From positions 604,269-668,268 of the forward strand of contig NZ_JANAVO010000002.1 in NCBI RefSeq assembly GCF_024213555.1: 64,000 bases of DNA, given 5' to 3'. Source of the stretch: Allokutzneria sp. A3M-2-11 16 (lineage in GTDB: Bacteria; Actinomycetota; Actinomycetes; Mycobacteriales; Pseudonocardiaceae). Numbering within the stretch: position 1 is the first letter of the stretch; each line of letters opens with the position of its first letter. Both the position numbers and the translations under genes were made by a program. Below are positions 1-64,000 of the stretch, piece after piece. Under the pieces are notes generated by a model. That model worked only from the letters and a program-made list of their open reading frames with translations. It was not told the DNA's origin and ran no database searches.

Positions 1-147
1 AACGAGATCGTGGCGCACGTGCACCCTGAGCACGCCGCGTCCGGCGCGGTCGCCGCGGCGGCTGGTCTCACGCAAACCGACACGGTCGTTGACGGTGAGT
101 TGCGTTGGCTGTGGCGGACAACCGCTCAGGTCACGAACGCGTCATAG
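1..147 (+). CDS. GNAT-family N-acetyltransferase, C-terminal end (5' end outside window)
   Basis: Only the last 48 codons are present, open from base 1 to a TAG at 145-147. The peptide carries a histidine-rich HPEHAAS stretch, an alanine helix and AAAGLTQT, then ends in a Trp-rich strand (RWLWR). This pattern (position-rich helix, AGL turn, final strand) is typical of the C-terminal half of GNAT acetyltransferases. Substrate cannot be inferred. It runs in the same direction as the following methyltransferase, with five bases between them, so the two may be co-transcribed. Confidence 0.6.
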   Translation, partial: NEIVAHVHPEHAASGAVAAAAGLTQTDTVVDGELRWLWRTTAQVTNAS

Positions 148-152
148 ATGCG

Positions 153-737
153 ATGCCTTTCAATCACAACGACTTCTATCACCGACGACTCCTACGACAC
201 GTACCGTCACACTGCGCCGACGCGCTTGATGTCGGTTGCGGTAGCGGCACATTCGCTCGGCGTCTGGCCCGCCGTGCGGGTTGGGTGGACGCGATCGACA
301 CGTCGGCCGAGATGGTCGACGCGGCGCGCACGAGGTCGATGGGCGCGGCGAACATCGAGTTCCGCACCGGTGACCTCATGGACGTCGAGCCGGCGCGCTA
401 CGACTTCGTCTCGTGCATCGCGACCGTGCACCACCTGCCGTCCTTTCCTGCCGCACTTGAACGCTTGCGGGACTCGTTGCGACCGGGCGGCGTATTGGCG
501 GTACTGGGCCTGTATCGCGAGCGGACCGCTTCGGACCACGCGATCACCTTGGCGGCCGCACCCGTCAACCTGTTGCTCAACGCGTTGTCACGGAAGGACG
601 TCGAAGTCTCTCCGCCGGTCAGCGATGCCACGCTGACCTACGCGGAGATCCGTGCCGACGCCGACCGCGTGCTGCCGGGACACCGCGTGCGACGCCATCT
701 GTTCTGGCGCTACTCACTGCTCTACCGCAAGCCATAG
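153..737 (+). CDS. class I SAM-dependent methyltransferase
   Basis: A 194-residue Rossmann-type methyltransferase. Motif I is ALDVGCGSGTF at residues 24-34 (SAM binding), followed by an acidic beta-2 end (DAIDTSAEM) and the post-I GDLMDVE segment. CIATVHHLP and RPGGVLAVLGL match motifs IV/V of methyltransferase type 11/25 proteins. I chose ATG 153 because family members usually start with an F-N-H-N-D-x-Y-H segment just before motif I (here MPFNHNDFYH). Upstream in-frame TTG 105 and GTG 111 would overlap the preceding gene. No strong ribosome site is visible. Methyl acceptor unknown; likely a small molecule. Confidence 0.8.
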   Translation: MPFNHNDFYHRRLLRHVPSHCADALDVGCGSGTFARRLARRAGWVDAIDTSAEMVDAARTRSMGAANIEFRTGDLMDVEPARYDFVSCIATVHHLPSFPAALERLRDSLRPGGVLAVLGLYRERTASDHAITLAAAPVNLLLNALSRKDVEVSPPVSDATLTYAEIRADADRVLPGHRVRRHLFWRYSLLYRKP

Positions 738-771
738 CGCGAGTGTCAGACCCCTGGTTCAGGATGGGTGC

Positions 772-5385
<4,614 letters not shown>

Positions 5386-5406
5386 CCTCACGCCCAGGGT
5401 TCGCCG

Positions 5407-5514
5407 GTCTTCAAGTACCCCCAACCCCGCCCCACGGCGTCGCCAACCGCAGCACACCCCGAGGTTGGGGGCGGTTAGCGACCGCTGGCGGAGGGGTTCG
5501 TAGGACTTGAAGAC
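5407..5514. repeat. GTCTTCAAG palindromic element, copy A (short, 108 bp)
   Basis: It begins GTCTTCAAGTACC and ends GGACTTGAAGAC, giving inverted termini. Inside, CAACCCCGCC and GGCGGAGGGGTT continue the pairing, with a central GCCAACCGC/GCGGTTAGCGA pair. It lies between the convergent lhr and acdS genes. Four related copies occur in this window (11987, 12095, 20059, 62639). All share the right flank GAC-NNN-CCAACC. It probably acts as a bidirectional transcript-end structure or is a non-autonomous mobile repeat. Confidence 0.8.
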
Positions 5515-5527
5515 GCCCCAACCACGG

Positions 5528-6586
5528 TCAGGGGAAGAGGGCGGAGTAGGCGTTGAGTGCGGGTTGGCCGCCCAGGTGGGCGTAGAGGACGGTGGAGTCC
5601 TTGGGGATCTCGCCGGTGCTGACCAGGTCGATCAGGCCCGCCATCGACTTCCCCTCGTACACCGGGTCGGTGATCATGCCTTCGAGGCGGGCGGCGACGC
5701 GCATCGCGGCCAGGGTGCGCTCGTCGGCGATGCCGTAGGTGCCCGCGTGGTAGCGGTCGTCCAGCTCCACCGGCGGCAGGTCCGGGACGCCGAGCAGGCT
5801 CGCGGTGCCCGCGGCGATCCGGGCGATCTGGTCCTCGGTGGCCGCGGGCGCGGCCGACGCGTCGATGCCGATGATCTGCCGGGGCGGGCCGTCGAGCGCC
5901 GCGAACCCCGCGATCATGCCCGCCTGTGTGGAGCCGGTGACCGAGCAGACGACGATGGTGTCGAAGAAGACCCCCAGCTGCCGCTCCTGCTCGACCACTT
6001 CGGCCGCCCAGCCCGCGAAGCCCATACCGCCGAGCCGGTGGTCGGAGGCGCCCGCCGGGATCGCGTACGGCTTGCCGCCCTCGGCGCGCACGTCGGCGAG
6101 CGCCGATTCCCAGCTGGGCCGCAGGCCGATGGTGAACTCCGCCTGCACCAACCGGACCTCGGCGCCCATCAGCCTGCTCAGCAGGATGTTGCCGACCCGG
6201 TCGTAGACGGAGTCCGGCCACTCCACCCAGCTCTCCTGCACCAGCACGCAGCGCAGTCCCGCGCGGGCCGCGGCGGCGGCGACCTGGCGGGTGTGGTTGG
6301 ACTGCACTCCGCCGATGGAGACGAGCGTGTCGCAGCCCTCGGTGAGCGCGTCGGCGAGCAGGTACTCCAGTTTGCGGGTCTTGTTGCCGCCGTAGGCCAA
6401 ACCGGAGTTGCAGTCCTCGCGTTTCGCCCAGACTCGCGCCCCACCGAGGTGATCGCTGAGCCGCTCCAGTTCGTGCACCGGCGACGGCCCGAACAGCAAC
6501 GGGAACCGCGGTAGTCCCGTCAGCCCCTCGCGCAGCTGCCCGACCGCAAAGCCCGACGACGGCCCCGACAAAGACCCAGACGACAT
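5528..6586 (-). CDS. acdS: 1-aminocyclopropane-1-carboxylate deaminase
   Basis: A 352-residue fold-type II PLP enzyme that would break ACC, the ethylene precursor, into 2-oxobutanoate and ammonia. The PLP lysine is K69 in YGGNKTRK, and [12 protein letters not shown] is the usual cofactor/substrate loop. Two features separate AcdS from D-cysteine desulfhydrase: Y-E-G-K-S (Glu where desulfhydrases have Ser) and Leu in YAHLGG. Both favour true ACC deaminase. Start ATG 6586 has a strong GAAGGAGG site seven bases upstream; the longer frame to 6676 is not needed. No Lrp-type regulator lies beside it. Expected cytosolic; of use in plant-associated life. Confidence 0.9.
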
Positions 6587-6614
6587 GGCCCCTCCTTCAT
6601 CCGGCCTCAGCAAA

Positions 6615-7403
6615 CTACGCGGTCGCCAGGCGGAGCAGGGCCCAGAGTTGCGCTGTGGCATGGCGGTCGCCAACAAGGCGGACGGTGTGGTCGGGCGCGC
6701 GGCCCCACAGCCAGCGGTACACCGCGGAGGGCGCCCCGGTGATGATCGCGTCCACGTTGGTCAGGCCGGAGGGCACGGCGCGGAACACCGAGATGCCCGC
6801 CGGTTCCACTCGCACGTACCAGGCGTGGTCGGCGGTGCGGACGCCGAGCGCGCAGCGGTGCGGGCCGGTGATGCCCCTGGTGCGCAGGCGGTGCCCGAGC
6901 CACAGCAGCAGCACCTCGTCGACCCCGTCCAGCGCCACGTCCTCGGGGACGTCGAGCACCGCCCCGCCGAGCGCGGCCTGCACGTCGATGCGGTGCACCG
7001 TGCTCTCGTGCGCCATCCGCCGCCGCCAGAACCCGTAGGTCTGGTCCTGCGGCCACCACGTGGGGCAGGGCTCCTCCGGCTCGTGCTCGCCGAGCTTCAC
7101 GACCAGGTCGACGAGCCCGGCGCGCAGGTCCTCGCGCAGGTCCGCCGGGCCCTGCCGGTCTTCCGGTTCCGGGCCGCGTTGTTCGGGCACCGGCCACGCG
7201 GGCACGCCGCGGTCGCGCATCCAGGCCAGCGCGCCGCGATAGCCGTCACCGGCTTGGCGCAGCACCGCGCCGACCGTGAGCCCCGGGCGCCCGGGGACCG
7301 GGAGGTCCATGGACTGGGGAGGCGCCGAGTTCGCGAGCGTCTCGCCCTCGGTCACCAGGACGTCGAGCAGGCGGCCGTGATCGATGAGAGCCGCCCCGCT
7401 CAC
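6615..7403 (-). CDS. maleylpyruvate isomerase/DinB-family mycothiol-type protein
   Basis: A 262-residue four-helix-bundle protein of the MDMPI type. The N-terminal half has the helical bundle with a metal-binding histidine region ([13 protein letters not shown]). The C-terminal part ends with the usual [25 protein letters not shown] module seen in actinobacterial MDMPI-C domains. Family members use mycothiol or a bound metal, but most, including this one, have no assigned substrate. GTG 7403 overlaps the stop of the upstream HEPN gene by GTGA, so the two are translationally coupled. The frame is open far upstream, but only this start fits the coupling. Confidence 0.78.
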
Positions 7404-7852
7404 CGCCCCGCCCCGTGCACGATCTGCCGCACCAGCAACAGGAACTCCCCGGTGCGCCGGACGAGGTCGTCGGCGGCCGCGGCGTCGACCAGCCTGCTGG
7501 CACCCGCCTGGACCGCGGCGCGGCGCGAGGAGCCCGCAGCGAAGAACGCGGCCCATTCGCGCAGCTCGGGCGCGTTGCGGACGAGCAGTTCCCACACGCT
7601 GGCCGGGCGGGCCCGCGCGCGGTGCGGACGGCCGCGCATGGCGAGGACGGCGGCCGACGCGCGGATCGCGGCGAGGTAGGCCACCGAGTAGCGGTCGGCG
7701 GGCGTGGTGGAACCCTCCGCCTCGCGCAGGGTGCGCACCGCGTGCGCCAGCAGCGAGACGGCCTGGGGGTTGCGCGGCGCGGGGACCGCGGCGCGCGCGG
7801 TGTTGTCGGGGCTGCGGGGAGACGGGACCGGGAAGTGCAGAGGAACGGACAT
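7400..7852 (-). CDS. SAV_6107-type HEPN-domain protein
   Basis: A 150-residue all-helical protein with the pattern of the actinobacterial SAV_6107 family: SLLAHAVRTLREA, then RYSVAYLAAIRASAAVLAMRGRP, and SVWELLVRNAPELREWAAFFA. HEPN folds are often RNases in toxin or stress systems, but the R-x4-6-H catalytic motif is not obvious here, so activity is uncertain. An AGGAGG site seven bases upstream fixes the ATG. It is the first gene of a two-gene unit with the MDMPI protein. A perfect LexA-type box lies 178 bp upstream (8030-8045), and a 9-bp hairpin sits in the intervening leader. Confidence 0.75.
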   Translation of the reverse strand: MSVPLHFPVPSPRSPDNTARAAVPAPRNPQAVSLLAHAVRTLREAEGSTTPADRYSVAYLAAIRASAAVLAMRGRPHRARARPASVWELLVRNAPELREWAAFFAAGSSRRAAVQAGASRLVDAAAADDLVRRTGEFLLLVRQIVHGAGR

Positions 7853-7916
7853 CTCGGCCTCCTGGGGACGTCAGTGAACGACTCCGTACGCCGAGGGGAA
7901 GCCGGCGGTGCCGGGC

Positions 7917-7941
7917 GGCGGAGTGCTTCCCCCACTCCGCC
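7917..7941. other. hairpin in leader of the HEPN-MDMPI unit
   Basis: Perfect 9-bp arms GGCGGAGTG and CACTCCGCC are separated by a seven-base loop. The element lies between the LexA box and the HEPN start. It could be an attenuator or a terminator for something transcribed from the box. The rest of 7853-8220 (368 bp) holds no convincing gene; a 119-codon minus-strand frame there has the composition of non-coding GC-rich DNA. Confidence 0.5.
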
Positions 7942-8029
7942 ACCCGGCGTGTCCGGACGGGCGCCGAGGACCAACCGGAGTGCCGACCCACGACCCCGTC
8001 GGGTCAACCAGCAGGTCACTCCAGCTGTC

Positions 8030-8045
8030 TCGAACACTCGTTCGA
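8030..8045. promoter_or_regulatory. LexA (SOS) box, perfect consensus
   Basis: TCGAACACTCGTTCGA matches the actinobacterial LexA operator TCGAAC-N4-GTTCGA at all 12 fixed positions. It sits midway in the divergent gap between the HEPN gene (start 7852) and ybaK (start 8221). Either or both could be damage-induced. Confidence 0.75.
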
Positions 8046-8220
8046 ACAACACCAACGATACCCGGGGGGTCTGACAGTCTCAAGCGACCTGCGTCGAGGA
8101 CCCCGGGGAATGCCAGAGGGCCACCCCGGTTCGGCCGCGCCCGAAACGGGATCGGGCCCGATCCGGACAGATCAGGGGGCGGGACGGGCTCCACCGGCCT
8201 GGGCATGGTCTGATGGGCCC

Positions 8221-8709
8221 GTGAGCTCACTGGACCACCCGGGCATCCAGAAGGTCGCCACGGCGCTCGCCGAGGCCGGATTCGACTCCGCCGCGACCGG
8301 GATCCGTGTCCTGGACGATGCCGCCCGCACGGCCGCGCAGGCCGCCGCCGCGCTCGGCATCGAGGTGGGGGCGATCGCGAACAGCCTGGTCTTCACGGCG
8401 GACGGGGCCCCGTTGCTGGTGCTCACTTCCGGCGCACACCGGGCCGACACCGCGCTGCTCGCCGAACTGGCGGGGGTGGCCGAGGTGGGCAGGGCGGCGC
8501 CCGAGTTCGTCCGCGAGCACACCGGCCAGGCCATCGGCGGCGTCGCCCCGATCGGCCACCCGGCCCCCATCCGGACCCTGGTGGACCGTGCACTGGCCGG
8601 TTACCCGGAGATCTGGGCGGCGGCCGGTCACCCGAAGGCGGTCTTCCCCACCACCTTCACCGACCTGGTGGCCCTCACCGGCGGCACCCCCGTGGAGGTG
8701 ACCCGGTGA
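8221..8709 (+). CDS. ybaK: YbaK/ProX-type aminoacyl-tRNA deacylase domain protein
   Basis: A 162-residue single-domain protein of the YbaK/EbsC fold. It would act in trans to hydrolyse mischarged aminoacyl-tRNA (typically Cys- or Ala-tRNAPro). Signature strands are NSLVFTADGAPLLVLTSGAHRAD, AAPEFVREHTGQAIGGVAPIGHP (the G-G-V-x-P loop) and VDRALAGYPEIWAAAGHPKAVF. GTG 8221 gives the normal N-terminus (SSLDHPGIQKVATAL). Its TGA overlaps the GTG of the next gene by four bases. A LexA box lies 175 bp upstream. Confidence 0.88.
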   Translation: MSSLDHPGIQKVATALAEAGFDSAATGIRVLDDAARTAAQAAAALGIEVGAIANSLVFTADGAPLLVLTSGAHRADTALLAELAGVAEVGRAAPEFVREHTGQAIGGVAPIGHPAPIRTLVDRALAGYPEIWAAAGHPKAVFPTTFTDLVALTGGTPVEVTR

Positions 8710-9299
8710 CCAAGGCGTCCCGCCCGGAACAGCAACGGCTGATCGAGTTCTCCGCCGCGGACCTGCGGCCCCGGCTGGACGAGGCGCTGGCGCTCTACGT
8801 CGCCGCCATGGACTACCCGCCCAACACGGTGCGCCAGCGGGCCCCGATGTGGTTGGCGCACATGATGCGCGAGGGCTGGCGCTGCGTTGTCGCACTGGAC
8901 GAGGACGAGGCGCTCGCCGGGATCTCCTACGGCTACCGCGGCGCGATCGGCCAGTGGTGGCACGAGCAGGTGCGCCGCGGCCTCAACGCGCGGACGAACT
9001 CCGATCAGTCCTTTGTGGACGAATGGATGCGGGACTACTTCGAGCTGACCGAGCTGCACGTGCGCCCAGACGCGCAGGGCCGCGGGCTCGGCGAGGCGCT
9101 GCTGCGGCGGCTGGCGGGCATGGTCGACTCGGAGCGCGTGCTGCTGTCCACTCCCGAAGGCCCGACGCGCGCGTGGAAGCTCTACCGGCGCCTCGGTTTC
9201 CAGGACGTGCTGCGGCACTACCAGTTCACCGGCGACCCGCGGCCGTTCGCGGTGCTCGGCCGCGTGCTGCCGATCGAGGAGACCCCGGTCAGCGGTTGA
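8706..9299 (+). CDS. GNAT-family N-acetyltransferase
   Basis: A 197-residue acetyltransferase. The acetyl-CoA loop is VRPDAQGRGLGEALLRRL (Q/R-x-x-G-x-G/A motif A), followed by LSTPEGPTRAWKLYRRLGFQDV, a classical motif B. The unusually long region between beta-2 and motif A (GYRGAIGQWWHEQVRRGL) resembles actinobacterial GNATs of unknown substrate. It is coupled to ybaK by a GTGA overlap, suggesting a shared translation-related context. Its 3' end overlaps the convergent PI-PLC-like gene by 11 bp. Confidence 0.82.
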   Translation: MTKASRPEQQRLIEFSAADLRPRLDEALALYVAAMDYPPNTVRQRAPMWLAHMMREGWRCVVALDEDEALAGISYGYRGAIGQWWHEQVRRGLNARTNSDQSFVDEWMRDYFELTELHVRPDAQGRGLGEALLRRLAGMVDSERVLLSTPEGPTRAWKLYRRLGFQDVLRHYQFTGDPRPFAVLGRVLPIEETPVSG

Positions 9300-10167
9300 G
9301 GTCGGCGACCACACTGGCGGGGCGCGTGCCCGACGTGGGCTGCTCGTAGAAGTCGACGGAGACGAAGTTCGGCTTGCGCCCGGCGGCCGGGGCGCACGTG
9401 TCCCGCACCCGCTTCGCCAGCTTGTCGCCGTTGTCCGCGCGGGCGGCGAAATCCATTGGCACGTCTCGGAAGTGGTTCATCACGAACAGCCGCTTGAAGT
9501 TCGGCTCCTGCTTGTTCAACGGCACGTCCGACCAACGGCTGACGCATTCCAGCTTGTCGCCCAGCGGCCCGAGGCTCCAGTAGTTCTCGACCGTGTAGTC
9601 CTTGCCGTAGAAGACACCCATCGACTCGCGGCCGGAGGCGCTGGAGAGCATCAGCAGTCTCTTGTTCTGCGCCACCATGTCGCTCAGCTTCGGCCAACCT
9701 TGTTCGCGCACTTTCCAGGCGTCAGGCCGAAAAATCAGGTCGTTGAGCCCAGGAACGCTACTGAGGGCGCTGCCGAGCGCTGGCGCGTCCGCGTAGTCCT
9801 CAAGCAACAGGGTGACGACCTCGCCGCGGTTCTCGTTGAGGAAGTCCACGATCGTCCGCAGCGATCCGGCGAACGTCTGCCGCGGAGTGCCGTAGTGCAA
9901 CCCCGGCACCGGACCGCACTCACGGCCCTCGTTGTGGCACAGGTGCACCTCGTTGCCGTACATGTGCAAGTCGAGCATCAGTCCGCGCACGCCATCGGCG
10001 AGCTGCTTGCGCAGGCTCTGTCCCTGGTTCGGCGGCCACCACTTCGCGTCACCCGTACTGACGTGCGCGTTGTGCGACGTCAGATACGTCAGGTCGGCGA
10101 GCGTCTTCTCCGCCGGGACCGGGAGCGCGACGAGGACAGCGGCCAGAACAAGGCGCAACGCGGACAT
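9289..10167 (-). CDS. secreted phosphatidylinositol-specific phospholipase C-like phosphodiesterase
   Basis: A 292-residue protein with an N-terminal signal sequence (about residues 1-20, hydrophobic LVLAAVLVALPVP). The rest has the PI-PLC X-domain pattern: YLTSHNAHV (first catalytic His), GVRGLMLDLHMY, and EVHLCHNEGREC (second His), then FLNENRGEVVTLLLEDY. It would be exported and cleave a phosphodiester in a lipid head group or similar substrate; the calcium or Arg variant cannot be told. The start ATG follows AAGGAGGG, but that ribosome site is buried in a long hairpin (10168-10210), suggesting translational control. Confidence 0.78.
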   Translation of the reverse strand: MSALRLVLAAVLVALPVPAEKTLADLTYLTSHNAHVSTGDAKWWPPNQGQSLRKQLADGVRGLMLDLHMYGNEVHLCHNEGRECGPVPGLHYGTPRQTFAGSLRTIVDFLNENRGEVVTLLLEDYADAPALGSALSSVPGLNDLIFRPDAWKVREQGWPKLSDMVAQNKRLLMLSSASGRESMGVFYGKDYTVENYWSLGPLGDKLECVSRWSDVPLNKQEPNFKRLFVMNHFRDVPMDFAARADNGDKLAKRVRDTCAPAAGRKPNFVSVDFYEQPTSGTRPASVVADLNR

Positions 10168-10210
10168 ACACCCTCCTTGACGTGAATTAGTCTCACATCA
10201 AGGAGGGTGT
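10168..10210 (-). promoter_or_regulatory. long hairpin enclosing the ribosome-binding site of the PI-PLC-like gene
   Basis: The arms are 10168-10185 and 10193-10210: 18 bp with one mismatch and a seven-base loop. Read on the minus strand, the second arm contains AAGGAGGG immediately before the ATG at 10167. The element also lies just 3' of the DUF885 stop codon at 10230. It could end DUF885 transcripts or hide the ribosome site from read-through mRNA. No U-run follows, so a simple intrinsic terminator is less likely. Confidence 0.7.
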
Positions 10211-10229
10211 GCCGACACCGCCGAAAGTC

Positions 10230-11912
10230 CTAGCCGATCATCTGCTCGCGCAGCAGGTCGAGCCCCATCGCCCCGGCGCGCAAAGCCTTGGTGTGGAAGG
10301 ACTTCTGGTCGAACGCCGCGCCCTGCCTCGCCCTGGCCTCCTCGCGAGCCGCCAGCCACAGCCGCTCGCCGAGCTTGTAGGACGGGGCCTGCCCCGGCCA
10401 GCCCAGGTAGCGGTCGATCTCGTCGCGCACGTGCGTGGGATCGGTGATCGTGCGGGTGAGCATGAACTCCAGCCCCAGGTCCGGGGTCCACCGCTCGCCC
10501 TCGTGGAAGCCGGTGCCCTTCGGGATCTCCAGCTCCAGGTGCATGCCGATGTCCACCACCACGCGCGCCGCGCGGAACAGGTGCGCGTCCAGCATGCCCA
10601 GCAGGTCACCGTCGTCGTCGAGGTAGCCCAGTTCGCGCATGAGGCGCTCCGAGTAGAGCGCCCAGCCCTCGCCGTAGCCCGACACCCAGCACATGAGGCG
10701 CTGGAAGCGGTTCAGCTCGGCCGCCTGGTGGACCGCGGTGGCGATCTGGAGGTGATGGCCGGGGACGCCCTCGTGGTAGACGGTGGTGACCTCGCGCCAG
10801 GTGGAGAACTCCTCGCGGTCGGCGGGCACCGACCACCACATCCGGCCCGGGCGGCTGAAGTCGTCGGTCGGGCCCGTGTAGTACGCGCCGACCCCACCGC
10901 CGGGCGGAGCGATCTTGCACTCCAGCCGCATCAGCGGCTCCGGGATGTCGAAGTGGGTGTCGCGCAGCTCGACGAGCGCGGTGTCGGAGAGCTTCTGCAT
11001 CCACGCGGCGAGCGCGTCCTGGCCGTGCACCCGGTAGCGCGGGTCCGCGTCGAGCGCGGCGGCGGCCTCGGCGAGCGTGGAGCCGGAGCGGATGCGGTTC
11101 GCGACCTGCTTCATCTCGGCCTCGATGCGGGAGAACTCCGCCCAGCCCCACTCGTACGCCTCGTGCAGGTCCAGCTTCGCGCCGGTGTAGTACCGCGATT
11201 CCAGGCGGTAGCGGTCCTCGCCGACCGCGTCGCGCTTGGGCGCCCTCGGCGCGAGGTCCTCGCGGAGGAAACGGGCGAAGTCGCCGTATGCGGCGGCCGC
11301 GGCGTCTGCGGCGGCGCGCAGGTCGGAGCGCAGCCCGTCGCTGACGCCGTCGACCCCGTCCACCGCGGCGATCATGTTCGCGAAGAACGACTTGCCCCCG
11401 CGACGGCCCGCCCAGGTCTCGCACTGCTCGGCGACCCCGGAGACCTGGCGGATCGCGGAGACGTCGCCCTTGTCCGCCGAGTGCAGCAACGAGGCCCGCA
11501 CGCCCGCGAGCGCGTCCGGAGTCTTGGCCAGCCTGCTGGCGATCACCGCCCAGTCCTCGGCGGTGGCCGTGGGCATCAGGTCGAAGACCTGGCGCAGGTC
11601 CTGCGGCGGGCTGGAGATGACGTTCAGCGAGGCCGTCGAGAGCCCCGCCTCGTGCCGCTCCACGTCCAGCCCGACGCGCTCCTGGAAGACCGCCTTCGCC
11701 AGCCGCTCCGCGTCCGTGGCCGGTTCGGCGGCACCGAGCTCCCGCAGCGCCCGCGCGGCCAGCTCGGCCCGTGCGCGGTGCCCCTCCGGGGAGTAGTCGG
11801 TCAGGTCCTGGTCGTGCCCGGGGACTCCGAGGTAGGTCGCCGCGATGGGGTCGAGCGCGGCGTAGTCACCGACGAAGGCATCGCTGATCTGGTTGATCAC
11901 GCTGGCTGGCAT
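10230..11912 (-). CDS. DUF885-family putative zinc carboxypeptidase/metallopeptidase
   Basis: A 560-residue protein with the hallmark HEGVPGHH segment (about residues 375-382), the DUF885 version of HExxH, set in VYHEGVPGHHLQIATAVHQ. Downstream GWALYSERLMRELGY supplies the glutamate helix. No signal peptide is visible, so it is probably cytosolic. Family length is 550-600. ATG 11912 (MPASVINQ) was preferred to GTG 11921. Substrates of the actinobacterial members are unknown. It is followed by the hairpin and the PI-PLC-like gene on the same strand. Confidence 0.88.
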   Translation of the reverse strand: MPASVINQISDAFVGDYAALDPIAATYLGVPGHDQDLTDYSPEGHRARAELAARALRELGAAEPATDAERLAKAVFQERVGLDVERHEAGLSTASLNVISSPPQDLRQVFDLMPTATAEDWAVIASRLAKTPDALAGVRASLLHSADKGDVSAIRQVSGVAEQCETWAGRRGGKSFFANMIAAVDGVDGVSDGLRSDLRAAADAAAAAYGDFARFLREDLAPRAPKRDAVGEDRYRLESRYYTGAKLDLHEAYEWGWAEFSRIEAEMKQVANRIRSGSTLAEAAAALDADPRYRVHGQDALAAWMQKLSDTALVELRDTHFDIPEPLMRLECKIAPPGGGVGAYYTGPTDDFSRPGRMWWSVPADREEFSTWREVTTVYHEGVPGHHLQIATAVHQAAELNRFQRLMCWVSGYGEGWALYSERLMRELGYLDDDGDLLGMLDAHLFRAARVVVDIGMHLELEIPKGTGFHEGERWTPDLGLEFMLTRTITDPTHVRDEIDRYLGWPGQAPSYKLGERLWLAAREEARARQGAAFDQKSFHTKALRAGAMGLDLLREQMIG

Positions 11913-11986
11913 GACCGGCACGCTACCCGACCCCTGCGCGCCCGAACCTCGCCGTGAGAGCGATCCGACCCGCCGCAGGTTCCACA

Positions 11987-12105
11987 GTCTTCAAGACCAG
12001 CAAACCCCGTCCGCAGATGTCGTCAACCGCCGCAAACCCCGACGGTCACGCAGGGTTTGCCATCGTTGGCGACCGCCGCAGCCGGGGTTCGGCGGTCTTC
12101 AAGAC
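11987..12105. repeat. GTCTTCAAG palindromic element, copy B (119 bp)
   Basis: Bounded by GTCTTCAAGAC at both ends. The inside pairs CCGCCGCAAACCCCG with CAGGGTTTGC, and ends with GACCGCCGCAGCCGGGGTTC. The right boundary 11-mer is shared with copy C, making a tandem pair. Unlike the other copies it lies between divergent genes (DUF885 and lppM). Together B and C fill most of the 365-bp gap 11913-12277. Confidence 0.75.
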
Positions 12106-12203
12106 ACACCAACCACGCAACACTCCCGGCAGAACCACGACGATCACGCCGGGTTTGCTGCAGTTTGCGACCGCTGCGGCGGGGGTGCGGTGGTCTTGAA
12201 GAC
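12095..12203. repeat. GTCTTCAAG palindromic element, copy C (109 bp)
   Basis: It starts at the shared GTCTTCAAGAC (12095-12105) and ends with GTCTTGAAGAC (12193-12203). Internal CGGGTTTGCTG and GTTTGCGACCGCTGCGG match copy B. The right flank GCTCCAACC fits the family rule (GAC-NNN-CCAACC). The size is near that of copy A. Confidence 0.72.
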
Positions 12204-12277
12204 GCTCCAACCCGGGCGCGGTCGCAGAGTCCTCGATGAGGGTGTTGTGGGGCTCGGCCCGCTGGCAGGATGTGCCG

Positions 12278-12943
12278 GTGCCGTCCCGACACCGCCGTCG
12301 CGCCGTCCTGCTGGTGGCGCTGCTCGGGGTGCTGCTGCTCAGCGGCTGCGTGCGGGCCCGGATGACGCTCTCGGTGGCCGAGGACGACCGGGTCACCGGC
12401 GACCTCCAGGTACTGGCGGCCCCGCAGCGGGAGGGCGACGCCGGACCGCAGCTGGTGGTGCCCGCCGGGCTCACCGGACGGGTGCGGGCCACCAAGGCCA
12501 CCGCGGCGGACGGCTTCACCGGCTCCCAGCTGACCTTCACCGGGCTCACCTTCGAGGAGCTGCGGCTGCTGTCCGCGACCGCCACCGGCGACAGCGGCAA
12601 GTACCAGTTCAGCCTGCGCCGCTCCGGCGGGCTGGTGACGCTCTCCGGCTCGGTGGACCTGACCCAGCTGGCGCCGGACCGCACCGACGTGCAGATCAAG
12701 ATCAACTTTCCCGGCAAGGTCAACAGCGGCAACGGGCGGGCGCGCGGCAACGAGGTCAGCTGGTCGCCGAAGCCCGGCCAGGTCACCGAGCTCAACGCGC
12801 TGGCCAGGTACGCCGACGCCACCTCGGAGGCGTGGGTGCGCTGGGCGCTCATCGTGGGCGCGGCCACCGGCCTCGCGGCGGTGATCGTGATGGCGATGGC
12901 CTACGTCAGCCACCGCAGGGAGCTGCGGACCGCGCTCGCCTAG
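12278..12943 (+). CDS. lppM: LppM-family lipoprotein
   Basis: A 221-residue envelope protein. Arg-rich N-terminus, hydrophobic stretch and lipobox LLLSGC (Cys24) predict lipid attachment. A beta-rich ectodomain follows, then one C-terminal membrane helix (about residues 185-207) and a basic tail, which is the LppM layout. In M. tuberculosis LppM (Rv2171) lies beside the MTHFR gene, as here. GTG 12278 was chosen because AGGA lies seven bases upstream; GTG 12272 and ATG 12236 are alternatives. It ends in a four-base overlap with convergent metF. Confidence 0.85.
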   Translation: MPSRHRRRAVLLVALLGVLLLSGCVRARMTLSVAEDDRVTGDLQVLAAPQREGDAGPQLVVPAGLTGRVRATKATAADGFTGSQLTFTGLTFEELRLLSATATGDSGKYQFSLRRSGGLVTLSGSVDLTQLAPDRTDVQIKINFPGKVNSGNGRARGNEVSWSPKPGQVTELNALARYADATSEAWVRWALIVGAATGLAAVIVMAMAYVSHRRELRTALA

Positions 12944-13836
12944 CGGGCGCGGGCGGGCAGCAGGCCCAGCCGGTCGAGCACCTGCACGGTCGAGTTCGAC
13001 CTGTTCATCGTGTAGAAGTGCAGCTGCTTCAGCCCCTCGGCGAGCAGCCGCTCCGCCAGTTCGGTCGCGATGTCCACACCCACGGCGCGCACCGCCTCCA
13101 GGTCGCCCGCGTGCGGCTCGACCCTGGCGATGACCTCCGGCGGGATCTCGGTGTTGGCCATCTCGGCCATCTTCTGGATGCCCTTGACCGACCGGATCGG
13201 CATCAGCCCCGGCAGCAGCGGGACCTGGTCCAGGTCGATGCCGCGCGCGGCGATCCGGTCCCGCAGCCGCAGGAAGTCCTCGACACGGAAGAACATCTGC
13301 GACACCGCGTAGTGCGAGCCCGCGCGCAGCTTGCGCACGAAGAACTCGGCGTCGGTGTCCAGGTCGGCCGAGCGCGGGTGGCCGAAGGGGTAGGCGGCGA
13401 CGCCCACGCAGAAGTCACCGAGGTCGCGGATGAGCCGGACCAGCTCCTCCGCGTAGGTCAGGCCCTGCGGGTGCTTGACCCACTCGCCGTTGGGGTCGCC
13501 GGGCGGGTCACCCCGCAGCGCGAGGATGTTGCGCACGCCGACCGAGGCGTAGGAACCGATGACGTTGCGCAGCTCGGCGACCGAGTGGTTGACCGCGGTC
13601 AGGTGCGCGACCGGGGTCAGCGTGGTCTCCTGCGCGATGCGCCCGGTCACCCGGATCGTGCGGTCGCGGCTGGAGCCGCCCGCGCCGTAGGTCACCGAGA
13701 CGAACGCGGGGTCGAGGGGCTCCAGTTCCCTGATGGCGCGCCAGAGCTGGCGCTCGGCCTCGGCGTCCTTCGGCGGGAAGAACTCCACCGAGAACACCGG
13801 ACGATCACTGCGAAGCCGGTCAACCACCGCCGTCAT
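12940..13836 (-). CDS. metF: methylenetetrahydrofolate reductase
   Basis: A 298-residue FAD-binding TIM-barrel enzyme reducing 5,10-methylene-THF to 5-methyl-THF for methionine synthesis. Seen are SVEFFPPKDAEAE (catalytic Glu), FVSVTYGAGGSSRDRT, HLTAVNHS, the NILALRGDPP flavin loop and VSQMFFRVEDF. Length and motifs match bacterial MetF. By position between lppM and the polyprenyl synthase it corresponds to M. tuberculosis Rv2172c. The ATG start gives the standard short N-terminus. No riboswitch is seen upstream. Confidence 0.93.
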   Translation of the reverse strand: MTAVVDRLRSDRPVFSVEFFPPKDAEAERQLWRAIRELEPLDPAFVSVTYGAGGSSRDRTIRVTGRIAQETTLTPVAHLTAVNHSVAELRNVIGSYASVGVRNILALRGDPPGDPNGEWVKHPQGLTYAEELVRLIRDLGDFCVGVAAYPFGHPRSADLDTDAEFFVRKLRAGSHYAVSQMFFRVEDFLRLRDRIAARGIDLDQVPLLPGLMPIRSVKGIQKMAEMANTEIPPEVIARVEPHAGDLEAVRAVGVDIATELAERLLAEGLKQLHFYTMNRSNSTVQVLDRLGLLPARAR

Positions 13837-13959
13837 GCGTCAAGGCTACTCGGGGTGCCCGCCAGTCGGACGCGGAGTTCCACTAACTGGAAGAAGGTAC
13901 AAACCAAGCCGACGGAAATTCCATGGTGTCGCACACGGAGGTGCCGTGACACTGGGCAA

Positions 13960-14217
13960 ATGGGGACAGAGAACTCCCGTCATGTCGTCATAGTTCTGGA
14001 CGAGGTGGCCGCTGCCCTGGCCGAGACCGAGGCTTACTGGCCTGATCAACATGATCGCCCGGCAGAACTGCTGCTTCGCCTGATCCAGATAGGTCATCAG
14101 ACGCTGAGGGCCTCGGCGCGGTCCCGCCACGCGGCAATCCTCGCTGGAGCTGGCGCTGCGACCGGCGCATATGGCGAACGCTACCTGGAGGAATTGCGAG
14201 GAGACCACATCACATGA
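13960..14217 (+). CDS. probable antitoxin of a VapBC-like pair
   Basis: An 85-residue acidic protein (many Glu, Asp, Ala) directly upstream of a PIN-domain toxin, overlapping it by ATGA. That arrangement, rather than a recognised fold, is the basis for the call. The middle reads EVAAALAETEAYWPDQHDRPAELLLRLIQIG, a long amphipathic helix that could wrap the toxin. No clear ribbon-helix-helix or AbrB DNA-binding segment is visible. ATG 13960 is the only good in-frame start. A GGAGG lies 17 bases upstream, too far to be ideal. Confidence 0.55.
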   Translation: MGTENSRHVVIVLDEVAAALAETEAYWPDQHDRPAELLLRLIQIGHQTLRASARSRHAAILAGAGAATGAYGERYLEELRGDHIT

Positions 14218-14594
14218 TCGTGCTCGACGCCTGTGCGCTGATCGCCTACCTCGACCGTGACGACGCGCACCACCAACGCACTCTGGACCTGTTGCTCGAC
14301 GTCCAGCACGAGCTGACCACCTCCGCGCTCACCCTCGCCGAGGCGCTGGTCGGACCGATCCGCTTCGGGAAAGAGACCGAAGCGAGGAAGGCGCTGGATT
14401 CCCTCGGCGTCCGCGGCCTGGACATCCCCGCCGAAGCAGCGCGACAACTGGCTGCGCTGAGAGCTGCAACGGGATTGAGCAGAGAGGACTGCTGCGTGCT
14501 GTGGGCCGCGGAGGCCAACGACGCCCAGTTGGCGACCTATGACGACCGGCTCGCACGCGTCGCCGGGGAACGCGGGCTCACCGTGGTGGTGTGA
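14214..14594 (+). CDS. PIN-domain ribonuclease toxin (VapC-like)
   Basis: A 126-residue PIN domain. Metal-binding acidic residues are D5 (MIVLDACALIAYLD), E43 (TLAEAL), D92 (REDCCVLWAAE) and D110 (ATYDDRLARVA), all in VapC-like positions. These would form a Mg-dependent RNA-cutting centre. The start overlaps the upstream antitoxin candidate by ATGA. GC and codon use are slightly lower than in neighbours, and the pair interrupts the metF-idsA order, so it is probably a lineage-specific insertion. Confidence 0.85.
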   Translation: MIVLDACALIAYLDRDDAHHQRTLDLLLDVQHELTTSALTLAEALVGPIRFGKETEARKALDSLGVRGLDIPAEAARQLAALRAATGLSREDCCVLWAAEANDAQLATYDDRLARVAGERGLTVVV

Positions 14595-14690
14595 GGTCGC
14601 TTATGTCGGGGACATCTCATTGTGTGTTTCCCGTTCACTGGAGTAGTGAGGCCCACCCCGGGTTGGTCGCCCCCCACCACTAGGCAGAGG

Positions 14691-15806
14691 ATGTCCTCCG
14701 TGCTTGAACAGCAGGTAGATGTCAACGTCGACGCGATGCTCACCGCGCACGTGGAGCACGAGCTCCGCGTGTACCTGGGGCGACAGCGGGCGGCGGCGGC
14801 CGACATCGACGAGGCGTTCGCCAGCGCGGTGGGCGCCCTGTCCGACTTCGTGGTCTCCGGGGGCAAGCGGATCCGGCCCACCTTCGCCTGGTGGGGCTGG
14901 CGCGCCGCGGGCGGTGATCCGGACGACCTGGACACGGTGGTGCCGGTGCTGCGCGCGGTCAGCGCCCTGGAGCTGATCCAGGCGTGCGCCCTGGTGCAGG
15001 ACGACCTGATGGACGACTCCGACATGCGCCGGGGCCTGCCGACGGTGCACGTGGCCTTCGGCGCCAAGCACCGCGAGCTGGGCTGGTCGGGCAGCGCGGA
15101 GCGGTTCGGGCTCTCCGCGGCCCTGCTGCTCGGCGATCTGGCGCTGGTCTGGGCCGACGACATGGTCCGCACATCGGGGCTCGGCCTCCAAGCGCTCGCG
15201 CGGACCAACGAGGCGTGGCACGGCATGCGCACGGAGGTCCTCGCCGGTCAGTACCTCGACGTGCTCGCGCAGGCCAGGGCCGCCACCGACCTGCACAGCG
15301 CCGAGCAGGTCAGCCGGTACAAGACCGCCGCGTACACGGTGGATCGGCCACTGCACTTCGGCGCGGCGCTGGCCGGGGCGTCCCCGGAGCTGATTGCGGC
15401 GCTGCGCCGCTACGGCGCGGACGTGGGCATCGCCTTCCAGCTGCGCGACGACCTGCTGGGCGTGTTCGGCGACCCCGCCGTCACCGGCAAGCCCGCCGGT
15501 GACGACCTGCGCGAGGGCAAGCGGACGCCGCTGGTGGCCTACGGGCTGGACCTGGCGCACCGGGCCGGGGAGACCGACTCGGCCGAGCTGATCGAGAGTG
15601 CGCTGGGCGTCCCGGAGCTGGACGGCGGGCTGCTGGAGCGGGTGCGCGCCACGCTCATCCGGCTCGGCGCGGTGCGCGCGGTGGAGGAGCGGATCAACGG
15701 GCTGACCACCTCCGGCCTCGCCGCCCTCGACTCGGTGACGATCAACCCCGTGGCCGTCACCCGACTGCGTGAACTCGCACAGGAAGTGACCCACCGCAGC
15801 TACTGA
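14691..15806 (+). CDS. idsA: polyprenyl (geranylgeranyl-type) diphosphate synthase
   Basis: A 371-residue trans-prenyltransferase. First Asp-rich motif DDLMDDSD lies in ALVQDDLMDDSDMRRG. The second, DDLLGVFGD, follows FQLRD. GGKRIRPTFAW is the substrate-phosphate region. It condenses IPP with allylic diphosphates; chain length is set near the residues before the first Asp-rich motif (here ALELIQACAL, without a bulky residue at -5), which suggests C15-C20 or longer. Placement between MTHFR and MptA matches M. tuberculosis Rv2173 (idsA2). ATG 14691 gives MSSVLEQQVDV; the upstream frame to 14622 lacks family similarity. Confidence 0.9.
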   Translation: MSSVLEQQVDVNVDAMLTAHVEHELRVYLGRQRAAAADIDEAFASAVGALSDFVVSGGKRIRPTFAWWGWRAAGGDPDDLDTVVPVLRAVSALELIQACALVQDDLMDDSDMRRGLPTVHVAFGAKHRELGWSGSAERFGLSAALLLGDLALVWADDMVRTSGLGLQALARTNEAWHGMRTEVLAGQYLDVLAQARAATDLHSAEQVSRYKTAAYTVDRPLHFGAALAGASPELIAALRRYGADVGIAFQLRDDLLGVFGDPAVTGKPAGDDLREGKRTPLVAYGLDLAHRAGETDSAELIESALGVPELDGGLLERVRATLIRLGAVRAVEERINGLTTSGLAALDSVTINPVAVTRLRELAQEVTHRSY

Positions 15807-15847
15807 CGGTCGCGGCGAGGCGTTGCGTACAAGCGCTCTCAGGGCCT

Positions 15848-17482
15848 ATGGGACCATGGCCAACGATGTCCACCATGTCCTCTCCGCCCATCACCGGCCC
15901 CGGCGACGAGCCGGGGTCGAGCGAGCCCGGGGGGCGCACCCGGGTAACCGAGCGGCCAGTCGAGCGCGCACATCCGGATCCGGTCGCCAACGCCTCCGGT
16001 ACCGGCGCCTCCGGGACCTCCCGGACGGCCAAGGCGACCGGGATACCCGGCCGCACGATCCTGCTCGGTGTCATCGGAGCCTGCCTCGCGGCGCTCGGGG
16101 CACTCGGGGCGGGCGGCATCCTGGTCCGGGACCCGATCCTGTCCGGGACCTCACTGACCTGGATCCGCTTCGGGCACGGCAAGAACCTGGCCGAGCTGGT
16201 GGTCTACCTCGGCGTGGTCCTGCTGGTCTGGGCCTGGGTCCGGCTCGGCAGGCACGTGCGGGCCGGCCGGGTCGGCAGCCGCGGCGTGCTGCTGGCGATC
16301 ACCGCGTGGTGCGTGCCGGTCATGCTCGGCCCGCCGCTGTTCACCAGGGACGTCTACAGCTACCTCGGTCAGGGCCTGCTGCCGCTGGAGGGGCTGGACA
16401 CCTACGCGCTCGGCCCCGCCGCGGTGGACGGGCCGATCGCCGAGAACGTGGCGTGGATCTGGCAGACCACCCCCGCCCCGTACGGGCCGCTGTTCATCCT
16501 GATCGCCAAGGGCGTCGTGGCCATCAGCGGGCACAACATGATCGCCGGCGTGCTGCTGATGCGCGTCGCGCTGATCGGCGGCCTGCTCATGCTGTGCTGG
16601 ACCCTGCCCAGGCTGGCGGAGCGGCTGGGCGGCAACCCGTCCGTGGCGCTGTGGATCGGGGCGGCCAACCCGCTCGTGGTGGTGCACCTGGTCGGCGGAC
16701 CGCACAACGACCTGATGATGGTCGGACTGCTGGCCCTCGGCACCCTGATGGTGATGCGCCGCCAGCACGTGCTGGGCATCGTGCTGGTCACACTGGGCGC
16801 CGCCATCAAGATCCAGGCCGTCGTCGTGCTGCCGTTCCTGGTGTGGATCTGGGCCAGGCACCTCAAGGGCACGGAGCTGTCCAGGTTCGTGCGCGCCGCC
16901 GGGATCGGCACGGGGGTGTTCTTCGCCGCCTTCGCCGCCTGCCAGCTGGTCGCGAACGTCAGCCTCGGCTGGATCCCCGCGCTGTCGGCGAACTCCGTGG
17001 TGCTCAACTGGACCTCGCTGCCGACCGGCGCCGGCCAGCTGGCGCACGGCATCGCGAGCTGGTTCTACAGCCCCAGCCACAGCCTGTACTACAACACCGC
17101 GCGGATGCTGGGCATGGCCCTGCTCGGCTACATCGCGCTGCGGCAGTGGTGGCTCTCGCGCGACGGCGAGGAGCACAACGTCATCCGGCGCGCCGCGCTG
17201 GTGATGCTGGGCATGTCGGTGCTGTTGCAGACCACGTTCCCCTGGTACTTCACGCTGGCGCTGGCGCTGGCCGCCGCGCTCCCGCTGTCCCGGTGGGCCT
17301 CGACGGTGATCGTCTTCGGTTCGGCGTTCCAGATCGCGATCAGCTATCCGGACGGTGACGCGGCGAGCTACAACCACCTGCACGTCGCCGTGCTGCTGCT
17401 GCTCTCGCTGCTGGCCGCCAAGTCGCTGCTGCGCAACGACCCGCTGGGGTTCTCCAGGAAGGGCAAGGGCGCGCACGTCTGA
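15848..17482 (+). CDS. mptA: MptA-like alpha-1,6-mannosyltransferase (GT-C membrane enzyme)
   Basis: A 544-residue membrane protein with about 12 hydrophobic segments after a 60-residue polar N-terminus. The early loop contains PPLFTRDVYSYLGQG, the GT-C DxD-like catalytic motif of MptA/MptB enzymes. PHNDLMMVGLL and NYNHLH-type loops also fit. It uses polyprenyl-phosphate mannose to extend the alpha-1,6-mannan core of lipomannan. Its position equals M. tuberculosis Rv2174 (mptA), and the neighbouring polyprenyl synthase could supply lipid carrier. ATG 15848, 15866 and 15875 are all possible starts. A strong hairpin terminator follows at 17497. Confidence 0.85.
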   Translation: MGPWPTMSTMSSPPITGPGDEPGSSEPGGRTRVTERPVERAHPDPVANASGTGASGTSRTAKATGIPGRTILLGVIGACLAALGALGAGGILVRDPILSGTSLTWIRFGHGKNLAELVVYLGVVLLVWAWVRLGRHVRAGRVGSRGVLLAITAWCVPVMLGPPLFTRDVYSYLGQGLLPLEGLDTYALGPAAVDGPIAENVAWIWQTTPAPYGPLFILIAKGVVAISGHNMIAGVLLMRVALIGGLLMLCWTLPRLAERLGGNPSVALWIGAANPLVVVHLVGGPHNDLMMVGLLALGTLMVMRRQHVLGIVLVTLGAAIKIQAVVVLPFLVWIWARHLKGTELSRFVRAAGIGTGVFFAAFAACQLVANVSLGWIPALSANSVVLNWTSLPTGAGQLAHGIASWFYSPSHSLYYNTARMLGMALLGYIALRQWWLSRDGEEHNVIRRAALVMLGMSVLLQTTFPWYFTLALALAAALPLSRWASTVIVFGSAFQIAISYPDGDAASYNHLHVAVLLLLSLLAAKSLLRNDPLGFSRKGKGAHV

Positions 17483-17496
17483 GCCCCGAAGAGCCG

Positions 17497-17532
17497 AACG
17501 GCGCCGCCCCTCGCGTGGGGACGGCGCCGTTT
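17497..17532. terminator. bidirectional intrinsic terminator
   Basis: The arms are AACGGCGCCGCCCC and GGGGACGGCGCCGTT, with one bulged A and a six-base loop, followed by TTGTCGTT. It lies between the convergent mptA and Rv2175c-like genes. Confidence 0.8.
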
Positions 17533-17557
17533 GTCGTTGGTGGACGGGGGAATCTGG

Positions 17558-17923
17558 CTAGAAGGCGAGGGCCTGCGCTCTGCGCTTCACCTCACGGCCG
17601 CGGTCGCCGCGCAACGCGTCGATCGGCGTTCCCGGCAGGGAATCGTCGGAGGTGAACAGCCAGCGCAGGATCTCCTCGATGTCGTATCCGGCGTCGCGGA
17701 GCACCGTGACGGTGCCGCCGAGGTGCTTGACCACGCCCGTCTCGGTGAGGAAGGCGGCGGGAACGGCGCGGATGCCATTGCGGCGCACCGCGAGCAACTG
17801 GCCGTCCCGAAGCATCTGGTGCACTCGTGTCACCGGCTGGCCGAGCCGCTCCGCGACGTCGGGCAGCGGGAGGACCTCCACCTCGGCGTCGAGTACGTCC
17901 GGGGAGGTAGGGATCTGACTCAC
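17558..17923 (-). CDS. Rv2175c-type DNA-binding protein (PknL substrate family)
   Basis: A 121-residue protein. An N-terminal helix-turn-helix-like part is visible (LPLPDVAERLGQPVTRVHQMLRDGQLLAVRRNG), then VPAAFLTETGVVKHLGGTVTVLRDAGYDIEEILRWLFT, the conserved C-terminal module of the family. In M. tuberculosis, Rv2175c is a DNA-binding protein phosphorylated by PknL, and here too the gene is divergent from pknL. GTG 17923 (VSQIPTSP) is the preferred start. Upstream GTG/TTG codons to 17950 would lengthen it slightly. Likely an autoregulator or a target of the kinase. Confidence 0.88.
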   Translation of the reverse strand: MSQIPTSPDVLDAEVEVLPLPDVAERLGQPVTRVHQMLRDGQLLAVRRNGIRAVPAAFLTETGVVKHLGGTVTVLRDAGYDIEEILRWLFTSDDSLPGTPIDALRGDRGREVKRRAQALAF

Positions 17924-18002
17924 AGCGGTCCAGCCTGCCACAACGCGCAAGTGCCTGCCGCCGTCGCAGGCGTGTCACACCGAGCGCATACCATCGGGCG
18001 TT

Positions 18003-20042
18003 GTGGAATCGAGGGGTGCCGAATTGAGCGGAACGCTGCTGGAGCGGCGGTACCGCATCGACACCATGATCGCGCGCGGGGGCATGTCCTCGGTCTACCT
18101 GGGCCTGGACACCCGGCTGGAGCGTCCCGTCGCGATCAAGGTGATGGACTCCCGGCTGTCCGGGGACCGGTCCTTCCTCGACCGGCTGGAGCGGGAGGCG
18201 CGCACGGCCGCCCGGCTGCACCACCCGAGCATCGTGGGCGTCTACGACCAGGGTGTCGACCACCGCGAGGACGGTGAGCTCGCGTACCTGGTGATGGAGT
18301 ACATCGAGGGCGGAACGCTGCGCGATGTGCTGCACGAGCGCGGTGAACTGCCGATCCCGCTGGCGCTGAGCGTCCTGGAGCCGATCCTGGCCGCGCTCGC
18401 CGCCGCGCACGAGGCCGCGCTGGTGCACCGCGACATCAAGCCGGAGAACGTCCTCATCGGCCGCGGCGGCACCGTGAAGGTGGGCGATTTCGGCCTGGTG
18501 AAGGCGATCGCGGGCGCGGGCACCACCAGCGACAGCGTCATCCTCGGCACGGTCGCCTACCTCGCGCCGGAGCAGGTCGCCACCGGCGCCGCGGACGCGC
18601 GCAGCGATGTCTACTCGGCCGGTCTGGTGCTCTTCGAGATGCTGGCCGGGACCCCGCCCTACACCGGTGACACGGCGCTCTCCGTCGCCTACCGCCACGT
18701 GAACAACGACGTGCCCGCGCCGAGCACCCTGCGCCAGGGCGTTCCCGCCGAACTGGACGAGCTGGTCGTGCGGGCGACGCGCCGCGACCCGTCCGTGCGG
18801 CCCTCCGACGCCACGGCGTTCCTCAACGAACTGCGCCGGGTCCGCACCTCGCTCGGCATCCACCCGGTCCCGGTCCCCGTCCCGCCGAGCAAGGTCTCGG
18901 CCAAGCTGCCGTCCTACAAGCCCGCGCGCGACGACGATCCGCCGACCGAGCAGATCACCGCGATCAGGGACTACACAGACGGTCCAACTGTGCAGAAGCC
19001 GCGGCTTCCCGTCAGCAGCGGGCCGATGGGCACGCGCACGATGAACCGCTCCGACCTGCCCGCCATGGCCCAGCACCAGCAGGCCGCCGCCCCGGAGGGG
19101 GAACCGGCGCCGCCGCCCAGCAAGCGCGACCAGGAGCGGGCCCGCGGAAGGCGCCTCGCGCTGATCTGGTCGCTCGTGATCACGTTGCTGGTGGCCGGAG
19201 TCGGCGGCACGGCGTGGTGGCTGGCCTCCGGGCGCTTCACGGACGTGCCGCCGCTGGCCGGGCAGACGCTGGGCAAGGCGCAGGATCGGCTGCGCACGGC
19301 CGACCTGGTGGCCAAGGTGGTGCACGAGCCGCACGACGAGGTGCCGATCGACGAGGTGATCCGCTCGGACCCGCAGAGCGGCTCGAAGGTGTTGCGGGGC
19401 AACGAGGTCACGCTCGTGGTCTCCGCCGGCCTGCCGGAGGTGCCGCAGGTGGCGGCGGGCGCGAGCATCGGCGACGCGGAGCGGGCGATCAGGGAGGCCA
19501 AGCTCCAGCCCGCGCAGAACGCCTCCGCCGACGACTACAGCACGGAGGTTCCGGAGGGCAGGGTCCTCAAGCTCGTCCCCGGTCCCGGGACGAAGCTGAA
19601 GGTGGGGGCCGCGGTCACCATCGCGCTGTCCAAGGGCAAGCCGCCGGTGCCGGTGCCCGCGGTCGCCGGGATGACGAAGGACGCCGCCTACGCGGAGCTG
19701 CGCAGGCTGGGCTTCGAACCGGAGGACGGCGGTCAGGACTTCAGCGCCGACTACGAGGCGGGCCGGGTGGCCAAGACCGACCCGCCCGCGGGGACGAAGC
19801 TGGACCCGAAGTCCACCAGGCGGGTCAAGGTGATGCTGTCCAACGCGGTGACGGTGCCCAACGTCAGCAGCCAGAAGGCCAGTGACGCGGCGAAGGCGCT
19901 GCGGGAGAAGGGTCTGGACGTCGAGGTCCGGCACGTGCTCCCCGGTGGTGGCCGGGACGACGCCACGGTCGTCTCCCAGTCCGCCGCCCCCGGCACCAGG
20001 GTCCGCCCCGGCACCAAGATCATCCTGACCTGCCTCTTCTAG
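18003..20042 (+). CDS. pknL: PknL-type membrane Ser/Thr kinase with four PASTA domains
   Basis: A 679-residue receptor kinase. Gly-loop RGGMSSVYLG (25-34), ATP lysine K46, HRDIKPEN with D144, DFG at D162, and APEQ form a complete active kinase. One membrane helix lies at about 385-408, followed by four extracellular PASTA repeats (about 410-678), which in related kinases bind peptidoglycan or lipid II. As I recall it, M. tuberculosis PknL lacks this ectodomain, whereas corynebacterial PknL has it. GTG 18003 has no ribosome site; TACCAT eight bases upstream could be a -10, so the mRNA may be leaderless. Divergent from the Rv2175c-like gene. Confidence 0.93.
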   Translation: MESRGAELSGTLLERRYRIDTMIARGGMSSVYLGLDTRLERPVAIKVMDSRLSGDRSFLDRLEREARTAARLHHPSIVGVYDQGVDHREDGELAYLVMEYIEGGTLRDVLHERGELPIPLALSVLEPILAALAAAHEAALVHRDIKPENVLIGRGGTVKVGDFGLVKAIAGAGTTSDSVILGTVAYLAPEQVATGAADARSDVYSAGLVLFEMLAGTPPYTGDTALSVAYRHVNNDVPAPSTLRQGVPAELDELVVRATRRDPSVRPSDATAFLNELRRVRTSLGIHPVPVPVPPSKVSAKLPSYKPARDDDPPTEQITAIRDYTDGPTVQKPRLPVSSGPMGTRTMNRSDLPAMAQHQQAAAPEGEPAPPPSKRDQERARGRRLALIWSLVITLLVAGVGGTAWWLASGRFTDVPPLAGQTLGKAQDRLRTADLVAKVVHEPHDEVPIDEVIRSDPQSGSKVLRGNEVTLVVSAGLPEVPQVAAGASIGDAERAIREAKLQPAQNASADDYSTEVPEGRVLKLVPGPGTKLKVGAAVTIALSKGKPPVPVPAVAGMTKDAAYAELRRLGFEPEDGGQDFSADYEAGRVAKTDPPAGTKLDPKSTRRVKVMLSNAVTVPNVSSQKASDAAKALREKGLDVEVRHVLPGGGRDDATVVSQSAAPGTRVRPGTKIILTCLF

Positions 20043-20058
20043 CCGCCGTGGTGAGGGC

Positions 20059-20177
20059 GTCTTCAAGTACACCGAACCCCCGCCCCAGCTGTCCGTAACC
20101 GCCTCATACCTCCCGGTCCTCCGGAGGTATGAGGCGGTTTTCGGTGATCGTCGGCGGGGTTGGGGGTACTTGAAGAC
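20059..20177. repeat. GTCTTCAAG palindromic element, copy D (119 bp)
   Basis: The ends are GTCTTCAAGTAC and GTACTTGAAGAC. The inner 15-bp arms CCGCCTCATACCTCC and GGAGGTATGAGGCGG are perfect. The outer arms pair through AACCCCCGCC/GGCGGGGTTGGGG. The whole element can fold into one long hairpin. It starts 16 bp after the pknL stop, between convergent pknL and aroG. Confidence 0.85.
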
Positions 20178-20218
20178 CGGCCAACCACGGGGGCGGAGTG
20201 CGGGCGGTGTCAGTGAAA

Positions 20219-20255
20219 CGGCCCCGGACCGTCCTGCGTGGACGGTCCGGGGCCG
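20219..20255 (-). terminator. intrinsic terminator of aroG
   Basis: Perfect 16-bp arms CGGCCCCGGACCGTCC (20219-20234) and its complement (20240-20255) flank a five-base loop. On the minus strand a short GTTTCAC follows. It lies 20 bp beyond the aroG stop. Confidence 0.82.
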
Positions 20256-20274
20256 GGTTCGCGCGGCGGGTCGG

Positions 20275-21672
<1,398 letters not shown>

Positions 21673-21800
21673 CTACGGCGTGACCGCTATCTCCTGGCTA
21701 TCGGTACGCCGATTCCACCAGCTGAGAAGGGGTGAATGCCGTTCGCGTGCGACCGATCGGGTGCTGTGGCCGTGCACCCGGCGGGGCAGGATGGGTGCCC

Positions 21801-22832
21801 ATGGCCTCCCGACTGGACGACGACACCGCCGCCCGGCTGCTCTCGGTGGCGCTGGAGAACGTGCTGCGCGACCACCCGGTGCACTGGACGCACCTGATCT
21901 CCTCCGACGAGGAACTGGTCCCGCAGAGCGCGCTGCACCCGGTGTTCGCCCGCAGCTACGACTGGCATTCCTGCGTGCACCAGACGTGGCTGATCGTGCG
22001 GCTGCTGCGGACCCGCCCGGCGCTGGCCGAGGCGGCACGTGCGGCCGACGTGCTCGACAGCCTGCTGACCGTCGAGGGCTGCGAGAAGGAGGCCGAGTTC
22101 TTCCGCGGGCCGCACGGTGGCTACTGGGAGCGGCCCTACGGCTGGGCGTGGCTGTTCGTCCTGGACGCCGAGCTGCGGCTGTGGGCTTCGCAGTTGGGCG
22201 GCGAGCGCGCGGGTACGTGGTCGGACGCCCTGCGGCCGCTTACCGAGGTGCTGCGGACACGCTGGCTGGAGTGGGCCGCGAAGGCGCGGTGGCCCGTGCG
22301 CAGCGGCGTGCACTCCAACACCGCGTTCGCGGCGGGCCTGGTGCTGGACTCCGCGCGGGCGGTCGGTGACACCGAACTCGTCGACGCGACCACCGTGGCG
22401 GTGCTGCGCTGGTACGGCTCGGACGTGGGCTACGGCGGCTTCGAGCCGAACGCGTCGGACTTCCTCTCCCCCGCGCTGACGGAGATCGACGTGATGCGGC
22501 GGGTGCTGCCCGGACCCGCGTTCCTGGACTGGCTCTCCGGCTTCCTGCCGAACCTCGAAGCGCCCCGATGGAGCGTGCTGCGCGAGCCCGTTCCGGTGGA
22601 CGACCCGGCCGATCCGCACGGCTCGCACATCTCCGGCTTGATGCTGTCCAGGGCCTCCGCGTGGCGCTCCCTGGCCGCCGCTCTGCCCGATACGCATCCA
22701 TACCGCGCTATCGCCGAGGAGGCGGCCAGTACGCACGCGGAGGACGGCTGGCGCTACGTGTTCGGCTACGGCTACGCCGCCGACCACTGGCTCGGCACCT
22801 TCGCCGCGTACCTCGACATCGGGGCGCTATGA
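21801..22832 (+). CDS. DUF2891-family protein
   Basis: A 343-residue protein with the pattern of DUF2891: HPVFARSYDWHSCVHQTWLIVRLLR, FFRGPHGGYWERPYGWAWLFVLDAEL, RSGVHSNTAFAAGLVLD, YGGFEPNASDFLSPALTEIDVMRRVL and SHISGLMLSRASAWRSLA. Conserved Trp/His clusters suggest an alpha/alpha-barrel like glycoside-processing folds, but no activity is established. No signal peptide. ATG 21801 begins the conserved part. The gene runs toward fprA, with the iron box in the 47-bp gap. Confidence 0.85.
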   Translation: MASRLDDDTAARLLSVALENVLRDHPVHWTHLISSDEELVPQSALHPVFARSYDWHSCVHQTWLIVRLLRTRPALAEAARAADVLDSLLTVEGCEKEAEFFRGPHGGYWERPYGWAWLFVLDAELRLWASQLGGERAGTWSDALRPLTEVLRTRWLEWAAKARWPVRSGVHSNTAFAAGLVLDSARAVGDTELVDATTVAVLRWYGSDVGYGGFEPNASDFLSPALTEIDVMRRVLPGPAFLDWLSGFLPNLEAPRWSVLREPVPVDDPADPHGSHISGLMLSRASAWRSLAAALPDTHPYRAIAEEAASTHAEDGWRYVFGYGYAADHWLGTFAAYLDIGAL

Positions 22833-22855
22833 GCAGACACACAGCCACCTAGTCC

Positions 22856-22874
22856 TTAGGTAAGGCTAACCTTG
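22856..22874 (+). promoter_or_regulatory. IdeR/DtxR iron box over the fprA promoter
   Basis: TTAGGTAAGGCTAACCTTG agrees with the iron-box consensus TTAGGTTAGGCTAACCTAA at 16 of 19 bases, including the GGCTAACCT core. It ends five bases before the fprA GTG. TAACCT (22867-22872) sits seven bases before the start codon and could be the -10 of a leaderless mRNA, so bound IdeR would block transcription directly. Confidence 0.8.
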
Positions 22875-22879
22875 GGCAC

Positions 22880-24253
22880 GTGAGTGTGCACAAGCGTCGT
22901 CCGCTGCGGATCGCGGTCGTGGGCGCCGGTCCGGCCGGTATCTACGCGGCCGACATCCTGACCAAGTCCGACACCCCGGTCAGCATCGACCTGTTCGAAC
23001 GGCTGCCCGCGCCGTACGGCCTGATCAGGTACGGGGTCGCACCGGACCACCCGCGGATCAAGCAGATCGTGCACGCGTTGCAGCGCGTGCTGGAGAAGCC
23101 GGAGATCCGCCTGCTGGGCAACGTGCACTACGGGCTGGACATCACCCTGGAAGACCTCCGCGGGCACTACGACGCGGTCATCTTCTCCACGGGCGCGTCC
23201 AAGGACCGCGACCTGGAGATCCCGGGCATTCGTCTGCCGGGCAGCTACGGCGGCGCGGACTTCGTGTCCTGGTACGACGGACATCCCGACGTGCCGCGCG
23301 ACTGGCCGCTGACCGCGCGCAGCGTCGCGGTGCTCGGCGTCGGCAACGTGGCCCTGGACGTGGCGCGCATCCTCGCCAAGCCCGCGGACGAGCTGCTGTC
23401 CACGGAGATCCCCGACAACGTCTACCGCGGCCTCGCCGCCAGCCAGGTCACGGACGTGCACGTCTTCGGCAGGCGCGGTCCGGCGCAGGCGAAGTTCACG
23501 CCGCTGGAGCTGCGCGAGCTGGACCACTCGCCGAACGTCGAGGTCCTGGTGTACCCGGAGGACATCGAGTTCGACGACGGCAGCATGACCGCGATCCACT
23601 CCAGCAACCAGGTGCGGCAGGTCGTGAAGACCTTGCAGGACTGGGCGATCCGCGATCCCGGAACCCGTCCGCGGCGGCTGCACCTGCACTTCCTGCACCG
23701 GCCGGTCGAGGTGCTCGGCGCGGGCGGGGTGACGGGGTTGCGCACGGAGCGGATGGAGCTGGACGGCAACGGCGGCGCGCGGGGCACCGGCGTGTTCCAC
23801 GACTGGGACGTGCAGGCGGTGTACCGCGCGGTCGGCTACCTCGGCTCGCACCTGGCGGACCTGCCGTTCGACCACTCCACCGGCACGGTCCCGCACGACG
23901 CGGGCCGGGTCCTCGACCAGGACGGCCAGCAGCTGCCCGGCTGCTACGTGACCGGCTGGATCAAGCGCGGCCCGGTCGGGTTGATCGGGCACACCAAGGG
24001 CGACGCGCTGGAGACGATCGGCAGCCTGCTCGCCGACCTGCCGACGCTGCGCGAGGCCGCGGAGCCGGACCCCTCGGCGATCCTGGACCTGTTGGAGCGC
24101 AGGGACATCCACTACACCACGCACGAGGGCTGGAACCGGCTGGACGTGCACGAGCTGCGGCTCGGTGACGCGCGCGGGCGGGAACGGATCAAGGTCGTCT
24201 CCCGCGAGGAGATGCTGGCGATCTCCCGGGACGAGGTGATTCACGCCCGATGA
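22880..24253 (+). CDS. fprA: ferredoxin/adrenodoxin-type NADP+ reductase FprA
   Basis: A 457-residue flavoprotein of the adrenodoxin-reductase family, matching M. tuberculosis FprA in length. The FAD site is VAVVGAGPAGIYAADIL-like near residue 12, APYGLIRYGVAPDH follows, the NADP site is VLGVGNVALDVARIL with the downstream FGRRGPAQAKFT, and the C-terminal GWIKRGPVGLIGHTKGDA contacts flavin. It passes NADPH electrons to ferredoxins serving P450s or Fe-S assembly. An iron box covers its promoter, so expression should rise in iron shortage. The GTG start lacks a ribosome site, consistent with a leaderless transcript. Confidence 0.95.
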   Translation: MSVHKRRPLRIAVVGAGPAGIYAADILTKSDTPVSIDLFERLPAPYGLIRYGVAPDHPRIKQIVHALQRVLEKPEIRLLGNVHYGLDITLEDLRGHYDAVIFSTGASKDRDLEIPGIRLPGSYGGADFVSWYDGHPDVPRDWPLTARSVAVLGVGNVALDVARILAKPADELLSTEIPDNVYRGLAASQVTDVHVFGRRGPAQAKFTPLELRELDHSPNVEVLVYPEDIEFDDGSMTAIHSSNQVRQVVKTLQDWAIRDPGTRPRRLHLHFLHRPVEVLGAGGVTGLRTERMELDGNGGARGTGVFHDWDVQAVYRAVGYLGSHLADLPFDHSTGTVPHDAGRVLDQDGQQLPGCYVTGWIKRGPVGLIGHTKGDALETIGSLLADLPTLREAAEPDPSAILDLLERRDIHYTTHEGWNRLDVHELRLGDARGRERIKVVSREEMLAISRDEVIHAR

Positions 24254-24311
24254 GGCAGCCCTAGGAGCAAACGCTTCTCCCGCGTGGCCGCGGGCTTCGA
24301 GACTCGCGGCC

Positions 24312-26552
24312 ATGTGGAAACGCCTGTTGCTTGCGGCGATGCTCGTCGTGCCTGCGACGGCGGCGGCCGAGACTCCGCTGTCGCACCGCACGTCGTGGCT
24401 CGCGGAGACCATGACCGCCGAGGACGCCGCCTACATCCACTCGACCGACCAGAAGTGGCCCGGCTACGGCAGAAAATGGGTGCAGGTAAGGGTTGCGTCG
24501 GTCTTCGTCGACCCGCAGGCCGCGGACGGCTTGGCCTACACCAACTCCGTCTACGACGAGGGCTCGCGTGAGAAGGGCGTCTACCGCTTCGGCGCCGGGG
24601 CGACTGCGCGTCCGGTGACGCAGCTCTACCCGCAGGGCTCCGGCGGCACGGTCGTCGCCGGGGACGACAAGTACTTCTACGCCGACCACACCCGCTGGGG
24701 TGAGCGGTTGCCGGACGGCAGCCTCAAGAACCTCGGGCAGGTGCTGACCCGGTTCCAGCGCGGCACGGCGCCGCACAAGAACCCTTGGTACGGCGACACG
24801 ATCCCGATGTCGGACTTCCCGGGCGGCGACCCGGTCGCGTCGAGCTGGACGGCCGGGCGCAACCTCACCGGCGTACCCGGTGGGATCACCGCGGGACTCG
24901 GGTTCGTGTTCGTGTCCCGCCCCTCGGAGAACCTGATCTACGTCTACGAGCGCGAGAAGATGACGCTCGTCGCAAAGCACTCCGCCCGCAACCCCGGCGC
25001 GCTGGCCTTCCGGCACGCCACGAACAGCCTGTTCGCCTTGTCGGACAACGCATCCGGCAAGCGCGAGGTGCGGGAGTGGAAGGTGCAACCGACTGGCGCG
25101 GTGACCGCGGGCGCCACGATCGCGGACGTGGGCACGACGCCGGTGGCGTTGGCGGCGAACGCGAACCGACTGCTCATCGCGGACAACCACCTTGCGGCAC
25201 AACAGGTTCGGATCTACTCCGAAACCAACCAGCTCATCGGGAAGCTCGGCCAGCCGGGCGGAGTGGTGGCGCACAAGGGGGTCTACGGCGACGACCGCTT
25301 CGACAACCTGACCGGGGTCGGGATCGACAAGGCGGGCAACATCACCGTGGCCGCCAATGGACGGGGCACCTACGGCTGGCTGGACATCCGCCGCTTCACC
25401 GCGAACCACGTGCTGGACAGCAAGGTCGTCAACCACGTGTTCCTGGACGCCGGGGTGCCGGACCCGCGCGACCCGTCGCAGGTGTACACGGCCTTCAACA
25501 AGTACTCACTGAACTACGCCGCCACCCAGCCCGGCCAGGAGTGGCAGCCCAACCGCACGCAGCTGACGGTGAACCGCGCGACCTGCCCGCACGACGGCCG
25601 GACCCCGCATCCGACCACGGGCGCGACCACGCAGACCCAGGCGGTCGCGGTGCGGCACCTGAAGGGCTCAGACGGCGTCGAGCGGAAGTACCTGTTCGTC
25701 CGACCGCAGGGGCAGGCGTTCACGAACCTGGGGATCTACCGGTTCGAGGGTGAGGAGGCGCGGCCGTCCGTGCTGTTCTCCGAGGGCGTCAAGCCGTGGC
25801 CGGACGGCACCCCGGCGACTCCCGGGAGGCAGAAGTGGGTCGACTCCACCCCCAACTGCCGCATCGACCCCGGCGAGATCACCAACATGGCCCACGACCG
25901 GGACTGGATCTCCTTCGCCCACTCCATCGACATGAAGGGCGGGGTCTGGGGCACCGGCCCCAACCTGAAGTACGTGCACCACTTCCCGCTGAAGTCTTTC
26001 GACTCCGCCAACAACCCGCAGTACGGCAGCGCGGAGAACATCCTGCTGGCTGACGCGCCAATGGACAAGATCCTCAACGTCCACTACGTCGACGCGACCG
26101 ACACGATGTACCTGTACGGCTATCGGGGAGCGCCCGCCGGGCCGACCGCGTCGCCGCGCTACATCCTCGCGAGGTACGACAACTTCTCCACTCCGCAGCG
26201 GAAGCTCAGCCGGTCGGTCGACATGAACTACAAGCGGTGCTGGTACCCGCAGTGGGGGATCGACCCCTGTGAGCCGCTGGGCCTCGCCGTGGCCGGAAAC
26301 CGGGTCTACGTAGCCGATTCCGGGACCGGAGAGGGCGATCCGGCCGGTCGTGTGCGGAGCTTCGACGCCAGCACCCTCGCCCACCGCGGCGACCTGGTCG
26401 CCGGTCCCGAGGTCGGTCGGCGCGCGGGCTGGGTGGACGTCGCGGTCACCGGGATCACGGCGGCCGTGCTGCCCAACGGCGAGCACGTGATCTTCCGCGA
26501 GGAGGACTACCTGACCCGCATCCTGATGTACCGCTACACCCCGACCCCCTGA
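24312..26552 (+). CDS. large secreted protein of unknown function (beta-propeller-like)
   Basis: A 746-residue protein with a clear signal peptide (MWKRLLLAAMLVVPATAAAE, cleavage about residue 20). The mature part has repeated beta-rich blades with N/D-x-L-x-V-A-D and LFVSRPSENLIYVYERE patterns, such as GVGIDKAGNITVAANGRG and GLAVAGNRVYVADSG, reminiscent of NHL/SMP-30 propellers. Four cysteines (ATCPHDG, NCRIDP, KRCWYPQWGIDPCEP) could form disulfides. I do not recognise a named family or catalytic residues. It stands alone between fprA and a palindrome. Probably extracellular. Confidence 0.72.
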   Translation: MWKRLLLAAMLVVPATAAAETPLSHRTSWLAETMTAEDAAYIHSTDQKWPGYGRKWVQVRVASVFVDPQAADGLAYTNSVYDEGSREKGVYRFGAGATARPVTQLYPQGSGGTVVAGDDKYFYADHTRWGERLPDGSLKNLGQVLTRFQRGTAPHKNPWYGDTIPMSDFPGGDPVASSWTAGRNLTGVPGGITAGLGFVFVSRPSENLIYVYEREKMTLVAKHSARNPGALAFRHATNSLFALSDNASGKREVREWKVQPTGAVTAGATIADVGTTPVALAANANRLLIADNHLAAQQVRIYSETNQLIGKLGQPGGVVAHKGVYGDDRFDNLTGVGIDKAGNITVAANGRGTYGWLDIRRFTANHVLDSKVVNHVFLDAGVPDPRDPSQVYTAFNKYSLNYAATQPGQEWQPNRTQLTVNRATCPHDGRTPHPTTGATTQTQAVAVRHLKGSDGVERKYLFVRPQGQAFTNLGIYRFEGEEARPSVLFSEGVKPWPDGTPATPGRQKWVDSTPNCRIDPGEITNMAHDRDWISFAHSIDMKGGVWGTGPNLKYVHHFPLKSFDSANNPQYGSAENILLADAPMDKILNVHYVDATDTMYLYGYRGAPAGPTASPRYILARYDNFSTPQRKLSRSVDMNYKRCWYPQWGIDPCEPLGLAVAGNRVYVADSGTGEGDPAGRVRSFDASTLAHRGDLVAGPEVGRRAGWVDVAVTGITAAVLPNGEHVIFREEDYLTRILMYRYTPTP

Positions 26553-26569
26553 CCCACAAATGCGTTTGA

Positions 26570-26618
26570 ACCCAATGTGGCATTGGTTACGTCAGACGTA
26601 ACCAATGCCACATTGGGT
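26570..26618. repeat. perfect 49-bp palindrome between convergent genes
   Basis: Perfect 23-bp arms (26570-26592 and 26596-26618) flank a CAG spacer. Each arm also contains its own small palindrome, CCAATG-TGG-CATTGG, so two alternative folds are possible. It lies between the secreted-protein gene and pfkA and is AT-richer than its surroundings, with no U-run. Likely a bidirectional transcript end or a repeat remnant. Confidence 0.8.
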
Positions 26619-26639
26619 AGATCAACAACCCCGGGTGGG

Positions 26640-27665
26640 TCAGCCGAAGAAGACCTCGGCCTCGGCGTAGCGCTCCGTCGGGACGGTCTTCAGCTCGGCG
26701 GTCGCCTCGGACAGCTTCACGCGGACGATGTCCGTGCCGCGCAGCGCGACCATCACGCCGAAGTCGCCGTCGTTGACCGCGTCCACCGCGTGCAGGCCGA
26801 ACCGGGTGGCCAGGACGCGGTCGTAGGCGGTCGGCGTGCCGCCGCGCTGGGTGTGACCGAGCACGACCGCGCGCGACTCCTTGCCGGTGCGCGCCGCGAT
26901 CTCGTCGGCCAGCCAGGTGCCGATACCGCCAAGGCGGACGTGACCGAAGGCGTCCTTCTCGCCGCTGACCAGGACCTCGGCCCCGTCCTCCGGCATCGCG
27001 CCCTCGGCGACGACGATGATCGGGGCGTACTCGCGCTCGAAGCGGCGCTGCACCCACTCCACGACCTTGTCGACGCTGAACTTCTTCTCCGGCACCAGGA
27101 TCACGTTCGCGCCGCCGGCGAGGCCGGAGTGCAGCGCGATCCAGCCCGCGTGCCTGCCCATGACCTCCACGACCAGCGCGCGGTGGTGGGACTCGGCGGT
27201 GGTGCGCAGCCGGTCGATCGACTCGGTTGCGATGTGCACCGCGGTGTCGAAGCCGAAGGTGTAGTCGGTGGCACCGAGGTCGTTGTCGATCGTCTTCGGC
27301 ACGCCGACCACGCCGATGCCGTCGTCGGTGAGCCGCTTGGCGACCCCGAGGGTGTCCTCGCCGCCGATCGCGATGAGCGCGTCGACCTGCTGCTCCGCCA
27401 GGGTCCTGCGGATCGCCTCGACGCCGCCGTCGACCTTGTAGGGGTTGGTGCGGGAGGACCCCAGGATGGTGCCGCCCCTGGTCAGGATGTCCTCGACCTG
27501 GTCGAGGCCGAGCGGGCGGGTGTGCCCTTCGATCGGGCCCTTCCAGCCGTTGCGGAAGCCGACGAAGTCGTGACCGTAGACCTCGACGCCCTTGCGGACG
27601 ACCGCGCGGATGACCGCGTTGAGGCCGGGGCAGTCCCCGCCGCCGGTGAGCACGCCGATGCGCAT
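26640..27665 (-). CDS. pfkA: 6-phosphofructokinase, residues typical of PPi-dependent type
   Basis: A 341-residue PfkA-family enzyme phosphorylating fructose-6-phosphate. N-terminal GGGDCPGLNAVIR and the catalytic PKTIDNDL loop (TIDND) are intact, with EVMGRHAGWIA and GHTQRGGTPTAYDR as sugar-phosphate sites. The donor-specificity positions read D104 (GGEDT) and K124 (PKTIDND). Asp104/Lys124 is the combination known for pyrophosphate-dependent enzymes, while ATP enzymes carry Gly/Gly. This favours PPi as donor and a reversible reaction, as described for Amycolatopsis. GAGGAGG seven bases upstream fixes the ATG. Confidence 0.93.
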   Translation of the reverse strand: MRIGVLTGGGDCPGLNAVIRAVVRKGVEVYGHDFVGFRNGWKGPIEGHTRPLGLDQVEDILTRGGTILGSSRTNPYKVDGGVEAIRRTLAEQQVDALIAIGGEDTLGVAKRLTDDGIGVVGVPKTIDNDLGATDYTFGFDTAVHIATESIDRLRTTAESHHRALVVEVMGRHAGWIALHSGLAGGANVILVPEKKFSVDKVVEWVQRRFEREYAPIIVVAEGAMPEDGAEVLVSGEKDAFGHVRLGGIGTWLADEIAARTGKESRAVVLGHTQRGGTPTAYDRVLATRFGLHAVDAVNDGDFGVMVALRGTDIVRVKLSEATAELKTVPTERYAEAEVFFG

Positions 27666-27771
27666 TTCATCGCCTCCTCGCTGCGCCGGATGCGCGCAGA
27701 GTGTGACCGTCGTCGCGCTCAGCTTTTCAGGAGCTGGATCGGTGCAGCAAGGCGGGTCCCAGTTGGCGGGC

Positions 27772-28260
27772 TCAGGCCCGCTTCCAGAGCGGCTCCATGA
27801 TCTTCCAGCGGACCAGGTTGTGCCTGGCGTCGGCCAGCGCGGAGTGCGCGTCTGCGGGCGGCGGGGTGAGCCGCGGGCGCTTGAGGTCCTCCCAGCGCTG
27901 CCGGAGGTCCTTGGTGTAGCGCGGGATCTCCCTGGGCAGCGCGGGCATCGCGCCCCACAGCTGAGCCAGCGCCACGTGGTCGTAGGCGGCGAACCACGCC
28001 CACAGCTCGATGTCCTCGCCGGGCTCGTTGAGGAAGTCCAGGAGGTCGTCGCGGATCTGCTTGCGGCTGCGCCACACCGGATCAGCGGGCGGCGGGAGCT
28101 TGTCGAGGACGTTCTGCCGGACCCACAGCCCGGCCCGGTCGGGGTCGAACTCCGTGGACACCGCGTAGAACTCGCGGCCCCGCTCGTCGACGACGCCGAT
28201 CGACACCAGGTCGATCGTCACGCCGTCCTCGATGAACTCCGTATCGTAGAAGAACCGCAC
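27772..28260 (-). CDS. DEDDh 3'-exoribonuclease of the Rv2179c family
   Basis: A 162-residue RNase-T-like exonuclease. The first carboxylates are D6 and E8 in FFYDTEFIEDG; later acidic and His residues appear in WFAAYDHVALAQLWG and HSALADARHNL, completing DEDDh. M. tuberculosis Rv2179c, at the same position after aroG, is the type member of this 3'-to-5' RNase group. The start ATG gives the canonical MRFFYDTEF. It is followed 21 bp later on the same strand relative to the acyltransferase, so the two likely form one transcript. Confidence 0.9.
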   Translation of the reverse strand: MRFFYDTEFIEDGVTIDLVSIGVVDERGREFYAVSTEFDPDRAGLWVRQNVLDKLPPPADPVWRSRKQIRDDLLDFLNEPGEDIELWAWFAAYDHVALAQLWGAMPALPREIPRYTKDLRQRWEDLKRPRLTPPPADAHSALADARHNLVRWKIMEPLWKRA

Positions 28261-28281
28261 CGGGGCAACTCTAGGGTTCGC

Positions 28282-29004
28282 TCAGCCCGCCTTGGTCTCC
28301 GGCACCCGCTCGGCCTTGCGCGGGCGCGGCGGGACGGGATCCTTCACCTTGGCCGCGTAGACGTCGACGTACTCCTGGCCGGACATCTCCATCAGCGCGT
28401 ACATGATCTCGTCGGTGACCGAGCGCTCCACGAACCGGTCACCGCCGAGGCCGTCGTAGCGGCTGAAGTCCAGGGGCTCGCCGATCACGATGCGGATGCG
28501 GTGCGGGCGCCACATCTTCGAACCGATCGGGTTGGCCTTGTCGGTGCCGACCATGACCACCGGGATGACCGGGACCCCGGCCTCCATGGCCATCCGGGCC
28601 ACGCCGATCTTGCCCTTGTAGAGGCGGCCGTCCGGGGACCGCGTGCCCTCGGGGTAGATGCCCAGCAGATGGCCCTCGCGCAGCAGCCGCACGCCGGTGT
28701 CCAGCGCGTCCTGCGCCGCCGCGGCGCTGGCCCGGTCGATCGGCACCTGGCCGACCCCGCTGAAGAAGGCCTTCTTGAACCGGCCCTTGATCCCCTTGCC
28801 GGTGAAGTACTCGCGCTTCGCCAGGAAGGTCACCCGGCGCGGGACCATCAGCGGCAGGAAGAACGAGTCGGCGACCGCGAGGTGGTTGCTCGCGAGAATC
28901 GCGCCGCCCTTGCGCGGCACGTTCTCCAACCCCTCGATGGTCGGCCGGAAGAACAACCGCAGCAGCGGTCCCAGAAAGACGTACTTCATCAGCCAGTAGA
29001 GCAC
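28282..29004 (-). CDS. 1-acylglycerol-3-phosphate O-acyltransferase (PlsC-like)
   Basis: A 240-residue membrane-associated acyltransferase. Motif I is NHLAVAD (NHx4D), motif II is the VGQVPIDRA region, and motif III is YPEGTRSPDGR, all in order. An N-terminal hydrophobic segment (LMKYVFLGPLLRLFF) would anchor it. It acylates lysophosphatidate or a related lipid at sn-2. Its place beside the Rv2179c-like nuclease matches M. tuberculosis Rv2182c. A basic, Pro-rich tail (about 20 residues) ends the protein. It is transcribed divergently from the hydrolase at 29181. Confidence 0.92.
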   Translation of the reverse strand: MLYWLMKYVFLGPLLRLFFRPTIEGLENVPRKGGAILASNHLAVADSFFLPLMVPRRVTFLAKREYFTGKGIKGRFKKAFFSGVGQVPIDRASAAAAQDALDTGVRLLREGHLLGIYPEGTRSPDGRLYKGKIGVARMAMEAGVPVIPVVMVGTDKANPIGSKMWRPHRIRIVIGEPLDFSRYDGLGGDRFVERSVTDEIMYALMEMSGQEYVDVYAAKVKDPVPPRPRKAERVPETKAG

Positions 29005-29180
29005 TGCGAAGACCGCCTCCTCCCTGCCCTCAGCGTGACGCGCCAGCCTACGGAGCGTTCCTTACCGAACACAACGCGGAACACCCAACCACAGTGCCCT
29101 ACTCGATGAGATCTGCCGCACCGACGGTGTCGCGTGGGACTATTGCGAGCGGCGCATCGCCCACGACCCAGGAGGCTGTC

Positions 29181-29951
29181 GTGCCCGTCCTGACCGGTGC
29201 GGAGCCCTTCGCTCACGAGGGCTCCGACGACATCGGTGTGCTGCTCTGCCACGGTTTCACCGGAACGCCGCAGAGCATGCGGCCCTGGGCGGAGCACCTG
29301 GCCGCCGAGGGGTTCTCGGTGCGCTGCCCGCTGCTGCCCGGGCACGGGACGCGGTGGCAGGACATGAACCGCACCCGCTGGCAGCACTGGTACGACCGGG
29401 TGGAAACCGGCTTCGGGCAGCTGTCCGCGCGGTGCCGCTCCACCTTCGTCTTCGGCCAGTCGATGGGCGGCGCGCTGGCGCTGCGCCTGGCCCAGCGGCA
29501 CGGGCCGGAGGCGGCCGGGCTCGTCCTGGTCAACCCCTCGGTCACCACCCTCAAGCGCGGCGCTCGGCTGCTGCCGCTGCTGGCCAAGGTGGTGCCGTCG
29601 ATCCCCGGGGTCGCCAACGACATCGCCAAGCCGGGGGTGCACGAGGTCGCCTACGACCGGACCCCGCTGCGCGCGGCGGCCAGCCTCCAGCAGCTCTGGA
29701 GCGTGGTGCGGGCCGACCTGGGCCGGGTGCACCAGCCGCTGCTGCTGTTCCGCTCCGCCGTCGACCACGTCGTCGAGCCGGTCAGCTCGCGGATCGTGCT
29801 GGACGGGGTGGCCAGCGAGGACCGGACCGAGGTGGTGCTCGCGGACAGCTTCCACGTCGCCACGCTCGACAACGACGCACCGACGATCTTCGCGGCCAGC
29901 GTGGAGTTCGCGCGCCGCGTGCACGAGGCCAGGGTGGGTGAGGCTGCTTGA
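29181..29951 (+). CDS. alpha/beta-hydrolase, carboxylesterase/monoacylglycerol-lipase type
   Basis: A 256-residue single-domain hydrolase. The oxyanion region is LLCHGFTGTPQSM, the nucleophile elbow FGQSMGGALAL (G-x-S-x-G), the acid lies in RSAVDHVVEP, and the base in DSFHVATLDND. This matches the Est30 group of carboxylesterases. No signal peptide. GTG 29181 has AGGAGG seven bases upstream; the frame continues to 29094 but without support. It overlaps the next gene by four bases (TTGA) and faces the acyltransferase, so a role in lipid turnover is possible. Confidence 0.88.
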   Translation: MPVLTGAEPFAHEGSDDIGVLLCHGFTGTPQSMRPWAEHLAAEGFSVRCPLLPGHGTRWQDMNRTRWQHWYDRVETGFGQLSARCRSTFVFGQSMGGALALRLAQRHGPEAAGLVLVNPSVTTLKRGARLLPLLAKVVPSIPGVANDIAKPGVHEVAYDRTPLRAAASLQQLWSVVRADLGRVHQPLLLFRSAVDHVVEPVSSRIVLDGVASEDRTEVVLADSFHVATLDNDAPTIFAASVEFARRVHEARVGEAA

Positions 29952-30427
29952 GCAAGAAGGCCGAGGAGACCGGCGGACCCGAGGACGTCGACGCCGCGTT
30001 CGCCGCGATCGTGGCCGGACTGCAACGCGAGGGGGTCTCCGGCGACTGGCCGGACGGCGAGCGGGAGGAGCGCAAGAGGACCAAGGCCCCCGAGCCGGAG
30101 GCCACCCGCCCGGAACCAACACCCGACCCCGCGAGCAGGTCTTCGGAATCGACGCTCGACCCTGCGAGCAGGTCGTCGGCGGACGACCACTTCGTCCCGC
30201 CGGACCCGCCGCCACTGCCCCCGCTGCGCCCGGCGACGCTCGGCGCGCTGGCGCTGTTCTGCCTCGGCGCGCTGCTGCTGATCGCGCCGAACGTGCTCGG
30301 CCTCGCGGCGAGCACCGGCACCCCGCTCGCCCTGCTGGCGATCAGCGGCGGCATCGGCTGGCTGGTGCTGCGGATGCGCAAGGGACCCCCGCCGGACTCC
30401 GGCTGGGACGATGGCGCACAGGTCTAG
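29948..30427 (+). CDS. two-helix membrane protein of unknown function
   Basis: A 159-residue protein starting at TTG 29948 within the stop of the hydrolase. Residues 1-90 are acidic and Pro-rich with a repeated DPASRSSxS segment (TPDPASRSSES, LDPASRSSAD). Two adjacent hydrophobic helices follow (ALALFCLGALLLIAPNVLGLA and ALLAISGGIGWLVL), then a short basic tail. I do not recognise the family. The internal duplication and low-complexity linker suggest an unstructured cytosolic arm. Its stop codon lies inside the first GGTCTAGACC operator-like site. Confidence 0.7.
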   Translation: MSKKAEETGGPEDVDAAFAAIVAGLQREGVSGDWPDGEREERKRTKAPEPEATRPEPTPDPASRSSESTLDPASRSSADDHFVPPDPPPLPPLRPATLGALALFCLGALLLIAPNVLGLAASTGTPLALLAISGGIGWLVLRMRKGPPPDSGWDDGAQV

Positions 30428-30454
30428 ACCATCACGCTTTGTGGTCTAGACCAC
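30421..30454. promoter_or_regulatory. tandem GntR/DasR-like operator sites
   Basis: GGTCTAGACC occurs at 30421-30430 and again at 30443-30452, 22 bp apart (two helical turns). The second is extended to a perfect GTGGTCTAGACCAC. Core TGGTCTAGACCA is the DasR-responsive element known from streptomycete aminosugar genes. It lies upstream of the micro-ORF at 30623. Confidence 0.6.
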
Positions 30455-30522
30455 GACTGAATCCGCCGTCGGGCTGAGAGCCGGATCACGGCCGCTGAGC
30501 TAACCCGGTGAGATCGCACACG

Positions 30523-30532
30523 AAAGCGCTTT
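30523..30532. promoter_or_regulatory. LacI-family-like operator
   Basis: AAAGCGCTTT, in the context CGAAAGCGCTTTTCC, is a perfect 10-bp palindrome with the central CG typical of LacI/GalR-family operators. It lies six bases before the putative -35 of the micro-ORF promoter. Confidence 0.45.
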
Positions 30533-30537
30533 TCCGC

Positions 30538-30568
30538 TTGTGACAACGATTCAGTGCTGCCGTAACGT
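30538..30568 (+). promoter_or_regulatory. putative promoter of the 41-codon ORF
   Basis: A TTGTGA (30538-30543) and TAACGT (30563-30568) pair resembles -35/-10 elements with a 19-bp spacer, slightly long; TGACAA at 30541 gives 16 bp. A small hairpin CCGGGG-CACAA-CCCCGG follows at 30580-30596 in the leader. Confidence 0.4.
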
Positions 30569-30622
30569 GATCGCGGGAACCGGGGCACAACCCCGGGACC
30601 CGCGCACCGAAGGGAGTGACTC

Positions 30623-30748
30623 ATGGATCAGTTGCAAGCCTTCGTGCTCGTGCGTGCGCTGACTCAGGCCGCCGAACAGCGGTCCGAGCGGCGCGCGCAC
30701 CACTCCGAGAAGCCCCGTCGCCGGTTGCTCCGCCGTCGCAACCGCTAG
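30623..30748 (+). CDS. 41-residue basic micro-protein, unknown
   Basis: The frame MDQLQAFVLVRALTQ... has GAAGGGAG six bases before its ATG, a hairpin-containing leader, a plausible promoter and two kinds of operator-like palindromes upstream. The N-terminal third is an amphipathic helix; the last 11 residues are almost all Arg (ending RRRLLRRRNR). Reasons to think it real: good ribosome site, controlled-looking promoter, and no other gene in 30428-30822. Reason for doubt: short length and no recognised family. It lies tail-to-tail with glkA. It might instead mark a regulatory RNA. Confidence 0.5.
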   Translation: MDQLQAFVLVRALTQAAEQRSERRAHHSEKPRRRLLRRRNR

Positions 30749-30822
30749 GACCTTCTCCGAAGAGCACGACGAGTGAGCGCTGTCGGCAGCGTCGCCGACC
30801 GCGTCCCTTCCTCCCCGCGAAC

Positions 30823-31782
30823 TCAGCGCGGGTTGAGCCGCCGCCCGGCCAGGTCGGCCGCGAGCGAGGCGGCCCCCACGATCCCGGCGTCATCGCCGAG
30901 CTGCGCCGCGCGGATGCGCGCCAAGGGCCGATGACCGGCCCCCGTCACCAGCGACGCGTAGTGCTCCCGGGCGTCGTCGAGGAACAGCGGCGCCGACTGC
31001 GAGACTCCCCCGCCGATCACGATGACCTCGGGGTCGTACACGTCCGCCACCAGCGCGAGGCCCTGCCCGAGCCAGCGGGCCAGCTCGTCCATCGCGCGCT
31101 GCGCCAACGGATCGCCGTCCTGCGCGGCACCCGCGACCTTCCGGCCGGTCACCGCCCGCATGTCGCCCGCAGCCTCACGCCCCAGCAGCGAACAGCCAGG
31201 ATCGCGGGCTAGCATCTCCACCGCGGTCGCGGCGAGCGCGGTGCCGCTGCAGTACCGCTCCCAGCAGCCGCGCTTCCCGCACGGGCACGGCCGCCCGTCC
31301 GGCACCACGCGCAGGTGCCCGAGCTCGGGGGCCACGCCGTAGCCCCCGCGGAAGATCTCGCCGTCGATCAGCAGCGCACCGCCGATGCCCGTGCCCAGCG
31401 CGACCAGCGCGGCGACCCGCGTCCCGCGCGCGGCGCCGAAGCGGTATTCGGCCAGCGCGGCCGCGTTGGCGTCGTGCTCAAGCACCACCGGCAGGCCGAG
31501 GCGACCGGAGATCCGTTCGGCCACGTCGGCGTTGCGCCACGCCAGGTGCGGAGCGAACCGCACTCCCCTGCGGTCGGCGGTGACGAACCCCGCCACGGCC
31601 AGCCCGAGCGAGGTCACCTGGTGCCGCGAGGCGAGTTCCTTGACCTCCGCGATGATCGCGTCCTCCAGCGGCGCCTCTCCGCTCGGAGTGGGCGCCACCG
31701 CGGTGTCCAGGATGGAGCCGTAGGCGTCGACGACGCCCGCTCGGACGCTGGTACCGCCGACATCGACACCGATGGTCAGCAC
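30823..31782 (-). CDS. glkA: ROK-family glucokinase
   Basis: A 319-residue ROK sugar kinase. N-terminal phosphate loop DVGGTSVRAGVVD, LEHDANAAALAEYRFGA (catalytic Asp in HDAN), ALGTGIGGALLIDGE, ExGH-type PELGHLRV, and the zinc-binding CPCGKRGCWE all fit bacterial glucokinase. The neighbouring DUF5304-like/ArsA/SRPBCC genes match, as far as I recall, the surroundings of glkA (SCO2126) in Streptomyces, where it also signals carbon catabolite repression. Its start overlaps the end of the upstream Cys-containing gene by seven bases, so it should be part of that operon. Confidence 0.9.
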   Translation of the reverse strand: MLTIGVDVGGTSVRAGVVDAYGSILDTAVAPTPSGEAPLEDAIIAEVKELASRHQVTSLGLAVAGFVTADRRGVRFAPHLAWRNADVAERISGRLGLPVVLEHDANAAALAEYRFGAARGTRVAALVALGTGIGGALLIDGEIFRGGYGVAPELGHLRVVPDGRPCPCGKRGCWERYCSGTALAATAVEMLARDPGCSLLGREAAGDMRAVTGRKVAGAAQDGDPLAQRAMDELARWLGQGLALVADVYDPEVIVIGGGVSQSAPLFLDDAREHYASLVTGAGHRPLARIRAAQLGDDAGIVGAASLAADLAGRRLNPR

Positions 31783-32141
31783 CGGTCGACGCTGATCTTC
31801 TGCACCCGCGGCGCGGGTTCGGGACGCGGCTCCGGTTCCGGGGCGGGCTCGGGCTTCGGCGGCTCCGGCTCCATGGAGGCGCGCAGCACCGTCAGCAGCC
31901 CGGTGAGGTGTTCAGCGGCCTTGGCGGCCAGCTCGGGCCGTTCGCCGCGAGCCAGGGAAATGGCCGCGCACAAAGGGCACCACGTACAACTCGCCCGATG
32001 AGAGGCTGCGGACGGGCTGCCGGCATCTTTGCTCGATCCCGCAAGCGGATCTTCGGCGGCGATCTTGCGCAGCCACGGCTCGGCGCGCTGGGCGACGGCG
32101 TCCAAAAGCTGCCTCAGCTCCTGGTTCAAGTTCTCGCTCAT
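31776..32141 (-). CDS. DUF5304-like small protein with CTWCPLC motif
   Basis: A 121-residue protein. N-terminal helices (ELRQLLDAVAQRAEPWLRKIAA) precede a C-x-x-C-P-x-C cluster (CTWCPLCAAI), a further helix, and a repeated Glu-Pro-Lys/Arg tail (PEPEPRPEPAPR). The spaced cysteines may bind a metal. A protein of this pattern sits between the ArsA ATPase and glucokinase in other actinomycetes. ATG 32141 lies one base from the ArsA stop, and its end overlaps glkA, so it is part of one operon. Function unknown. Confidence 0.7.
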   Translation of the reverse strand: MSENLNQELRQLLDAVAQRAEPWLRKIAAEDPLAGSSKDAGSPSAASHRASCTWCPLCAAISLARGERPELAAKAAEHLTGLLTVLRASMEPEPPKPEPAPEPEPRPEPAPRVQKISVDRC

Positions 32142-32142
32142 G

Positions 32143-33351
32143 TCACCGCATCCACACTCGAGGGTCGGGTCTGAAGCGCACGGTGATGCCCTCGTCGTCC
32201 GCGCTCGCGCCGACGATCTCGCAGCGGCACAGCACCGCGGGCAGCGCGACGAGCCTGCGGCGGCCGTCGAGGGTGATCACCAGCTCGTCGTCGACCCTGG
32301 CGAGGTCCAGCTGCGCGTCCGCGGCCAGCGGCAGGTGCAGCCGCATCGCGTACTCGGCGTCCAGGCCCTTGCCCCCGCCGGTGACCTCGATCAGCTCCGC
32401 GCTGCCCGCCCCGCCAAGGGGATCGCCCTCGCCGTACAGCTCGGCGGCGACCTCCAGCAGTGCGGGCACCCCGATGGGCTCCTCCGCGCGGTGGCCGACC
32501 GTCTCCAGGGGCGTCCGCACATCGCCGCCGAGTTCGCCGAGCACCGCGGCCTGCTCGGCGCGCCTGGTGCGCAGCCACGCGGCCGCGACGCCCTCCTCCC
32601 GCTCGACCTCGGGCAGCAGGCGGTTCGCGATCAGCCGGTCGACGCGGATGCCCTGCAACGCCAACGCGGTCAGCGTCCGGCGGGTCTCCGCGGCGACGAC
32701 GCGCTCCGGCGTCAGCACCAGGCGGACGCTGGTGACCTCCTGGTCGACCAGCATGGCGCGCAAGGACTCCAGCCGTTCGGCCAAGCGGCCCAACGCGTCG
32801 GCCGCTGAGTCCCAACGCTCCACAGTGGAGCTTCCGGCCAGCCCGGCGAGCAGTCCTCGCACCACCCGGCGGTGGGTCGGGAACAGCCGCTCCAGGTACC
32901 CCGCCAGGGCCTCGGGCAACGCGAGCAGCCGCAGCGTCTCCGCGGTCGGTCCACAGTCGACGATCACCGTCTCCCACGGGCCGGTCGCCGCGAGCCGCTG
33001 CACCTCCGAGAGCGCCAGCAGCTCCTCGACGCCGGGCAGCACGGTCAGCTCCTCGGCCTGCACCTCGTCCACCCCGGCCCCGGAGAGCACGGTGTGCAGG
33101 TGCTCGCGCAGCTCCCGCCACGCGCCGTCGACCAGCGACCTGGCGTCGACCTGCGCCGCGAACAGCCCCGAAGGACCCGCCTCGGCGGGCTCGGCGGTCA
33201 GCGGCACGCCGAGCGCGTCGGCCAGGGAGTGCGCGGGATCGGTGGAGACCACCAGCGCCTTGTGGCCGTCCGCGGCGAGGCGGGCGGCGGTCGCGGCGGC
33301 GAGGGTCGTCTTGCCCACGCCGCCCTTACCGGTGAACAGCAGGACGCGCAC
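32143..33351 (-). CDS. ArsA/GET3-like ATPase
   Basis: A 402-residue P-loop ATPase of the ArsA family. Deviant Walker A TGKGGVGKTT (residues 7-16) has the signature second lysine, switch I is STDPAHSLADALG, and switch II-like IVDCGPTAETLRLLALPEAL follows. The C-terminal part has a small beta-domain (about 290-402). In M. tuberculosis the same position holds Rv2184c. No arsenite efflux genes are near, so arsenic resistance is unlikely; a membrane-protein targeting or mating-envelope role is open. GTG 33351 gives VRVLLFTGKGG. Confidence 0.9.
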   Translation of the reverse strand: MRVLLFTGKGGVGKTTLAAATAARLAADGHKALVVSTDPAHSLADALGVPLTAEPAEAGPSGLFAAQVDARSLVDGAWRELREHLHTVLSGAGVDEVQAEELTVLPGVEELLALSEVQRLAATGPWETVIVDCGPTAETLRLLALPEALAGYLERLFPTHRRVVRGLLAGLAGSSTVERWDSAADALGRLAERLESLRAMLVDQEVTSVRLVLTPERVVAAETRRTLTALALQGIRVDRLIANRLLPEVEREEGVAAAWLRTRRAEQAAVLGELGGDVRTPLETVGHRAEEPIGVPALLEVAAELYGEGDPLGGAGSAELIEVTGGGKGLDAEYAMRLHLPLAADAQLDLARVDDELVITLDGRRRLVALPAVLCRCEIVGASADDEGITVRFRPDPRVWMR

Positions 33352-33377
33352 GAGGGACGATTGTGCGTGACGGCGGT

Positions 33378-33818
33378 TCAGGCCGCGCTCTCGGCCCTGT
33401 TCTTGAGCTCCTTGAGCGCCACGTCCATGATCATCTTCTCCGCCTTGCGGCGGAACAGGCCGATCATCGGGATGGTCAGCTCGACCGACAGGGAGTAGGT
33501 CACCTTGGTCGAGGAGCCCTCGGGCGCCAGCACGTAGCTGCCCGACTGCGCCTTCTGCATCTGGCCCTTGACCAGGTTCCAGCTCACCGAGCGGCCGTCG
33601 TCGGCCCAGTCGTAGTCGAGGACGTACTCGTCCTTGAGCGGGCCCGCGTCGATGACGAACCGGACCTGCTCGCCGCGCCCGGCGGAGTCGCTGCTGAGCA
33701 CCTCGGTGTGCTTCACCGCCTCGGCCCATTCCGGGTACTTCGCGAAGTCCGAGATCACCGCCATGATCTGGTCGGGGGCGGCGTCGATCACGATGGACTG
33801 AGTGGACTGGTCGGCCAT
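33378..33818 (-). CDS. SRPBCC/START-like protein (Rv2185c family)
   Basis: A 146-residue helix-grip protein with the usual pattern SIVIDAAPDQIMAVISDFAKYPEWAEAVKHTEVL, then a beta-sheet with EYVLDYDWADDGRSVSWNLVKGQMQ, and a C-terminal helix IGLFRRKAEKMIMDVALKELKNR. The cavity would bind a lipid or polyketide-like ligand. Length and position before the ArsA gene match M. tuberculosis Rv2185c. ATG 33818 (MADQSTQ) is preferred to the upstream in-frame start at 33857. Likely the first gene of the SRPBCC-ArsA-DUF5304-glkA unit. Confidence 0.9.
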   Translation of the reverse strand: MADQSTQSIVIDAAPDQIMAVISDFAKYPEWAEAVKHTEVLSSDSAGRGEQVRFVIDAGPLKDEYVLDYDWADDGRSVSWNLVKGQMQKAQSGSYVLAPEGSSTKVTYSLSVELTIPMIGLFRRKAEKMIMDVALKELKNRAESAA

Positions 33819-33840
33819 GCCGCGCAGGTTACCCGTACGC

Positions 33841-34626
33841 CTACCACCGCAGTACATACGGCTGACGGGTGCGCTTGAAGTGGCCGACGTTCACGCACTC
33901 CGTGCGCCCCACCCGGACCCGCTGGGCGAGCGGCTGGTGCACGTGGCCGAACAGCGACCAGCGCGGCGAGTGCTTCGCGATCGCCTCCAGCAACGCCGTC
34001 GAGCCGTACTCCGCGCGCGTGGCGACGACGTCGTAGGTCAGCTCCGCGACCGCGGGCGGCACGTGGCTGCACAGCACGTCCATCGCGGGCAGCGCGCGCA
34101 CGGCCTCGGTGTGCTCGTCGACCGAGCGGATGTAGGGCACCCACGGCGCGTCACGGTTCAACGTGAAACCAGGAGGGATCAAGGTCCCGCCGACGAACCC
34201 GAACGTCAGCCCGCCGATCTCGGCCGTGCCGCCGTCGACCAGGCGCACCCCGTCACCGGCGAACTCCGACCACAGCTCGGGCAGGTCGACGTTGCCGGGG
34301 ATGGCGTAGGTGGGCGTCGTCATCGCCGCGAACATCTCGGCGTACTGCTCCCTGGCCGCGTCCCGGACCACTGCGGCGGGGTCGTCCAGCGTGGCCCACA
34401 GGGAGCGGACGTAGACCCCCGCCTCGCGCCCGTGCTGCCGGCGCAGTTCCGCGAACCGGGTGACCCGCTCCGCGCCGAAGACCGCGCCCAGGATGCCCTT
34501 CGAGTGATCGTGGTAGTCGACGAAGTCGATCAGGTCGCCGAGGACGACCAAGGCGTCCGCGCCCTCCCCCGCCCTCGCCAGCGCTTCGGCCTCACCGTGG
34601 ACGTCGGACACCACATGGACTCGCAC
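33841..34626 (-). CDS. calcineurin-like metallophosphoesterase
   Basis: A 261-residue dimetal phosphoesterase. Motifs in order: VVSDVHGEAEAL (D-x-H), VVLGDLIDFVDYHDH (GDxxD), IPGNVDLPEL (GN), LCSHVPPAVAEL and SLFGHVHQPLAQR (GHxH). GN is followed by V-D rather than H-D, a variation from the common GNH. No membrane or signal segment. Substrate unknown; relatives hydrolyse cyclic nucleotides or phosphodiesters. GTG 34626 is immediately before the terminal-inverted-repeat element at 34637. Confidence 0.85.
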   Translation of the reverse strand: MRVHVVSDVHGEAEALARAGEGADALVVLGDLIDFVDYHDHSKGILGAVFGAERVTRFAELRRQHGREAGVYVRSLWATLDDPAAVVRDAAREQYAEMFAAMTTPTYAIPGNVDLPELWSEFAGDGVRLVDGGTAEIGGLTFGFVGGTLIPPGFTLNRDAPWVPYIRSVDEHTEAVRALPAMDVLCSHVPPAVAELTYDVVATRAEYGSTALLEAIAKHSPRWSLFGHVHQPLAQRVRVGRTECVNVGHFKRTRQPYVLRW

Positions 34627-34636
34627 GAAACGACCT

Positions 34637-34803
34637 TAGGGGGTGTTTCAGGGGTCTCGTTCGATGAGAGTCGGGATCGAGGTCGTTCCTGGCAAGACGG
34701 CGGGAAGACCGCGTACCGGTGTTGTACGTGGGCTTTCCGCCGACGCAGCCAGGGGCGGGCTCGGCCCGGCTATCGCGAACACGGACCTCTGAAACGCGCC
34801 CTA
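34637..34803. mobile_element. small terminal-inverted-repeat element (MITE candidate, 167 bp)
   Basis: The left end is TAGGGGGTGTTTCAGGGGTC. The right end, read in reverse, is TAGGGCGCGTTTCAGAGGTC: 16 of 20 identical. Both ends begin with TA, which fits the TA target duplication of IS630/Tc1-type elements. There is no ORF. The right end supplies the TAG stop codon of the EspG-like gene. It lies at the border of the ESX-associated module. Confidence 0.55.
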
Positions 34804-35490
34804 CAGGTCTCCGAGCCTGCTCGTGATCCGTTCGGCGTCCGCGGGCATGATCGACAGCGACCCGTTCTCGCTGACCTGGAGGTAGCGGCCGTCGTCGGCG
34901 TCGAACCACGCGAGCACGACGGGGTGCTGCCGCCCGCGAATCGTCACGCCGAACTGGCCACCACGCCACCTGGTCGACGCCAGCCGTTGCACCATCCGCA
35001 CCTGAGTGGCGGGCATACCGTTGGCGCTCAACACAGCTGCCTCATCGGCCAGCGGTCCCCGGTCAGGATTCGTCGCCGCGAGAAGCACCTCCGCCGCCAC
35101 CGTCACCGGCTGGCCCCGCCCAGCACCGCCGGGCGGCAGCACGCTCACCGCAGCCCTGGCCAGCTCCCGCGCGGGCATCGTGGCCAGCCGGAGCGACTCC
35201 CCCGCCAACACCGCGAGCACGGCGTGCTCACCCCGCGCGGCGGCCAGGGCCTTGACCGGCTCGCCCACGTGCTGGACCAGTTCGACGGCCTTCTCGTGCT
35301 CGTTCAGCACCCCCAGCGCCCAGGCCACCTCCGGCGCCGCACGGACACCTCGGCGGGCGTGGATGTCTGCCCTGATCCGGGCGCGCTCTTCGAGGGTGGT
35401 GCCCAGCGGCAGCACGTCGATCGGGTACGGCCTCCGTCCTAGCTGAAGATCACCCCAGCGGACGTTGTACTCGGCGAGGGAAAGGATCAC
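34801..35490 (-). CDS. EspG-like ESX secretion-associated chaperone
   Basis: A 229-residue protein resembling the EspG family, cytosolic chaperones that bind PE/PPE-type substrates of type VII secretion. Typical are the N-terminal LSLAEYNVRWGDLQLGRRPYP, a central helical half, and the beta-rich C-terminal half (GGQFGVTIRGRQHPVVLAWFDADDGRYLQ, ADAERITSRLGDL). Its GTG overlaps the TGA of the upstream PPE-like gene by GTGA. Its own stop codon is contributed by the inverted-repeat element, so the true C-terminus may have been longer before insertion. Confidence 0.8.
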   Translation of the reverse strand: MILSLAEYNVRWGDLQLGRRPYPIDVLPLGTTLEERARIRADIHARRGVRAAPEVAWALGVLNEHEKAVELVQHVGEPVKALAAARGEHAVLAVLAGESLRLATMPARELARAAVSVLPPGGAGRGQPVTVAAEVLLAATNPDRGPLADEAAVLSANGMPATQVRMVQRLASTRWRGGQFGVTIRGRQHPVVLAWFDADDGRYLQVSENGSLSIMPADAERITSRLGDL

Positions 35491-36788
35491 GGGTCCTCCC
35501 CGATCACCGGGGGCGCGACCCGCTCGATGTCACCGAAGACGTTCTCGGTCTCCACCAGCCACTCCGGCCTGCGGTGCTCCTTGTCGTCCTCCTTGCGCGT
35601 GGTCCCGGCGCTCATCGCGGGCATTGCCTGCGCCCCAGGCGCTTTCGCGCTGTTCGCCGCCCCTGCTCCAGGCTGCCCCAGCCCAGGGCCACGCCGCGTG
35701 GACTCCGGCGGGTGCTGGATACCACCCGCGATCCCGCCGCCGAGCGCACCAAGCCCACCGACCGCGCCAAGGCCGCCAAGCGCGCCGCTGTCGCTCCCCG
35801 AACCACCCAGGCCACCGAGGCCGCTCTGTCCGCCTTGCCCGCCGCTGCCGGTGGTTCCGCCGCTGTCCTGGGGCCGTCCGGGATCGAGGCGTTGCACCTC
35901 GGTCTGCCCCGGGCGCCACTCCGGCGGCGTGTTGTCGGGTGTGGGACCCGGGAACTGCCCGCCCCCACCCACGCTTCCGCCTCCGTTGGGCAGGCGGCCG
36001 ATGGGCGGCACGCCTGGATCACCGGGTCCGGGCGGGCTCGGGCTCGGCACTGGTGGGGTTCCGCCGCCCTTGACCGCGGGCGGCGGTGCGAAGGACGGCG
36101 TGGACCCGTCGACCGACCGCGTGCCGCCCTCGTTGACCTGCATCACCCGCACGGCTTCCTGGTGCAGGGCGTCCGCGACGGCCTGCTGCGCCTTCAGCTT
36201 CAGCTCGCCCAGGTCGACCAGTCCCGCCAGCCCCGCGGCCTTGTTGAGAAACGTCGACTCGACGGTGGTCCGCTCGGCGGGCTTGGGCATGGCGTGCTTG
36301 GCCCACTCCGCGCTCTCCCCCAGGTCGGCGGTGCGATTTCCCATGTACTGCAAGGAGATCGCGGCGTCGCCCGCCCACTCGGCGAGCTTGAGCGAACCGG
36401 CGCGCGCGGCGTCGCCTCCCCGGCCGACCCACCCGCTCGCGGTCTCCGCGACCGCCCGGGCCATGGCACCCGACCGCTCCGCCATCTCGTTGCCGAGCTT
36501 CGTCCACCGGTCGGCGTCGAGGAACACGTCACCCGGCTTGTTCTTGTCGTGGATGTCGTCCCACATCTGCTGGTGCGGCACGCCCTCCCAGTGCCCGGTC
36601 TGCGTCATCGCGCGGTCGTCGCCCATTCGCACCGCGCCGCGCAACCGCTGTTCCTGGGCCGCGATGTCGTCCCGGCGCGAGGGCTCCGCCTCCCACCACT
36701 CGCCCGGGCGGTTCTCCCGATACGGCGCGCCCCGCCAGTCGGTTTTCTCGAAGCGGTTGTGCGAATTTCCCCCACCGGTCCCGCTCAC
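35487..36788 (-). CDS. PPE/WXG-like ESX substrate with Gly/Pro-rich tail
   Basis: A 433-residue protein. The first 210 residues are helical with W-x-G-like spacing (ETASGWVGRGGDAARAGSLKLAEWAGDAAISLQYMGNRTADLGES), the pattern of PPE-domain proteins found in Pseudonocardiaceae. Residues 240-400 are Pro/Gly/Ser-rich low complexity, and the end is acidic. No signal peptide, as expected for type VII secretion. AGGGGGA six bases before GTG 36788 sets the start. It is part of a four-gene operon with a DUF3558 lipoprotein and the EspG-like chaperone, but no EccC ATPase is in the window. Confidence 0.75.
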   Translation of the reverse strand: MSGTGGGNSHNRFEKTDWRGAPYRENRPGEWWEAEPSRRDDIAAQEQRLRGAVRMGDDRAMTQTGHWEGVPHQQMWDDIHDKNKPGDVFLDADRWTKLGNEMAERSGAMARAVAETASGWVGRGGDAARAGSLKLAEWAGDAAISLQYMGNRTADLGESAEWAKHAMPKPAERTTVESTFLNKAAGLAGLVDLGELKLKAQQAVADALHQEAVRVMQVNEGGTRSVDGSTPSFAPPPAVKGGGTPPVPSPSPPGPGDPGVPPIGRLPNGGGSVGGGGQFPGPTPDNTPPEWRPGQTEVQRLDPGRPQDSGGTTGSGGQGGQSGLGGLGGSGSDSGALGGLGAVGGLGALGGGIAGGIQHPPESTRRGPGLGQPGAGAANSAKAPGAQAMPAMSAGTTRKEDDKEHRRPEWLVETENVFGDIERVAPPVIGEDP

Positions 36789-36796
36789 GTCTCCCC

Positions 36797-37339
36797 CTAT
36801 TTCTTCGGCAGTCGCGGAACGATGAACTTGACCATCTTCCGCGCCACCTCGCACACCGGCTCGTGCTGCCCTTGCCCGAAGAACGCCGTCTGCACCGTCA
36901 CGTTCTCGTCAGTGTTGATGTCAATCGTGACCATGCACTGCTCATGATCTTGCGGGAAGACGGTCACCCCATACCCGGCAACGGTCTCCTTGCTGATAGC
37001 GGACTCGATGGCACCGGGCGGCGGCCGAAAGTCATCGAGGCCCTTGCCCGGTCCCTCGTCCAGCGTGATCGAACCCGTCAGCTTGCGCCTCTCCTCGGGC
37101 GTTCCGTCGAACTCGCAGATTCGGAGGTCTGCCAGCTGGTTTGGTCTGCCCGCGGGCAGACCAGCACTCGCGGCTTCATCCGGCTTCACCAATGAACACG
37201 CATCGACGGGCTTCAACACCGGGACCCGTGGCGGAGGTGGCCCCGACACCGTCTCCGACGCCCCCCGCACGACAGTGGGCGCGCATCCAGCCACAGCCAG
37301 CACCAACCCGACCGCCACCACCGACCTGATCATGCTCAT
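36797..37339 (-). CDS. DUF3558 lipoprotein
   Basis: A 180-residue exported lipoprotein. Signal with lipobox LAVAGC (Cys19), then a Pro-rich spacer and the DUF3558 core PVDACSLVKPDEAASAGLP, RICEFDG, and a C-terminal region with CMVTIDIN and EPVCEVARKMVKFIVPRLP. The conserved cysteines probably form disulfides. DUF3558 lipoproteins often accompany PPE/EspG genes in Pseudonocardiaceae. Its ATG overlaps the stop of the upstream gene (ATGA), and it ends eight bases before the PPE-like start. Confidence 0.88.
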   Translation of the reverse strand: MSMIRSVVAVGLVLAVAGCAPTVVRGASETVSGPPPPRVPVLKPVDACSLVKPDEAASAGLPAGRPNQLADLRICEFDGTPEERRKLTGSITLDEGPGKGLDDFRPPPGAIESAISKETVAGYGVTVFPQDHEQCMVTIDINTDENVTVQTAFFGQGQHEPVCEVARKMVKFIVPRLPKK

Positions 37340-37746
37340 GATTCCAGTCTCCCGAAACCGGACGCGCCGCCCTCATCCGCAGCTCGCGTCACCTTGACGG
37401 CCTGGTCGACCACCTCAATGGCGTCCGTCAGCGCCTGGACGTAGAGCAGCAGCTGTTCCCGAATCGACCCCGGCCCTCGCGCGCGCTGGTCCCACTTCGC
37501 CGCCATCACCCGCCCAACCCAGTGATCACCCAACGGAAGATTCACAGCGAGATAGTTCGTCCGCTTCAGCCACTCACGCGCGTGGAACAGCTGATCTTCC
37601 AGGGCCTTCTTCAGCTTCTCGGCCGCCCAGGGCTCCAGGCGCACCTCGCCGTTGGCCACGAGCGACTGCAAGGTGGCCACCCCGTCCACCGACGCGCGCA
37701 GCGACTCCGCCGACTGCTGCCACGCCGTATCCCCCGATTCCGACAC
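37336..37746 (-). CDS. helical protein of unknown function in ESX-associated operon
   Basis: A 136-residue, mostly helical protein: SESGDTAWQQSAESLRASVDGVATLQSL, then WAAEKLKKALEDQLFHAREWLKRTNYLA, and LYVQALTDAIEVVDQAVKVTRAA. The size and helix pattern would suit a partner for the PPE-like protein, but no WXG motif is visible and I do not recognise the family. GTG 37746 is chosen because the protein-like composition begins there. The upstream frame to 37995 overlaps the DUF1801 gene. No ribosome site is seen. It is the first gene of the operon. Confidence 0.6.
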   Translation of the reverse strand: MSESGDTAWQQSAESLRASVDGVATLQSLVANGEVRLEPWAAEKLKKALEDQLFHAREWLKRTNYLAVNLPLGDHWVGRVMAAKWDQRARGPGSIREQLLLYVQALTDAIEVVDQAVKVTRAADEGGASGFGRLES

Positions 37747-37819
37747 AATTTGCCAAGGTAGCAAGCAGCGCGAAGGCGAGCTGGCGAATTCGGGCAGTTC
37801 CCGGTGGGCATTCGGGTGA

Positions 37820-38254
37820 TCAGCGCGAACGGCTGCTCTCGTACCGCGCGATGTACTCGTCGACCGAGACCCCGGCCACCGTCTCCGCGATGAGGTCGAG
37901 GGGCAGATCGGCGAGTTCCCGGAATCGAACGCACGACTTGCCCATATCCAGCTTCTTGCCCGTCTCCGCCCAGCGCTCGCGGAACTCCACTTCACCGCCC
38001 GGGTTCGCGTAGACGCCCATCAGGTAAAGCGACAGGTAGTTCTTCTGCGACGCCAGTGCCACATATCCCAGCGGCTGCTTGTTGTAGGTGACCGGGTAGC
38101 GCTCAAGCGGGATGTAGTAGCCGATCATCCCGTACTGGATGCCCTCCTCGTAGCCCTCGGGAAGGTTGTCCAGGATGATCCGGCGCAGTTCGCTCACGGT
38201 GCCGCGCCGGTCCTCCGGCAGCGACTCCAGGTACTCCTCGACGGTGTTCGGCAT
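37820..38254 (-). CDS. DUF1801-domain protein
   Basis: A 144-residue protein with the DUF1801 (YdhG-like) pattern: VEEYLESLPEDRRGTVSELRRIILDNLPEGYEEGIQYGMIGYYIP, then QPLGYVALASQKNYLSLYLMGVY and GKSCVRFRELADLPLDLIAETV. The fold is an SRPBCC-like small alpha/beta domain of unknown function. No membrane segment. It lies five bases downstream of the Rv2186c-like gene on the same strand, so these two probably share a transcript. Confidence 0.88.
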   Translation of the reverse strand: MPNTVEEYLESLPEDRRGTVSELRRIILDNLPEGYEEGIQYGMIGYYIPLERYPVTYNKQPLGYVALASQKNYLSLYLMGVYANPGGEVEFRERWAETGKKLDMGKSCVRFRELADLPLDLIAETVAGVSVDEYIARYESSRSR

Positions 38255-38258
38255 GCGC

Positions 38259-38636
38259 TCAGTCTGCGTCGGGGGGTGGACACCCGGGGGCCCGTCCCGC
38301 TTCGAGCCGGGCCTTCAGCGTGAACCCCACCCGCTTCGCCGCGAGCTGCCTGCGCTGGGCCTCACCCGGCCGCACGGTGCCGCCCGGCGGCGGGTCGGCC
38401 CGCAGGAAGTAGTGCAGCAGGGTCCCGTCGAGCATCGGCTCCAGCCAGACCTCCTGGGTGCCGACGAGCGCGCCGTCGACCGTCCAACGCAGACCTTCGG
38501 CACCGCGGTCGGCGTAGACCTCCAGGCTCAGGTCGGGCCAGAAACGGCGCCACACAAGGGGATCCGCGAAGACCGCGGCCACGCCCGCGGGCGGCACGGC
38601 GAGGAAGATCTCGTCAAGGACGTCGACCGATGGCAT
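38259..38636 (-). CDS. small SRPBCC-like conserved protein (Rv2186c position)
   Basis: A 125-residue protein: VDVLDEIFLAVPPAGVAAVFADPLVWRRFWPDLSLEVYADRG, then TVDGALVGTQEVWLEPMLDGTLLHYFLRADPP, and a basic C-terminal helix. This is the helix-grip layout of a polyketide-cyclase-like protein. In M. tuberculosis a protein of this size (Rv2186c) lies just before fadD15, as here. It diverges from fadD15 with a 109-bp promoter region between them. Ligand unknown. Confidence 0.78.
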   Translation of the reverse strand: MPSVDVLDEIFLAVPPAGVAAVFADPLVWRRFWPDLSLEVYADRGAEGLRWTVDGALVGTQEVWLEPMLDGTLLHYFLRADPPPGGTVRPGEAQRRQLAAKRVGFTLKARLEAGRAPGCPPPDAD

Positions 38637-38745
38637 AGCGGCAGCGTGCCACGGTGGGGAACATCTGGGTTACGGCCTATTGTCTGCGCGTTACCGCGCG
38701 CTACGTTAACCGGTCAGTAACACCCGTCGCTCGGAGGTCAATGAC

Positions 38746-40572
38746 GTGCGTGAGTTCAGCGTCCCCGCCACCGCCACCGTGGCTGAGGAAGAAAACCTCA
38801 CCGACATGGTGTGGGCGAATGCGGAGCGGTTCGGCACGGCGGTGAGCTTCCGCCGCCGCATCGACGGGACCTGGGTCGACGTCACGGCCGCCGACTTCGC
38901 CGCCCAGGTGCTCGCGGTGGCGAAGGGCCTGGTCGCGGCCGGGCTCGAGCCCGGGGACCGGATCGGCCTGATGTCCAAGACCCGCTACGAGTGGACGCTG
39001 CTCGACTTCGCCATCTGGGCGGCGGGCTGTGCGACCGTGCCGATCTACGAGACCTCCTCGGCGCACCAGGTGGAGTGGATCCTGTCCGACTCCGGCGCCA
39101 AGGCGGTGTTCCTGGAGACCGCCGCGCACCGCAGCACCGTGGACGGCGTGGTCGACCGGCTGCCCGAGGTGCGGCACGTCTGGCAGATCGACGGTCCGGG
39201 CAGCGGCGGCCCAGACCGCGACAACACCGCGGGCGCGGTGGACGAGCTGACCGCGCTGGGCGCCGACGTCACCGACGCGCAGGTGCACGACAGCCGCAAG
39301 GGTGTGAAGGCCGACGACCTGGCGACGCTGATCTACACCTCCGGCACCACCGGCCGCCCCAAGGGCTGCGAGCTGACCCACCGCAACCTCATCGCGGAGG
39401 TGCGCGCGGACATCGCGGCCTTCCCGCGGCTGATGCAGCCGGGCAACTCGCTGCTGGCGTTCCTGCCGCTGGCGCACGTGCTGGCCCGCGCGATCACCCT
39501 CTGCGGCGTGTACGCGCGGCTGACCATCGGGCACACCGCCGACGTGAAGAACCTGGTCCGCGACCTCGGCTCGTTCCGGCCGACCTTCGTCGTCGCGGTG
39601 CCCAGGGTCTTCGAGAAGGTCTACAACAGCGCGAAGCAGAAGGCGCACGCCGAGGGCAAGGGCACGATCTTCGACGCCGCCGAGGCCACCGCCGTGGCCT
39701 TCAGCCAGGCACGGGACGCCGGTGGCGCCGGGATCGCGCTCAAGCTCAAGCACCTGCTCTTCGACAAGCTGGTCTTCACCAAGCTGCGGGCCGCGCTCGG
39801 CGGGCGCTGCGTGGCGGCGGTCTCCGGCGGTGCCCCGCTCGGCGAGCGGCTGGCGCACTTCTTCCGCGGCGTCGGCATCCCGGTCTTCGAGGGCTACGGC
39901 CTCACCGAGACCTCGGCCGCGGCCTGCGTGAACACCGAGCAGGCGTTCCGGGTCGGCACCGTGGGCAGGCCGGTCCCCGGCACCTCGGTGCGCATCGCCG
40001 ACGACGGCGAGATCCTGGTCAAGGGCGAGATCGTCTTCGAGCGCTACTGGCGCAACGAGGCCGCCACCGCCGAGTCGGTGCGGGACGGCTGGTTCCACAG
40101 CGGCGACCTCGGCACGCTCGACGGCGACGGCTTCCTGAGCATCACCGGCCGGAAGAAGGAGATCATCGTCACGGCGGGCGGCAAGAACGTCTCCCCCGCC
40201 ATGCTGGAGGACCGGCTGCGGGTGCACCCGCTGATCAGCCAGTGCATGGTGGTCGGCGACAAGCAGCCGTTCATCGCCGCGCTGATCACCATCGACCCCG
40301 AGTTCTTCCCGGCGTGGAAGGAACAGCACGACAAGCCCACCGACGCCTCCGTCGAGGAGCTGTCCACCGACGCCGACCTGGTCTCGGAGATCCAGGCGGC
40401 GGTGGACGAGGCCAACCAGGCGGTCTCCGCCGCGGAGTCGATCAAGAAGTTCCGCATCCTGCCGGTGGACTTCACCGAGAGCGGCGGCGAGCTGACGCCG
40501 AGCCTGAAACTGCGTCGCAACGTGGTCGCGGAGACCTTCTCCGGTGACATCAAGGCGATGTACACGAAGTAA
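38746..40572 (+). CDS. fadD15: long-chain fatty acid-CoA ligase FadD15
   Basis: A 608-residue ANL-family enzyme activating fatty acids through acyl-AMP to acyl-CoA. Seen are the P-loop YTSGTTGRPKGCELTH, the adenylate site GYGLTETSAAACVN, the hinge HSGDLGTLDGDGFLSITGRKKEIIVTAGGKNVSP and the C-terminal catalytic Lys region ESGGELTPSLKLRRNVV. GGAGG eight bases before GTG 38746 sets the start. Synteny matches M. tuberculosis Rv2187 (FadD15). The gap upstream (38637-38745) holds several GTTAC/GTAAC half-sites. A clear terminator follows at 40577. Confidence 0.94.
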   Translation: MREFSVPATATVAEEENLTDMVWANAERFGTAVSFRRRIDGTWVDVTAADFAAQVLAVAKGLVAAGLEPGDRIGLMSKTRYEWTLLDFAIWAAGCATVPIYETSSAHQVEWILSDSGAKAVFLETAAHRSTVDGVVDRLPEVRHVWQIDGPGSGGPDRDNTAGAVDELTALGADVTDAQVHDSRKGVKADDLATLIYTSGTTGRPKGCELTHRNLIAEVRADIAAFPRLMQPGNSLLAFLPLAHVLARAITLCGVYARLTIGHTADVKNLVRDLGSFRPTFVVAVPRVFEKVYNSAKQKAHAEGKGTIFDAAEATAVAFSQARDAGGAGIALKLKHLLFDKLVFTKLRAALGGRCVAAVSGGAPLGERLAHFFRGVGIPVFEGYGLTETSAAACVNTEQAFRVGTVGRPVPGTSVRIADDGEILVKGEIVFERYWRNEAATAESVRDGWFHSGDLGTLDGDGFLSITGRKKEIIVTAGGKNVSPAMLEDRLRVHPLISQCMVVGDKQPFIAALITIDPEFFPAWKEQHDKPTDASVEELSTDADLVSEIQAAVDEANQAVSAAESIKKFRILPVDFTESGGELTPSLKLRRNVVAETFSGDIKAMYTK

Positions 40573-40576
40573 TGGG

Positions 40577-40608
40577 AAGGGCGGCCGGGAACTCCGGCCG
40601 CCCTTTTC
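40577..40608. terminator. bidirectional intrinsic terminator
   Basis: Perfect 12-bp arms AAGGGCGGCCGG and CCGGCCGCCCTT with a five-base loop, flanked by TTTTC on one side. It lies in the 37-bp gap between convergent fadD15 and the P450 gene. Confidence 0.9.
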
Positions 40609-40609
40609 G

Positions 40610-41875
40610 CTACAGCCGGACCGGCAGTGCCACCGGTGTCCGGAAGAGGTAGTCGGGGTCGTAGTCGGCTTCGGCTCCGGAAAGCGCGAGCCGCATGCCG
40701 GAGAACCGTTCCCGCAACACGCTCAGCGCCTCACCGATCTCCAGCCGGGACACCTCGCGGCCAATGCACAGGTGCGGGCCGGCGCCGAAGGTGAGCGCCT
40801 TGGGCTCCTTGCGCTCCGTCCGGTCGAGGCGAATGCGGTGCGGTTCGTGGAAATGCTCCGGATCGCGGTTGGCCGCGCCGAGCATCACCAGGATCTGGCC
40901 GCCTGCCGGGATCTCGGACTCGCCGAGCCGCACGGCGTTGCCCGCCTTCCGTTTCCAGCCCGTCAAACCCGTCTCGACGCGCATCAGCTCACCGGCCAGC
41001 GTGGGCACGATCGCCTTGTCCTGCAAGGCATCCCAGTGTTCGCGCCCATCATCGGCGAGCAGATAGCGCATCGCGTTGAGCAGCGTTCCGTAGGTCGTGG
41101 AGTAACCAGCGGCCATGATGTTCATCAACACCGCCGCCGCCCGCTTCTCCGGCAGTCCCTGGCGCAGCAGGTGGCTCGCCATGTCGTCGGCGGGCGTCCG
41201 CACCCGCTCGGCGACCAGGCGGCGGCACGCCCGCGACAGGTCGCTGAGCCCGCGCACGCCCGCCACCTGGCCGGGGCGGTCGAGGACGCGGCCGAGCAGC
41301 GCGGTCTGGCCGTCGCTCCACGCCCGCACCTGTCCCTCGTCCGAGGCGGCGAAGCCGACGATCTCGCTGATGATCCCCGCGGACAGCGGGCGCGCGAAGA
41401 TCGCGGCGAAATCCACGACGTCACCGCCGGAGGAGGAGCGCTCGACGTCGTCGGCGACGGCGGCGACCCGGCGCCGGATCAGCTCGCCGAAGCTCTCCTC
41501 GTTCGTGGCCGGGCTCAGCGAAAGGCCGCCGGGCGGGGCGAAGACGGCTCGGCGCACCTCCTCGTGCGCGGCGCCGTTGGAGTTCGCGGTCGCTTTCGGG
41601 ACGCCGACCAGGTGCACCAGGCTCGACCACGTTCCCGGATTGGCGGCGAAGCGCCCCATGGGGGTGAGCGGGTCGAGGGTGTTGGCGTTGGTGACCGCGG
41701 GGTCGGCGCCCTTGAGGATGTTCTCGACGAACTCGTAGCGCCACACCGGGAACAGTCGCGACCCGGCGTCGCGGAAGGTGCCGAGCCCGGAGGCGTGCAG
41801 CCGGTCGTAGAAGGCCGCGAGCGGACCGGGCGCGTGGGCTCCGGGATCGGTCAGCGGCAGTCGCCATGAAGTCAT
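40610..41875 (-). CDS. cytochrome P450
   Basis: A 421-residue bacterial class I P450. Haem loop FGAGPHLCIGREVSRLEI has the Cys ligand, the I-helix reads MAAGYSTTYGTLLNAM with the oxygen-activating Thr, and the K-helix ExxR is ELMR. The ATG at 41875 gives MTSWRLPLTDPG. No ferredoxin gene is adjacent; FprA at 22880 could in principle feed it. It is divergent from a block of AfsR-like regulators and is absent from this place in mycobacteria, so it is a lineage-specific insertion. Substrate unknown. Confidence 0.92.
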   Translation of the reverse strand: MTSWRLPLTDPGAHAPGPLAAFYDRLHASGLGTFRDAGSRLFPVWRYEFVENILKGADPAVTNANTLDPLTPMGRFAANPGTWSSLVHLVGVPKATANSNGAAHEEVRRAVFAPPGGLSLSPATNEESFGELIRRRVAAVADDVERSSSGGDVVDFAAIFARPLSAGIISEIVGFAASDEGQVRAWSDGQTALLGRVLDRPGQVAGVRGLSDLSRACRRLVAERVRTPADDMASHLLRQGLPEKRAAAVLMNIMAAGYSTTYGTLLNAMRYLLADDGREHWDALQDKAIVPTLAGELMRVETGLTGWKRKAGNAVRLGESEIPAGGQILVMLGAANRDPEHFHEPHRIRLDRTERKEPKALTFGAGPHLCIGREVSRLEIGEALSVLRERFSGMRLALSGAEADYDPDYLFRTPVALPVRL

Positions 41876-41965
41876 GTGAATCCCCAGATCCGACGGCGAA
41901 ATCCGGGGGAGGCTAGCACTGGCAAATGCCCAGGAGCACGCTTCGGAGCTGGGCGAAAACAATGA

Positions 41966-42007
41966 GGGTGACCCGCACCTGGTCATCCCCCCTGGCGCGG
42001 GTCACCC
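41966..42007. other. inverted repeat in the P450/AfsR-like intergenic region
   Basis: Perfect arms GGGTGACCCGC and GCGGGTCACCC are 20 bases apart. It lies 91 bp upstream of the P450 start and 330 bp before the regulator. A transcript-end structure or operator is possible. No gene is supported in 41876-42336. Confidence 0.5.
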
Positions 42008-42173
42008 CCGTTTCCCTCAACGACCGCGGTGTCCAGTACCGGTTCATGGCTACCGGCACTCGTCCCCGGATCACCACCGCCGCACGCACGGGCCGTCGGC
42101 GTGCAGCGGCGGGTTGCCGGGCGATCCCCGGCTGGGGGACCTGGGAAAGCCCGGTGAGGGAAGTCCGTCGGGG

Positions 42174-42247
42174 GGATTCTTGGATGGCCCGCACCGAGTC
42201 CCCCCGGCTCTGCGTGCGGGCCATCCCCTCCCCCTCGAAGAGAATCC
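42174..42247. other. nested inverted repeat upstream of the AfsR-like block
   Basis: The outer arms are GGATTCT and AGAATCC; the inner perfect 13-bp arms are GGATGGCCCGCAC (42182-42194) and its complement (42214-42226). It ends 90 bp before the first regulator start. Possible operator or attenuator. Confidence 0.5.
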
Positions 42248-42336
42248 TGGCAGCCGGTTCTGTCGTATCGCTGACGTCGGGCTGACGCGGCCTAAAATCG
42301 CCTTTCGCACGTGGGGACTGCTCAGGGGAGGGCGGG

Positions 42337-43608
42337 GTGGAGACGGTCTTCCGGGTCCTCGGGCCGATGGAGATCGACCGGGACGGGGAGCCGGTGCGGC
42401 TGCGCCCGGCCAAGCAGCGCACCCTGCTGGCCGTGCTGCTCCTGCGGGCCAACGTGGTGGTGCCGGTCGCCACGCTGGTGGACTGCCTCTGGGAGGACGC
42501 GCCGCCCGCCGGGGCGAAGGGCACGATCCAGGCGTACGTGATGCGGCTGCGGCAGGCCATCGGTGACCAGGACGCGCGGCTGATCAAGACCCGCCCGGAC
42601 GGCTACGCGCTGGAGACCGCCGTCGAGAACATCGACCTGCAGCGCTTCCACGTTCTCGTGACGCACGCACAGGCGTCGTGCGAGCCCGAGGAACGGGCCG
42701 CGGCACTGCGCGAGGCGGTGGGGCTCTGGCGCGGTCCGCTGCTCGCCGACGTCGGCGGCGCCGCGCTCCGCGAGCGGATTCCGGACATCCCGATCCACGC
42801 CGAGGCGCGGCTGCAGGCACTGGAGCAGTACTTCGACGCCGAACTCCAGCTCGGCAGGCACAACGAGCTGCTCGACGAGCTGCGCGCGACGACGGCCGAA
42901 CACCCGCTCCGGGAACGGTTCTGGGGTCAGCTGATGGTCGCCCTGTACCGCGCGCACCGGCAGCGGGAGGCGCTCGCCGCCTACGCCGAGGTGACCCGGC
43001 GGCTCGCCGACGAGCTGGGCATCGACACCGGCGCGGAGATCCGCGCGCTGCACGAGCGCGTCCGGGACGGCGATCTGCCCCTCACCCCCCAGCCACCGCA
43101 GGTCCCGGCGGTGGTGCCCGCGCAGCTGCCCGCCGACCCCGGCGACCTGCCGGAGCGGGCGGAGCTGGTCGACGAGATCACCGAGCTGCTGGTCAACCCG
43201 GACGACCGGCCGACCGTGCCGCTGGTGGTGCTGACCGGCTGCCCGGACGGCGGTCGCGCGGAGCTCGCCGCGCGCATCGCCCACCGGGCTCGCCCCGCCT
43301 TCCCCGGCGGCCAGCTGCACGCCACGCTGAACACCGACACCGCGAACGTCCTGATCGGGTTCCTGCACGCGCTCGGCGTCCGCGAGGAGCAGGTTCCGCC
43401 GGAGGCCGAGGAACGCACCGCGCTCTACCGCTCCCTGCTGGCCAAGCGCCGCGTCCTCGTGGTGCTGGACTCGGTGGCCGGGCCCGACCAGGTCCGGCCC
43501 CTGCTGCCGGGGGACTCCGGCTGCGCGGTGCTGGTGACCAGCGAGAACGACCTCCGCGGGCTGACCGCTCTGCAGGGTGCGCGCCAGTTCCGGGTGGGCC
43601 CGACATGA
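42337..43608 (+). CDS. AfsR/SARP-like regulator 1, truncated with degenerate P-loop
   Basis: A 423-residue protein. Winged helix (residues 5-95, FRVLGPMEIDRDGEPVRLRPAKQRTLLAVLLLRA) and BTAD (about 100-245) are intact. The NB-ARC starts but its P-loop is GCPDGGRAE, lacking the Gly-Lys-Thr of regulator 3 (GPPGVGKTA). The chain stops inside NB-ARC at a point aligning with LRV of the intact paralogue; no ARC2 or TPR remains. It may work as a small SARP that activates by DNA binding alone. The stop overlaps the ATG of the pseudogene by ATGA. Start GTG 42337. Confidence 0.8.
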   Translation: METVFRVLGPMEIDRDGEPVRLRPAKQRTLLAVLLLRANVVVPVATLVDCLWEDAPPAGAKGTIQAYVMRLRQAIGDQDARLIKTRPDGYALETAVENIDLQRFHVLVTHAQASCEPEERAAALREAVGLWRGPLLADVGGAALRERIPDIPIHAEARLQALEQYFDAELQLGRHNELLDELRATTAEHPLRERFWGQLMVALYRAHRQREALAAYAEVTRRLADELGIDTGAEIRALHERVRDGDLPLTPQPPQVPAVVPAQLPADPGDLPERAELVDEITELLVNPDDRPTVPLVVLTGCPDGGRAELAARIAHRARPAFPGGQLHATLNTDTANVLIGFLHALGVREEQVPPEAEERTALYRSLLAKRRVLVVLDSVAGPDQVRPLLPGDSGCAVLVTSENDLRGLTALQGARQFRVGPT

Positions 43609-44365
43609 GCGAGGAGCAGGAGTTCCGCATCCTCGGCCGCCTCATGGTCACCCGCGGCGGTGAGGAGGTGGCCATCCGCGATGAAGCACCGAGTGCTGCT
43701 GGCCTGCCTGCTCATCGCGCCGAACACGGTGGTCCCGGTGCGACGGCTGATCGACCGGATCTGGGGTGACGCACCGCCGGACGACGCGCGGGCGGTGGTG
43801 CACACCTACGTCAGCAGGGTGCGCGCCGTTCTCGGCTGCCCCGAGCTCATCGAGACCCTGCCGGAGGGCTACCGCATCCACGTCCGGGAACAGCTTCGCA
43901 CGACACGCGCCGCGTCCGGCTGGAGGAGCTCACTCGCGGTTCCGCGGAGGCGCTGATGGGCTCGCTCCAGTGCGAGCGCTCCGCCGCGCTCACCGAGATC
44001 ATCGAGCTGTGCGGCGGTTTCCCGCTGGCGCTGCGCATCGCCGCACACGTGCGCCACGGCGGCGCCGAGTCCTTTGTGGACAGACTCAGGTGCGGCTTGT
44101 CGGCGCTGAGCATCGACGGCGACAGCGCGGCGGATCTGCGCTCGCCTTCGACCTGTCCTACAACGGTCTCTCCGTCGAGGCGCAGCATGCGTTCATCGCC
44201 CTGGCGCACGCCGACTTCGGTGACTTCTCCGTGCAGGACGCGGACGCGGTCGCCGCCGCCGAGCTGGACCAGCTCGCCGACGCGAACCTGATCCGGAACA
44301 CCGCCCCGGACCGCTTCCACTTCCCCGCCCTGCTGCGCCGGTACGCGCTAACGTTCAGCCAGTGA
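43605..44365 (+). pseudogene. AfsR/SARP-like regulator 2, decayed
   Basis: Pieces in different frames align with the intact paralogue at 44362. The first 25 codons (EQEFRILGRLMVTRGGEEVAI) are in one frame; a frameshift near 43680 leads to KHRVLLACLLIAPNTVVPV...LPEGYRIHVREQ. Sequence then jumps from this DNA-binding part to the NB-ARC tail (RLEELTRGSAEALM...LCGGFPLALRIAAHVRHG), so BTAD and most of NB-ARC are deleted. A further frameshift near 44143 leads to SYNGLSVEAQHAFIALAHAD...LLRRYALTFSQ. At least three lesions. It ends in the start codon of regulator 3. Confidence 0.8.
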
Positions 44366-47172
44366 GTCGGGGAATCGAGTTCCGCATCCTGGGCCCGTTC
44401 GACATCACCCGCGACGGCGAGCCCGTGCGGGTGGCGGCCACGAAGCACCGGGTGCTGCTGGCCCGCTTGCTCGTGGACGCGAACCGGGTGGTGCCGGTCG
44501 ACCGGCTGATCGAATGCCTGTGGGACAACGATCCGCCCGCGACGGCGCGCGCGGTCGTGCACACCTACGTCAGCAGGCTCCGGCAGGCGCTCGGTTCGGC
44601 GGAGCTGATCGAGACGCTGCCCAACGGCTACCGCGCAACCGTCCGGAATGGTCAGCTCGATCTGCTCCGGTTCCGCGAACTCGTGCGGCTCAGCCGACAG
44701 GCCCGCGATCCCGCCGCCGAGTCCGCGCTGCTCCACGAAGCCGGAACCCTGTGGCGGGGCCCCGCGCTGGCGACCGTGCCTTCGGACGCGCTGCAACGGG
44801 AAGCGGCCCAGCTCGACAACGAGGAGCTGGCCGCCGCCGACCGCCGCGTCGAACTCGACCTGGCACTCGGACGCCACCGTGGTCTCGTGCCGGAGCTGCG
44901 CGCGATGGTGGCGCGCCGCCCGTTCAGTGAGCGGCTCCTCGGCCAGCTGATGCTCGCCCTCCACCGCGGCGGCCGCCAAGCCGAAGCGCTGACCAGCTAC
45001 CAGGAGTTCCGCGCGGAGTTGGGCGCCGAGCCCGGCACCGAGCTTCGCGAGCTGCACCAGGCGATCCTGCGCGGCCAGGACGAGCCACCCGCTCTGTCCA
45101 CTTCGGACTGGACCCCGGTTTCCCAGCTACCGCCGCACGTCGGCCACTTCGTCGGCCGCTCCGACGAGCTGAGCACGATCTCCGCGCTGCTCAGGCACCG
45201 GGGCTCGCTCTCCGCTCCGCTCGTCGTCCTCTCCGGCCCGCCCGGTGTCGGCAAGACCGCGCTCGCCGTCCACGCCGCGCACGGCCTGAAGGACGATTTC
45301 CCCGACGGCCAGCTCTACGTGAACCTGCGCGGCTACTCCCCCGAGCCCGCGCTCACCGCCGCGCAGGTGCTCCCCCGGTTCCTCCGCGCGCTCGGCGTAC
45401 CTCCCGAGCAGGTGCCGCTCACCGAGGCGGAACAGGCTTCGCTGTACCGCACCCTGTTGTCCGGTCGCCGCGTCCTCGTCGTGCTGGACAACGCTTCCGC
45501 CGTCGACCAGGTCCGCGTCCTCGCGCCCAGTTCCTCGACCTGCGCCACCCTCGTCACCAGCCGCAACAACCTCGGCGAACTCGTCGCGCTCAACGGCGCC
45601 CAGGTCCTGCGCGTCGACGTGCTCGCCCAGGACTCCGCGTTGCTCCTGCTGGAGCGGATCATCGGCCCCGTTGCCTCTCCCGAGGCGGCCTCCGCCCTCG
45701 TCGACCTGTGCGGCGCCCTCCCGCTCGCCCTCCGCATCGCCGCCGCCAACATCGCCTTCTCCTCGCACGACATCGAGTCCTATGTGGACGATCTCCGCGG
45801 TGACCGGTTCTCCGCGCTCGCCATCGAAGGCGACCGCGAGGCCGCCGTGCAGGCCGCCTTCGACCTCTCCTACGCCACCCTTCCCCTTGAGGCGCAACGC
45901 GTCTTCCGCTTGCTCAGCCTCGTTCCCGGCACCGACTTCACCGCCCACACCGCCGCCGCGCTAGGCGAACTCGTCGTCCCCACTGCGGAGGCCGTTCTCC
46001 AGCAGCTGGCCACCGTCAACCTGCTCCAGGCTCATCTTCCCGGCCGCTACCAGTTCCACGACCTCATCCGCGCTTACGCCTCCACGCTGGCTTCTACGCA
46101 CGACACCACCGAAGCGCCTTTCATCCGGCTCCTCGACTACTACGCAGGCACCGCGTACCGCGCGTCCGCCGTCCTCTACCCGGACGCCATGGGCATTGAG
46201 AAAGAACGCGATTTCGACAGCGCGACGACAGAGCTGTTCGAGGACGCTCCGACCGCGCTCGGCTGGTACCGGCAGGAGGTCGAGAACATCGCCCCAGCCA
46301 TGACCAGCGCACAGGAGTCCGACTATCCACTGTGGCATCTCATCGTCCCCTTGGTGACCGCGCACACCGAGCGCGGGAACCTCACCGGGGCCCTCGCGTT
46401 GGCGCGCAAGTCCCTCGAACTCAGCGGGCAACTCGGGATCGTCCCGCTCGAAATCACCTCCTTGGCCAACATCTCGTTCATCCTCTTTCTCGTCGGCCAT
46501 CTCCACGAGTCGGCCGAGAACGCGAACTTGGCGATCGCCACCGCCCAGCGCACAAGCGCCCAGCACGCCGAAGTGATGAGCCACGTGACCCTGGGAAACT
46601 GCCACCGCGCGCTCAACCAGACCGATCTCGCGATCGCCCACGCCACCATCGCGCTGGAGAACGCGGTCGAAGCCGGATACGACTGGATCGAGGCGGCGGC
46701 ACTGCTCGCACTGGGCGAGGCATACCTGGATGCCGGGCGGATGGAGGAAAGCCTGCACTGCCTCACCACGGCCTTGAAGCTGTACGAGGGGTTCTCCTGC
46801 GCGACCCAACTCATCGCGCCGTCCTACAACCTCGCCCGTTTCTGGCGAGCGTCGGGCGAACCGGCTCGGGCGAGAGACCTCGCCAATGAGGCACACGCCC
46901 TGGCCCGCGGTTCCCACCACCTCCTCATGGACCCCGAGATCTCTTCATTGCTGGCGCTGCTCGACCTGGACACCGGTGACATCGCAGGCGCACGTCAGCA
47001 CATCGACACCGCCGCCGAGGCCTGCGACCGCATGGGCAGGCGCCTCGCTCGTGCCCACGCCCACCACGTGTCCGGCCTCGTCGCCCAGGCGGCCGGAGAC
47101 AACGACACAGCCCTGGCCGAGTGGCACAGCGCGAATTCGATCCACACCGCACTTCGTGAGCTGAAGGGTTGA
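44362..47172 (+). CDS. AfsR-like transcriptional regulator (wHTH-BTAD-NB-ARC-TPR)
   Basis: A 936-residue complete regulator. OmpR-like winged helix (5-95), BTAD (100-245), NB-ARC with intact P-loop SGPPGVGKTALA (about 289-300) and Walker B LVVLDNA, the GLPL-like LCGALPLALRI, then TPR-like helices from about 640. Such STAND proteins bind DNA upon ATP-driven oligomerisation and often switch on a nearby secondary-metabolite or P450 gene. GTG 44362 overlaps the pseudogene stop. Its end abuts the convergent metallopeptidase gene with no spacer. The lower region uses more TCC/CTC codons than its neighbours. Confidence 0.93.
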   Translation: MSRGIEFRILGPFDITRDGEPVRVAATKHRVLLARLLVDANRVVPVDRLIECLWDNDPPATARAVVHTYVSRLRQALGSAELIETLPNGYRATVRNGQLDLLRFRELVRLSRQARDPAAESALLHEAGTLWRGPALATVPSDALQREAAQLDNEELAAADRRVELDLALGRHRGLVPELRAMVARRPFSERLLGQLMLALHRGGRQAEALTSYQEFRAELGAEPGTELRELHQAILRGQDEPPALSTSDWTPVSQLPPHVGHFVGRSDELSTISALLRHRGSLSAPLVVLSGPPGVGKTALAVHAAHGLKDDFPDGQLYVNLRGYSPEPALTAAQVLPRFLRALGVPPEQVPLTEAEQASLYRTLLSGRRVLVVLDNASAVDQVRVLAPSSSTCATLVTSRNNLGELVALNGAQVLRVDVLAQDSALLLLERIIGPVASPEAASALVDLCGALPLALRIAAANIAFSSHDIESYVDDLRGDRFSALAIEGDREAAVQAAFDLSYATLPLEAQRVFRLLSLVPGTDFTAHTAAALGELVVPTAEAVLQQLATVNLLQAHLPGRYQFHDLIRAYASTLASTHDTTEAPFIRLLDYYAGTAYRASAVLYPDAMGIEKERDFDSATTELFEDAPTALGWYRQEVENIAPAMTSAQESDYPLWHLIVPLVTAHTERGNLTGALALARKSLELSGQLGIVPLEITSLANISFILFLVGHLHESAENANLAIATAQRTSAQHAEVMSHVTLGNCHRALNQTDLAIAHATIALENAVEAGYDWIEAAALLALGEAYLDAGRMEESLHCLTTALKLYEGFSCATQLIAPSYNLARFWRASGEPARARDLANEAHALARGSHHLLMDPEISSLLALLDLDTGDIAGARQHIDTAAEACDRMGRRLARAHAHHVSGLVAQAAGDNDTALAEWHSANSIHTALRELKG

Positions 47173-48537
47173 TCAGCCGAAGGTCTTGCGGAGGAACTGG
47201 CCCCAGCCGCGGATGATCTCGGCGCGGTCGGTGTCGAGGACGTCGCGGAGGACGCCGTCGACGACGCCGTCGGGGACGCGGCCGACACCGGCGAGGCGGC
47301 GGTAGAGCTCGACGACCTTGGCCTCGCCGTAGCGCTGCGAGAGGTAGAGCATCGTCGTCCACGCGGTCTGGTAGGCCACGTCCAGGCGGCTGCCACCGGC
47401 GCGGAAGTCGGCGTCGGTGGGCAGGGCCAGCGGTGGGCCGGAGTTGCGGAGCTGCCGGGCCAGGTCGGGGGCGGCCTCGCGCGGGGAAATGCCGCTGTCG
47501 CGATATCCGACGTAGTCGGCGAAGCCCTCCAGCAGCCACATCGGCGCACCGTCCACGGTGTCGGACCGGGCGGCGATGTGGGTGATCTCGTGGCGGAGGA
47601 CGACGCGGAGCGAGCTGGCGGACAGGCGCGAAGCCGTGCGCGGGTTGAAGACGACGCGAGCGCCCTCGACGATGTCGCTGTCGTGGTCGACGCGATCGGC
47701 CACGGCGACAGCGGCGATGGCGTCGACGGCGAACTCGGTGCCGACCATCGCCTGGAGCTCAGCGGTGGTCTCGGGCAGCATCACGGCAACGCGTTGCGTC
47801 CACTGCTGGCCCCACACCTCGGAGACCGCGCGGATCGCGGCGTCGAGCTCGCCCGCGACGCGGTTCGCGAGTGCCTGGTTGCCACCGTGGCTGAGGACCA
47901 TCCCGAACTCGGTCTTGTCGACCCGGCAGTGCCCGAAATCCCACGGGCCACGCCACGTCTTGCGACCGCGATCGTTCAGCGCGGTGTCCGACGTCAGGAA
48001 CCAGTCGTTGCCGCGCCTGGCGAAGAGATAGCCCATCGGACGGCTGGTCGCGGCGCGGTCCACGCCGTCGAAGGCGTAGCTCAGCTCCACCCGTGGCGCC
48101 CACAGCTCGTCCGGCGGGCGCTCGCCGAAGAGCGCGTCCAGCTCGGAGAGCGAATCGGTGGAGTCGATGCGGTAGCGCCACTCGCGCAGCGGGACCCCGC
48201 GGAGGTTGGCGAACATGGCCTGCTGCGTCGCGACGAACTTCGGGTCGGCGAGCGGGTCCAGGGTGCTCATGAACGCGGGCAGATCGCGGTTCTGCACGGC
48301 GTCGGCCCGGCGGCGGAGCAGATCGGTGACCGACGAGATCCGGCTGCGGCCCAGCTCCACCGAGGGCTCGACGGCCGCGTCCGGCGGGGCCGGGCGGCCG
48401 TTGGGGTCCAGCGCCGGGGCGGGTTCCGCGGACACGACGGGGTCGGCCGACGGCAGGGACACCACCGTGAGCCCCGCGAGGAGGACGGCGGCGACCGCCG
48501 CGGCCAACCAGTTCCGGTAGCGGCCCTGCCTGGTCAC
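47173..48537 (-). CDS. secreted/anchored gluzincin-like metallopeptidase
   Basis: A 454-residue protein with an N-terminal signal anchor (NWLAAAVAAVLLAGLTVVSL). The catalytic segment is LRHEITHIAA (HExxH), followed 24 residues later by LLEGFADYVGY, the E-G-x-A-D helix that provides the third zinc ligand in gluzincins. The N-terminal 200 residues look like a non-catalytic ectodomain (FDGVDRAATSRPMGYLFARRGNDWFLTSD). Location: cell surface or outside. Substrates unknown. It lies upstream of no other gene in the same unit except across a hairpin from the RipC-like hydrolase. Confidence 0.85.
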   Translation of the reverse strand: MTRQGRYRNWLAAAVAAVLLAGLTVVSLPSADPVVSAEPAPALDPNGRPAPPDAAVEPSVELGRSRISSVTDLLRRRADAVQNRDLPAFMSTLDPLADPKFVATQQAMFANLRGVPLREWRYRIDSTDSLSELDALFGERPPDELWAPRVELSYAFDGVDRAATSRPMGYLFARRGNDWFLTSDTALNDRGRKTWRGPWDFGHCRVDKTEFGMVLSHGGNQALANRVAGELDAAIRAVSEVWGQQWTQRVAVMLPETTAELQAMVGTEFAVDAIAAVAVADRVDHDSDIVEGARVVFNPRTASRLSASSLRVVLRHEITHIAARSDTVDGAPMWLLEGFADYVGYRDSGISPREAAPDLARQLRNSGPPLALPTDADFRAGGSRLDVAYQTAWTTMLYLSQRYGEAKVVELYRRLAGVGRVPDGVVDGVLRDVLDTDRAEIIRGWGQFLRKTFG

Positions 48538-48563
48538 CCTGGAATCGTAGGCCCCGACGTGCT

Positions 48564-48599
48564 TCGAGGCCGGTAGCCCACTAGGGGGACCGGCCTCGA
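48564..48599. terminator. hairpin after the RipC-like gene
   Basis: Perfect 11-bp arms TCGAGGCCGGT and ACCGGCCTCGA with a 14-base loop, 22 bp beyond the ripC-like stop and 26 bp before the metallopeptidase start. No U-run follows, so efficiency is uncertain. Confidence 0.6.
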
Positions 48600-48621
48600 G
48601 GCCTTGCTCACAAGCGGAAGA

Positions 48622-49671
48622 TCAGCCCATCCGGCGAACGCCGGAGAGCCCGCTCTGCACCTTGTCGAACTTCAGCGGCTGACCGGTGGTCGAGGCGTGG
48701 AACTGCATGCCGTTGCCCGCGTAGATGGCGACGTGGTGCACCCTGTTCCCGAAGAAGAGCAGGTCACCCGGCTTCCACGCGTCCCGGTTGTTCAGCGGGA
48801 CGGCAGAGCCGACCCGGGCCTGCGCGGCACTGGAGCGCGGCAGGCGGACGCCGACCTTGCCGAAGGCCCAGGAGGTCAGGCCGGAGCAGTCGTAGGAGTC
48901 CGGACCCTCAGCGCCCCAGACGTAGGGCTTGCCCTTCTGGGTCACCGCGATCTTCAGCGCCGACGCGCCGATACCGCCGTCCGGCAGGCCGGACAGGTCG
49001 ATGTCCAGACCGGCGTCCTGGAGCTTCTTCTTCTCCGCGTTGCTCAGGCGGTCCAGCGCCTGCTTGGCCTTCTCCTGCTTCTGGGCCGCTTCCTTCTTGC
49101 GGTTCTCCAGATCGCCCTTGATCCGGGCGGACTCGGCGGCGGCCGCCGCTGCCTTCGCCTTGGCCTCGTCGGCCAGCCGGGCGGCGGTCTTGGCCTGGTT
49201 GATCGTCGCGTTGAGCTTGTCCAGCGAGTCCTTGCTCTCGCTCGTGATCAGGTCGACCACGGAGAGCTTGTCGAGGAACTCGTTCGGGGACTTGCTCAGC
49301 AGCAGGGCGCTGATGTGGTTGACCCGGGTGCCCTGGAAGTTGGAGCTGGCCAGCTGGTCGACGCGACCGCGCAGCTCACCTTCCTGCTTCTTCGCCAGGT
49401 CACCGGCGGCGTTGGCCTTCACCAGCTCTTCGTTGGCCTTGCCGACCTCGGCTTCCTTCGCCTTGAGGTCGTCGTTGGCCTTGTGCAGTTCCTCGGTGAG
49501 CTTCTCGGCCTCGTCGCTGAGCGCCTTGAGCTGCTTCAGCGCCTCGGAGGCGTTGGACGGAGTGTCCGGGTCGGCGATAGCCGGGCTCGCCGGAACCATG
49601 CTCACGGCCATTGCGACAGCGCCGGCGGTCAGTGCCCCGCGCATAGTGCGCTTCAGTCGGTTCGACGCCAC
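48622..49671 (-). CDS. NlpC/P60 peptidoglycan endopeptidase with coiled coil (RipC-like)
   Basis: A 349-residue secreted cell-wall hydrolase. Signal peptide (RGALTAGAVAMAVSMVPASPAIA), long coiled coil (about 40-205, KLTEELHKANDDLKAKEAE and LADEAKAKAAAAAAESARIKG), then an NlpC/P60 domain with Cys in YDCSGLTSWAFGK, His in VHHVAIYAGNG and a third polar residue in MQFHAS. It cuts the D-Glu-mDAP bond. Location matches M. tuberculosis Rv2190c (RipC). A c-di-AMP riboswitch lies in its leader. GTG 49671 follows AAGGAG at 12 bases; ATG 49692 is the alternative. Confidence 0.92.
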   Translation of the reverse strand: MASNRLKRTMRGALTAGAVAMAVSMVPASPAIADPDTPSNASEALKQLKALSDEAEKLTEELHKANDDLKAKEAEVGKANEELVKANAAGDLAKKQEGELRGRVDQLASSNFQGTRVNHISALLLSKSPNEFLDKLSVVDLITSESKDSLDKLNATINQAKTAARLADEAKAKAAAAAAESARIKGDLENRKKEAAQKQEKAKQALDRLSNAEKKKLQDAGLDIDLSGLPDGGIGASALKIAVTQKGKPYVWGAEGPDSYDCSGLTSWAFGKVGVRLPRSSAAQARVGSAVPLNNRDAWKPGDLLFFGNRVHHVAIYAGNGMQFHASTTGQPLKFDKVQSGLSGVRRMG

Positions 49672-49699
49672 GTCGACGCATTGCTCCTTCATGCTCCGA

Positions 49700-49825
49700 C
49701 CGCCTACCGGGTTAGCTGACGGGTTCGGGCCGGAAGCTGCCCTACCGGCACTGGGCCGGATTCACCCCAACTCACTGGGTCCCCGGTTCGGCACCCCGAC
49801 AGGCCGATTCGACGGTGATCCCGCG
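49700..49825 (-). promoter_or_regulatory. cyclic di-AMP (ydaO-type) riboswitch
   Basis: The minus-strand leader of the RipC-like gene contains the conserved blocks of the actinobacterial ydaO aptamer in order: GTTGGGGTGAATCCG, GGTAGGGCAGC, GCCCGAACCCGTCAGCTAAC and CCGGTAGGCGG. These are followed within 10 bases by the ribosome-site region. In actinomycetes this class sits before NlpC/P60 and Rpf genes and shuts them down when c-di-AMP is high. Boundaries are approximate. The rest of 49672-49982 shows a possible TAACCT -10 near 49867-49875 and no gene. Confidence 0.85.
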
Positions 49826-49982
49826 GAGCCGCCCGCTGTGGACGGCAGCCCGCCGCGAAATCTCGGCTAGGTTACGAAACGTGAGACCTCGCGTCCACAG
49901 GCCCCCACGAGAAAGTCGTGAAAATGTGCACAAGGCATCGTTCGGCGTAGCGGCCACTGCGCCTTGTGACCGGTTGCGCTGA

Positions 49983-50216
49983 TCAGCCCACGCGGCGCCT
50001 TGCCCGTTCGGCCTCATCGGCGGACCGTTCGGCCTCCTGGGGCTTCAGCGGCTCGAGCGGGATCAGCCGCAGCACCGGCAGGTCGACCGCCAGCGGGGCC
50101 ACGACCTGGGGTTCAGGCCCTTCGAAGAGCTCCGGCGGGACACCGATCAGGACCGCTATGGCGCAGTCGTGGCAACCCGGACCGCGTCGCGGGCACCCGT
50201 CGCAATCGATGATCAC
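49983..50216 (-). CDS. small Cys-rich conserved protein
   Basis: A 77-residue protein opening with IDCDGCPRRGPGCHDCAIAVLI: four cysteines spaced C-x2-C-x6-C-x2-C, a likely zinc or Fe-S site. A hydrophobic strand and an acidic/basic tail follow. I know this pattern as an unnamed actinobacterial family found next to NYN-domain genes, as here. A LexA-like box lies 16 bp before its ATG, so it may be damage-induced. No enzymatic motif visible. Confidence 0.75.
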   Translation of the reverse strand: MIIDCDGCPRRGPGCHDCAIAVLIGVPPELFEGPEPQVVAPLAVDLPVLRLIPLEPLKPQEAERSADEAERARRRVG

Positions 50217-50231
50217 GCCGTCGACCTCCGT

Positions 50232-50247
50232 TCGATCATATGTTCGA
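50232..50247. promoter_or_regulatory. LexA-like (SOS) box, one mismatch
   Basis: TCGATCATATGTTCGA agrees with TCGAAC-N4-GTTCGA except for one base. It lies 16 bp before the Cys-rich gene and 48 bp after the stop of the NYN-domain gene. Placement over a promoter of the Cys-rich gene is the simplest reading. Confidence 0.65.
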
Positions 50248-50294
50248 ACGAAGCTTAGGGATCGGTGGCCGACTTGTCGAAAGAGAGGTGTGTC

Positions 50295-51674
50295 TCATAC
50301 CCGTCCGAGGCGCGCGATCACCACGGCGGAGGGAACGGGATGGGCGCCGCGGCGGCGCACGGAATCCGCGACGGCGCGGTCGGAAGTGGCCACTACCACC
50401 GGTCTTCCTTCGGGCTCAGCGGTGACCAACGCGCGGATCACGTCGTCCGCGAGCACACCGGGATCGCTGAACAGCACTCGAACGCCGCGCGGCGCGGCCT
50501 GGGGCACGGCGACGACTCCAGCACCGTCGAACACCACTGTGACTTCGGCGCCGGTGCGCGCGGCGAGCGCGGCGAGCTGCTGGTTGAGCCGGTCGCGCTG
50601 CTCGGAGAGCGTCAGGCCGGGATAGCCGGTCTTGGTGACGTTGTAGCCGTCCACCACCAGGTGCACGCTGGGCAGCGCCAGCAGCCGGTCCAGCGCCGCC
50701 GGGTCCTCGACGCGCCCCACGGTGCCGTGCGCCGTCGTCGCGCCGCGCACCATGTCAGCCGGGCGCGGCCCGCTCCCGCCGAGCGCGAGTTCCCGGCGCA
50801 GCCCCGTGACCGCCCCGGCGAGCGTGTCCACCAACAGCTCCAGCCGCACTTCGTCGGCCTGGCGGGCCTCCCTGGCGGACTGGCGCGCGATCTCCGCGTC
50901 TTCCTTCGCCCGCGCGGCGCGGTTGCGCTCCAGCTCCGCACGCTCGCGCTCGCGGTCCCGCGCGGTACGGAGCGCCTGCGTCTCCGTTTCGAACTCGGCA
51001 CGGCTGCGCTGGAGCTCGTCGACGGCTGCGGTGGCCTCGTCGCGCGCCTGCTTGAGCCGGACGCCTTGTTCGCGGAGCCGTTTGCGGAGCTTTTCCAGTT
51101 CCGCCTCGCGATCGGCGCTGACCTGGTGCGCGGCGCCCTTGGCGGCCTCCAGCTCGGCGTGCAGCTTCTCGGTCTCGGCGGCGAGCTTGTCGGCCCTGGT
51201 GATCGCCGCCTCGCGGTCGGCGCGCAGGTGGGCGTCCTCGGTGCGGCGGGCGACCAGCTCGATGTACAGCTGCGTCGTGTCGGCCTGGGTCAGCACGGCG
51301 GCCGCACCCGCGGCAACGGCGTCGGACGGGTTCAGGTCCAGCACCGACGGCCGGTGCTCGCGGCACCACTCGACGACGGCGGTGCGGAATGCCTGGTTGT
51401 CGCGGAGCGCGGCCAGCAACGGGCCCGCGCCGAGGCGGGCGCGCTTGGCCGGGGCGAACTTCGCCACCGCGCGCAGCGTCTGCGGGATGTCGACCTTGGT
51501 CAGCGTGCCGAGCGCCTCCGCCGCGAGTTCGGCGAGGCGGGCGCGGATCGGGTCGGGAATCCCGCCCCAGTCCGGAATGTCCTCGGAGCCAGCCGTCGGC
51601 GCACCGTCCATCGTGGACTGCGGGTGGCCCGGATCAGGCTGTTCGCCGCCGGAAGGCTGTTCGTGGGCTGACAC
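50295..51674 (-). CDS. NYN/YacP-type putative nuclease with coiled coil
   Basis: A 459-residue protein. An N-terminal helical part (RLAELAAEALGTLTKVDIPQTLRAVAKFAPAKRARLG) leads into a long coiled coil (about 150-290). The C-terminal domain is NYN/PIN-like: HLVVDGYNVTKTGYPGLTL with the first Asp, VVFDGAG, FSDPGVLADDVIRALV and VVVATSDRAVADSVRRRGA with further Asp residues. Such domains cut RNA in a metal-dependent way. GTG 51674 start. It is divergent from the exonuclease/GIY-YIG gene and upstream of the LexA-like-box gene, giving a small nuclease neighbourhood. Confidence 0.88.
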   Translation of the reverse strand: MSAHEQPSGGEQPDPGHPQSTMDGAPTAGSEDIPDWGGIPDPIRARLAELAAEALGTLTKVDIPQTLRAVAKFAPAKRARLGAGPLLAALRDNQAFRTAVVEWCREHRPSVLDLNPSDAVAAGAAAVLTQADTTQLYIELVARRTEDAHLRADREAAITRADKLAAETEKLHAELEAAKGAAHQVSADREAELEKLRKRLREQGVRLKQARDEATAAVDELQRSRAEFETETQALRTARDRERERAELERNRAARAKEDAEIARQSAREARQADEVRLELLVDTLAGAVTGLRRELALGGSGPRPADMVRGATTAHGTVGRVEDPAALDRLLALPSVHLVVDGYNVTKTGYPGLTLSEQRDRLNQQLAALAARTGAEVTVVFDGAGVVAVPQAAPRGVRVLFSDPGVLADDVIRALVTAEPEGRPVVVATSDRAVADSVRRRGAHPVPSAVVIARLGRV

Positions 51675-51762
51675 CGTCCCAGGCTACGGCCTGCCCCCTC
51701 GGGGTCGCAGCTGGCTTACCGGCGGGCGGCGCTGTCAGACCTCTGCCCTAGCTTGACCGGCG

Positions 51763-53514
51763 ATGACGATCACGGAGCCGCGCGACACCCAGCTCTCGTT
51801 CGACGAGCTGGGCACACCGCTGCGCGACACCACGTTCGTCGTCGTGGACCTGGAGACCACCGGCGGCAGCGCGGCCGAGGACGCGATCACCGAGATCGGC
51901 GCGGTGAAGGTCCGCGGCGGCCAGGTGATCGGCGAGTTCGCCACGCTGATCGACCCGGAGCGCGGGATCCCGCCGAACATCGTCGCGCTGACCGGCATCA
52001 CCCAGGCGATGGTGGTGGACGCGCCCAAGCTGGCCAGCGTGCTCCCCGCCTTCCTGGAGTTCGCGGGTTCCGCGGTGCTGGTGGCGCACAACGCCGGGTT
52101 CGACATGGGTTTCCTGCGCGCGGCGGCCGAACGCCACGGGCACGTCTGGCCGAAGCGCACGGTGCTGTGCACGGTGAAGCTCGCCAGGCGGGTGCTGTCC
52201 AGGGAGGAGGCGCCGAGCTGCCGCCTGTCCGCGCTGGCCGATCTCTTCGGCGCCGCGACGACTCCGACCCACCGCGCGCTGGACGACGCCCGCGCGACCG
52301 TGGACGTGCTGCACGCGCTGCTGGAACGGGTCGGCTCGCTGGGCGTGCAGACGTTGGAGGAGCTGCTCGGCTACCTCCCGGACGTGACACCGGCGCAGCG
52401 CAGGAAACGGGAGCTGGCGAAGGACCTGCCGAGCGCCCCGGGGGTCTACCTGTTCCGCGGCCCGCGCGAGGAAGTGCTCTACGTGGGCACGGCGAGCGAT
52501 CTCCGGCGGCGAGTTCGCCAGTACTTCACGGCGAGCGAGAACCGGCGCCGGGTGCGCGAGATGGTCGGCATCGCCGAACGCGTCGACGTGGTCGTCTGCG
52601 CGCACTCGCTGGAGGCGGAGGTGCGCGAGCTGCGGCTGCTCGCGGCGCACCGGCCGAGGTACAACCGCCGCTCCACCAACCCGCACCGGCGCTGGTGGGT
52701 GGCGTTGACCGACGAGGCGTTCCCCCGGCTGTCCATCGTGCCCGTGCCGAAGGCGGGTGCGTTCGGGCCGTTCGCTTCGCGTGGCGCGGCAACGGAAGCG
52801 GTGGAGGCGCTCCAGGACGCGCTGCCGGTTCGCCGTTGCACGCAAAGGATTCCGGCCCGGTCGCCGAAGGCCGTGCCGTGCGCGCTGGCCGAACTGGGGC
52901 GGTGCGGGGCGCCGTGCGCGGGTCGGCAGAGCGTCGAGGACTACGCCCCCGCCGTGCACGAGGTGCGGCGGTTGTTCACCGGGGATTCCGTTGCGGCACT
53001 GGACATCCTCGCCGCGCAGCTGGACCGCCTCGCGGAGGTGGAGCGCTTCGAGCGGGCGAGTGCGGAACGCGACCGGTTGATCGGGTTGGTCAGGGCGCTG
53101 GACCGGGGTCAGCGGCTGGCCACCTTGGCGGCGCTCGCGGAACTGGTGGCCGCGCGGCCGGACGGCACCGGCGGCTGGGACTTCGCGGTGATCCGGCACG
53201 GGCGGCTGGCGTCGGCGGGTTCGGCGCGGCGCGGCGTGCGGCCGATGCCCGTGGTGGACCAGCTGATCGCGGTTGCGGAGACGGTGCTGCCGGAGGACGG
53301 GCCGCTGCGCGGGGCCTCCGCCGACGAGGTCTCCGTGGTGCTCCGCTGGCTGGAGCGGCCCGGGACGCGGTTGGTGCACTGCGAGGTGCCCTGGGCCGAG
53401 CCCGCTCGCGCCGCGGCCTCCTGGCGCTCGTGGGTGGCCCGCGCCGAAACGGCCCGCGAAGCGCTCACCCCTCAAGATCAACGCCGCGTTCGGCGCGCTG
53501 GAAGCCCTGAATGA
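51763..53514 (+). CDS. DEDDh exonuclease fused to UvrC-type GIY-YIG domain
   Basis: A 583-residue two-nuclease protein. Residues 20-190 are a DnaQ-like 3'-5' exonuclease: VVVDLETTGG (D, E), AHNAGFDMGFL (D) and HRALDDARAT (H, D). From about 223, PGVYLFRGPREEVLYVGTASDLRRRVRQYF is a GIY-YIG domain as in the UvrC N-terminal half, followed by a UvrC-like linker with CALAELGRCGAPCAG cysteines. The UvrC C-terminal RNase-H-like half is missing. M. tuberculosis Rv2191 has this make-up and position. Likely a DNA-repair incision/resection enzyme. Confidence 0.92.
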   Translation: MTITEPRDTQLSFDELGTPLRDTTFVVVDLETTGGSAAEDAITEIGAVKVRGGQVIGEFATLIDPERGIPPNIVALTGITQAMVVDAPKLASVLPAFLEFAGSAVLVAHNAGFDMGFLRAAAERHGHVWPKRTVLCTVKLARRVLSREEAPSCRLSALADLFGAATTPTHRALDDARATVDVLHALLERVGSLGVQTLEELLGYLPDVTPAQRRKRELAKDLPSAPGVYLFRGPREEVLYVGTASDLRRRVRQYFTASENRRRVREMVGIAERVDVVVCAHSLEAEVRELRLLAAHRPRYNRRSTNPHRRWWVALTDEAFPRLSIVPVPKAGAFGPFASRGAATEAVEALQDALPVRRCTQRIPARSPKAVPCALAELGRCGAPCAGRQSVEDYAPAVHEVRRLFTGDSVAALDILAAQLDRLAEVERFERASAERDRLIGLVRALDRGQRLATLAALAELVAARPDGTGGWDFAVIRHGRLASAGSARRGVRPMPVVDQLIAVAETVLPEDGPLRGASADEVSVVLRWLERPGTRLVHCEVPWAEPARAAASWRSWVARAETAREALTPQDQRRVRRAGSPE

Positions 53515-53555
53515 CCCTTTCAGGGCCCCAACGCACCGAACGGGTCGTTCAGGGC
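53504..53555. terminator. inverted repeat containing both convergent stop codons
   Basis: Arms GCCCTGAATGACCC (53504-53517) and GGGTCGTTCAGGGC (53542-53555) pair with one mismatch. The left arm holds the TGA of the exonuclease gene, the right arm the stop of the glutaminase gene. A smaller CCCTTTCAGGG palindrome sits inside. Probable bidirectional transcript end. Confidence 0.7.
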
Positions 53556-55171
53556 CGAGCGCCGTCCGCGGCTCGGAGCAGCGCGACGACCTCGTCGTGG
53601 CCCCGGCGTTCGGCGTCCATCAGCGGGGTACCGCCCCACCTGTCGACGGCGGTCGCGTCGACTCCCCTTGTCAGCAGGTACTTCACCACGTTGACCTGGC
53701 CCTCGGTGGCCGCCAGGTGCAGCGGGGTGCGCCCGTCGTAGTTGGCTGTGCTCAGGTCGGCGCCCGCGGCGGCGAGCACCCGGATCGCGTGCAGGTCGCC
53801 CTCGGCGGCGGCCCAGCACAGGATGGCGACCGCCTCGGAGTTGGTCTGGCTCTTGTGCCTGCGCAGGTCCCGCTTGACCGTCTGCCCCTCGGCCGAGTCG
53901 TGGGGGTGCACGCTGTAGCGCTCGACGAGCTTGCGGCAGAACTCGATCCCGCGCACGGAGTTGCCGTGCTCGTCCAGCCGCGGTGACCACACGCAGATCC
54001 CCATCAGCCCCGGCACCACCACCATCAGCGCCCCGGACACCCCGCTCTTGGCGGGCAGGCCGATGCTGAAGGCGAACTCGCCGGAGAAGTCGTACATGCC
54101 GCACGAGGACATCAGCGACAGGCAGTGCTGCACGGTCTGGGTGGCGAAGACCCTCTCCCCGGTGAGCGGGCAGATGCCGCCGTCGGCGAAGGTCGCCGCC
54201 ACGATCGCCAGCATCTCCGCGTCCAGTTCGATCGCGCAGTTCTGGAAGTAGAACTCCAGCGTCTGCACCAGGTCGGTGCCCTCGGGGAAGGCCCGCTGCT
54301 CGCGCATCGAGTAGCCGAGCGCGAAGTTGCGGTCGGCCGTCTCCCGCTCGGAGAGGTAGACGCTGTTGTGGAAGCCGACCGGGCGCCCCGCGGCCAGCCG
54401 CGACCACGCCTTGGAGACGTGGTCGAAGCGCTCGGCCAGGTCGGCGTCCGGGCGGATGAGCGCGCAGCTCATGATCGCCCCCGCGTTGATCAGCGGGTTG
54501 TGCGGGCGGCCCTTCTTGTTCAGCGTCAGCTCGTTGAAGCTCACCCCGCTCGGCTCGCGGCCGACGTGCTGGTGCACCTTGTCCGGCCCGTGCTCCTCCA
54601 GCGCGAGGCAGTAGCTCACCGTCTTGGAGACCGACTGGACGCAGAACCTGCTGTGCGCGTCGCCGACGACGTGCCGCTGGCCGTCCACCGTGCAGATCGC
54701 GATGGCGAACTGGTCCGGGTCCACCCTGGCCAGCTGCGGGATGTAGTCGGCGACCGCTCCCCCGGTCTCCGGCAGCAGCTCCCGGTGGATGTCGTCGATC
54801 TCGGCCGCGAACTCGGCGAAGTCCGGGATCACCAGGTTGTCCTCGGCCACCCGGCGGACCAGGCCGCTGCTGTTCTGGATCAGCGAGACGAACTCGGCGA
54901 AGTCCAGGCCCTCGCTGCCGTCGCCCTTGCGCGCGGCGATCAGGGTCTCCCGCATCCGGGGGTCGTCCTCCAGGATGCCCGCCTTCGCCAGCCGCTCGAC
55001 CAGCTCCTGGCGGGAGAGCTGCCCGCTGGCGTCATCGTCGAACGCGGCGAAAAGGGCGCGGTAGGAGGCTTCCAGTGGATCGGACCCACCGGGTCTCTGG
55101 TGCGGGATCTCGTGTTTCACGTCCACTATTTCCGGACTGGTTCCAGTTTCCGCTTCCTGCGTGATCTCCAT
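53549..55171 (-). CDS. glsA: glutaminase with N-terminal EF-hand and C-terminal ankyrin repeats
   Basis: A 540-residue protein. EF-hand loop D45-D-D-A-S-G-Q-L-S-R-Q-E56 is canonical; a second helix-loop-helix near 82-95 is weaker. The beta-lactamase-like glutaminase core (about 125-420) has the S-x-x-K pair S180/K183 in CVQSVSKTVSY, plus NKKGRPHNPLINAGAI and SGEFAFSIGLPAKSGVSGA. At the end, about 455-535, three ankyrin repeats (DGRTPLHLAATEGQVNVVKYLLTRG). It hydrolyses glutamine to glutamate and ammonia. The EF-hand-glutaminase-ankyrin order mirrors animal kidney-type glutaminase. No membrane segment. Confidence 0.92.
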   Translation of the reverse strand: MEITQEAETGTSPEIVDVKHEIPHQRPGGSDPLEASYRALFAAFDDDASGQLSRQELVERLAKAGILEDDPRMRETLIAARKGDGSEGLDFAEFVSLIQNSSGLVRRVAEDNLVIPDFAEFAAEIDDIHRELLPETGGAVADYIPQLARVDPDQFAIAICTVDGQRHVVGDAHSRFCVQSVSKTVSYCLALEEHGPDKVHQHVGREPSGVSFNELTLNKKGRPHNPLINAGAIMSCALIRPDADLAERFDHVSKAWSRLAAGRPVGFHNSVYLSERETADRNFALGYSMREQRAFPEGTDLVQTLEFYFQNCAIELDAEMLAIVAATFADGGICPLTGERVFATQTVQHCLSLMSSCGMYDFSGEFAFSIGLPAKSGVSGALMVVVPGLMGICVWSPRLDEHGNSVRGIEFCRKLVERYSVHPHDSAEGQTVKRDLRRHKSQTNSEAVAILCWAAAEGDLHAIRVLAAAGADLSTANYDGRTPLHLAATEGQVNVVKYLLTRGVDATAVDRWGGTPLMDAERRGHDEVVALLRAADGARP

Positions 55172-55433
55172 ATCCGCAATGCTGCGGCGGACTTCCCGGA
55201 ACCCACCACGTGAAAATCAGAATACGACGCTTGTAACTTCGCCGGACTAGCCTGGCGAGTGAGCGCACGATCACTGCCCACGCCTGGTCAGCGCACTCCG
55301 GATGACACGGGCGCGCACCCGATCAGGGGCGGCGACGCCTTCTCTGCGACTGTGCGTCGCATTTCTTTACCCACTGCACCATTCGCCTGCCGTGGGTACG
55401 ATTCCGCCACACGTGCGAATCCAGGGAGGGCTC

Positions 55434-56243
55434 ATGCCCCTGCGTGAACGCGTCCGCGCGCTGACCGATGGCGAACGATTTCAACGAGTGATCATTTGCG
55501 TCATCGTGGTCAACGCGGTCGTACTCGGGCTGCAGACCTCCGCGCGGCTGACCGCGGAGTACGGCGGGCTGCTGGAGGCGCTGGACGGCGCCGCCCTGGT
55601 GATCTTCGTGGGCGAGCTGGCCCTGCGGCTCTACGCGCACCGGCTGAGCTTCTTCCGGGACCCGTGGAGCTGCTTCGACTTCGTGATCGTCACCATCTCG
55701 CTGCTCCCGGCGAGCGAAGGGCTGTCGGTGATCCGCGCGCTGCGCATCCTGCGGATGCTGCGGCTGGTCTCCATGGTGCCGAGCATGCGCAGGGTGATCT
55801 CCGCGCTGCTGTCCGCGATCCCCGGGATCACCTCGCTGGCCGCCCTGCTCGGGCTGCTGCTCTACGTGGGCGGGGTGATGGCGACGACGTTGTTCCAGGC
55901 GGGCGGGGACCCGCGGTTCGCCGACCTGGGCTCGACCATCCTCACCCTGTTCCAGATCACCACCGGCGACGGCTGGTCGGACGTGATGCGCGACGTGATG
56001 GCGAAGCAGCCGCTGGCGTGGATCTTCTTCGTCAGCTACCTGCTCGTCGGCACCTTCACCGTGCTCAACCTGTTCATCGCCGTGGTGTGCTCGGCGATGG
56101 AGGGCGCCATGTCCACCGAGCCCGGCGATACCCCGGTCCCGGCGCAGCGTGCCGTCGAACCGGCCGAGCACGACCCGGTGCTCGGCGAGCTGCGCCTGCT
56201 GCGCCAGGAGGTCCAGGCGCTGCGCGCCCAGCAGCCGAGCTGA
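55434..56243 (+). CDS. prokaryotic voltage-gated cation channel (one 6-TM domain)
   Basis: A 269-residue single-domain channel like NaChBac. Four S4 arginines every third residue (R101, R104, R107, R110 in IRALRILRMLRLV), S5, pore helix TLFQ and filter T177-G-D-G-W-S-D183, S6 TVLNLFIAVVCSAME, and a short C-terminal coiled coil. NaChBac has TLESWAS at these positions; here Gly replaces Leu and two Asp are present, so divalent permeation is conceivable. GGGAGGG precedes ATG 55434. The upstream frame to 55302 is not supported. Inner membrane tetramer expected. Confidence 0.88.
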   Translation: MPLRERVRALTDGERFQRVIICVIVVNAVVLGLQTSARLTAEYGGLLEALDGAALVIFVGELALRLYAHRLSFFRDPWSCFDFVIVTISLLPASEGLSVIRALRILRMLRLVSMVPSMRRVISALLSAIPGITSLAALLGLLLYVGGVMATTLFQAGGDPRFADLGSTILTLFQITTGDGWSDVMRDVMAKQPLAWIFFVSYLLVGTFTVLNLFIAVVCSAMEGAMSTEPGDTPVPAQRAVEPAEHDPVLGELRLLRQEVQALRAQQPS

Positions 56244-56269
56244 ACCGCCGGCTCAGTCCTCCGGTGGGC

Positions 56270-56551
56270 TCAGTCGTCCAGGCCGATGCTGAACGCCGCC
56301 TCGGTGTCCCGCTTGGAGTAGGAGCGGAACGCGATGTGGGTGTCGGTGTTGAGCACCCCGTCGACCTTGCCGATCCGGCTCGGCACCAGGTCGGCGAGGT
56401 CCTCGTGGGTGGGCACCTTGACCAGGGCGATCAGGTCCACGTCACCCGCGCAGGAGTAGACCTCGGTGACGCCGTCGATATCGGCGATCTCCTGGGCGAT
56501 CTCCGGGATGGCGCCTGCCTCGGCCTGGATCAGCACGATGGCGTTGATCAC
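56270..56551 (-). CDS. stand-alone Lrp/AsnC ligand-binding (RAM) domain protein
   Basis: A 93-residue protein consisting only of the RAM fold: INAIVLIQAEAGAIPEIAQEIADIDGVTEVYSCAGDVDLIALVKVPTHEDLADLVPSRIGKVDGVLNTDTHIAFRSY. No DNA-binding part is present, unlike full Lrp/AsnC proteins. Such single RAM proteins form octameric rings that bind amino acids. AAGGAG six bases before GTG 56551. It lies 20 bp downstream of trpD on the same strand, so an amino-acid-sensing role linked to tryptophan supply is plausible but unproven. Confidence 0.88.
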   Translation of the reverse strand: MINAIVLIQAEAGAIPEIAQEIADIDGVTEVYSCAGDVDLIALVKVPTHEDLADLVPSRIGKVDGVLNTDTHIAFRSYSKRDTEAAFSIGLDD

Positions 56552-56571
56552 GATGAGCTCCTTGGGAAAAG

Positions 56572-57630
56572 TCAGCGGACGAGTTCGGCGCGCAGCTCGG
56601 TGGAGCGCCGCGCCCAGGTCTGGAGCAGCCGCGCCGCCGCACCGGAGTCCACCGCCTCGGCGACCCGGTCCATCCCGGCCCGCAGGTCGGCGAGGAGGTC
56701 GTCGGTGGTGCCGGTGTAGGCGGCCACCGCGCCCGCGGCGTTGAGCAGCACCGCGTCGCGCACCGCCCCGCGCTCGCCGTCGAGCAGCTTGCGCACGGCC
56801 AGCGCGTTCACCGAGGCGTCCCCGCCGAGCAGGTCGGCGGGCTCGCACGGCGGCACGCCGAGGTCGGTGGGGTTGAGCGTCTCCTGGCGCACCTCGCCGT
56901 CGCCGACCACCCAGACCGAGCTGGTCGTGGTCGTGGTCAGCTCGTCGAGGCCGTCGTCCCCGCGCACCACCAGCACGCTGTGCCCGCGCTCGGCGAAGAC
57001 CTCGGCCATCAACGGCGCGATCCTCGGGTCGGCGCAGCCGATGAGGCCCGCGGACGGCTGGGCCGGGTTGCTCAGCGGGCCGAGCAGGTTGAAGACCGTG
57101 GGGATGCCGATCTCCCGCCGCGCCTGGGCGGTGTAGCGCATGGCGGGGTGGAAGACCGGCGCGAAGCAGAAGCCGATGCCCAGCTCGGTGACCGTGCGCT
57201 CCACCCCGGCCGGGGGCAGGTCGATGGCGACGCCGAGCTCCTCCAGCACGTCGGCCGTGCCGCACTGCGAGGACGCGGCGCGGTTGCCGTGCTTGACCAC
57301 CGGCACCCCGGCGGCCGCCGTGACCAGCGAGGCCATCGTGGAGATGTTGACCGTGCCGGAGCGGTCACCGCCGGTGCCGACGATGTCCACCGCGCGGACG
57401 TCCACCCGCACCCGGCGGGAGTGGTCGAGCATCGCCGAGGCCATGCCCGCCACCTCGTCGGCGGTCTCACCCTTGGCGCGCAGCGTCACCGCGAGCGCGG
57501 TCACCTGGGCGATCGTGGCGTTGCCGGACATCACCTGGTCCATGGCCCAGCGGGTCTCCTGCGCGGAGCAGTCCTGCCCGCCGACGAGCTTGCCCAGTAA
57601 CGCGGGCCACGCGCGTTCCGTGCCGGCCAC
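56572..57630 (-). CDS. trpD: anthranilate phosphoribosyltransferase
   Basis: A 352-residue TrpD, second step of tryptophan synthesis (anthranilate plus PRPP). PRPP loop GTGGDRSGTVNISTMAS, KHGNRAASSQCGTADVLE, HPAMRYTAQARREIG (anthranilate site) and VFNLLGPLSNPAQP are all present. GTG 57630 sits 12 bases after the stop of the upstream receiver-like gene, so these share an operon. The same neighbour relation to the Rv2191 and ctaE homologues occurs in M. tuberculosis (Rv2192c). No attenuator is seen. Confidence 0.95.
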   Translation of the reverse strand: MAGTERAWPALLGKLVGGQDCSAQETRWAMDQVMSGNATIAQVTALAVTLRAKGETADEVAGMASAMLDHSRRVRVDVRAVDIVGTGGDRSGTVNISTMASLVTAAAGVPVVKHGNRAASSQCGTADVLEELGVAIDLPPAGVERTVTELGIGFCFAPVFHPAMRYTAQARREIGIPTVFNLLGPLSNPAQPSAGLIGCADPRIAPLMAEVFAERGHSVLVVRGDDGLDELTTTTTSSVWVVGDGEVRQETLNPTDLGVPPCEPADLLGGDASVNALAVRKLLDGERGAVRDAVLLNAAGAVAAYTGTTDDLLADLRAGMDRVAEAVDSGAAARLLQTWARRSTELRAELVR

Positions 57631-57641
57631 CGCCCGCCGCC

Positions 57642-58052
57642 TCAGCCGTGCACGGCGGGCAGCCGGTGGGAGCGCAGCACCTCGGCCACGGTCTCCGCCG
57701 ACGCCAGCGGGTCGAGGGGGTGCACCAGCACCGCGTCCGCCTGGGACCAGGTGGCCAGCCAGCGGTCGTCCTTGCGGCGCACGGCGACGATCACCGGCGG
57801 GCAGGCGTCGATCTCGTGCTTGAGCTGGCGGGACAGGCCCATGCCACCGGTCGGCTGCGCCTCGCCGTCCAGGATCGCCAGGTCGATCGCCCCGGAGTCC
57901 ATCTCGGAGAGCACCTCGGCCACGGAGTCGGCCTCGATGTAGCGCACGCGCCCCAGGTCGGGGGCCGGCCTGCGGCCCACAGCGGTGATGATCGCCTCGC
58001 GCACCTCGGCGCGGTGGCTGAACACCAGAACGGTCATGGCCTGCGTGCTCAT
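57642..58052 (-). CDS. degenerate response-regulator receiver protein
   Basis: A 136-residue CheY-like fold without output domain. Beta-1 reads VLVFSHRAE, lacking the acidic pair that binds Mg, whereas the phosphoacceptor-like Asp remains in IDLAILDGEAQ. Later VIVAVRRKDDRWLATWSQADAVLVHPLDP resembles beta-4/beta-5 of receivers. Phosphorylation by a histidine kinase is therefore doubtful. GGAGGA nine bases before ATG 58052. It is the first gene of the operon with trpD and the RAM protein, and divergent from ctaE. Confidence 0.75.
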   Translation of the reverse strand: MSTQAMTVLVFSHRAEVREAIITAVGRRPAPDLGRVRYIEADSVAEVLSEMDSGAIDLAILDGEAQPTGGMGLSRQLKHEIDACPPVIVAVRRKDDRWLATWSQADAVLVHPLDPLASAETVAEVLRSHRLPAVHG

Positions 58053-58248
58053 CGGTGGGTGTCCTCCCGACAGTGCGATCCCGACGACCGTCGATGCTAT
58101 AGCGCGGCCCCGGCACCTCGGTGGTTGTGTCCGCGGAAGGAAAACGGAGTGCTCACCCGGAGTGCACCGGGCCTGACGGACGGTGTGCTCCCGGCCACCC
58201 CCTCGCGCGCGGCGTGGACCCGCCCCTGCATGCGCCATCCCTGCAAGA

Positions 58249-58254
58249 CATAAT
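58249..58254 (+). promoter_or_regulatory. putative -10 element of ctaE
   Basis: CATAAT lies seven bases before GTG 58262, the position expected for a leaderless actinobacterial mRNA. No ribosome site precedes the GTG. No clear -35 was found. Confidence 0.45.
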
Positions 58255-58261
58255 GCGTCGC

Positions 58262-58861
58262 GTGACAACGGCTGCGCCCTCAATCGGCCAACGGGTGCAC
58301 TCGCTGAACCGTCCCAACATGGTCAGCGTGGGCACGATCGTCTGGCTCTCCAGCGAACTCATGTTCTTCGCCGGTCTCTTCGCCATGTTCTTCACGGTGA
58401 AGGCCCAGAACGAGGGCGCGTGGCCTCCCGCGCCCACCCATCTGAACCTGCCCTACGCCCTGTTCTTCACCGTGATCCTGGTGGCGTCGTCCTTCACGTG
58501 TCAGTGGGGCGTCTTCAAGGCGGAGCAGGGCGACGTGTTCGGGCTGCGGCTCTGGTACACGATCACCCTGATCATGGGCGCGATCTTCGTCGGCGGCCAG
58601 GTCGGCGAGTACATCACCCTGGTCAACGACGGGACGTCCATCTCGTCCTCGGCCTACGGCACGGTGTTCTACCTGACCACCGGCTTCCACGGTCTGCACG
58701 TGATCGGCGGGCTGATCGCCTTCGTGTTCCTGATCTGGCGCACGAAGCTGAGCAAGTTCACCCCGGCGCAGGCGACGGCGGCGATCGTCGTGTCCTACTA
58801 CTGGCACTTCGTCGACATCGTCTGGGTCGGCCTCTTCGCCTGCATCTACCTCATTCCCTGA
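58262..58861 (+). CDS. ctaE: cytochrome c oxidase subunit III
   Basis: A 199-residue membrane protein with five hydrophobic segments: [68 protein letters not shown] and [24 protein letters not shown]. The last two carry the family's H-H-x-x-E/W-H-F-x-D-x-V-W signature. It is part of the aa3 oxidase that joins the bcc complex as a supercomplex. GTG 58262 ([19 protein letters not shown]) was chosen by comparison with other actinobacterial CtaE; ATG 58253 adds three residues. Confidence 0.95.
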
Positions 58862-58942
58862 CGTGCGTGCCCACCCCCCGGGCGGCTTCGCCCGGTACGC
58901 ACGCAACGAGCCCCGAACTCGACAGCAAGGGTTGCCGCAGAC

Positions 58943-59788
58943 ATGACCACCAGGAAAGACGCCGCCTCCGCGGAAGCGGGAGGACGTGGCGCAGAACGGA
59001 ACCGCAGGCCGCGCACCAAGCTGCGGCGTCGGCTCTCCGGTCTGCTGGCACTGGGTGTCGCTCTCGTCGGAGCGGGCGCGCTCTACGCGGGCGCGGTGAC
59101 CCAGCCGCACAAGGCGCAGGCCGCCGAGGATCCCGCTCTGGTCCGCAAGGGCGAGCAGATCTACAACAACGCCTGCATCACCTGCCACGGCGCCAACCTG
59201 CAGGGTGTCGAGGACCGGGGACCGAGCCTGATCGGCGTCGGCGAGGCGGCCGTGTACTTCCAGGTCTCCTCCGGCCGCATGCCGATGGTGCGCCAGGAGG
59301 CCCAGGCCGGGCGCAAGCCGGTCAAGTACACGCCGAAGGAGATCGACGCGCTGGGCGCGTTCATCCAGTTCACCGCGGGCGGCCCGGCCAAGCCGCACGA
59401 GTCGGGCGCGCAGCTGCGCGGCGACAACCCGGCCCGCGGCGGCGAGCTGTTCCGGCTCAACTGCGCCTCCTGCCACAACTTCACCGGTCGTGGCGGCGCG
59501 CTGTCCTCGGGCAAGTTCGCCCCGCACCTGGACGGCGTGACCGAGGAGCAGGTCTACACGGCGATGCTCACCGGGCCGCAGAACATGCCGAAGTTCTCCG
59601 ACCGGCAGCTCTCGCCGGACGAGAAGAAGGACATCATCGCCTACGTCAAGTCGGTGACCGACGGCAACAACAACCCCGGCGGCAACCCCCTCGGCGGCTT
59701 CGGCCCCGGCACGGAGGGTCTGATCGCCTGGATCATCGGCCTCGCCTCGCTGATCGGCGTGACCGTGTGGATGGGAAGCAGGGCATGA
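58943..59788 (+). CDS. qcrC: di-haem cytochrome c of the bcc complex
   Basis: A 281-residue membrane-anchored dihaem protein. N-terminal helix ([21 protein letters not shown]) and C-terminal helix ([19 protein letters not shown]) anchor it; two CxxCH sites are C78-x-x-C81-H82 and C174-x-x-C177-H178. Two haems on one subunit let the bcc complex hand electrons to aa3 oxidase without a soluble cytochrome c, as in all actinobacteria. Met ligands lie in SSGRMPMV and GPQNMPKF. Its stop overlaps the qcrA ATG by ATGA. The 81-bp gap from ctaE shows no terminator. Confidence 0.96.
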
Positions 59789-60903
59789 GCGAGCAGCAGC
59801 ACACGCCCGGCGAGGCGGAACTCGCCGAGATGAGCCGGGACGAGCTCGTCGCGGCCGGTCTTGAGGCCGACCACGTCGTCATCGCCAAGCGGGTCGAGCG
59901 GTTCCCCGTTCCCGGCACCCGCGCGGAGAAGCGGGCCGTCCGCGGGGTGGCCGCCTGGTTCGCCGTCACGGCGATCTCCGGGCTGGCGTTCCTCGCCGTG
60001 TACGTGCTCTGGCCGAACGAGTACCGCACGCCGGACACCCCCGGCAGCTTCTGGTACGACCTGTACACCCCGATGCTGGGCCTCACCCTCGGCCTGAGCG
60101 TGTTCGCGCTCGGCATCGGCGTCATCGCCTACGCGAAGAAGCTGCTGCCGGACGAGACCGCGGTGCAGCAGCGGCACGCCGAGGGCTCCACCGAGTTCGA
60201 CAAGCAGACCACCGCGGCGATCCTGGCCGACTCGGGCGCCACCAGCGGCCTGGCCCGGCGCAAGCTGATCACCCGCAGCGCGGGCGCGGCCGCCGGTGTC
60301 TTCGGCCTGGGCGTCGGCGTGTTCGCGCTCGGCGGCCTGGTGAAGAACCCGTGGGGCAAGGGCGACAAGTCCGACCTGCTGGTCACCGGCTGGGCCACGG
60401 AGAACGGCGAGAAGGTCTTCCTGCGCCGCGACGTCGGCGACCCGCTCAAGGTCTCGCTGGTGCGGCCGGAGGACCTGGACGCGGGTGGCTTCGAGACGGT
60501 GTTCCCGTTCAAGAAGTCCGAGGAGCACGACGAGCACGCGCTGATCAAGGGCGTCCGCCGCTCCGACAGCCCAGTGATGCTGATCCGCCTGCGCCCCGGC
60601 CAGAAGGTGGTCAAGCGCAAGGGCCAGGAGGACTTCAACTACGGCGACTACTACGCCTACTCCAAGATCTGCACCCACCTGGGCTGCCCGACCTCGCTGT
60701 TCGAGCAGCAGACCGGCCGGTTGCTCTGCCCGTGCCACCAGTCGCAGTTCGACGTCTTCACCTACGCCAAGCCGATCTTCGGCCCCGCCACCCGGTCGCT
60801 GCCGCAGCTGCCGATCACGGTGGACCCCGAGACCGGTTACCTGATCGCGCGCGGCGACTTCATCGAGCCGATCGGCCCCGGCTACTGGGAGCGTAAGTCA
60901 TGA
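59785..60903 (+). CDS. qcrA: Rieske iron-sulfur protein of the bcc complex
   Basis: A 372-residue actinobacterial Rieske subunit with three membrane helices (about 52-72, 90-115, 165-190), unlike the single helix of mitochondria. The 2Fe-2S ligands are in C296-T-H298-L-G-C and C315-P-C317-H318. [14 protein letters not shown] before helix three has the twin-Arg-like pattern (RRK) used for Tat-assisted insertion. The globular domain receives electrons from menaquinol. Start ATG overlaps qcrC, and its TGA overlaps qcrB. Confidence 0.96.
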
Positions 60904-62573
60904 GTTCCATCACCACGCCGACCAAGTCGGCAAGCGCGGTGAGCAAGGCGGCGGCCGGTGCCGCGAAGTGGGCCGACGACCGGTACCACCCCGCGTCCGG
61001 GCTGCGCCGCCAGATCAGCAAGGTCTTCCCGACCCACTGGTCGTTCATGCTCGGCGAGATCGCGCTCTACAGCTTCATCATCCTGCTGCTCTCCGGCGTC
61101 TACCTGGCGTTGTTCTTCGACCCCTCGATGCAGGAGGTCCAGTACAACGGCTCGTTCACCAACCTCCAGGGCGTCTGGATGTCCCGCGCGTTCGAGAGCG
61201 CGCTGGACATCTCCTTCGAGGTCCGCGGCGGCCTGTTCGCGCGTCAGGTGCACCACTGGGCGGCGCTGCTGTTCATGGCCGCGATCGTCGCGCACATGCT
61301 CCGGGTGTTCTTCACCGGCGCGTTCCGCAAGCCGCGCGAGGTCAACTGGGTCATCGGCATCCTGCTGTTCGTGCTGGGCATGTTCGAGGGTTTCACCGGC
61401 TACTCGCTGCCCGACGACCTGCTCTCCGGCACCGGCCTGCGGATCGGCTCCGGCATCGTGCTGTCGATCCCGGTGATCGGCACCTGGATCCACTGGGCGC
61501 TCTTCGGCGGGGAGTTCCCCGGCACCGAGATCATCCCGCGCCTCTACACGATCCACATCCTGCTGCTGCCCGGCATCATCCTCGGCCTGGTGGCCGCGCA
61601 CCTGGCGCTGGTCTGGTACCAGAAGCACACCCAGTTCCCGGGTGTCGGCCGCACCGAGAACAACGTGGTCGGCGTGCGCATCATGCCGCTGTTCGCGGCC
61701 AAGGCGGGCGGCTTCTTCGCCGTCACCACCGGTGTGATCGTGATGATGGCGGGCCTGTTCCAGATCAACTCGATCTGGAACTTCGGGCCGTACAACGCCG
61801 CCCAGGTCTCGGCGGGCTCGCAGCCCGACTGGTACATGGCCTGGACCGACGGCATGAGCCGGTTGTGGCCCGCCTGGGAGGTCTACCTCGGCGACTTCAT
61901 GCTGCCCGCGATCTTCTTCCCGCTGGTGCTGGGCATGGGCATTGTGTTCACCCTCGCGGGCGCCTACCCGTGGATCGAGGCCAAGCTCACCAAGGACAAG
62001 GCCCCGCACCACCTGCTGCAGCGCCCGCGCGACACCCCGGTACGCACCTCGCTGGGCATGATGGCGCTGACGTTCTTCATGGTGATGGCGCTGTCCGGGT
62101 TCAACGACCTGATCGCGGACAACTTCAACATCTCGCTGAACGTGATGACCTGGGCCGGCCGCATCCTGACGCTGCTGGCGCCGCCGATCGCCTACTACGC
62201 CACCTACCGCATCTGCATCGGCCTGCAGCGCTCGGACCGCGCGGTGCTGGAGCACGGCGTGGAGACCGGCATCATCAAGCGCCTGCCGCACGGTGAGTTC
62301 ATCGAGATCCACCAGCCGCTCGGCCCGGTGGACGACCACGGTCACCCGATCCCGCTGGAGTACCAGGGCGCGTCGGTGCCGAAGAAGATGAACAAGCTGG
62401 GCTTCGCGGGCGAGCCGGTCCCCGGCAGCCTCCTGCGCCCGGACCCCGCCGAGGAGACCGCGGCGCTGGAGCGGGCCAGGAAGTCGGGCGGGGACGACCT
62501 CAACCCCGCCAACGGCTCCGCTGGTTCCGCCAAGGAGATCACCGCGGGCAAGCCGCAACAGCCCACGGACTGA
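60900..62573 (+). CDS. qcrB: cytochrome b of the bcc complex
   Basis: A 557-residue cytochrome b with eight or nine membrane helices. Recognisable are [20 protein letters not shown] (haem His), [17 protein letters not shown] (Qo region), the [19 protein letters not shown] loop with the PEWY equivalent PDWY, and HPxxx helices. The C-terminal 150 residues are an actinobacterial cytosolic extension. It oxidises menaquinol and reduces quinone at the second site. The ATG overlaps qcrA. A strong terminator and a palindromic repeat follow. Target site of drugs such as Q203 in mycobacteria. Confidence 0.96.
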
Positions 62574-62580
62574 TCGCACG

Positions 62581-62620
62581 AACGAAAGGGCCCCGCCTCC
62601 CGGTGGGGCCCTTTTCGTTG
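62581..62620 (+). terminator. intrinsic terminator of ctaE-qcrCAB
   Basis: AACGAAAGGGCCCC pairs with GGGGCCCTTTTCGTT across a ten-base loop; the 3' arm carries TTTT. It lies eight bases after the qcrB stop. Confidence 0.9.
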
Positions 62621-62638
62621 CCCTACAAGGGTTAGACG

Positions 62639-62757
62639 GTCTTCAAGTACACCCCACCCCCACCCCAGACGTCTCAAACCGCCTCATACCCACGGCTACC
62701 TCCGAGGTATGGGGCGGTTTGCGATCGCTGTGGGTGGGGTTCGGGGTACTTGAAGAC
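62639..62757. repeat. GTCTTCAAG palindromic element, copy E (119 bp)
   Basis: It starts GTCTTCAAGTAC and ends GTACTTGAAGAC. The inner CCGCCTCATACC and GGTATGGGGCGG arms match those of copy D. It lies between the convergent qcrB and small membrane-protein genes, right after the qcrB terminator. The right flank is CGTCCAACC. Confidence 0.85.
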
Positions 62758-62778
62758 CGTCCAACCCGCGAGCAGGGT

Positions 62779-63012
62779 TCAGGCGCGCTTGCGACGGCGC
62801 GAGGCCGCCCCACCACCGGCGAGGAAGAAGCCGATGGCGCCGACCGCGATGTGGGCCCAGGGGGAGTAGGGCGTCGCCCACTCCATCAGGAACCACTCGG
62901 AGCCGTTGAAGACCTCCTTGACGATGAGCGAGCCGAAGCCCTGCACCATGAAGATGATTCCGATTACTTCCAGCATGGGTGCCAGTTTGCCTACGAAAAC
63001 GTCCTCTTCCAT
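62779..63012 (-). CDS. small two-helix membrane protein
   Basis: A 77-residue protein. Hydrophobic segments are VIGIIFMVQGFGSLIVK (about 16-32) and WAHIAVGAIGFFLAGGGAA (about 51-69), with a basic tail (SRRRKRA) that should face the cytosol. An amphipathic W-rich linker joins them (EWFLMEWATPYSPW). I do not recognise a family; similar small proteins occur near qcrB in other actinomycetes. Its ATG overlaps the TGA of the GlxA-like regulator by one base (TGATG), implying coupling. The ORF is open far upstream, but only this start fits. Confidence 0.65.
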   Translation of the reverse strand: MEEDVFVGKLAPMLEVIGIIFMVQGFGSLIVKEVFNGSEWFLMEWATPYSPWAHIAVGAIGFFLAGGGAASRRRKRA

Positions 63013-63989
63013 CAATCGAAGGGCTCGCCCGGCGTCGGTCGGCCGGTGGACCCGAACGCCCTCCGATAGGCACTGGGGTTGGTGCCCCGTAGTCGCGTGA
63101 ACTGATGCCGCAGCGCCGCGGCCGAGCCGTAGCCGCACGCGACCGCGATCTCGTCGACGCTGAGCCCGGTCTCCTCCAGCATCCGTTGCGCCCGGTCCAG
63201 CCTGCGCTGCGTCAGCCAGCGGTGCGGCGTGGTGCCCGTCCCCGCGGCGAAGCGGCGCAGGAACGTCCGCTCCCCCAGCCCCGCCCGGCGGGCCAGCTCG
63301 GCGACGGTGACGGGCTGGTCCAGCCTGCGCTCGATCCACTCCAGCAGCTCGGCGAGCACGTCGTCCTCGGCGGCCGGGACGGGCATCTCGACGAACTGCG
63401 CCTGCCCGCCTTCGCGGTGCGGCGGCGCGACCATCCTGCGGGCCAGCACGGTCGCGGCGCGCAGCCCCCTGGTCCGCCGCACGATGTGCAGGCACAGGTC
63501 GACCGCGGCCACCGTGCCCGCGCTGGTGAAGACCCCGGAATCCTCGACGTAGAGCGCGCTCGGATCGACCAGCGCCCGCGGGAACCGTTGGCGGAACTCG
63601 GTTTCGTAGACCCAGTGCACGGTGCAGCCGCGTCCGTCGAGCAGTCCGGCGTGGCCGAGCATGAACACCCCGGAGCAGAACGCCGCGACCAGCCTGCCCT
63701 CGGCGGCGGCGGTCGTGATCAGCTCGGCGACGGCGGGCGAGGGCGCCTGGGTGCGGTCCACGCAGGTGGGCAGGATGATCAGGTTGGCGGCGGCGGCCAC
63801 GTCCAGGTCGGCGAGGTCGGTCAGCCCGAACCCGGACCAGCCCCGCGTCGGCCGACCGCCCGGGGAGCACACCGCGAAGTCCCACCCCGCGATCCCGTCC
63901 GCGCTGCGGTCGGTACCGAAGACCTCGCACGCGACGCCGAGCTCGAACGGCGACACCACTCCGTCGACCACCACCGCGACCCGGTCCAC
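63012..63989 (-). CDS. GlxA-family (DJ-1/PfpI plus AraC) transcriptional regulator
   Basis: A 325-residue regulator. N-terminal DJ-1/PfpI domain (residues 1-190: VAVVVDGVVSPFELGVACEVFG, LIILPTCVD, AFCSGVFMLGHAGLLDGRGCTVHW with the nucleophile-elbow Cys, FTSAGTVAAVDLCLHIV). The C-terminal AraC HTH pair is about 220-315: VAELARRAGLGERTFLRRFAAGTGTTPHRWL and LSVDEIAVACGYGSAAALRHQFTRLRGTNPSAYR. GGAG lies six bases before the GTG at 63989, just inside the window. Effector unknown; it is coupled to the small membrane protein behind it. Confidence 0.92.
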   Translation of the reverse strand: MDRVAVVVDGVVSPFELGVACEVFGTDRSADGIAGWDFAVCSPGGRPTRGWSGFGLTDLADLDVAAAANLIILPTCVDRTQAPSPAVAELITTAAAEGRLVAAFCSGVFMLGHAGLLDGRGCTVHWVYETEFRQRFPRALVDPSALYVEDSGVFTSAGTVAAVDLCLHIVRRTRGLRAATVLARRMVAPPHREGGQAQFVEMPVPAAEDDVLAELLEWIERRLDQPVTVAELARRAGLGERTFLRRFAAGTGTTPHRWLTQRRLDRAQRMLEETGLSVDEIAVACGYGSAAALRHQFTRLRGTNPSAYRRAFGSTGRPTPGEPFD

Positions 63990-64000
63990 CGCAACTCCGC

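Follow-up and report, generated by a model that had tools for sequence, protein, structure and literature searches.

The window analyzed here is a 64,000-nucleotide stretch of contig NZ_JANAVO010000002.1 from the 8.8-Mb genome of Allokutzneria sp. A3M-2-11 16 (Pseudonocardiaceae; referred to as G000). It contains five copies of a palindromic paired element, which we found at the coordinates given in a preliminary description of this DNA; none of the features below is assigned a strand. Copy A (5407..5514, 108 bp) lies between an Lhr-type helicase gene on the plus strand and a PALP enzyme gene on the minus strand. Copies B (11987..12105, 119 bp) and C (12095..12203, 109 bp) form a tandem over one common end, the right end of B, and they have one 11-mer in common, GTCTTCAAGAC. 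Copy D (20059..20177, 119 bp) separates a PASTA kinase gene (plus) from a class II DAHP synthase gene (minus), and copy E (62639..62757, 119 bp) separates a cytochrome b gene (plus) from a minus-strand gene. Our own gene calls agreed that A, D and E lie between convergent genes and B and C between divergent genes. The conserved inverted termini that had been described are also real: all five copies open with GTCTTCAAG and close with CTTGAAGAC (CTTCAAGAC in B), and the flank GAC-NNN-CCAACC follows each of them. In copy E, the left terminal palindrome of 29 bp occupies 62630..62658 with its centre at 62644 (family consensus GGTTnGnnnGTCTTCAAGtaCnnCnAACC, from a 110-arm profile), and the inner hairpin occupies 62674..62722, where columns 36-54 pair with columns 66-84 around a loop of columns 55-65; this is the covarying part of the family. 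The close likeness claimed for the inner arms of D and E was genuine, but among the copies compared D is nearest to another element, c11_486240, to which it is 92% identical over its whole length. A search of Rfam at gathering thresholds gave no match to the copies, and the sole match in the window was a c-di-AMP riboswitch.

The genome-wide pattern search suggested earlier showed that the family is neither confined to these five copies nor lacking in conserved termini. The pattern GTCTTCAAGNNCN{75,105}CTTGAAGAC matched 217 times on the forward and 219 times on the reverse strand of G000, with lengths of 96-126 bp, and its reversed control matched 0/0, which excludes a chance origin; the genome therefore carries at least 217 inverted pairs. 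The exact arm pattern gave 519 matches (260 + 259), and allowing up to one mismatch gave 292 + 293; the first copy set was cleaned by hand of nested matches and of a match near C11 298.7 kb. GTCTTCAAG, with which each arm begins, forms the centre of a 29-bp palindrome. In the 110-arm profile the left flank mirrors the right, with GGTT 5-8 bases outward of the end (among the five window copies, D reads GGTG here), so that the palindrome, 29 bp long, takes in the whole end and has base 6 as its centre. The same profile places a second copy of the half-site 32 bp inward in each arm. The inner AAC was located at arm positions 38-40 in 219 of 228 arms, and it stands at position 39 in 207 of those 219. 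Unpaired single arms also occur, with 17 in 1.6 Mb (cleaned list), and all 17 bear the exact 9-mer, these arms having been picked by an end score. In REPINs, singlets have diverged further than doublets. Here, 30 entries outside short pairs, among them arms from odd or split pairs, had a median end score of 40.4, and 128 paired arms had one of 42.8.

The elements are extragenic and strongly associated with gene ends, which supports the proposed transcript-end placement. In 1.6 Mb, 63 of 64 pairs lie between called genes and 61 occupy spacers that follow a gene end, 37 of them convergent and 24 tandem, the remainder being two divergent pairs and one pair over a called ORF. Available spacer positions, by comparison, are 16% convergent, 55.5% tandem and 28.5% divergent. 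Among the 24 tandem pairs, 19 are closer to the 3′ end. The figure of 64 is a slight undercount, since the pairing rule split the elements at 384103-384220 and 1008406-1008524, both of which are convergent.

Outside this genome the distribution is patchy. Exact or near arms were found in 9 of 150 relatives, a count that includes G000 itself. A class-wide draw of 393 other genomes, just two of them from Pseudonocardiaceae, had no exact arm. Related palindromes occur in a few further Pseudonocardiaceae genera, including at one common gene end, that of phoH. Here a CTTCAAG/CTTGAAG palindrome stands immediately 3′ of the stop codon in G010, G073 and G104, a palindrome with an altered core stands at the phoH end of G004, and one neighbour gene has another hairpin of its own; the statements on phoH hairpins rest on inspection by eye. 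On the 3′ side of aroG, inspection by eye of 34 genomes out of 80 named ones showed no such element. A phage, plasmid or viral link was considered and rejected, as copy D had no match in plasmid and phage collections. Viral contigs held one short exact pattern match, at locus L259. Among the titles and abstract openings listed in literature searches, none reports this repeat.

The predicted RNA hairpins of the five window copies are strong (z -5.0 to -11.0), and their location at gene ends would suit ordinary intrinsic terminators whose likeness arose convergently in a genome rich in G+C. However, a terminator has no need of identical ends, an outward GGTT, a fixed half-site spacing or whole-copy kinship. 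The T-run after the inner stem is merely 2-3 in 203 of 228 arms, so the copies are not textbook terminators. Moreover, by eye, the class II DAHP synthase gene beside D and the cytochrome b gene beside E each have a separate terminator-like hairpin, as does a neighbour at phoH, and the exact arm is missing from the class-wide draw. We therefore consider convergent terminators hardly credible. Of the 40 copies that measure 119 bp, 27 were used to assess covariation. The inner stem covaries, with 51 cells changed on both sides compared with 30.2 ± 4.0 in shuffled arms (0 of 500 shuffles reached 51), whereas the outer arms gave 29 such cells compared with 43.7 ± 4.6 (499 of 500 shuffles reached 29). 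A whole-length hairpin was thus ruled out as the conserved feature, as the outer arms pair less than shuffled arms do. Mirror positions of the 29-bp end did not covary.

The preliminary description suggested a mobilised element and advised looking for element-free orthologous gaps, and two congeners, G002 and G001 (about 92% and 89% identical in aligned DNA), provided them. Where G000 has an element, the arm was absent at 23 of 24 scored junctions in G002 and at 11 of 12 in G001. Fourfold sites place G001 as the outgroup and give a G000-G002 divergence of 17%. By parsimony, this near-total lack of arms at congener junctions indicates that most copies were probably gained in the G000 lineage. 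Spread by copying is further supported by far-apart copies that resemble each other, D and c11_486240 at the 92% given above and c11_29256 and L006 at 95%. At the B/C junction a decayed arm is found in both congeners; the scoring picks up the one in G002, and the G001 remnant is visible apart from that scoring. The D junction of G002 has a remnant-like stretch with a score of -17.5 (control median -31.5, 95% -19.0, maximum -4.6), which hints that some copies may be older than the G002 split. Among the candidate places scored across the whole genome (40 of 310 for E, 40 of 339 for A), the closest relative of E was 83% alike and that of A 84%. The copies look too dissimilar for a simple burst since the G002 split, and arms appear shuffled among them.

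Copies diverge widely, yet the end 9-mer is near-invariant. It was off consensus at 1 of 1242 positions in elements picked by an end score. In 43 nearest-neighbour pairs, chosen by a difference of at most 40% over the variable columns, the difference was 31.5% at variable, 5.0% at conserved inner and 0.8% at conserved outer columns. A search with the inner motif, blind to the end, gave 267 matches, of which 122 had the exact end 9-mer 32 bp outside and 2 had 7-8 of its 9 bases; 121 were the outer half-sites themselves and 22 were other. These data bear on whether the family is a miniature element that is purely selfish, mobilised by a conventional transposase and without host function, and whose placement reflects only the purging of harmful insertions. 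Such an element would likewise have inverted ends, be missing from congeners at most junctions and show the patchy occurrence seen among the relatives and in the class-wide draw. What speaks against it is the intact 9-mer in nearly all inner-motif arms whose variable columns differ widely, its retention in all the single arms (found by end score), and a placement with two of 64 pairs divergent and most tandem copies nearer the 3′ end. We regard pure selfishness as improbable.

The lengths of the elements are also structured. In G000, most of 115 elements measure either 104-113 or 118-123 bp (p 0.0003 under a distinct-length null; p 0.007 for the tail), with rare lengths of 130, 133, 142, 144, 152, 154 and 164 bp, and the whole genome has no exact-ended pair of 114-117 bp. 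The size classes described for the window thus stand within this genome but fail as a general rule, since three of six exact pairs in G001 measure 116-117 bp with an unchanged arm layout. Helical phasing as a rule fits G000 and is contradicted by these G001 pairs; the spacing rule is therefore not general, and founder lengths account for the clustering equally well. Period p-values, which take no account of shared descent, were left out of this assessment. The same evidence weighs on the proposal that the elements are a host-maintained binding array, in which a chromosome-organising or gyrase-like DNA-binding protein uses the palindromic ends as operators, the arms must lie on one helix face and mobility is secondary. 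The G000 length classes and an end palindrome that is near-invariant despite the lack of correlated pairing in the outer arms speak for such an array. The G001 pairs, the scarcity of arms at the same junctions of such similar congeners and the single arms speak against it, and we think it unlikely.

The mover that had been suggested, a REP-type transposase, was not borne out. At E ≤ 0.001, PF01797 (Y1/RAYT) matched in none of 10 genomes with such sites, whereas 5 of 14 control genomes were positive, which speaks against a RAYT/Y1 transposase as mobiliser; the ten include G019 through one one-mismatch arm and G004 through its phoH palindrome, identified by eye. A MITE of a DDE transposon would share its terminal inverted repeats with a full-length transposon and would be flanked by a target-site duplication. 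A scan of 1.6 of 8.8 Mb for a possible autonomous copy gave no arm pair of 518 bp-5 kb. The longest arm pair there, 517 bp, surrounds a glyoxalase-like ORF of 114 aa and no transposase, and the idea of gene cargo between the arms was set aside.

Overall, we favor, with moderate confidence, the view that the copies are a lineage-expanded, REPIN-like miniature mobile family that was mobilised by something other than Y1 and retained as putative 3′-end elements. A non-Y1 enzyme would recognise the palindromic ends and copy the unit, either a pair or a single arm, into spacers. Insertions would persist chiefly between convergent genes or just past a stop codon, where no promoter is broken. The inner G+C-rich hairpin may end or protect transcripts from one or both sides, while selection would keep the end motif in each copy through a protein that acts on the double-stranded palindrome. 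Differences between the outer arms may stem from founders with two unlike arms and from the instability of long perfect palindromes, and the inner stem could stay matched through base pairing or through repair across the hairpin.

We compared this mobile family with known repeats. A REPIN is a REP doublet that forms a hairpin (Bertels and Rainey 2011, PMC3116915), and in the parts of that paper considered here, REPINs share with our family inverted, near-invariant ends that form a unit around a hairpin spacer, compensatory changes in the spacer (here in the inner stem alone), and an extragenic, many-copy occurrence with tandems and singlets. Unlike REPINs as described there, the G000 family has no Y1/RAYT match in the ten genomes with such sites, is longer (mostly 108-123 bp), has an end that is itself a 29-bp palindrome, confines covariation to the inner stem, has singlets, picked by an end score, that appear undecayed and is strongly biased to convergent gene ends. 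In the parts of a REP survey considered here (PMC3733652), the GTAG- and CGTC-tagged REP superfamilies are likewise palindromic and often behind genes, and the CGTC type likewise has no dedicated transposase. However, the G000 end reads nGTCTTCAAGTAC without a GTAG tag, and in 110 arms base 0, before GTC, is C in 49, G in 45, A in 10 and T in 6, unlike the CGTC type. ERIC is an imperfect palindrome that is not known to have a transposase. ERIC, or intergenic repeat units, of enterobacteria measure 127 bp (PMC2759123), and by description they are similarly intergenic and comparable in length; they differ in phylum, and the G000 elements repeat the half-site at 32 bp and have end sites common in tandems.

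A broader reading, which we offer only tentatively, is an actinobacterial analogue of REPINs with a different mobilising enzyme. Its core would be a palindrome centred on CTTCAAG, with the half-site repeated three helical turns further in, present as small gene-end units in several Pseudonocardiaceae genera and built into hundreds of paired elements in one species; one end-binding protein might both spread them and tie them to a host role in transcript ends or chromosome folding. REPINs have been described with a Y1 transposase partner. Their design without a match to that enzyme in any of ten genomes with such sites would mean that this architecture can be reached in a second way, or else that there is a hidden mobiliser, which a comparison of carriers (G000, G001, G010, G008, G004, G073, G104 and G062) with non-carriers could reveal. 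The parts of the REP survey considered name other phyla, and 'Actinobacteria' and 'Streptomyces' are absent from its main text (PMC3733652); the family thus belongs to a phylum not covered in those parts. Because G000 has occupied and G002 empty versions of the same sites, insertion and an effect on transcript ends are directly testable. If termination is confirmed, the elements would provide native 3′-end elements for actinomycete genetics.

Finally, across 115 elements there was no clear target-site duplication; the best direct-repeat diagonal, at offset 6, had a value of 3.0 that came mostly from one column pair. By eye, a possible 5-bp duplication, CAGCC, is present at one single-arm insertion. 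Separately, base -4 is anti-correlated between the two ends of an element.

We reproduced in the window sequence the positions, lengths, ends and flanks that the preliminary description had given for five palindromic elements, A to E (5407-5514, 11987-12105, 12095-12203, 20059-20177 and 62639-62757). The names of its nearest aroG relatives assign the genome to the Pseudonocardiaceae. Searching all 8.81 Mb (43 contigs) for the paired pattern yielded 217 forward and 219 reverse hits, against 0 in the reversed control. The arm pattern, one inverted half with its end 9-mer, matched 260 + 259 times at zero mismatches and 292 + 293 times with at most one mismatch. A scan of the window with Rfam at gathering thresholds returned no family covering the element.

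Fifty-five pairs (110 arms) within the opening 1.2 Mb of contig C11 were used to profile the arm. From outside to in, it consists of GGTT at -8 to -5, G at -3, GTCTTCAAG at 1-9, mostly TAC at 10-12, C15, AACCCC at 17-22, TC at 34-35, AACC at 39-42, C44, C47 and AACCCC at 49-54. With base 6 as the centre, GGTT is the mirror image of AACC, which makes the end itself a palindrome of 29 bp; shifted by 32 bp, the inner part of the arm is a repeat of the outer. At position -4 an element tends to have unlike bases at its two ends, C and G in 63 of 115, which gives it a polarity. In one copy (C11 200037-200190), an unrelated hairpin, starting with GTACCCAATGTGGC and ending with GCCACATTGGGTAC, replaces much of the left inner arm.

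Conservation of the 9-mer is partly built into this profile, since its pairs were selected for at least one exact end and no more than one mismatch at the other. A search with the inner motif only, which is free of that bias, gave 267 above-threshold hits in 1.2 Mb versus 35 in the reversed control. The exact 9-mer lay 32 bp outside the motif in 122 hits, and 7-8 of its 9 bases were present in 2; a further 121 were outer half-sites themselves, which the inner motif resembles, and the remaining 22 were a mix of shifted-register arms and probable noise. These counts weigh more than those from 69 elements chosen by end score, in which 1 of 1242 positions of the 9-mer was off consensus, as were 11 of 2070 in the 15 conserved columns of each arm. 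Random pairs differed at 58% of the variable columns; these columns show mild base preferences themselves and make an imperfect neutral standard. From the contrast between conserved ends and variable columns, we infer that selection acts on each copy.

In 27 gap-free aligned copies of 119 bp (out of 40), the inner 19 pairs covaried, scoring 0.224 versus 0.127 ± 0.016 after shuffling, with 0 of 500 shuffles as high. However, the outer 35 pairs showed no covariation (0.087 versus 0.117 ± 0.011; 498 of 500 as high), and the same split was found on 50 elements and on 115. Therefore, the likeness of the outer arms reflects a common motif rather than a pairing requirement.

Among 115 elements, lengths fell at 104-113 and 118-123 bp, with a few longer ones, and the whole genome contained no exact-ended pair of 114-117 bp. 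These classes suggested helical phasing, but the exact pairs of the congener G001, which share this arm layout, measure 116, 116, 117, 118, 118 and 118 bp, and founder lengths are therefore the simpler explanation. In five of these six pairs, the word preceding the inner AAC is of the GTCTTC or GTCTCC type in one arm and of the GATCATCG type in the other, the sixth pair being without a GATCATCG arm; this suggests that the two arms of the founders were unlike.

Most elements lie at gene ends. A survey of pairs of 100-170 bp in 1.6 Mb, with genes from our own simple caller and a pairing rule that split two known pairs, placed 37 of 64 in convergent, 24 in tandem and 2 in divergent spacers, and 1 overlapped a called ORF. 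From the spacer positions available, one would expect 16% convergent, 55.5% tandem and 28.5% divergent. The median distance to an adjacent 3′ end was 24.5 bp, and 19 of the 24 tandem-spacer copies were nearer the 3′ end. After removal of split-pair arms and opposite-strand readings, 17 single arms remained, all with the exact 9-mer and all in convergent or tandem spacers. At C11 926154-926670, two inward-facing arms enclose a 114-aa glyoxalase-like ORF, 517 bp end to end.

With at most one mismatch, the arm pattern was found in 9 of 150 relatives, counting the genome itself: besides its congeners G001 and G002, in G008, G010, G019 (one match), G062 (two), G073 and G104 of other genera. In a class-wide draw of 394 genomes, which included only two other Pseudonocardiaceae genomes, the exact arm occurred in this genome alone. 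Each lineage has its own variant: G010 carries GGTTTGnnGGTCTTCAAGACCnnCAAACC, G008 a double palindrome of 59 bp, and G073 and G104 a GGTTGG...CCAACC type. We viewed 24 phoH ends (our genome, the three genomes G010, G073 and G104, already known from the site search, and 20 selected from 100 genomes). A related palindrome stands directly behind phoH in those three, its core is changed in G004, and several others, such as G001, G002, G008 and G017, have by eye an unrelated hairpin there.

Four-fold-site distances (21,900 sites) of 0.169 to G002, 0.239 to G001 and 0.251 between these two make G001 the outgroup. We scored 24 junctions in G002, namely 15 of 18 pairs and 5 of 6 single arms of the syntenic stretch plus four window junctions; a seventh single arm, at 795077, lies outside this set, and junctions whose flanks were not both alignable or whose sister gap exceeded 700 bp were left out. 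An arm scored positive at 1 of 24 junctions in G002 (the tandem B/C, where G001 also shows a remnant) and at 1 of 12 in G001 (junction A, as a single arm elsewhere in the spacer), and the phoH element was absent from both. By parsimony, the line of our genome thus acquired most of its copies. D is a possible exception, its G002 junction holding a weak remnant-like stretch.

The copies are nevertheless distant from one another. With 40 of 310 candidate places across the genome scored for E and 40 of 339 for A, the nearest relatives reported were 83 and 84% alike, and the 43 closest pairs listed from the sample differed at 31.5% of variable columns. Taken singly, arms of different elements can be far more alike than their partner arms are, and columns lose their linkage within ~10 bases. 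Arm shuffling, error-prone copying or faster spacer change could each explain these distances; whole-copy relatives at 92 and 95% likeness demonstrate that copying occurs.

Mobility of the element is well supported. The REPIN account (PMC3116915) describes REP doublets with inverted invariant ends, a length-constrained spacer and compensatory changes, and our element agrees in all three. However, the enzyme part disagrees, as a search for the RAYT transposase domain PF01797 gave no match in ten genomes, and the GTAG/CGTC tags described for the REP superfamilies (PMC3733652) do not fit. The element thus behaves like a REPIN and is best called REPIN-like. Its place, hairpin and constraint point to a putative role at transcript ends. 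A short T-run and the other hairpins adjoining D, E and the phoH copy argue against a simple terminator.

A second short spacer repeat family, with CTGAATGAGTCATTCAG, CCTGAACGACTCGTTCAGG and GCCGCATTCGGGGCGTT words, occurs at C11 123.9-124.2 kb (L030), 298.5-298.7 kb (L038) and 463.8 kb (L047), in places flanked by two main-family arms, and at some junctions of G001 and G002 as well. In the window, two BTAD regulator genes lie in a row with a lone Trans_reg_C fragment (42337-43608, 43681-43956 and 44362-47172); with direct repeats at 70-72%, the row resembles a set of duplicated SARP/AfsR-type regulators, of which the middle one may be a fragment. A c-di-AMP riboswitch (RF00379, 85.4 bits) lies on the minus strand at 49685-49824, where an NlpC/P60 gene called on the same strand (48622-49692) starts.
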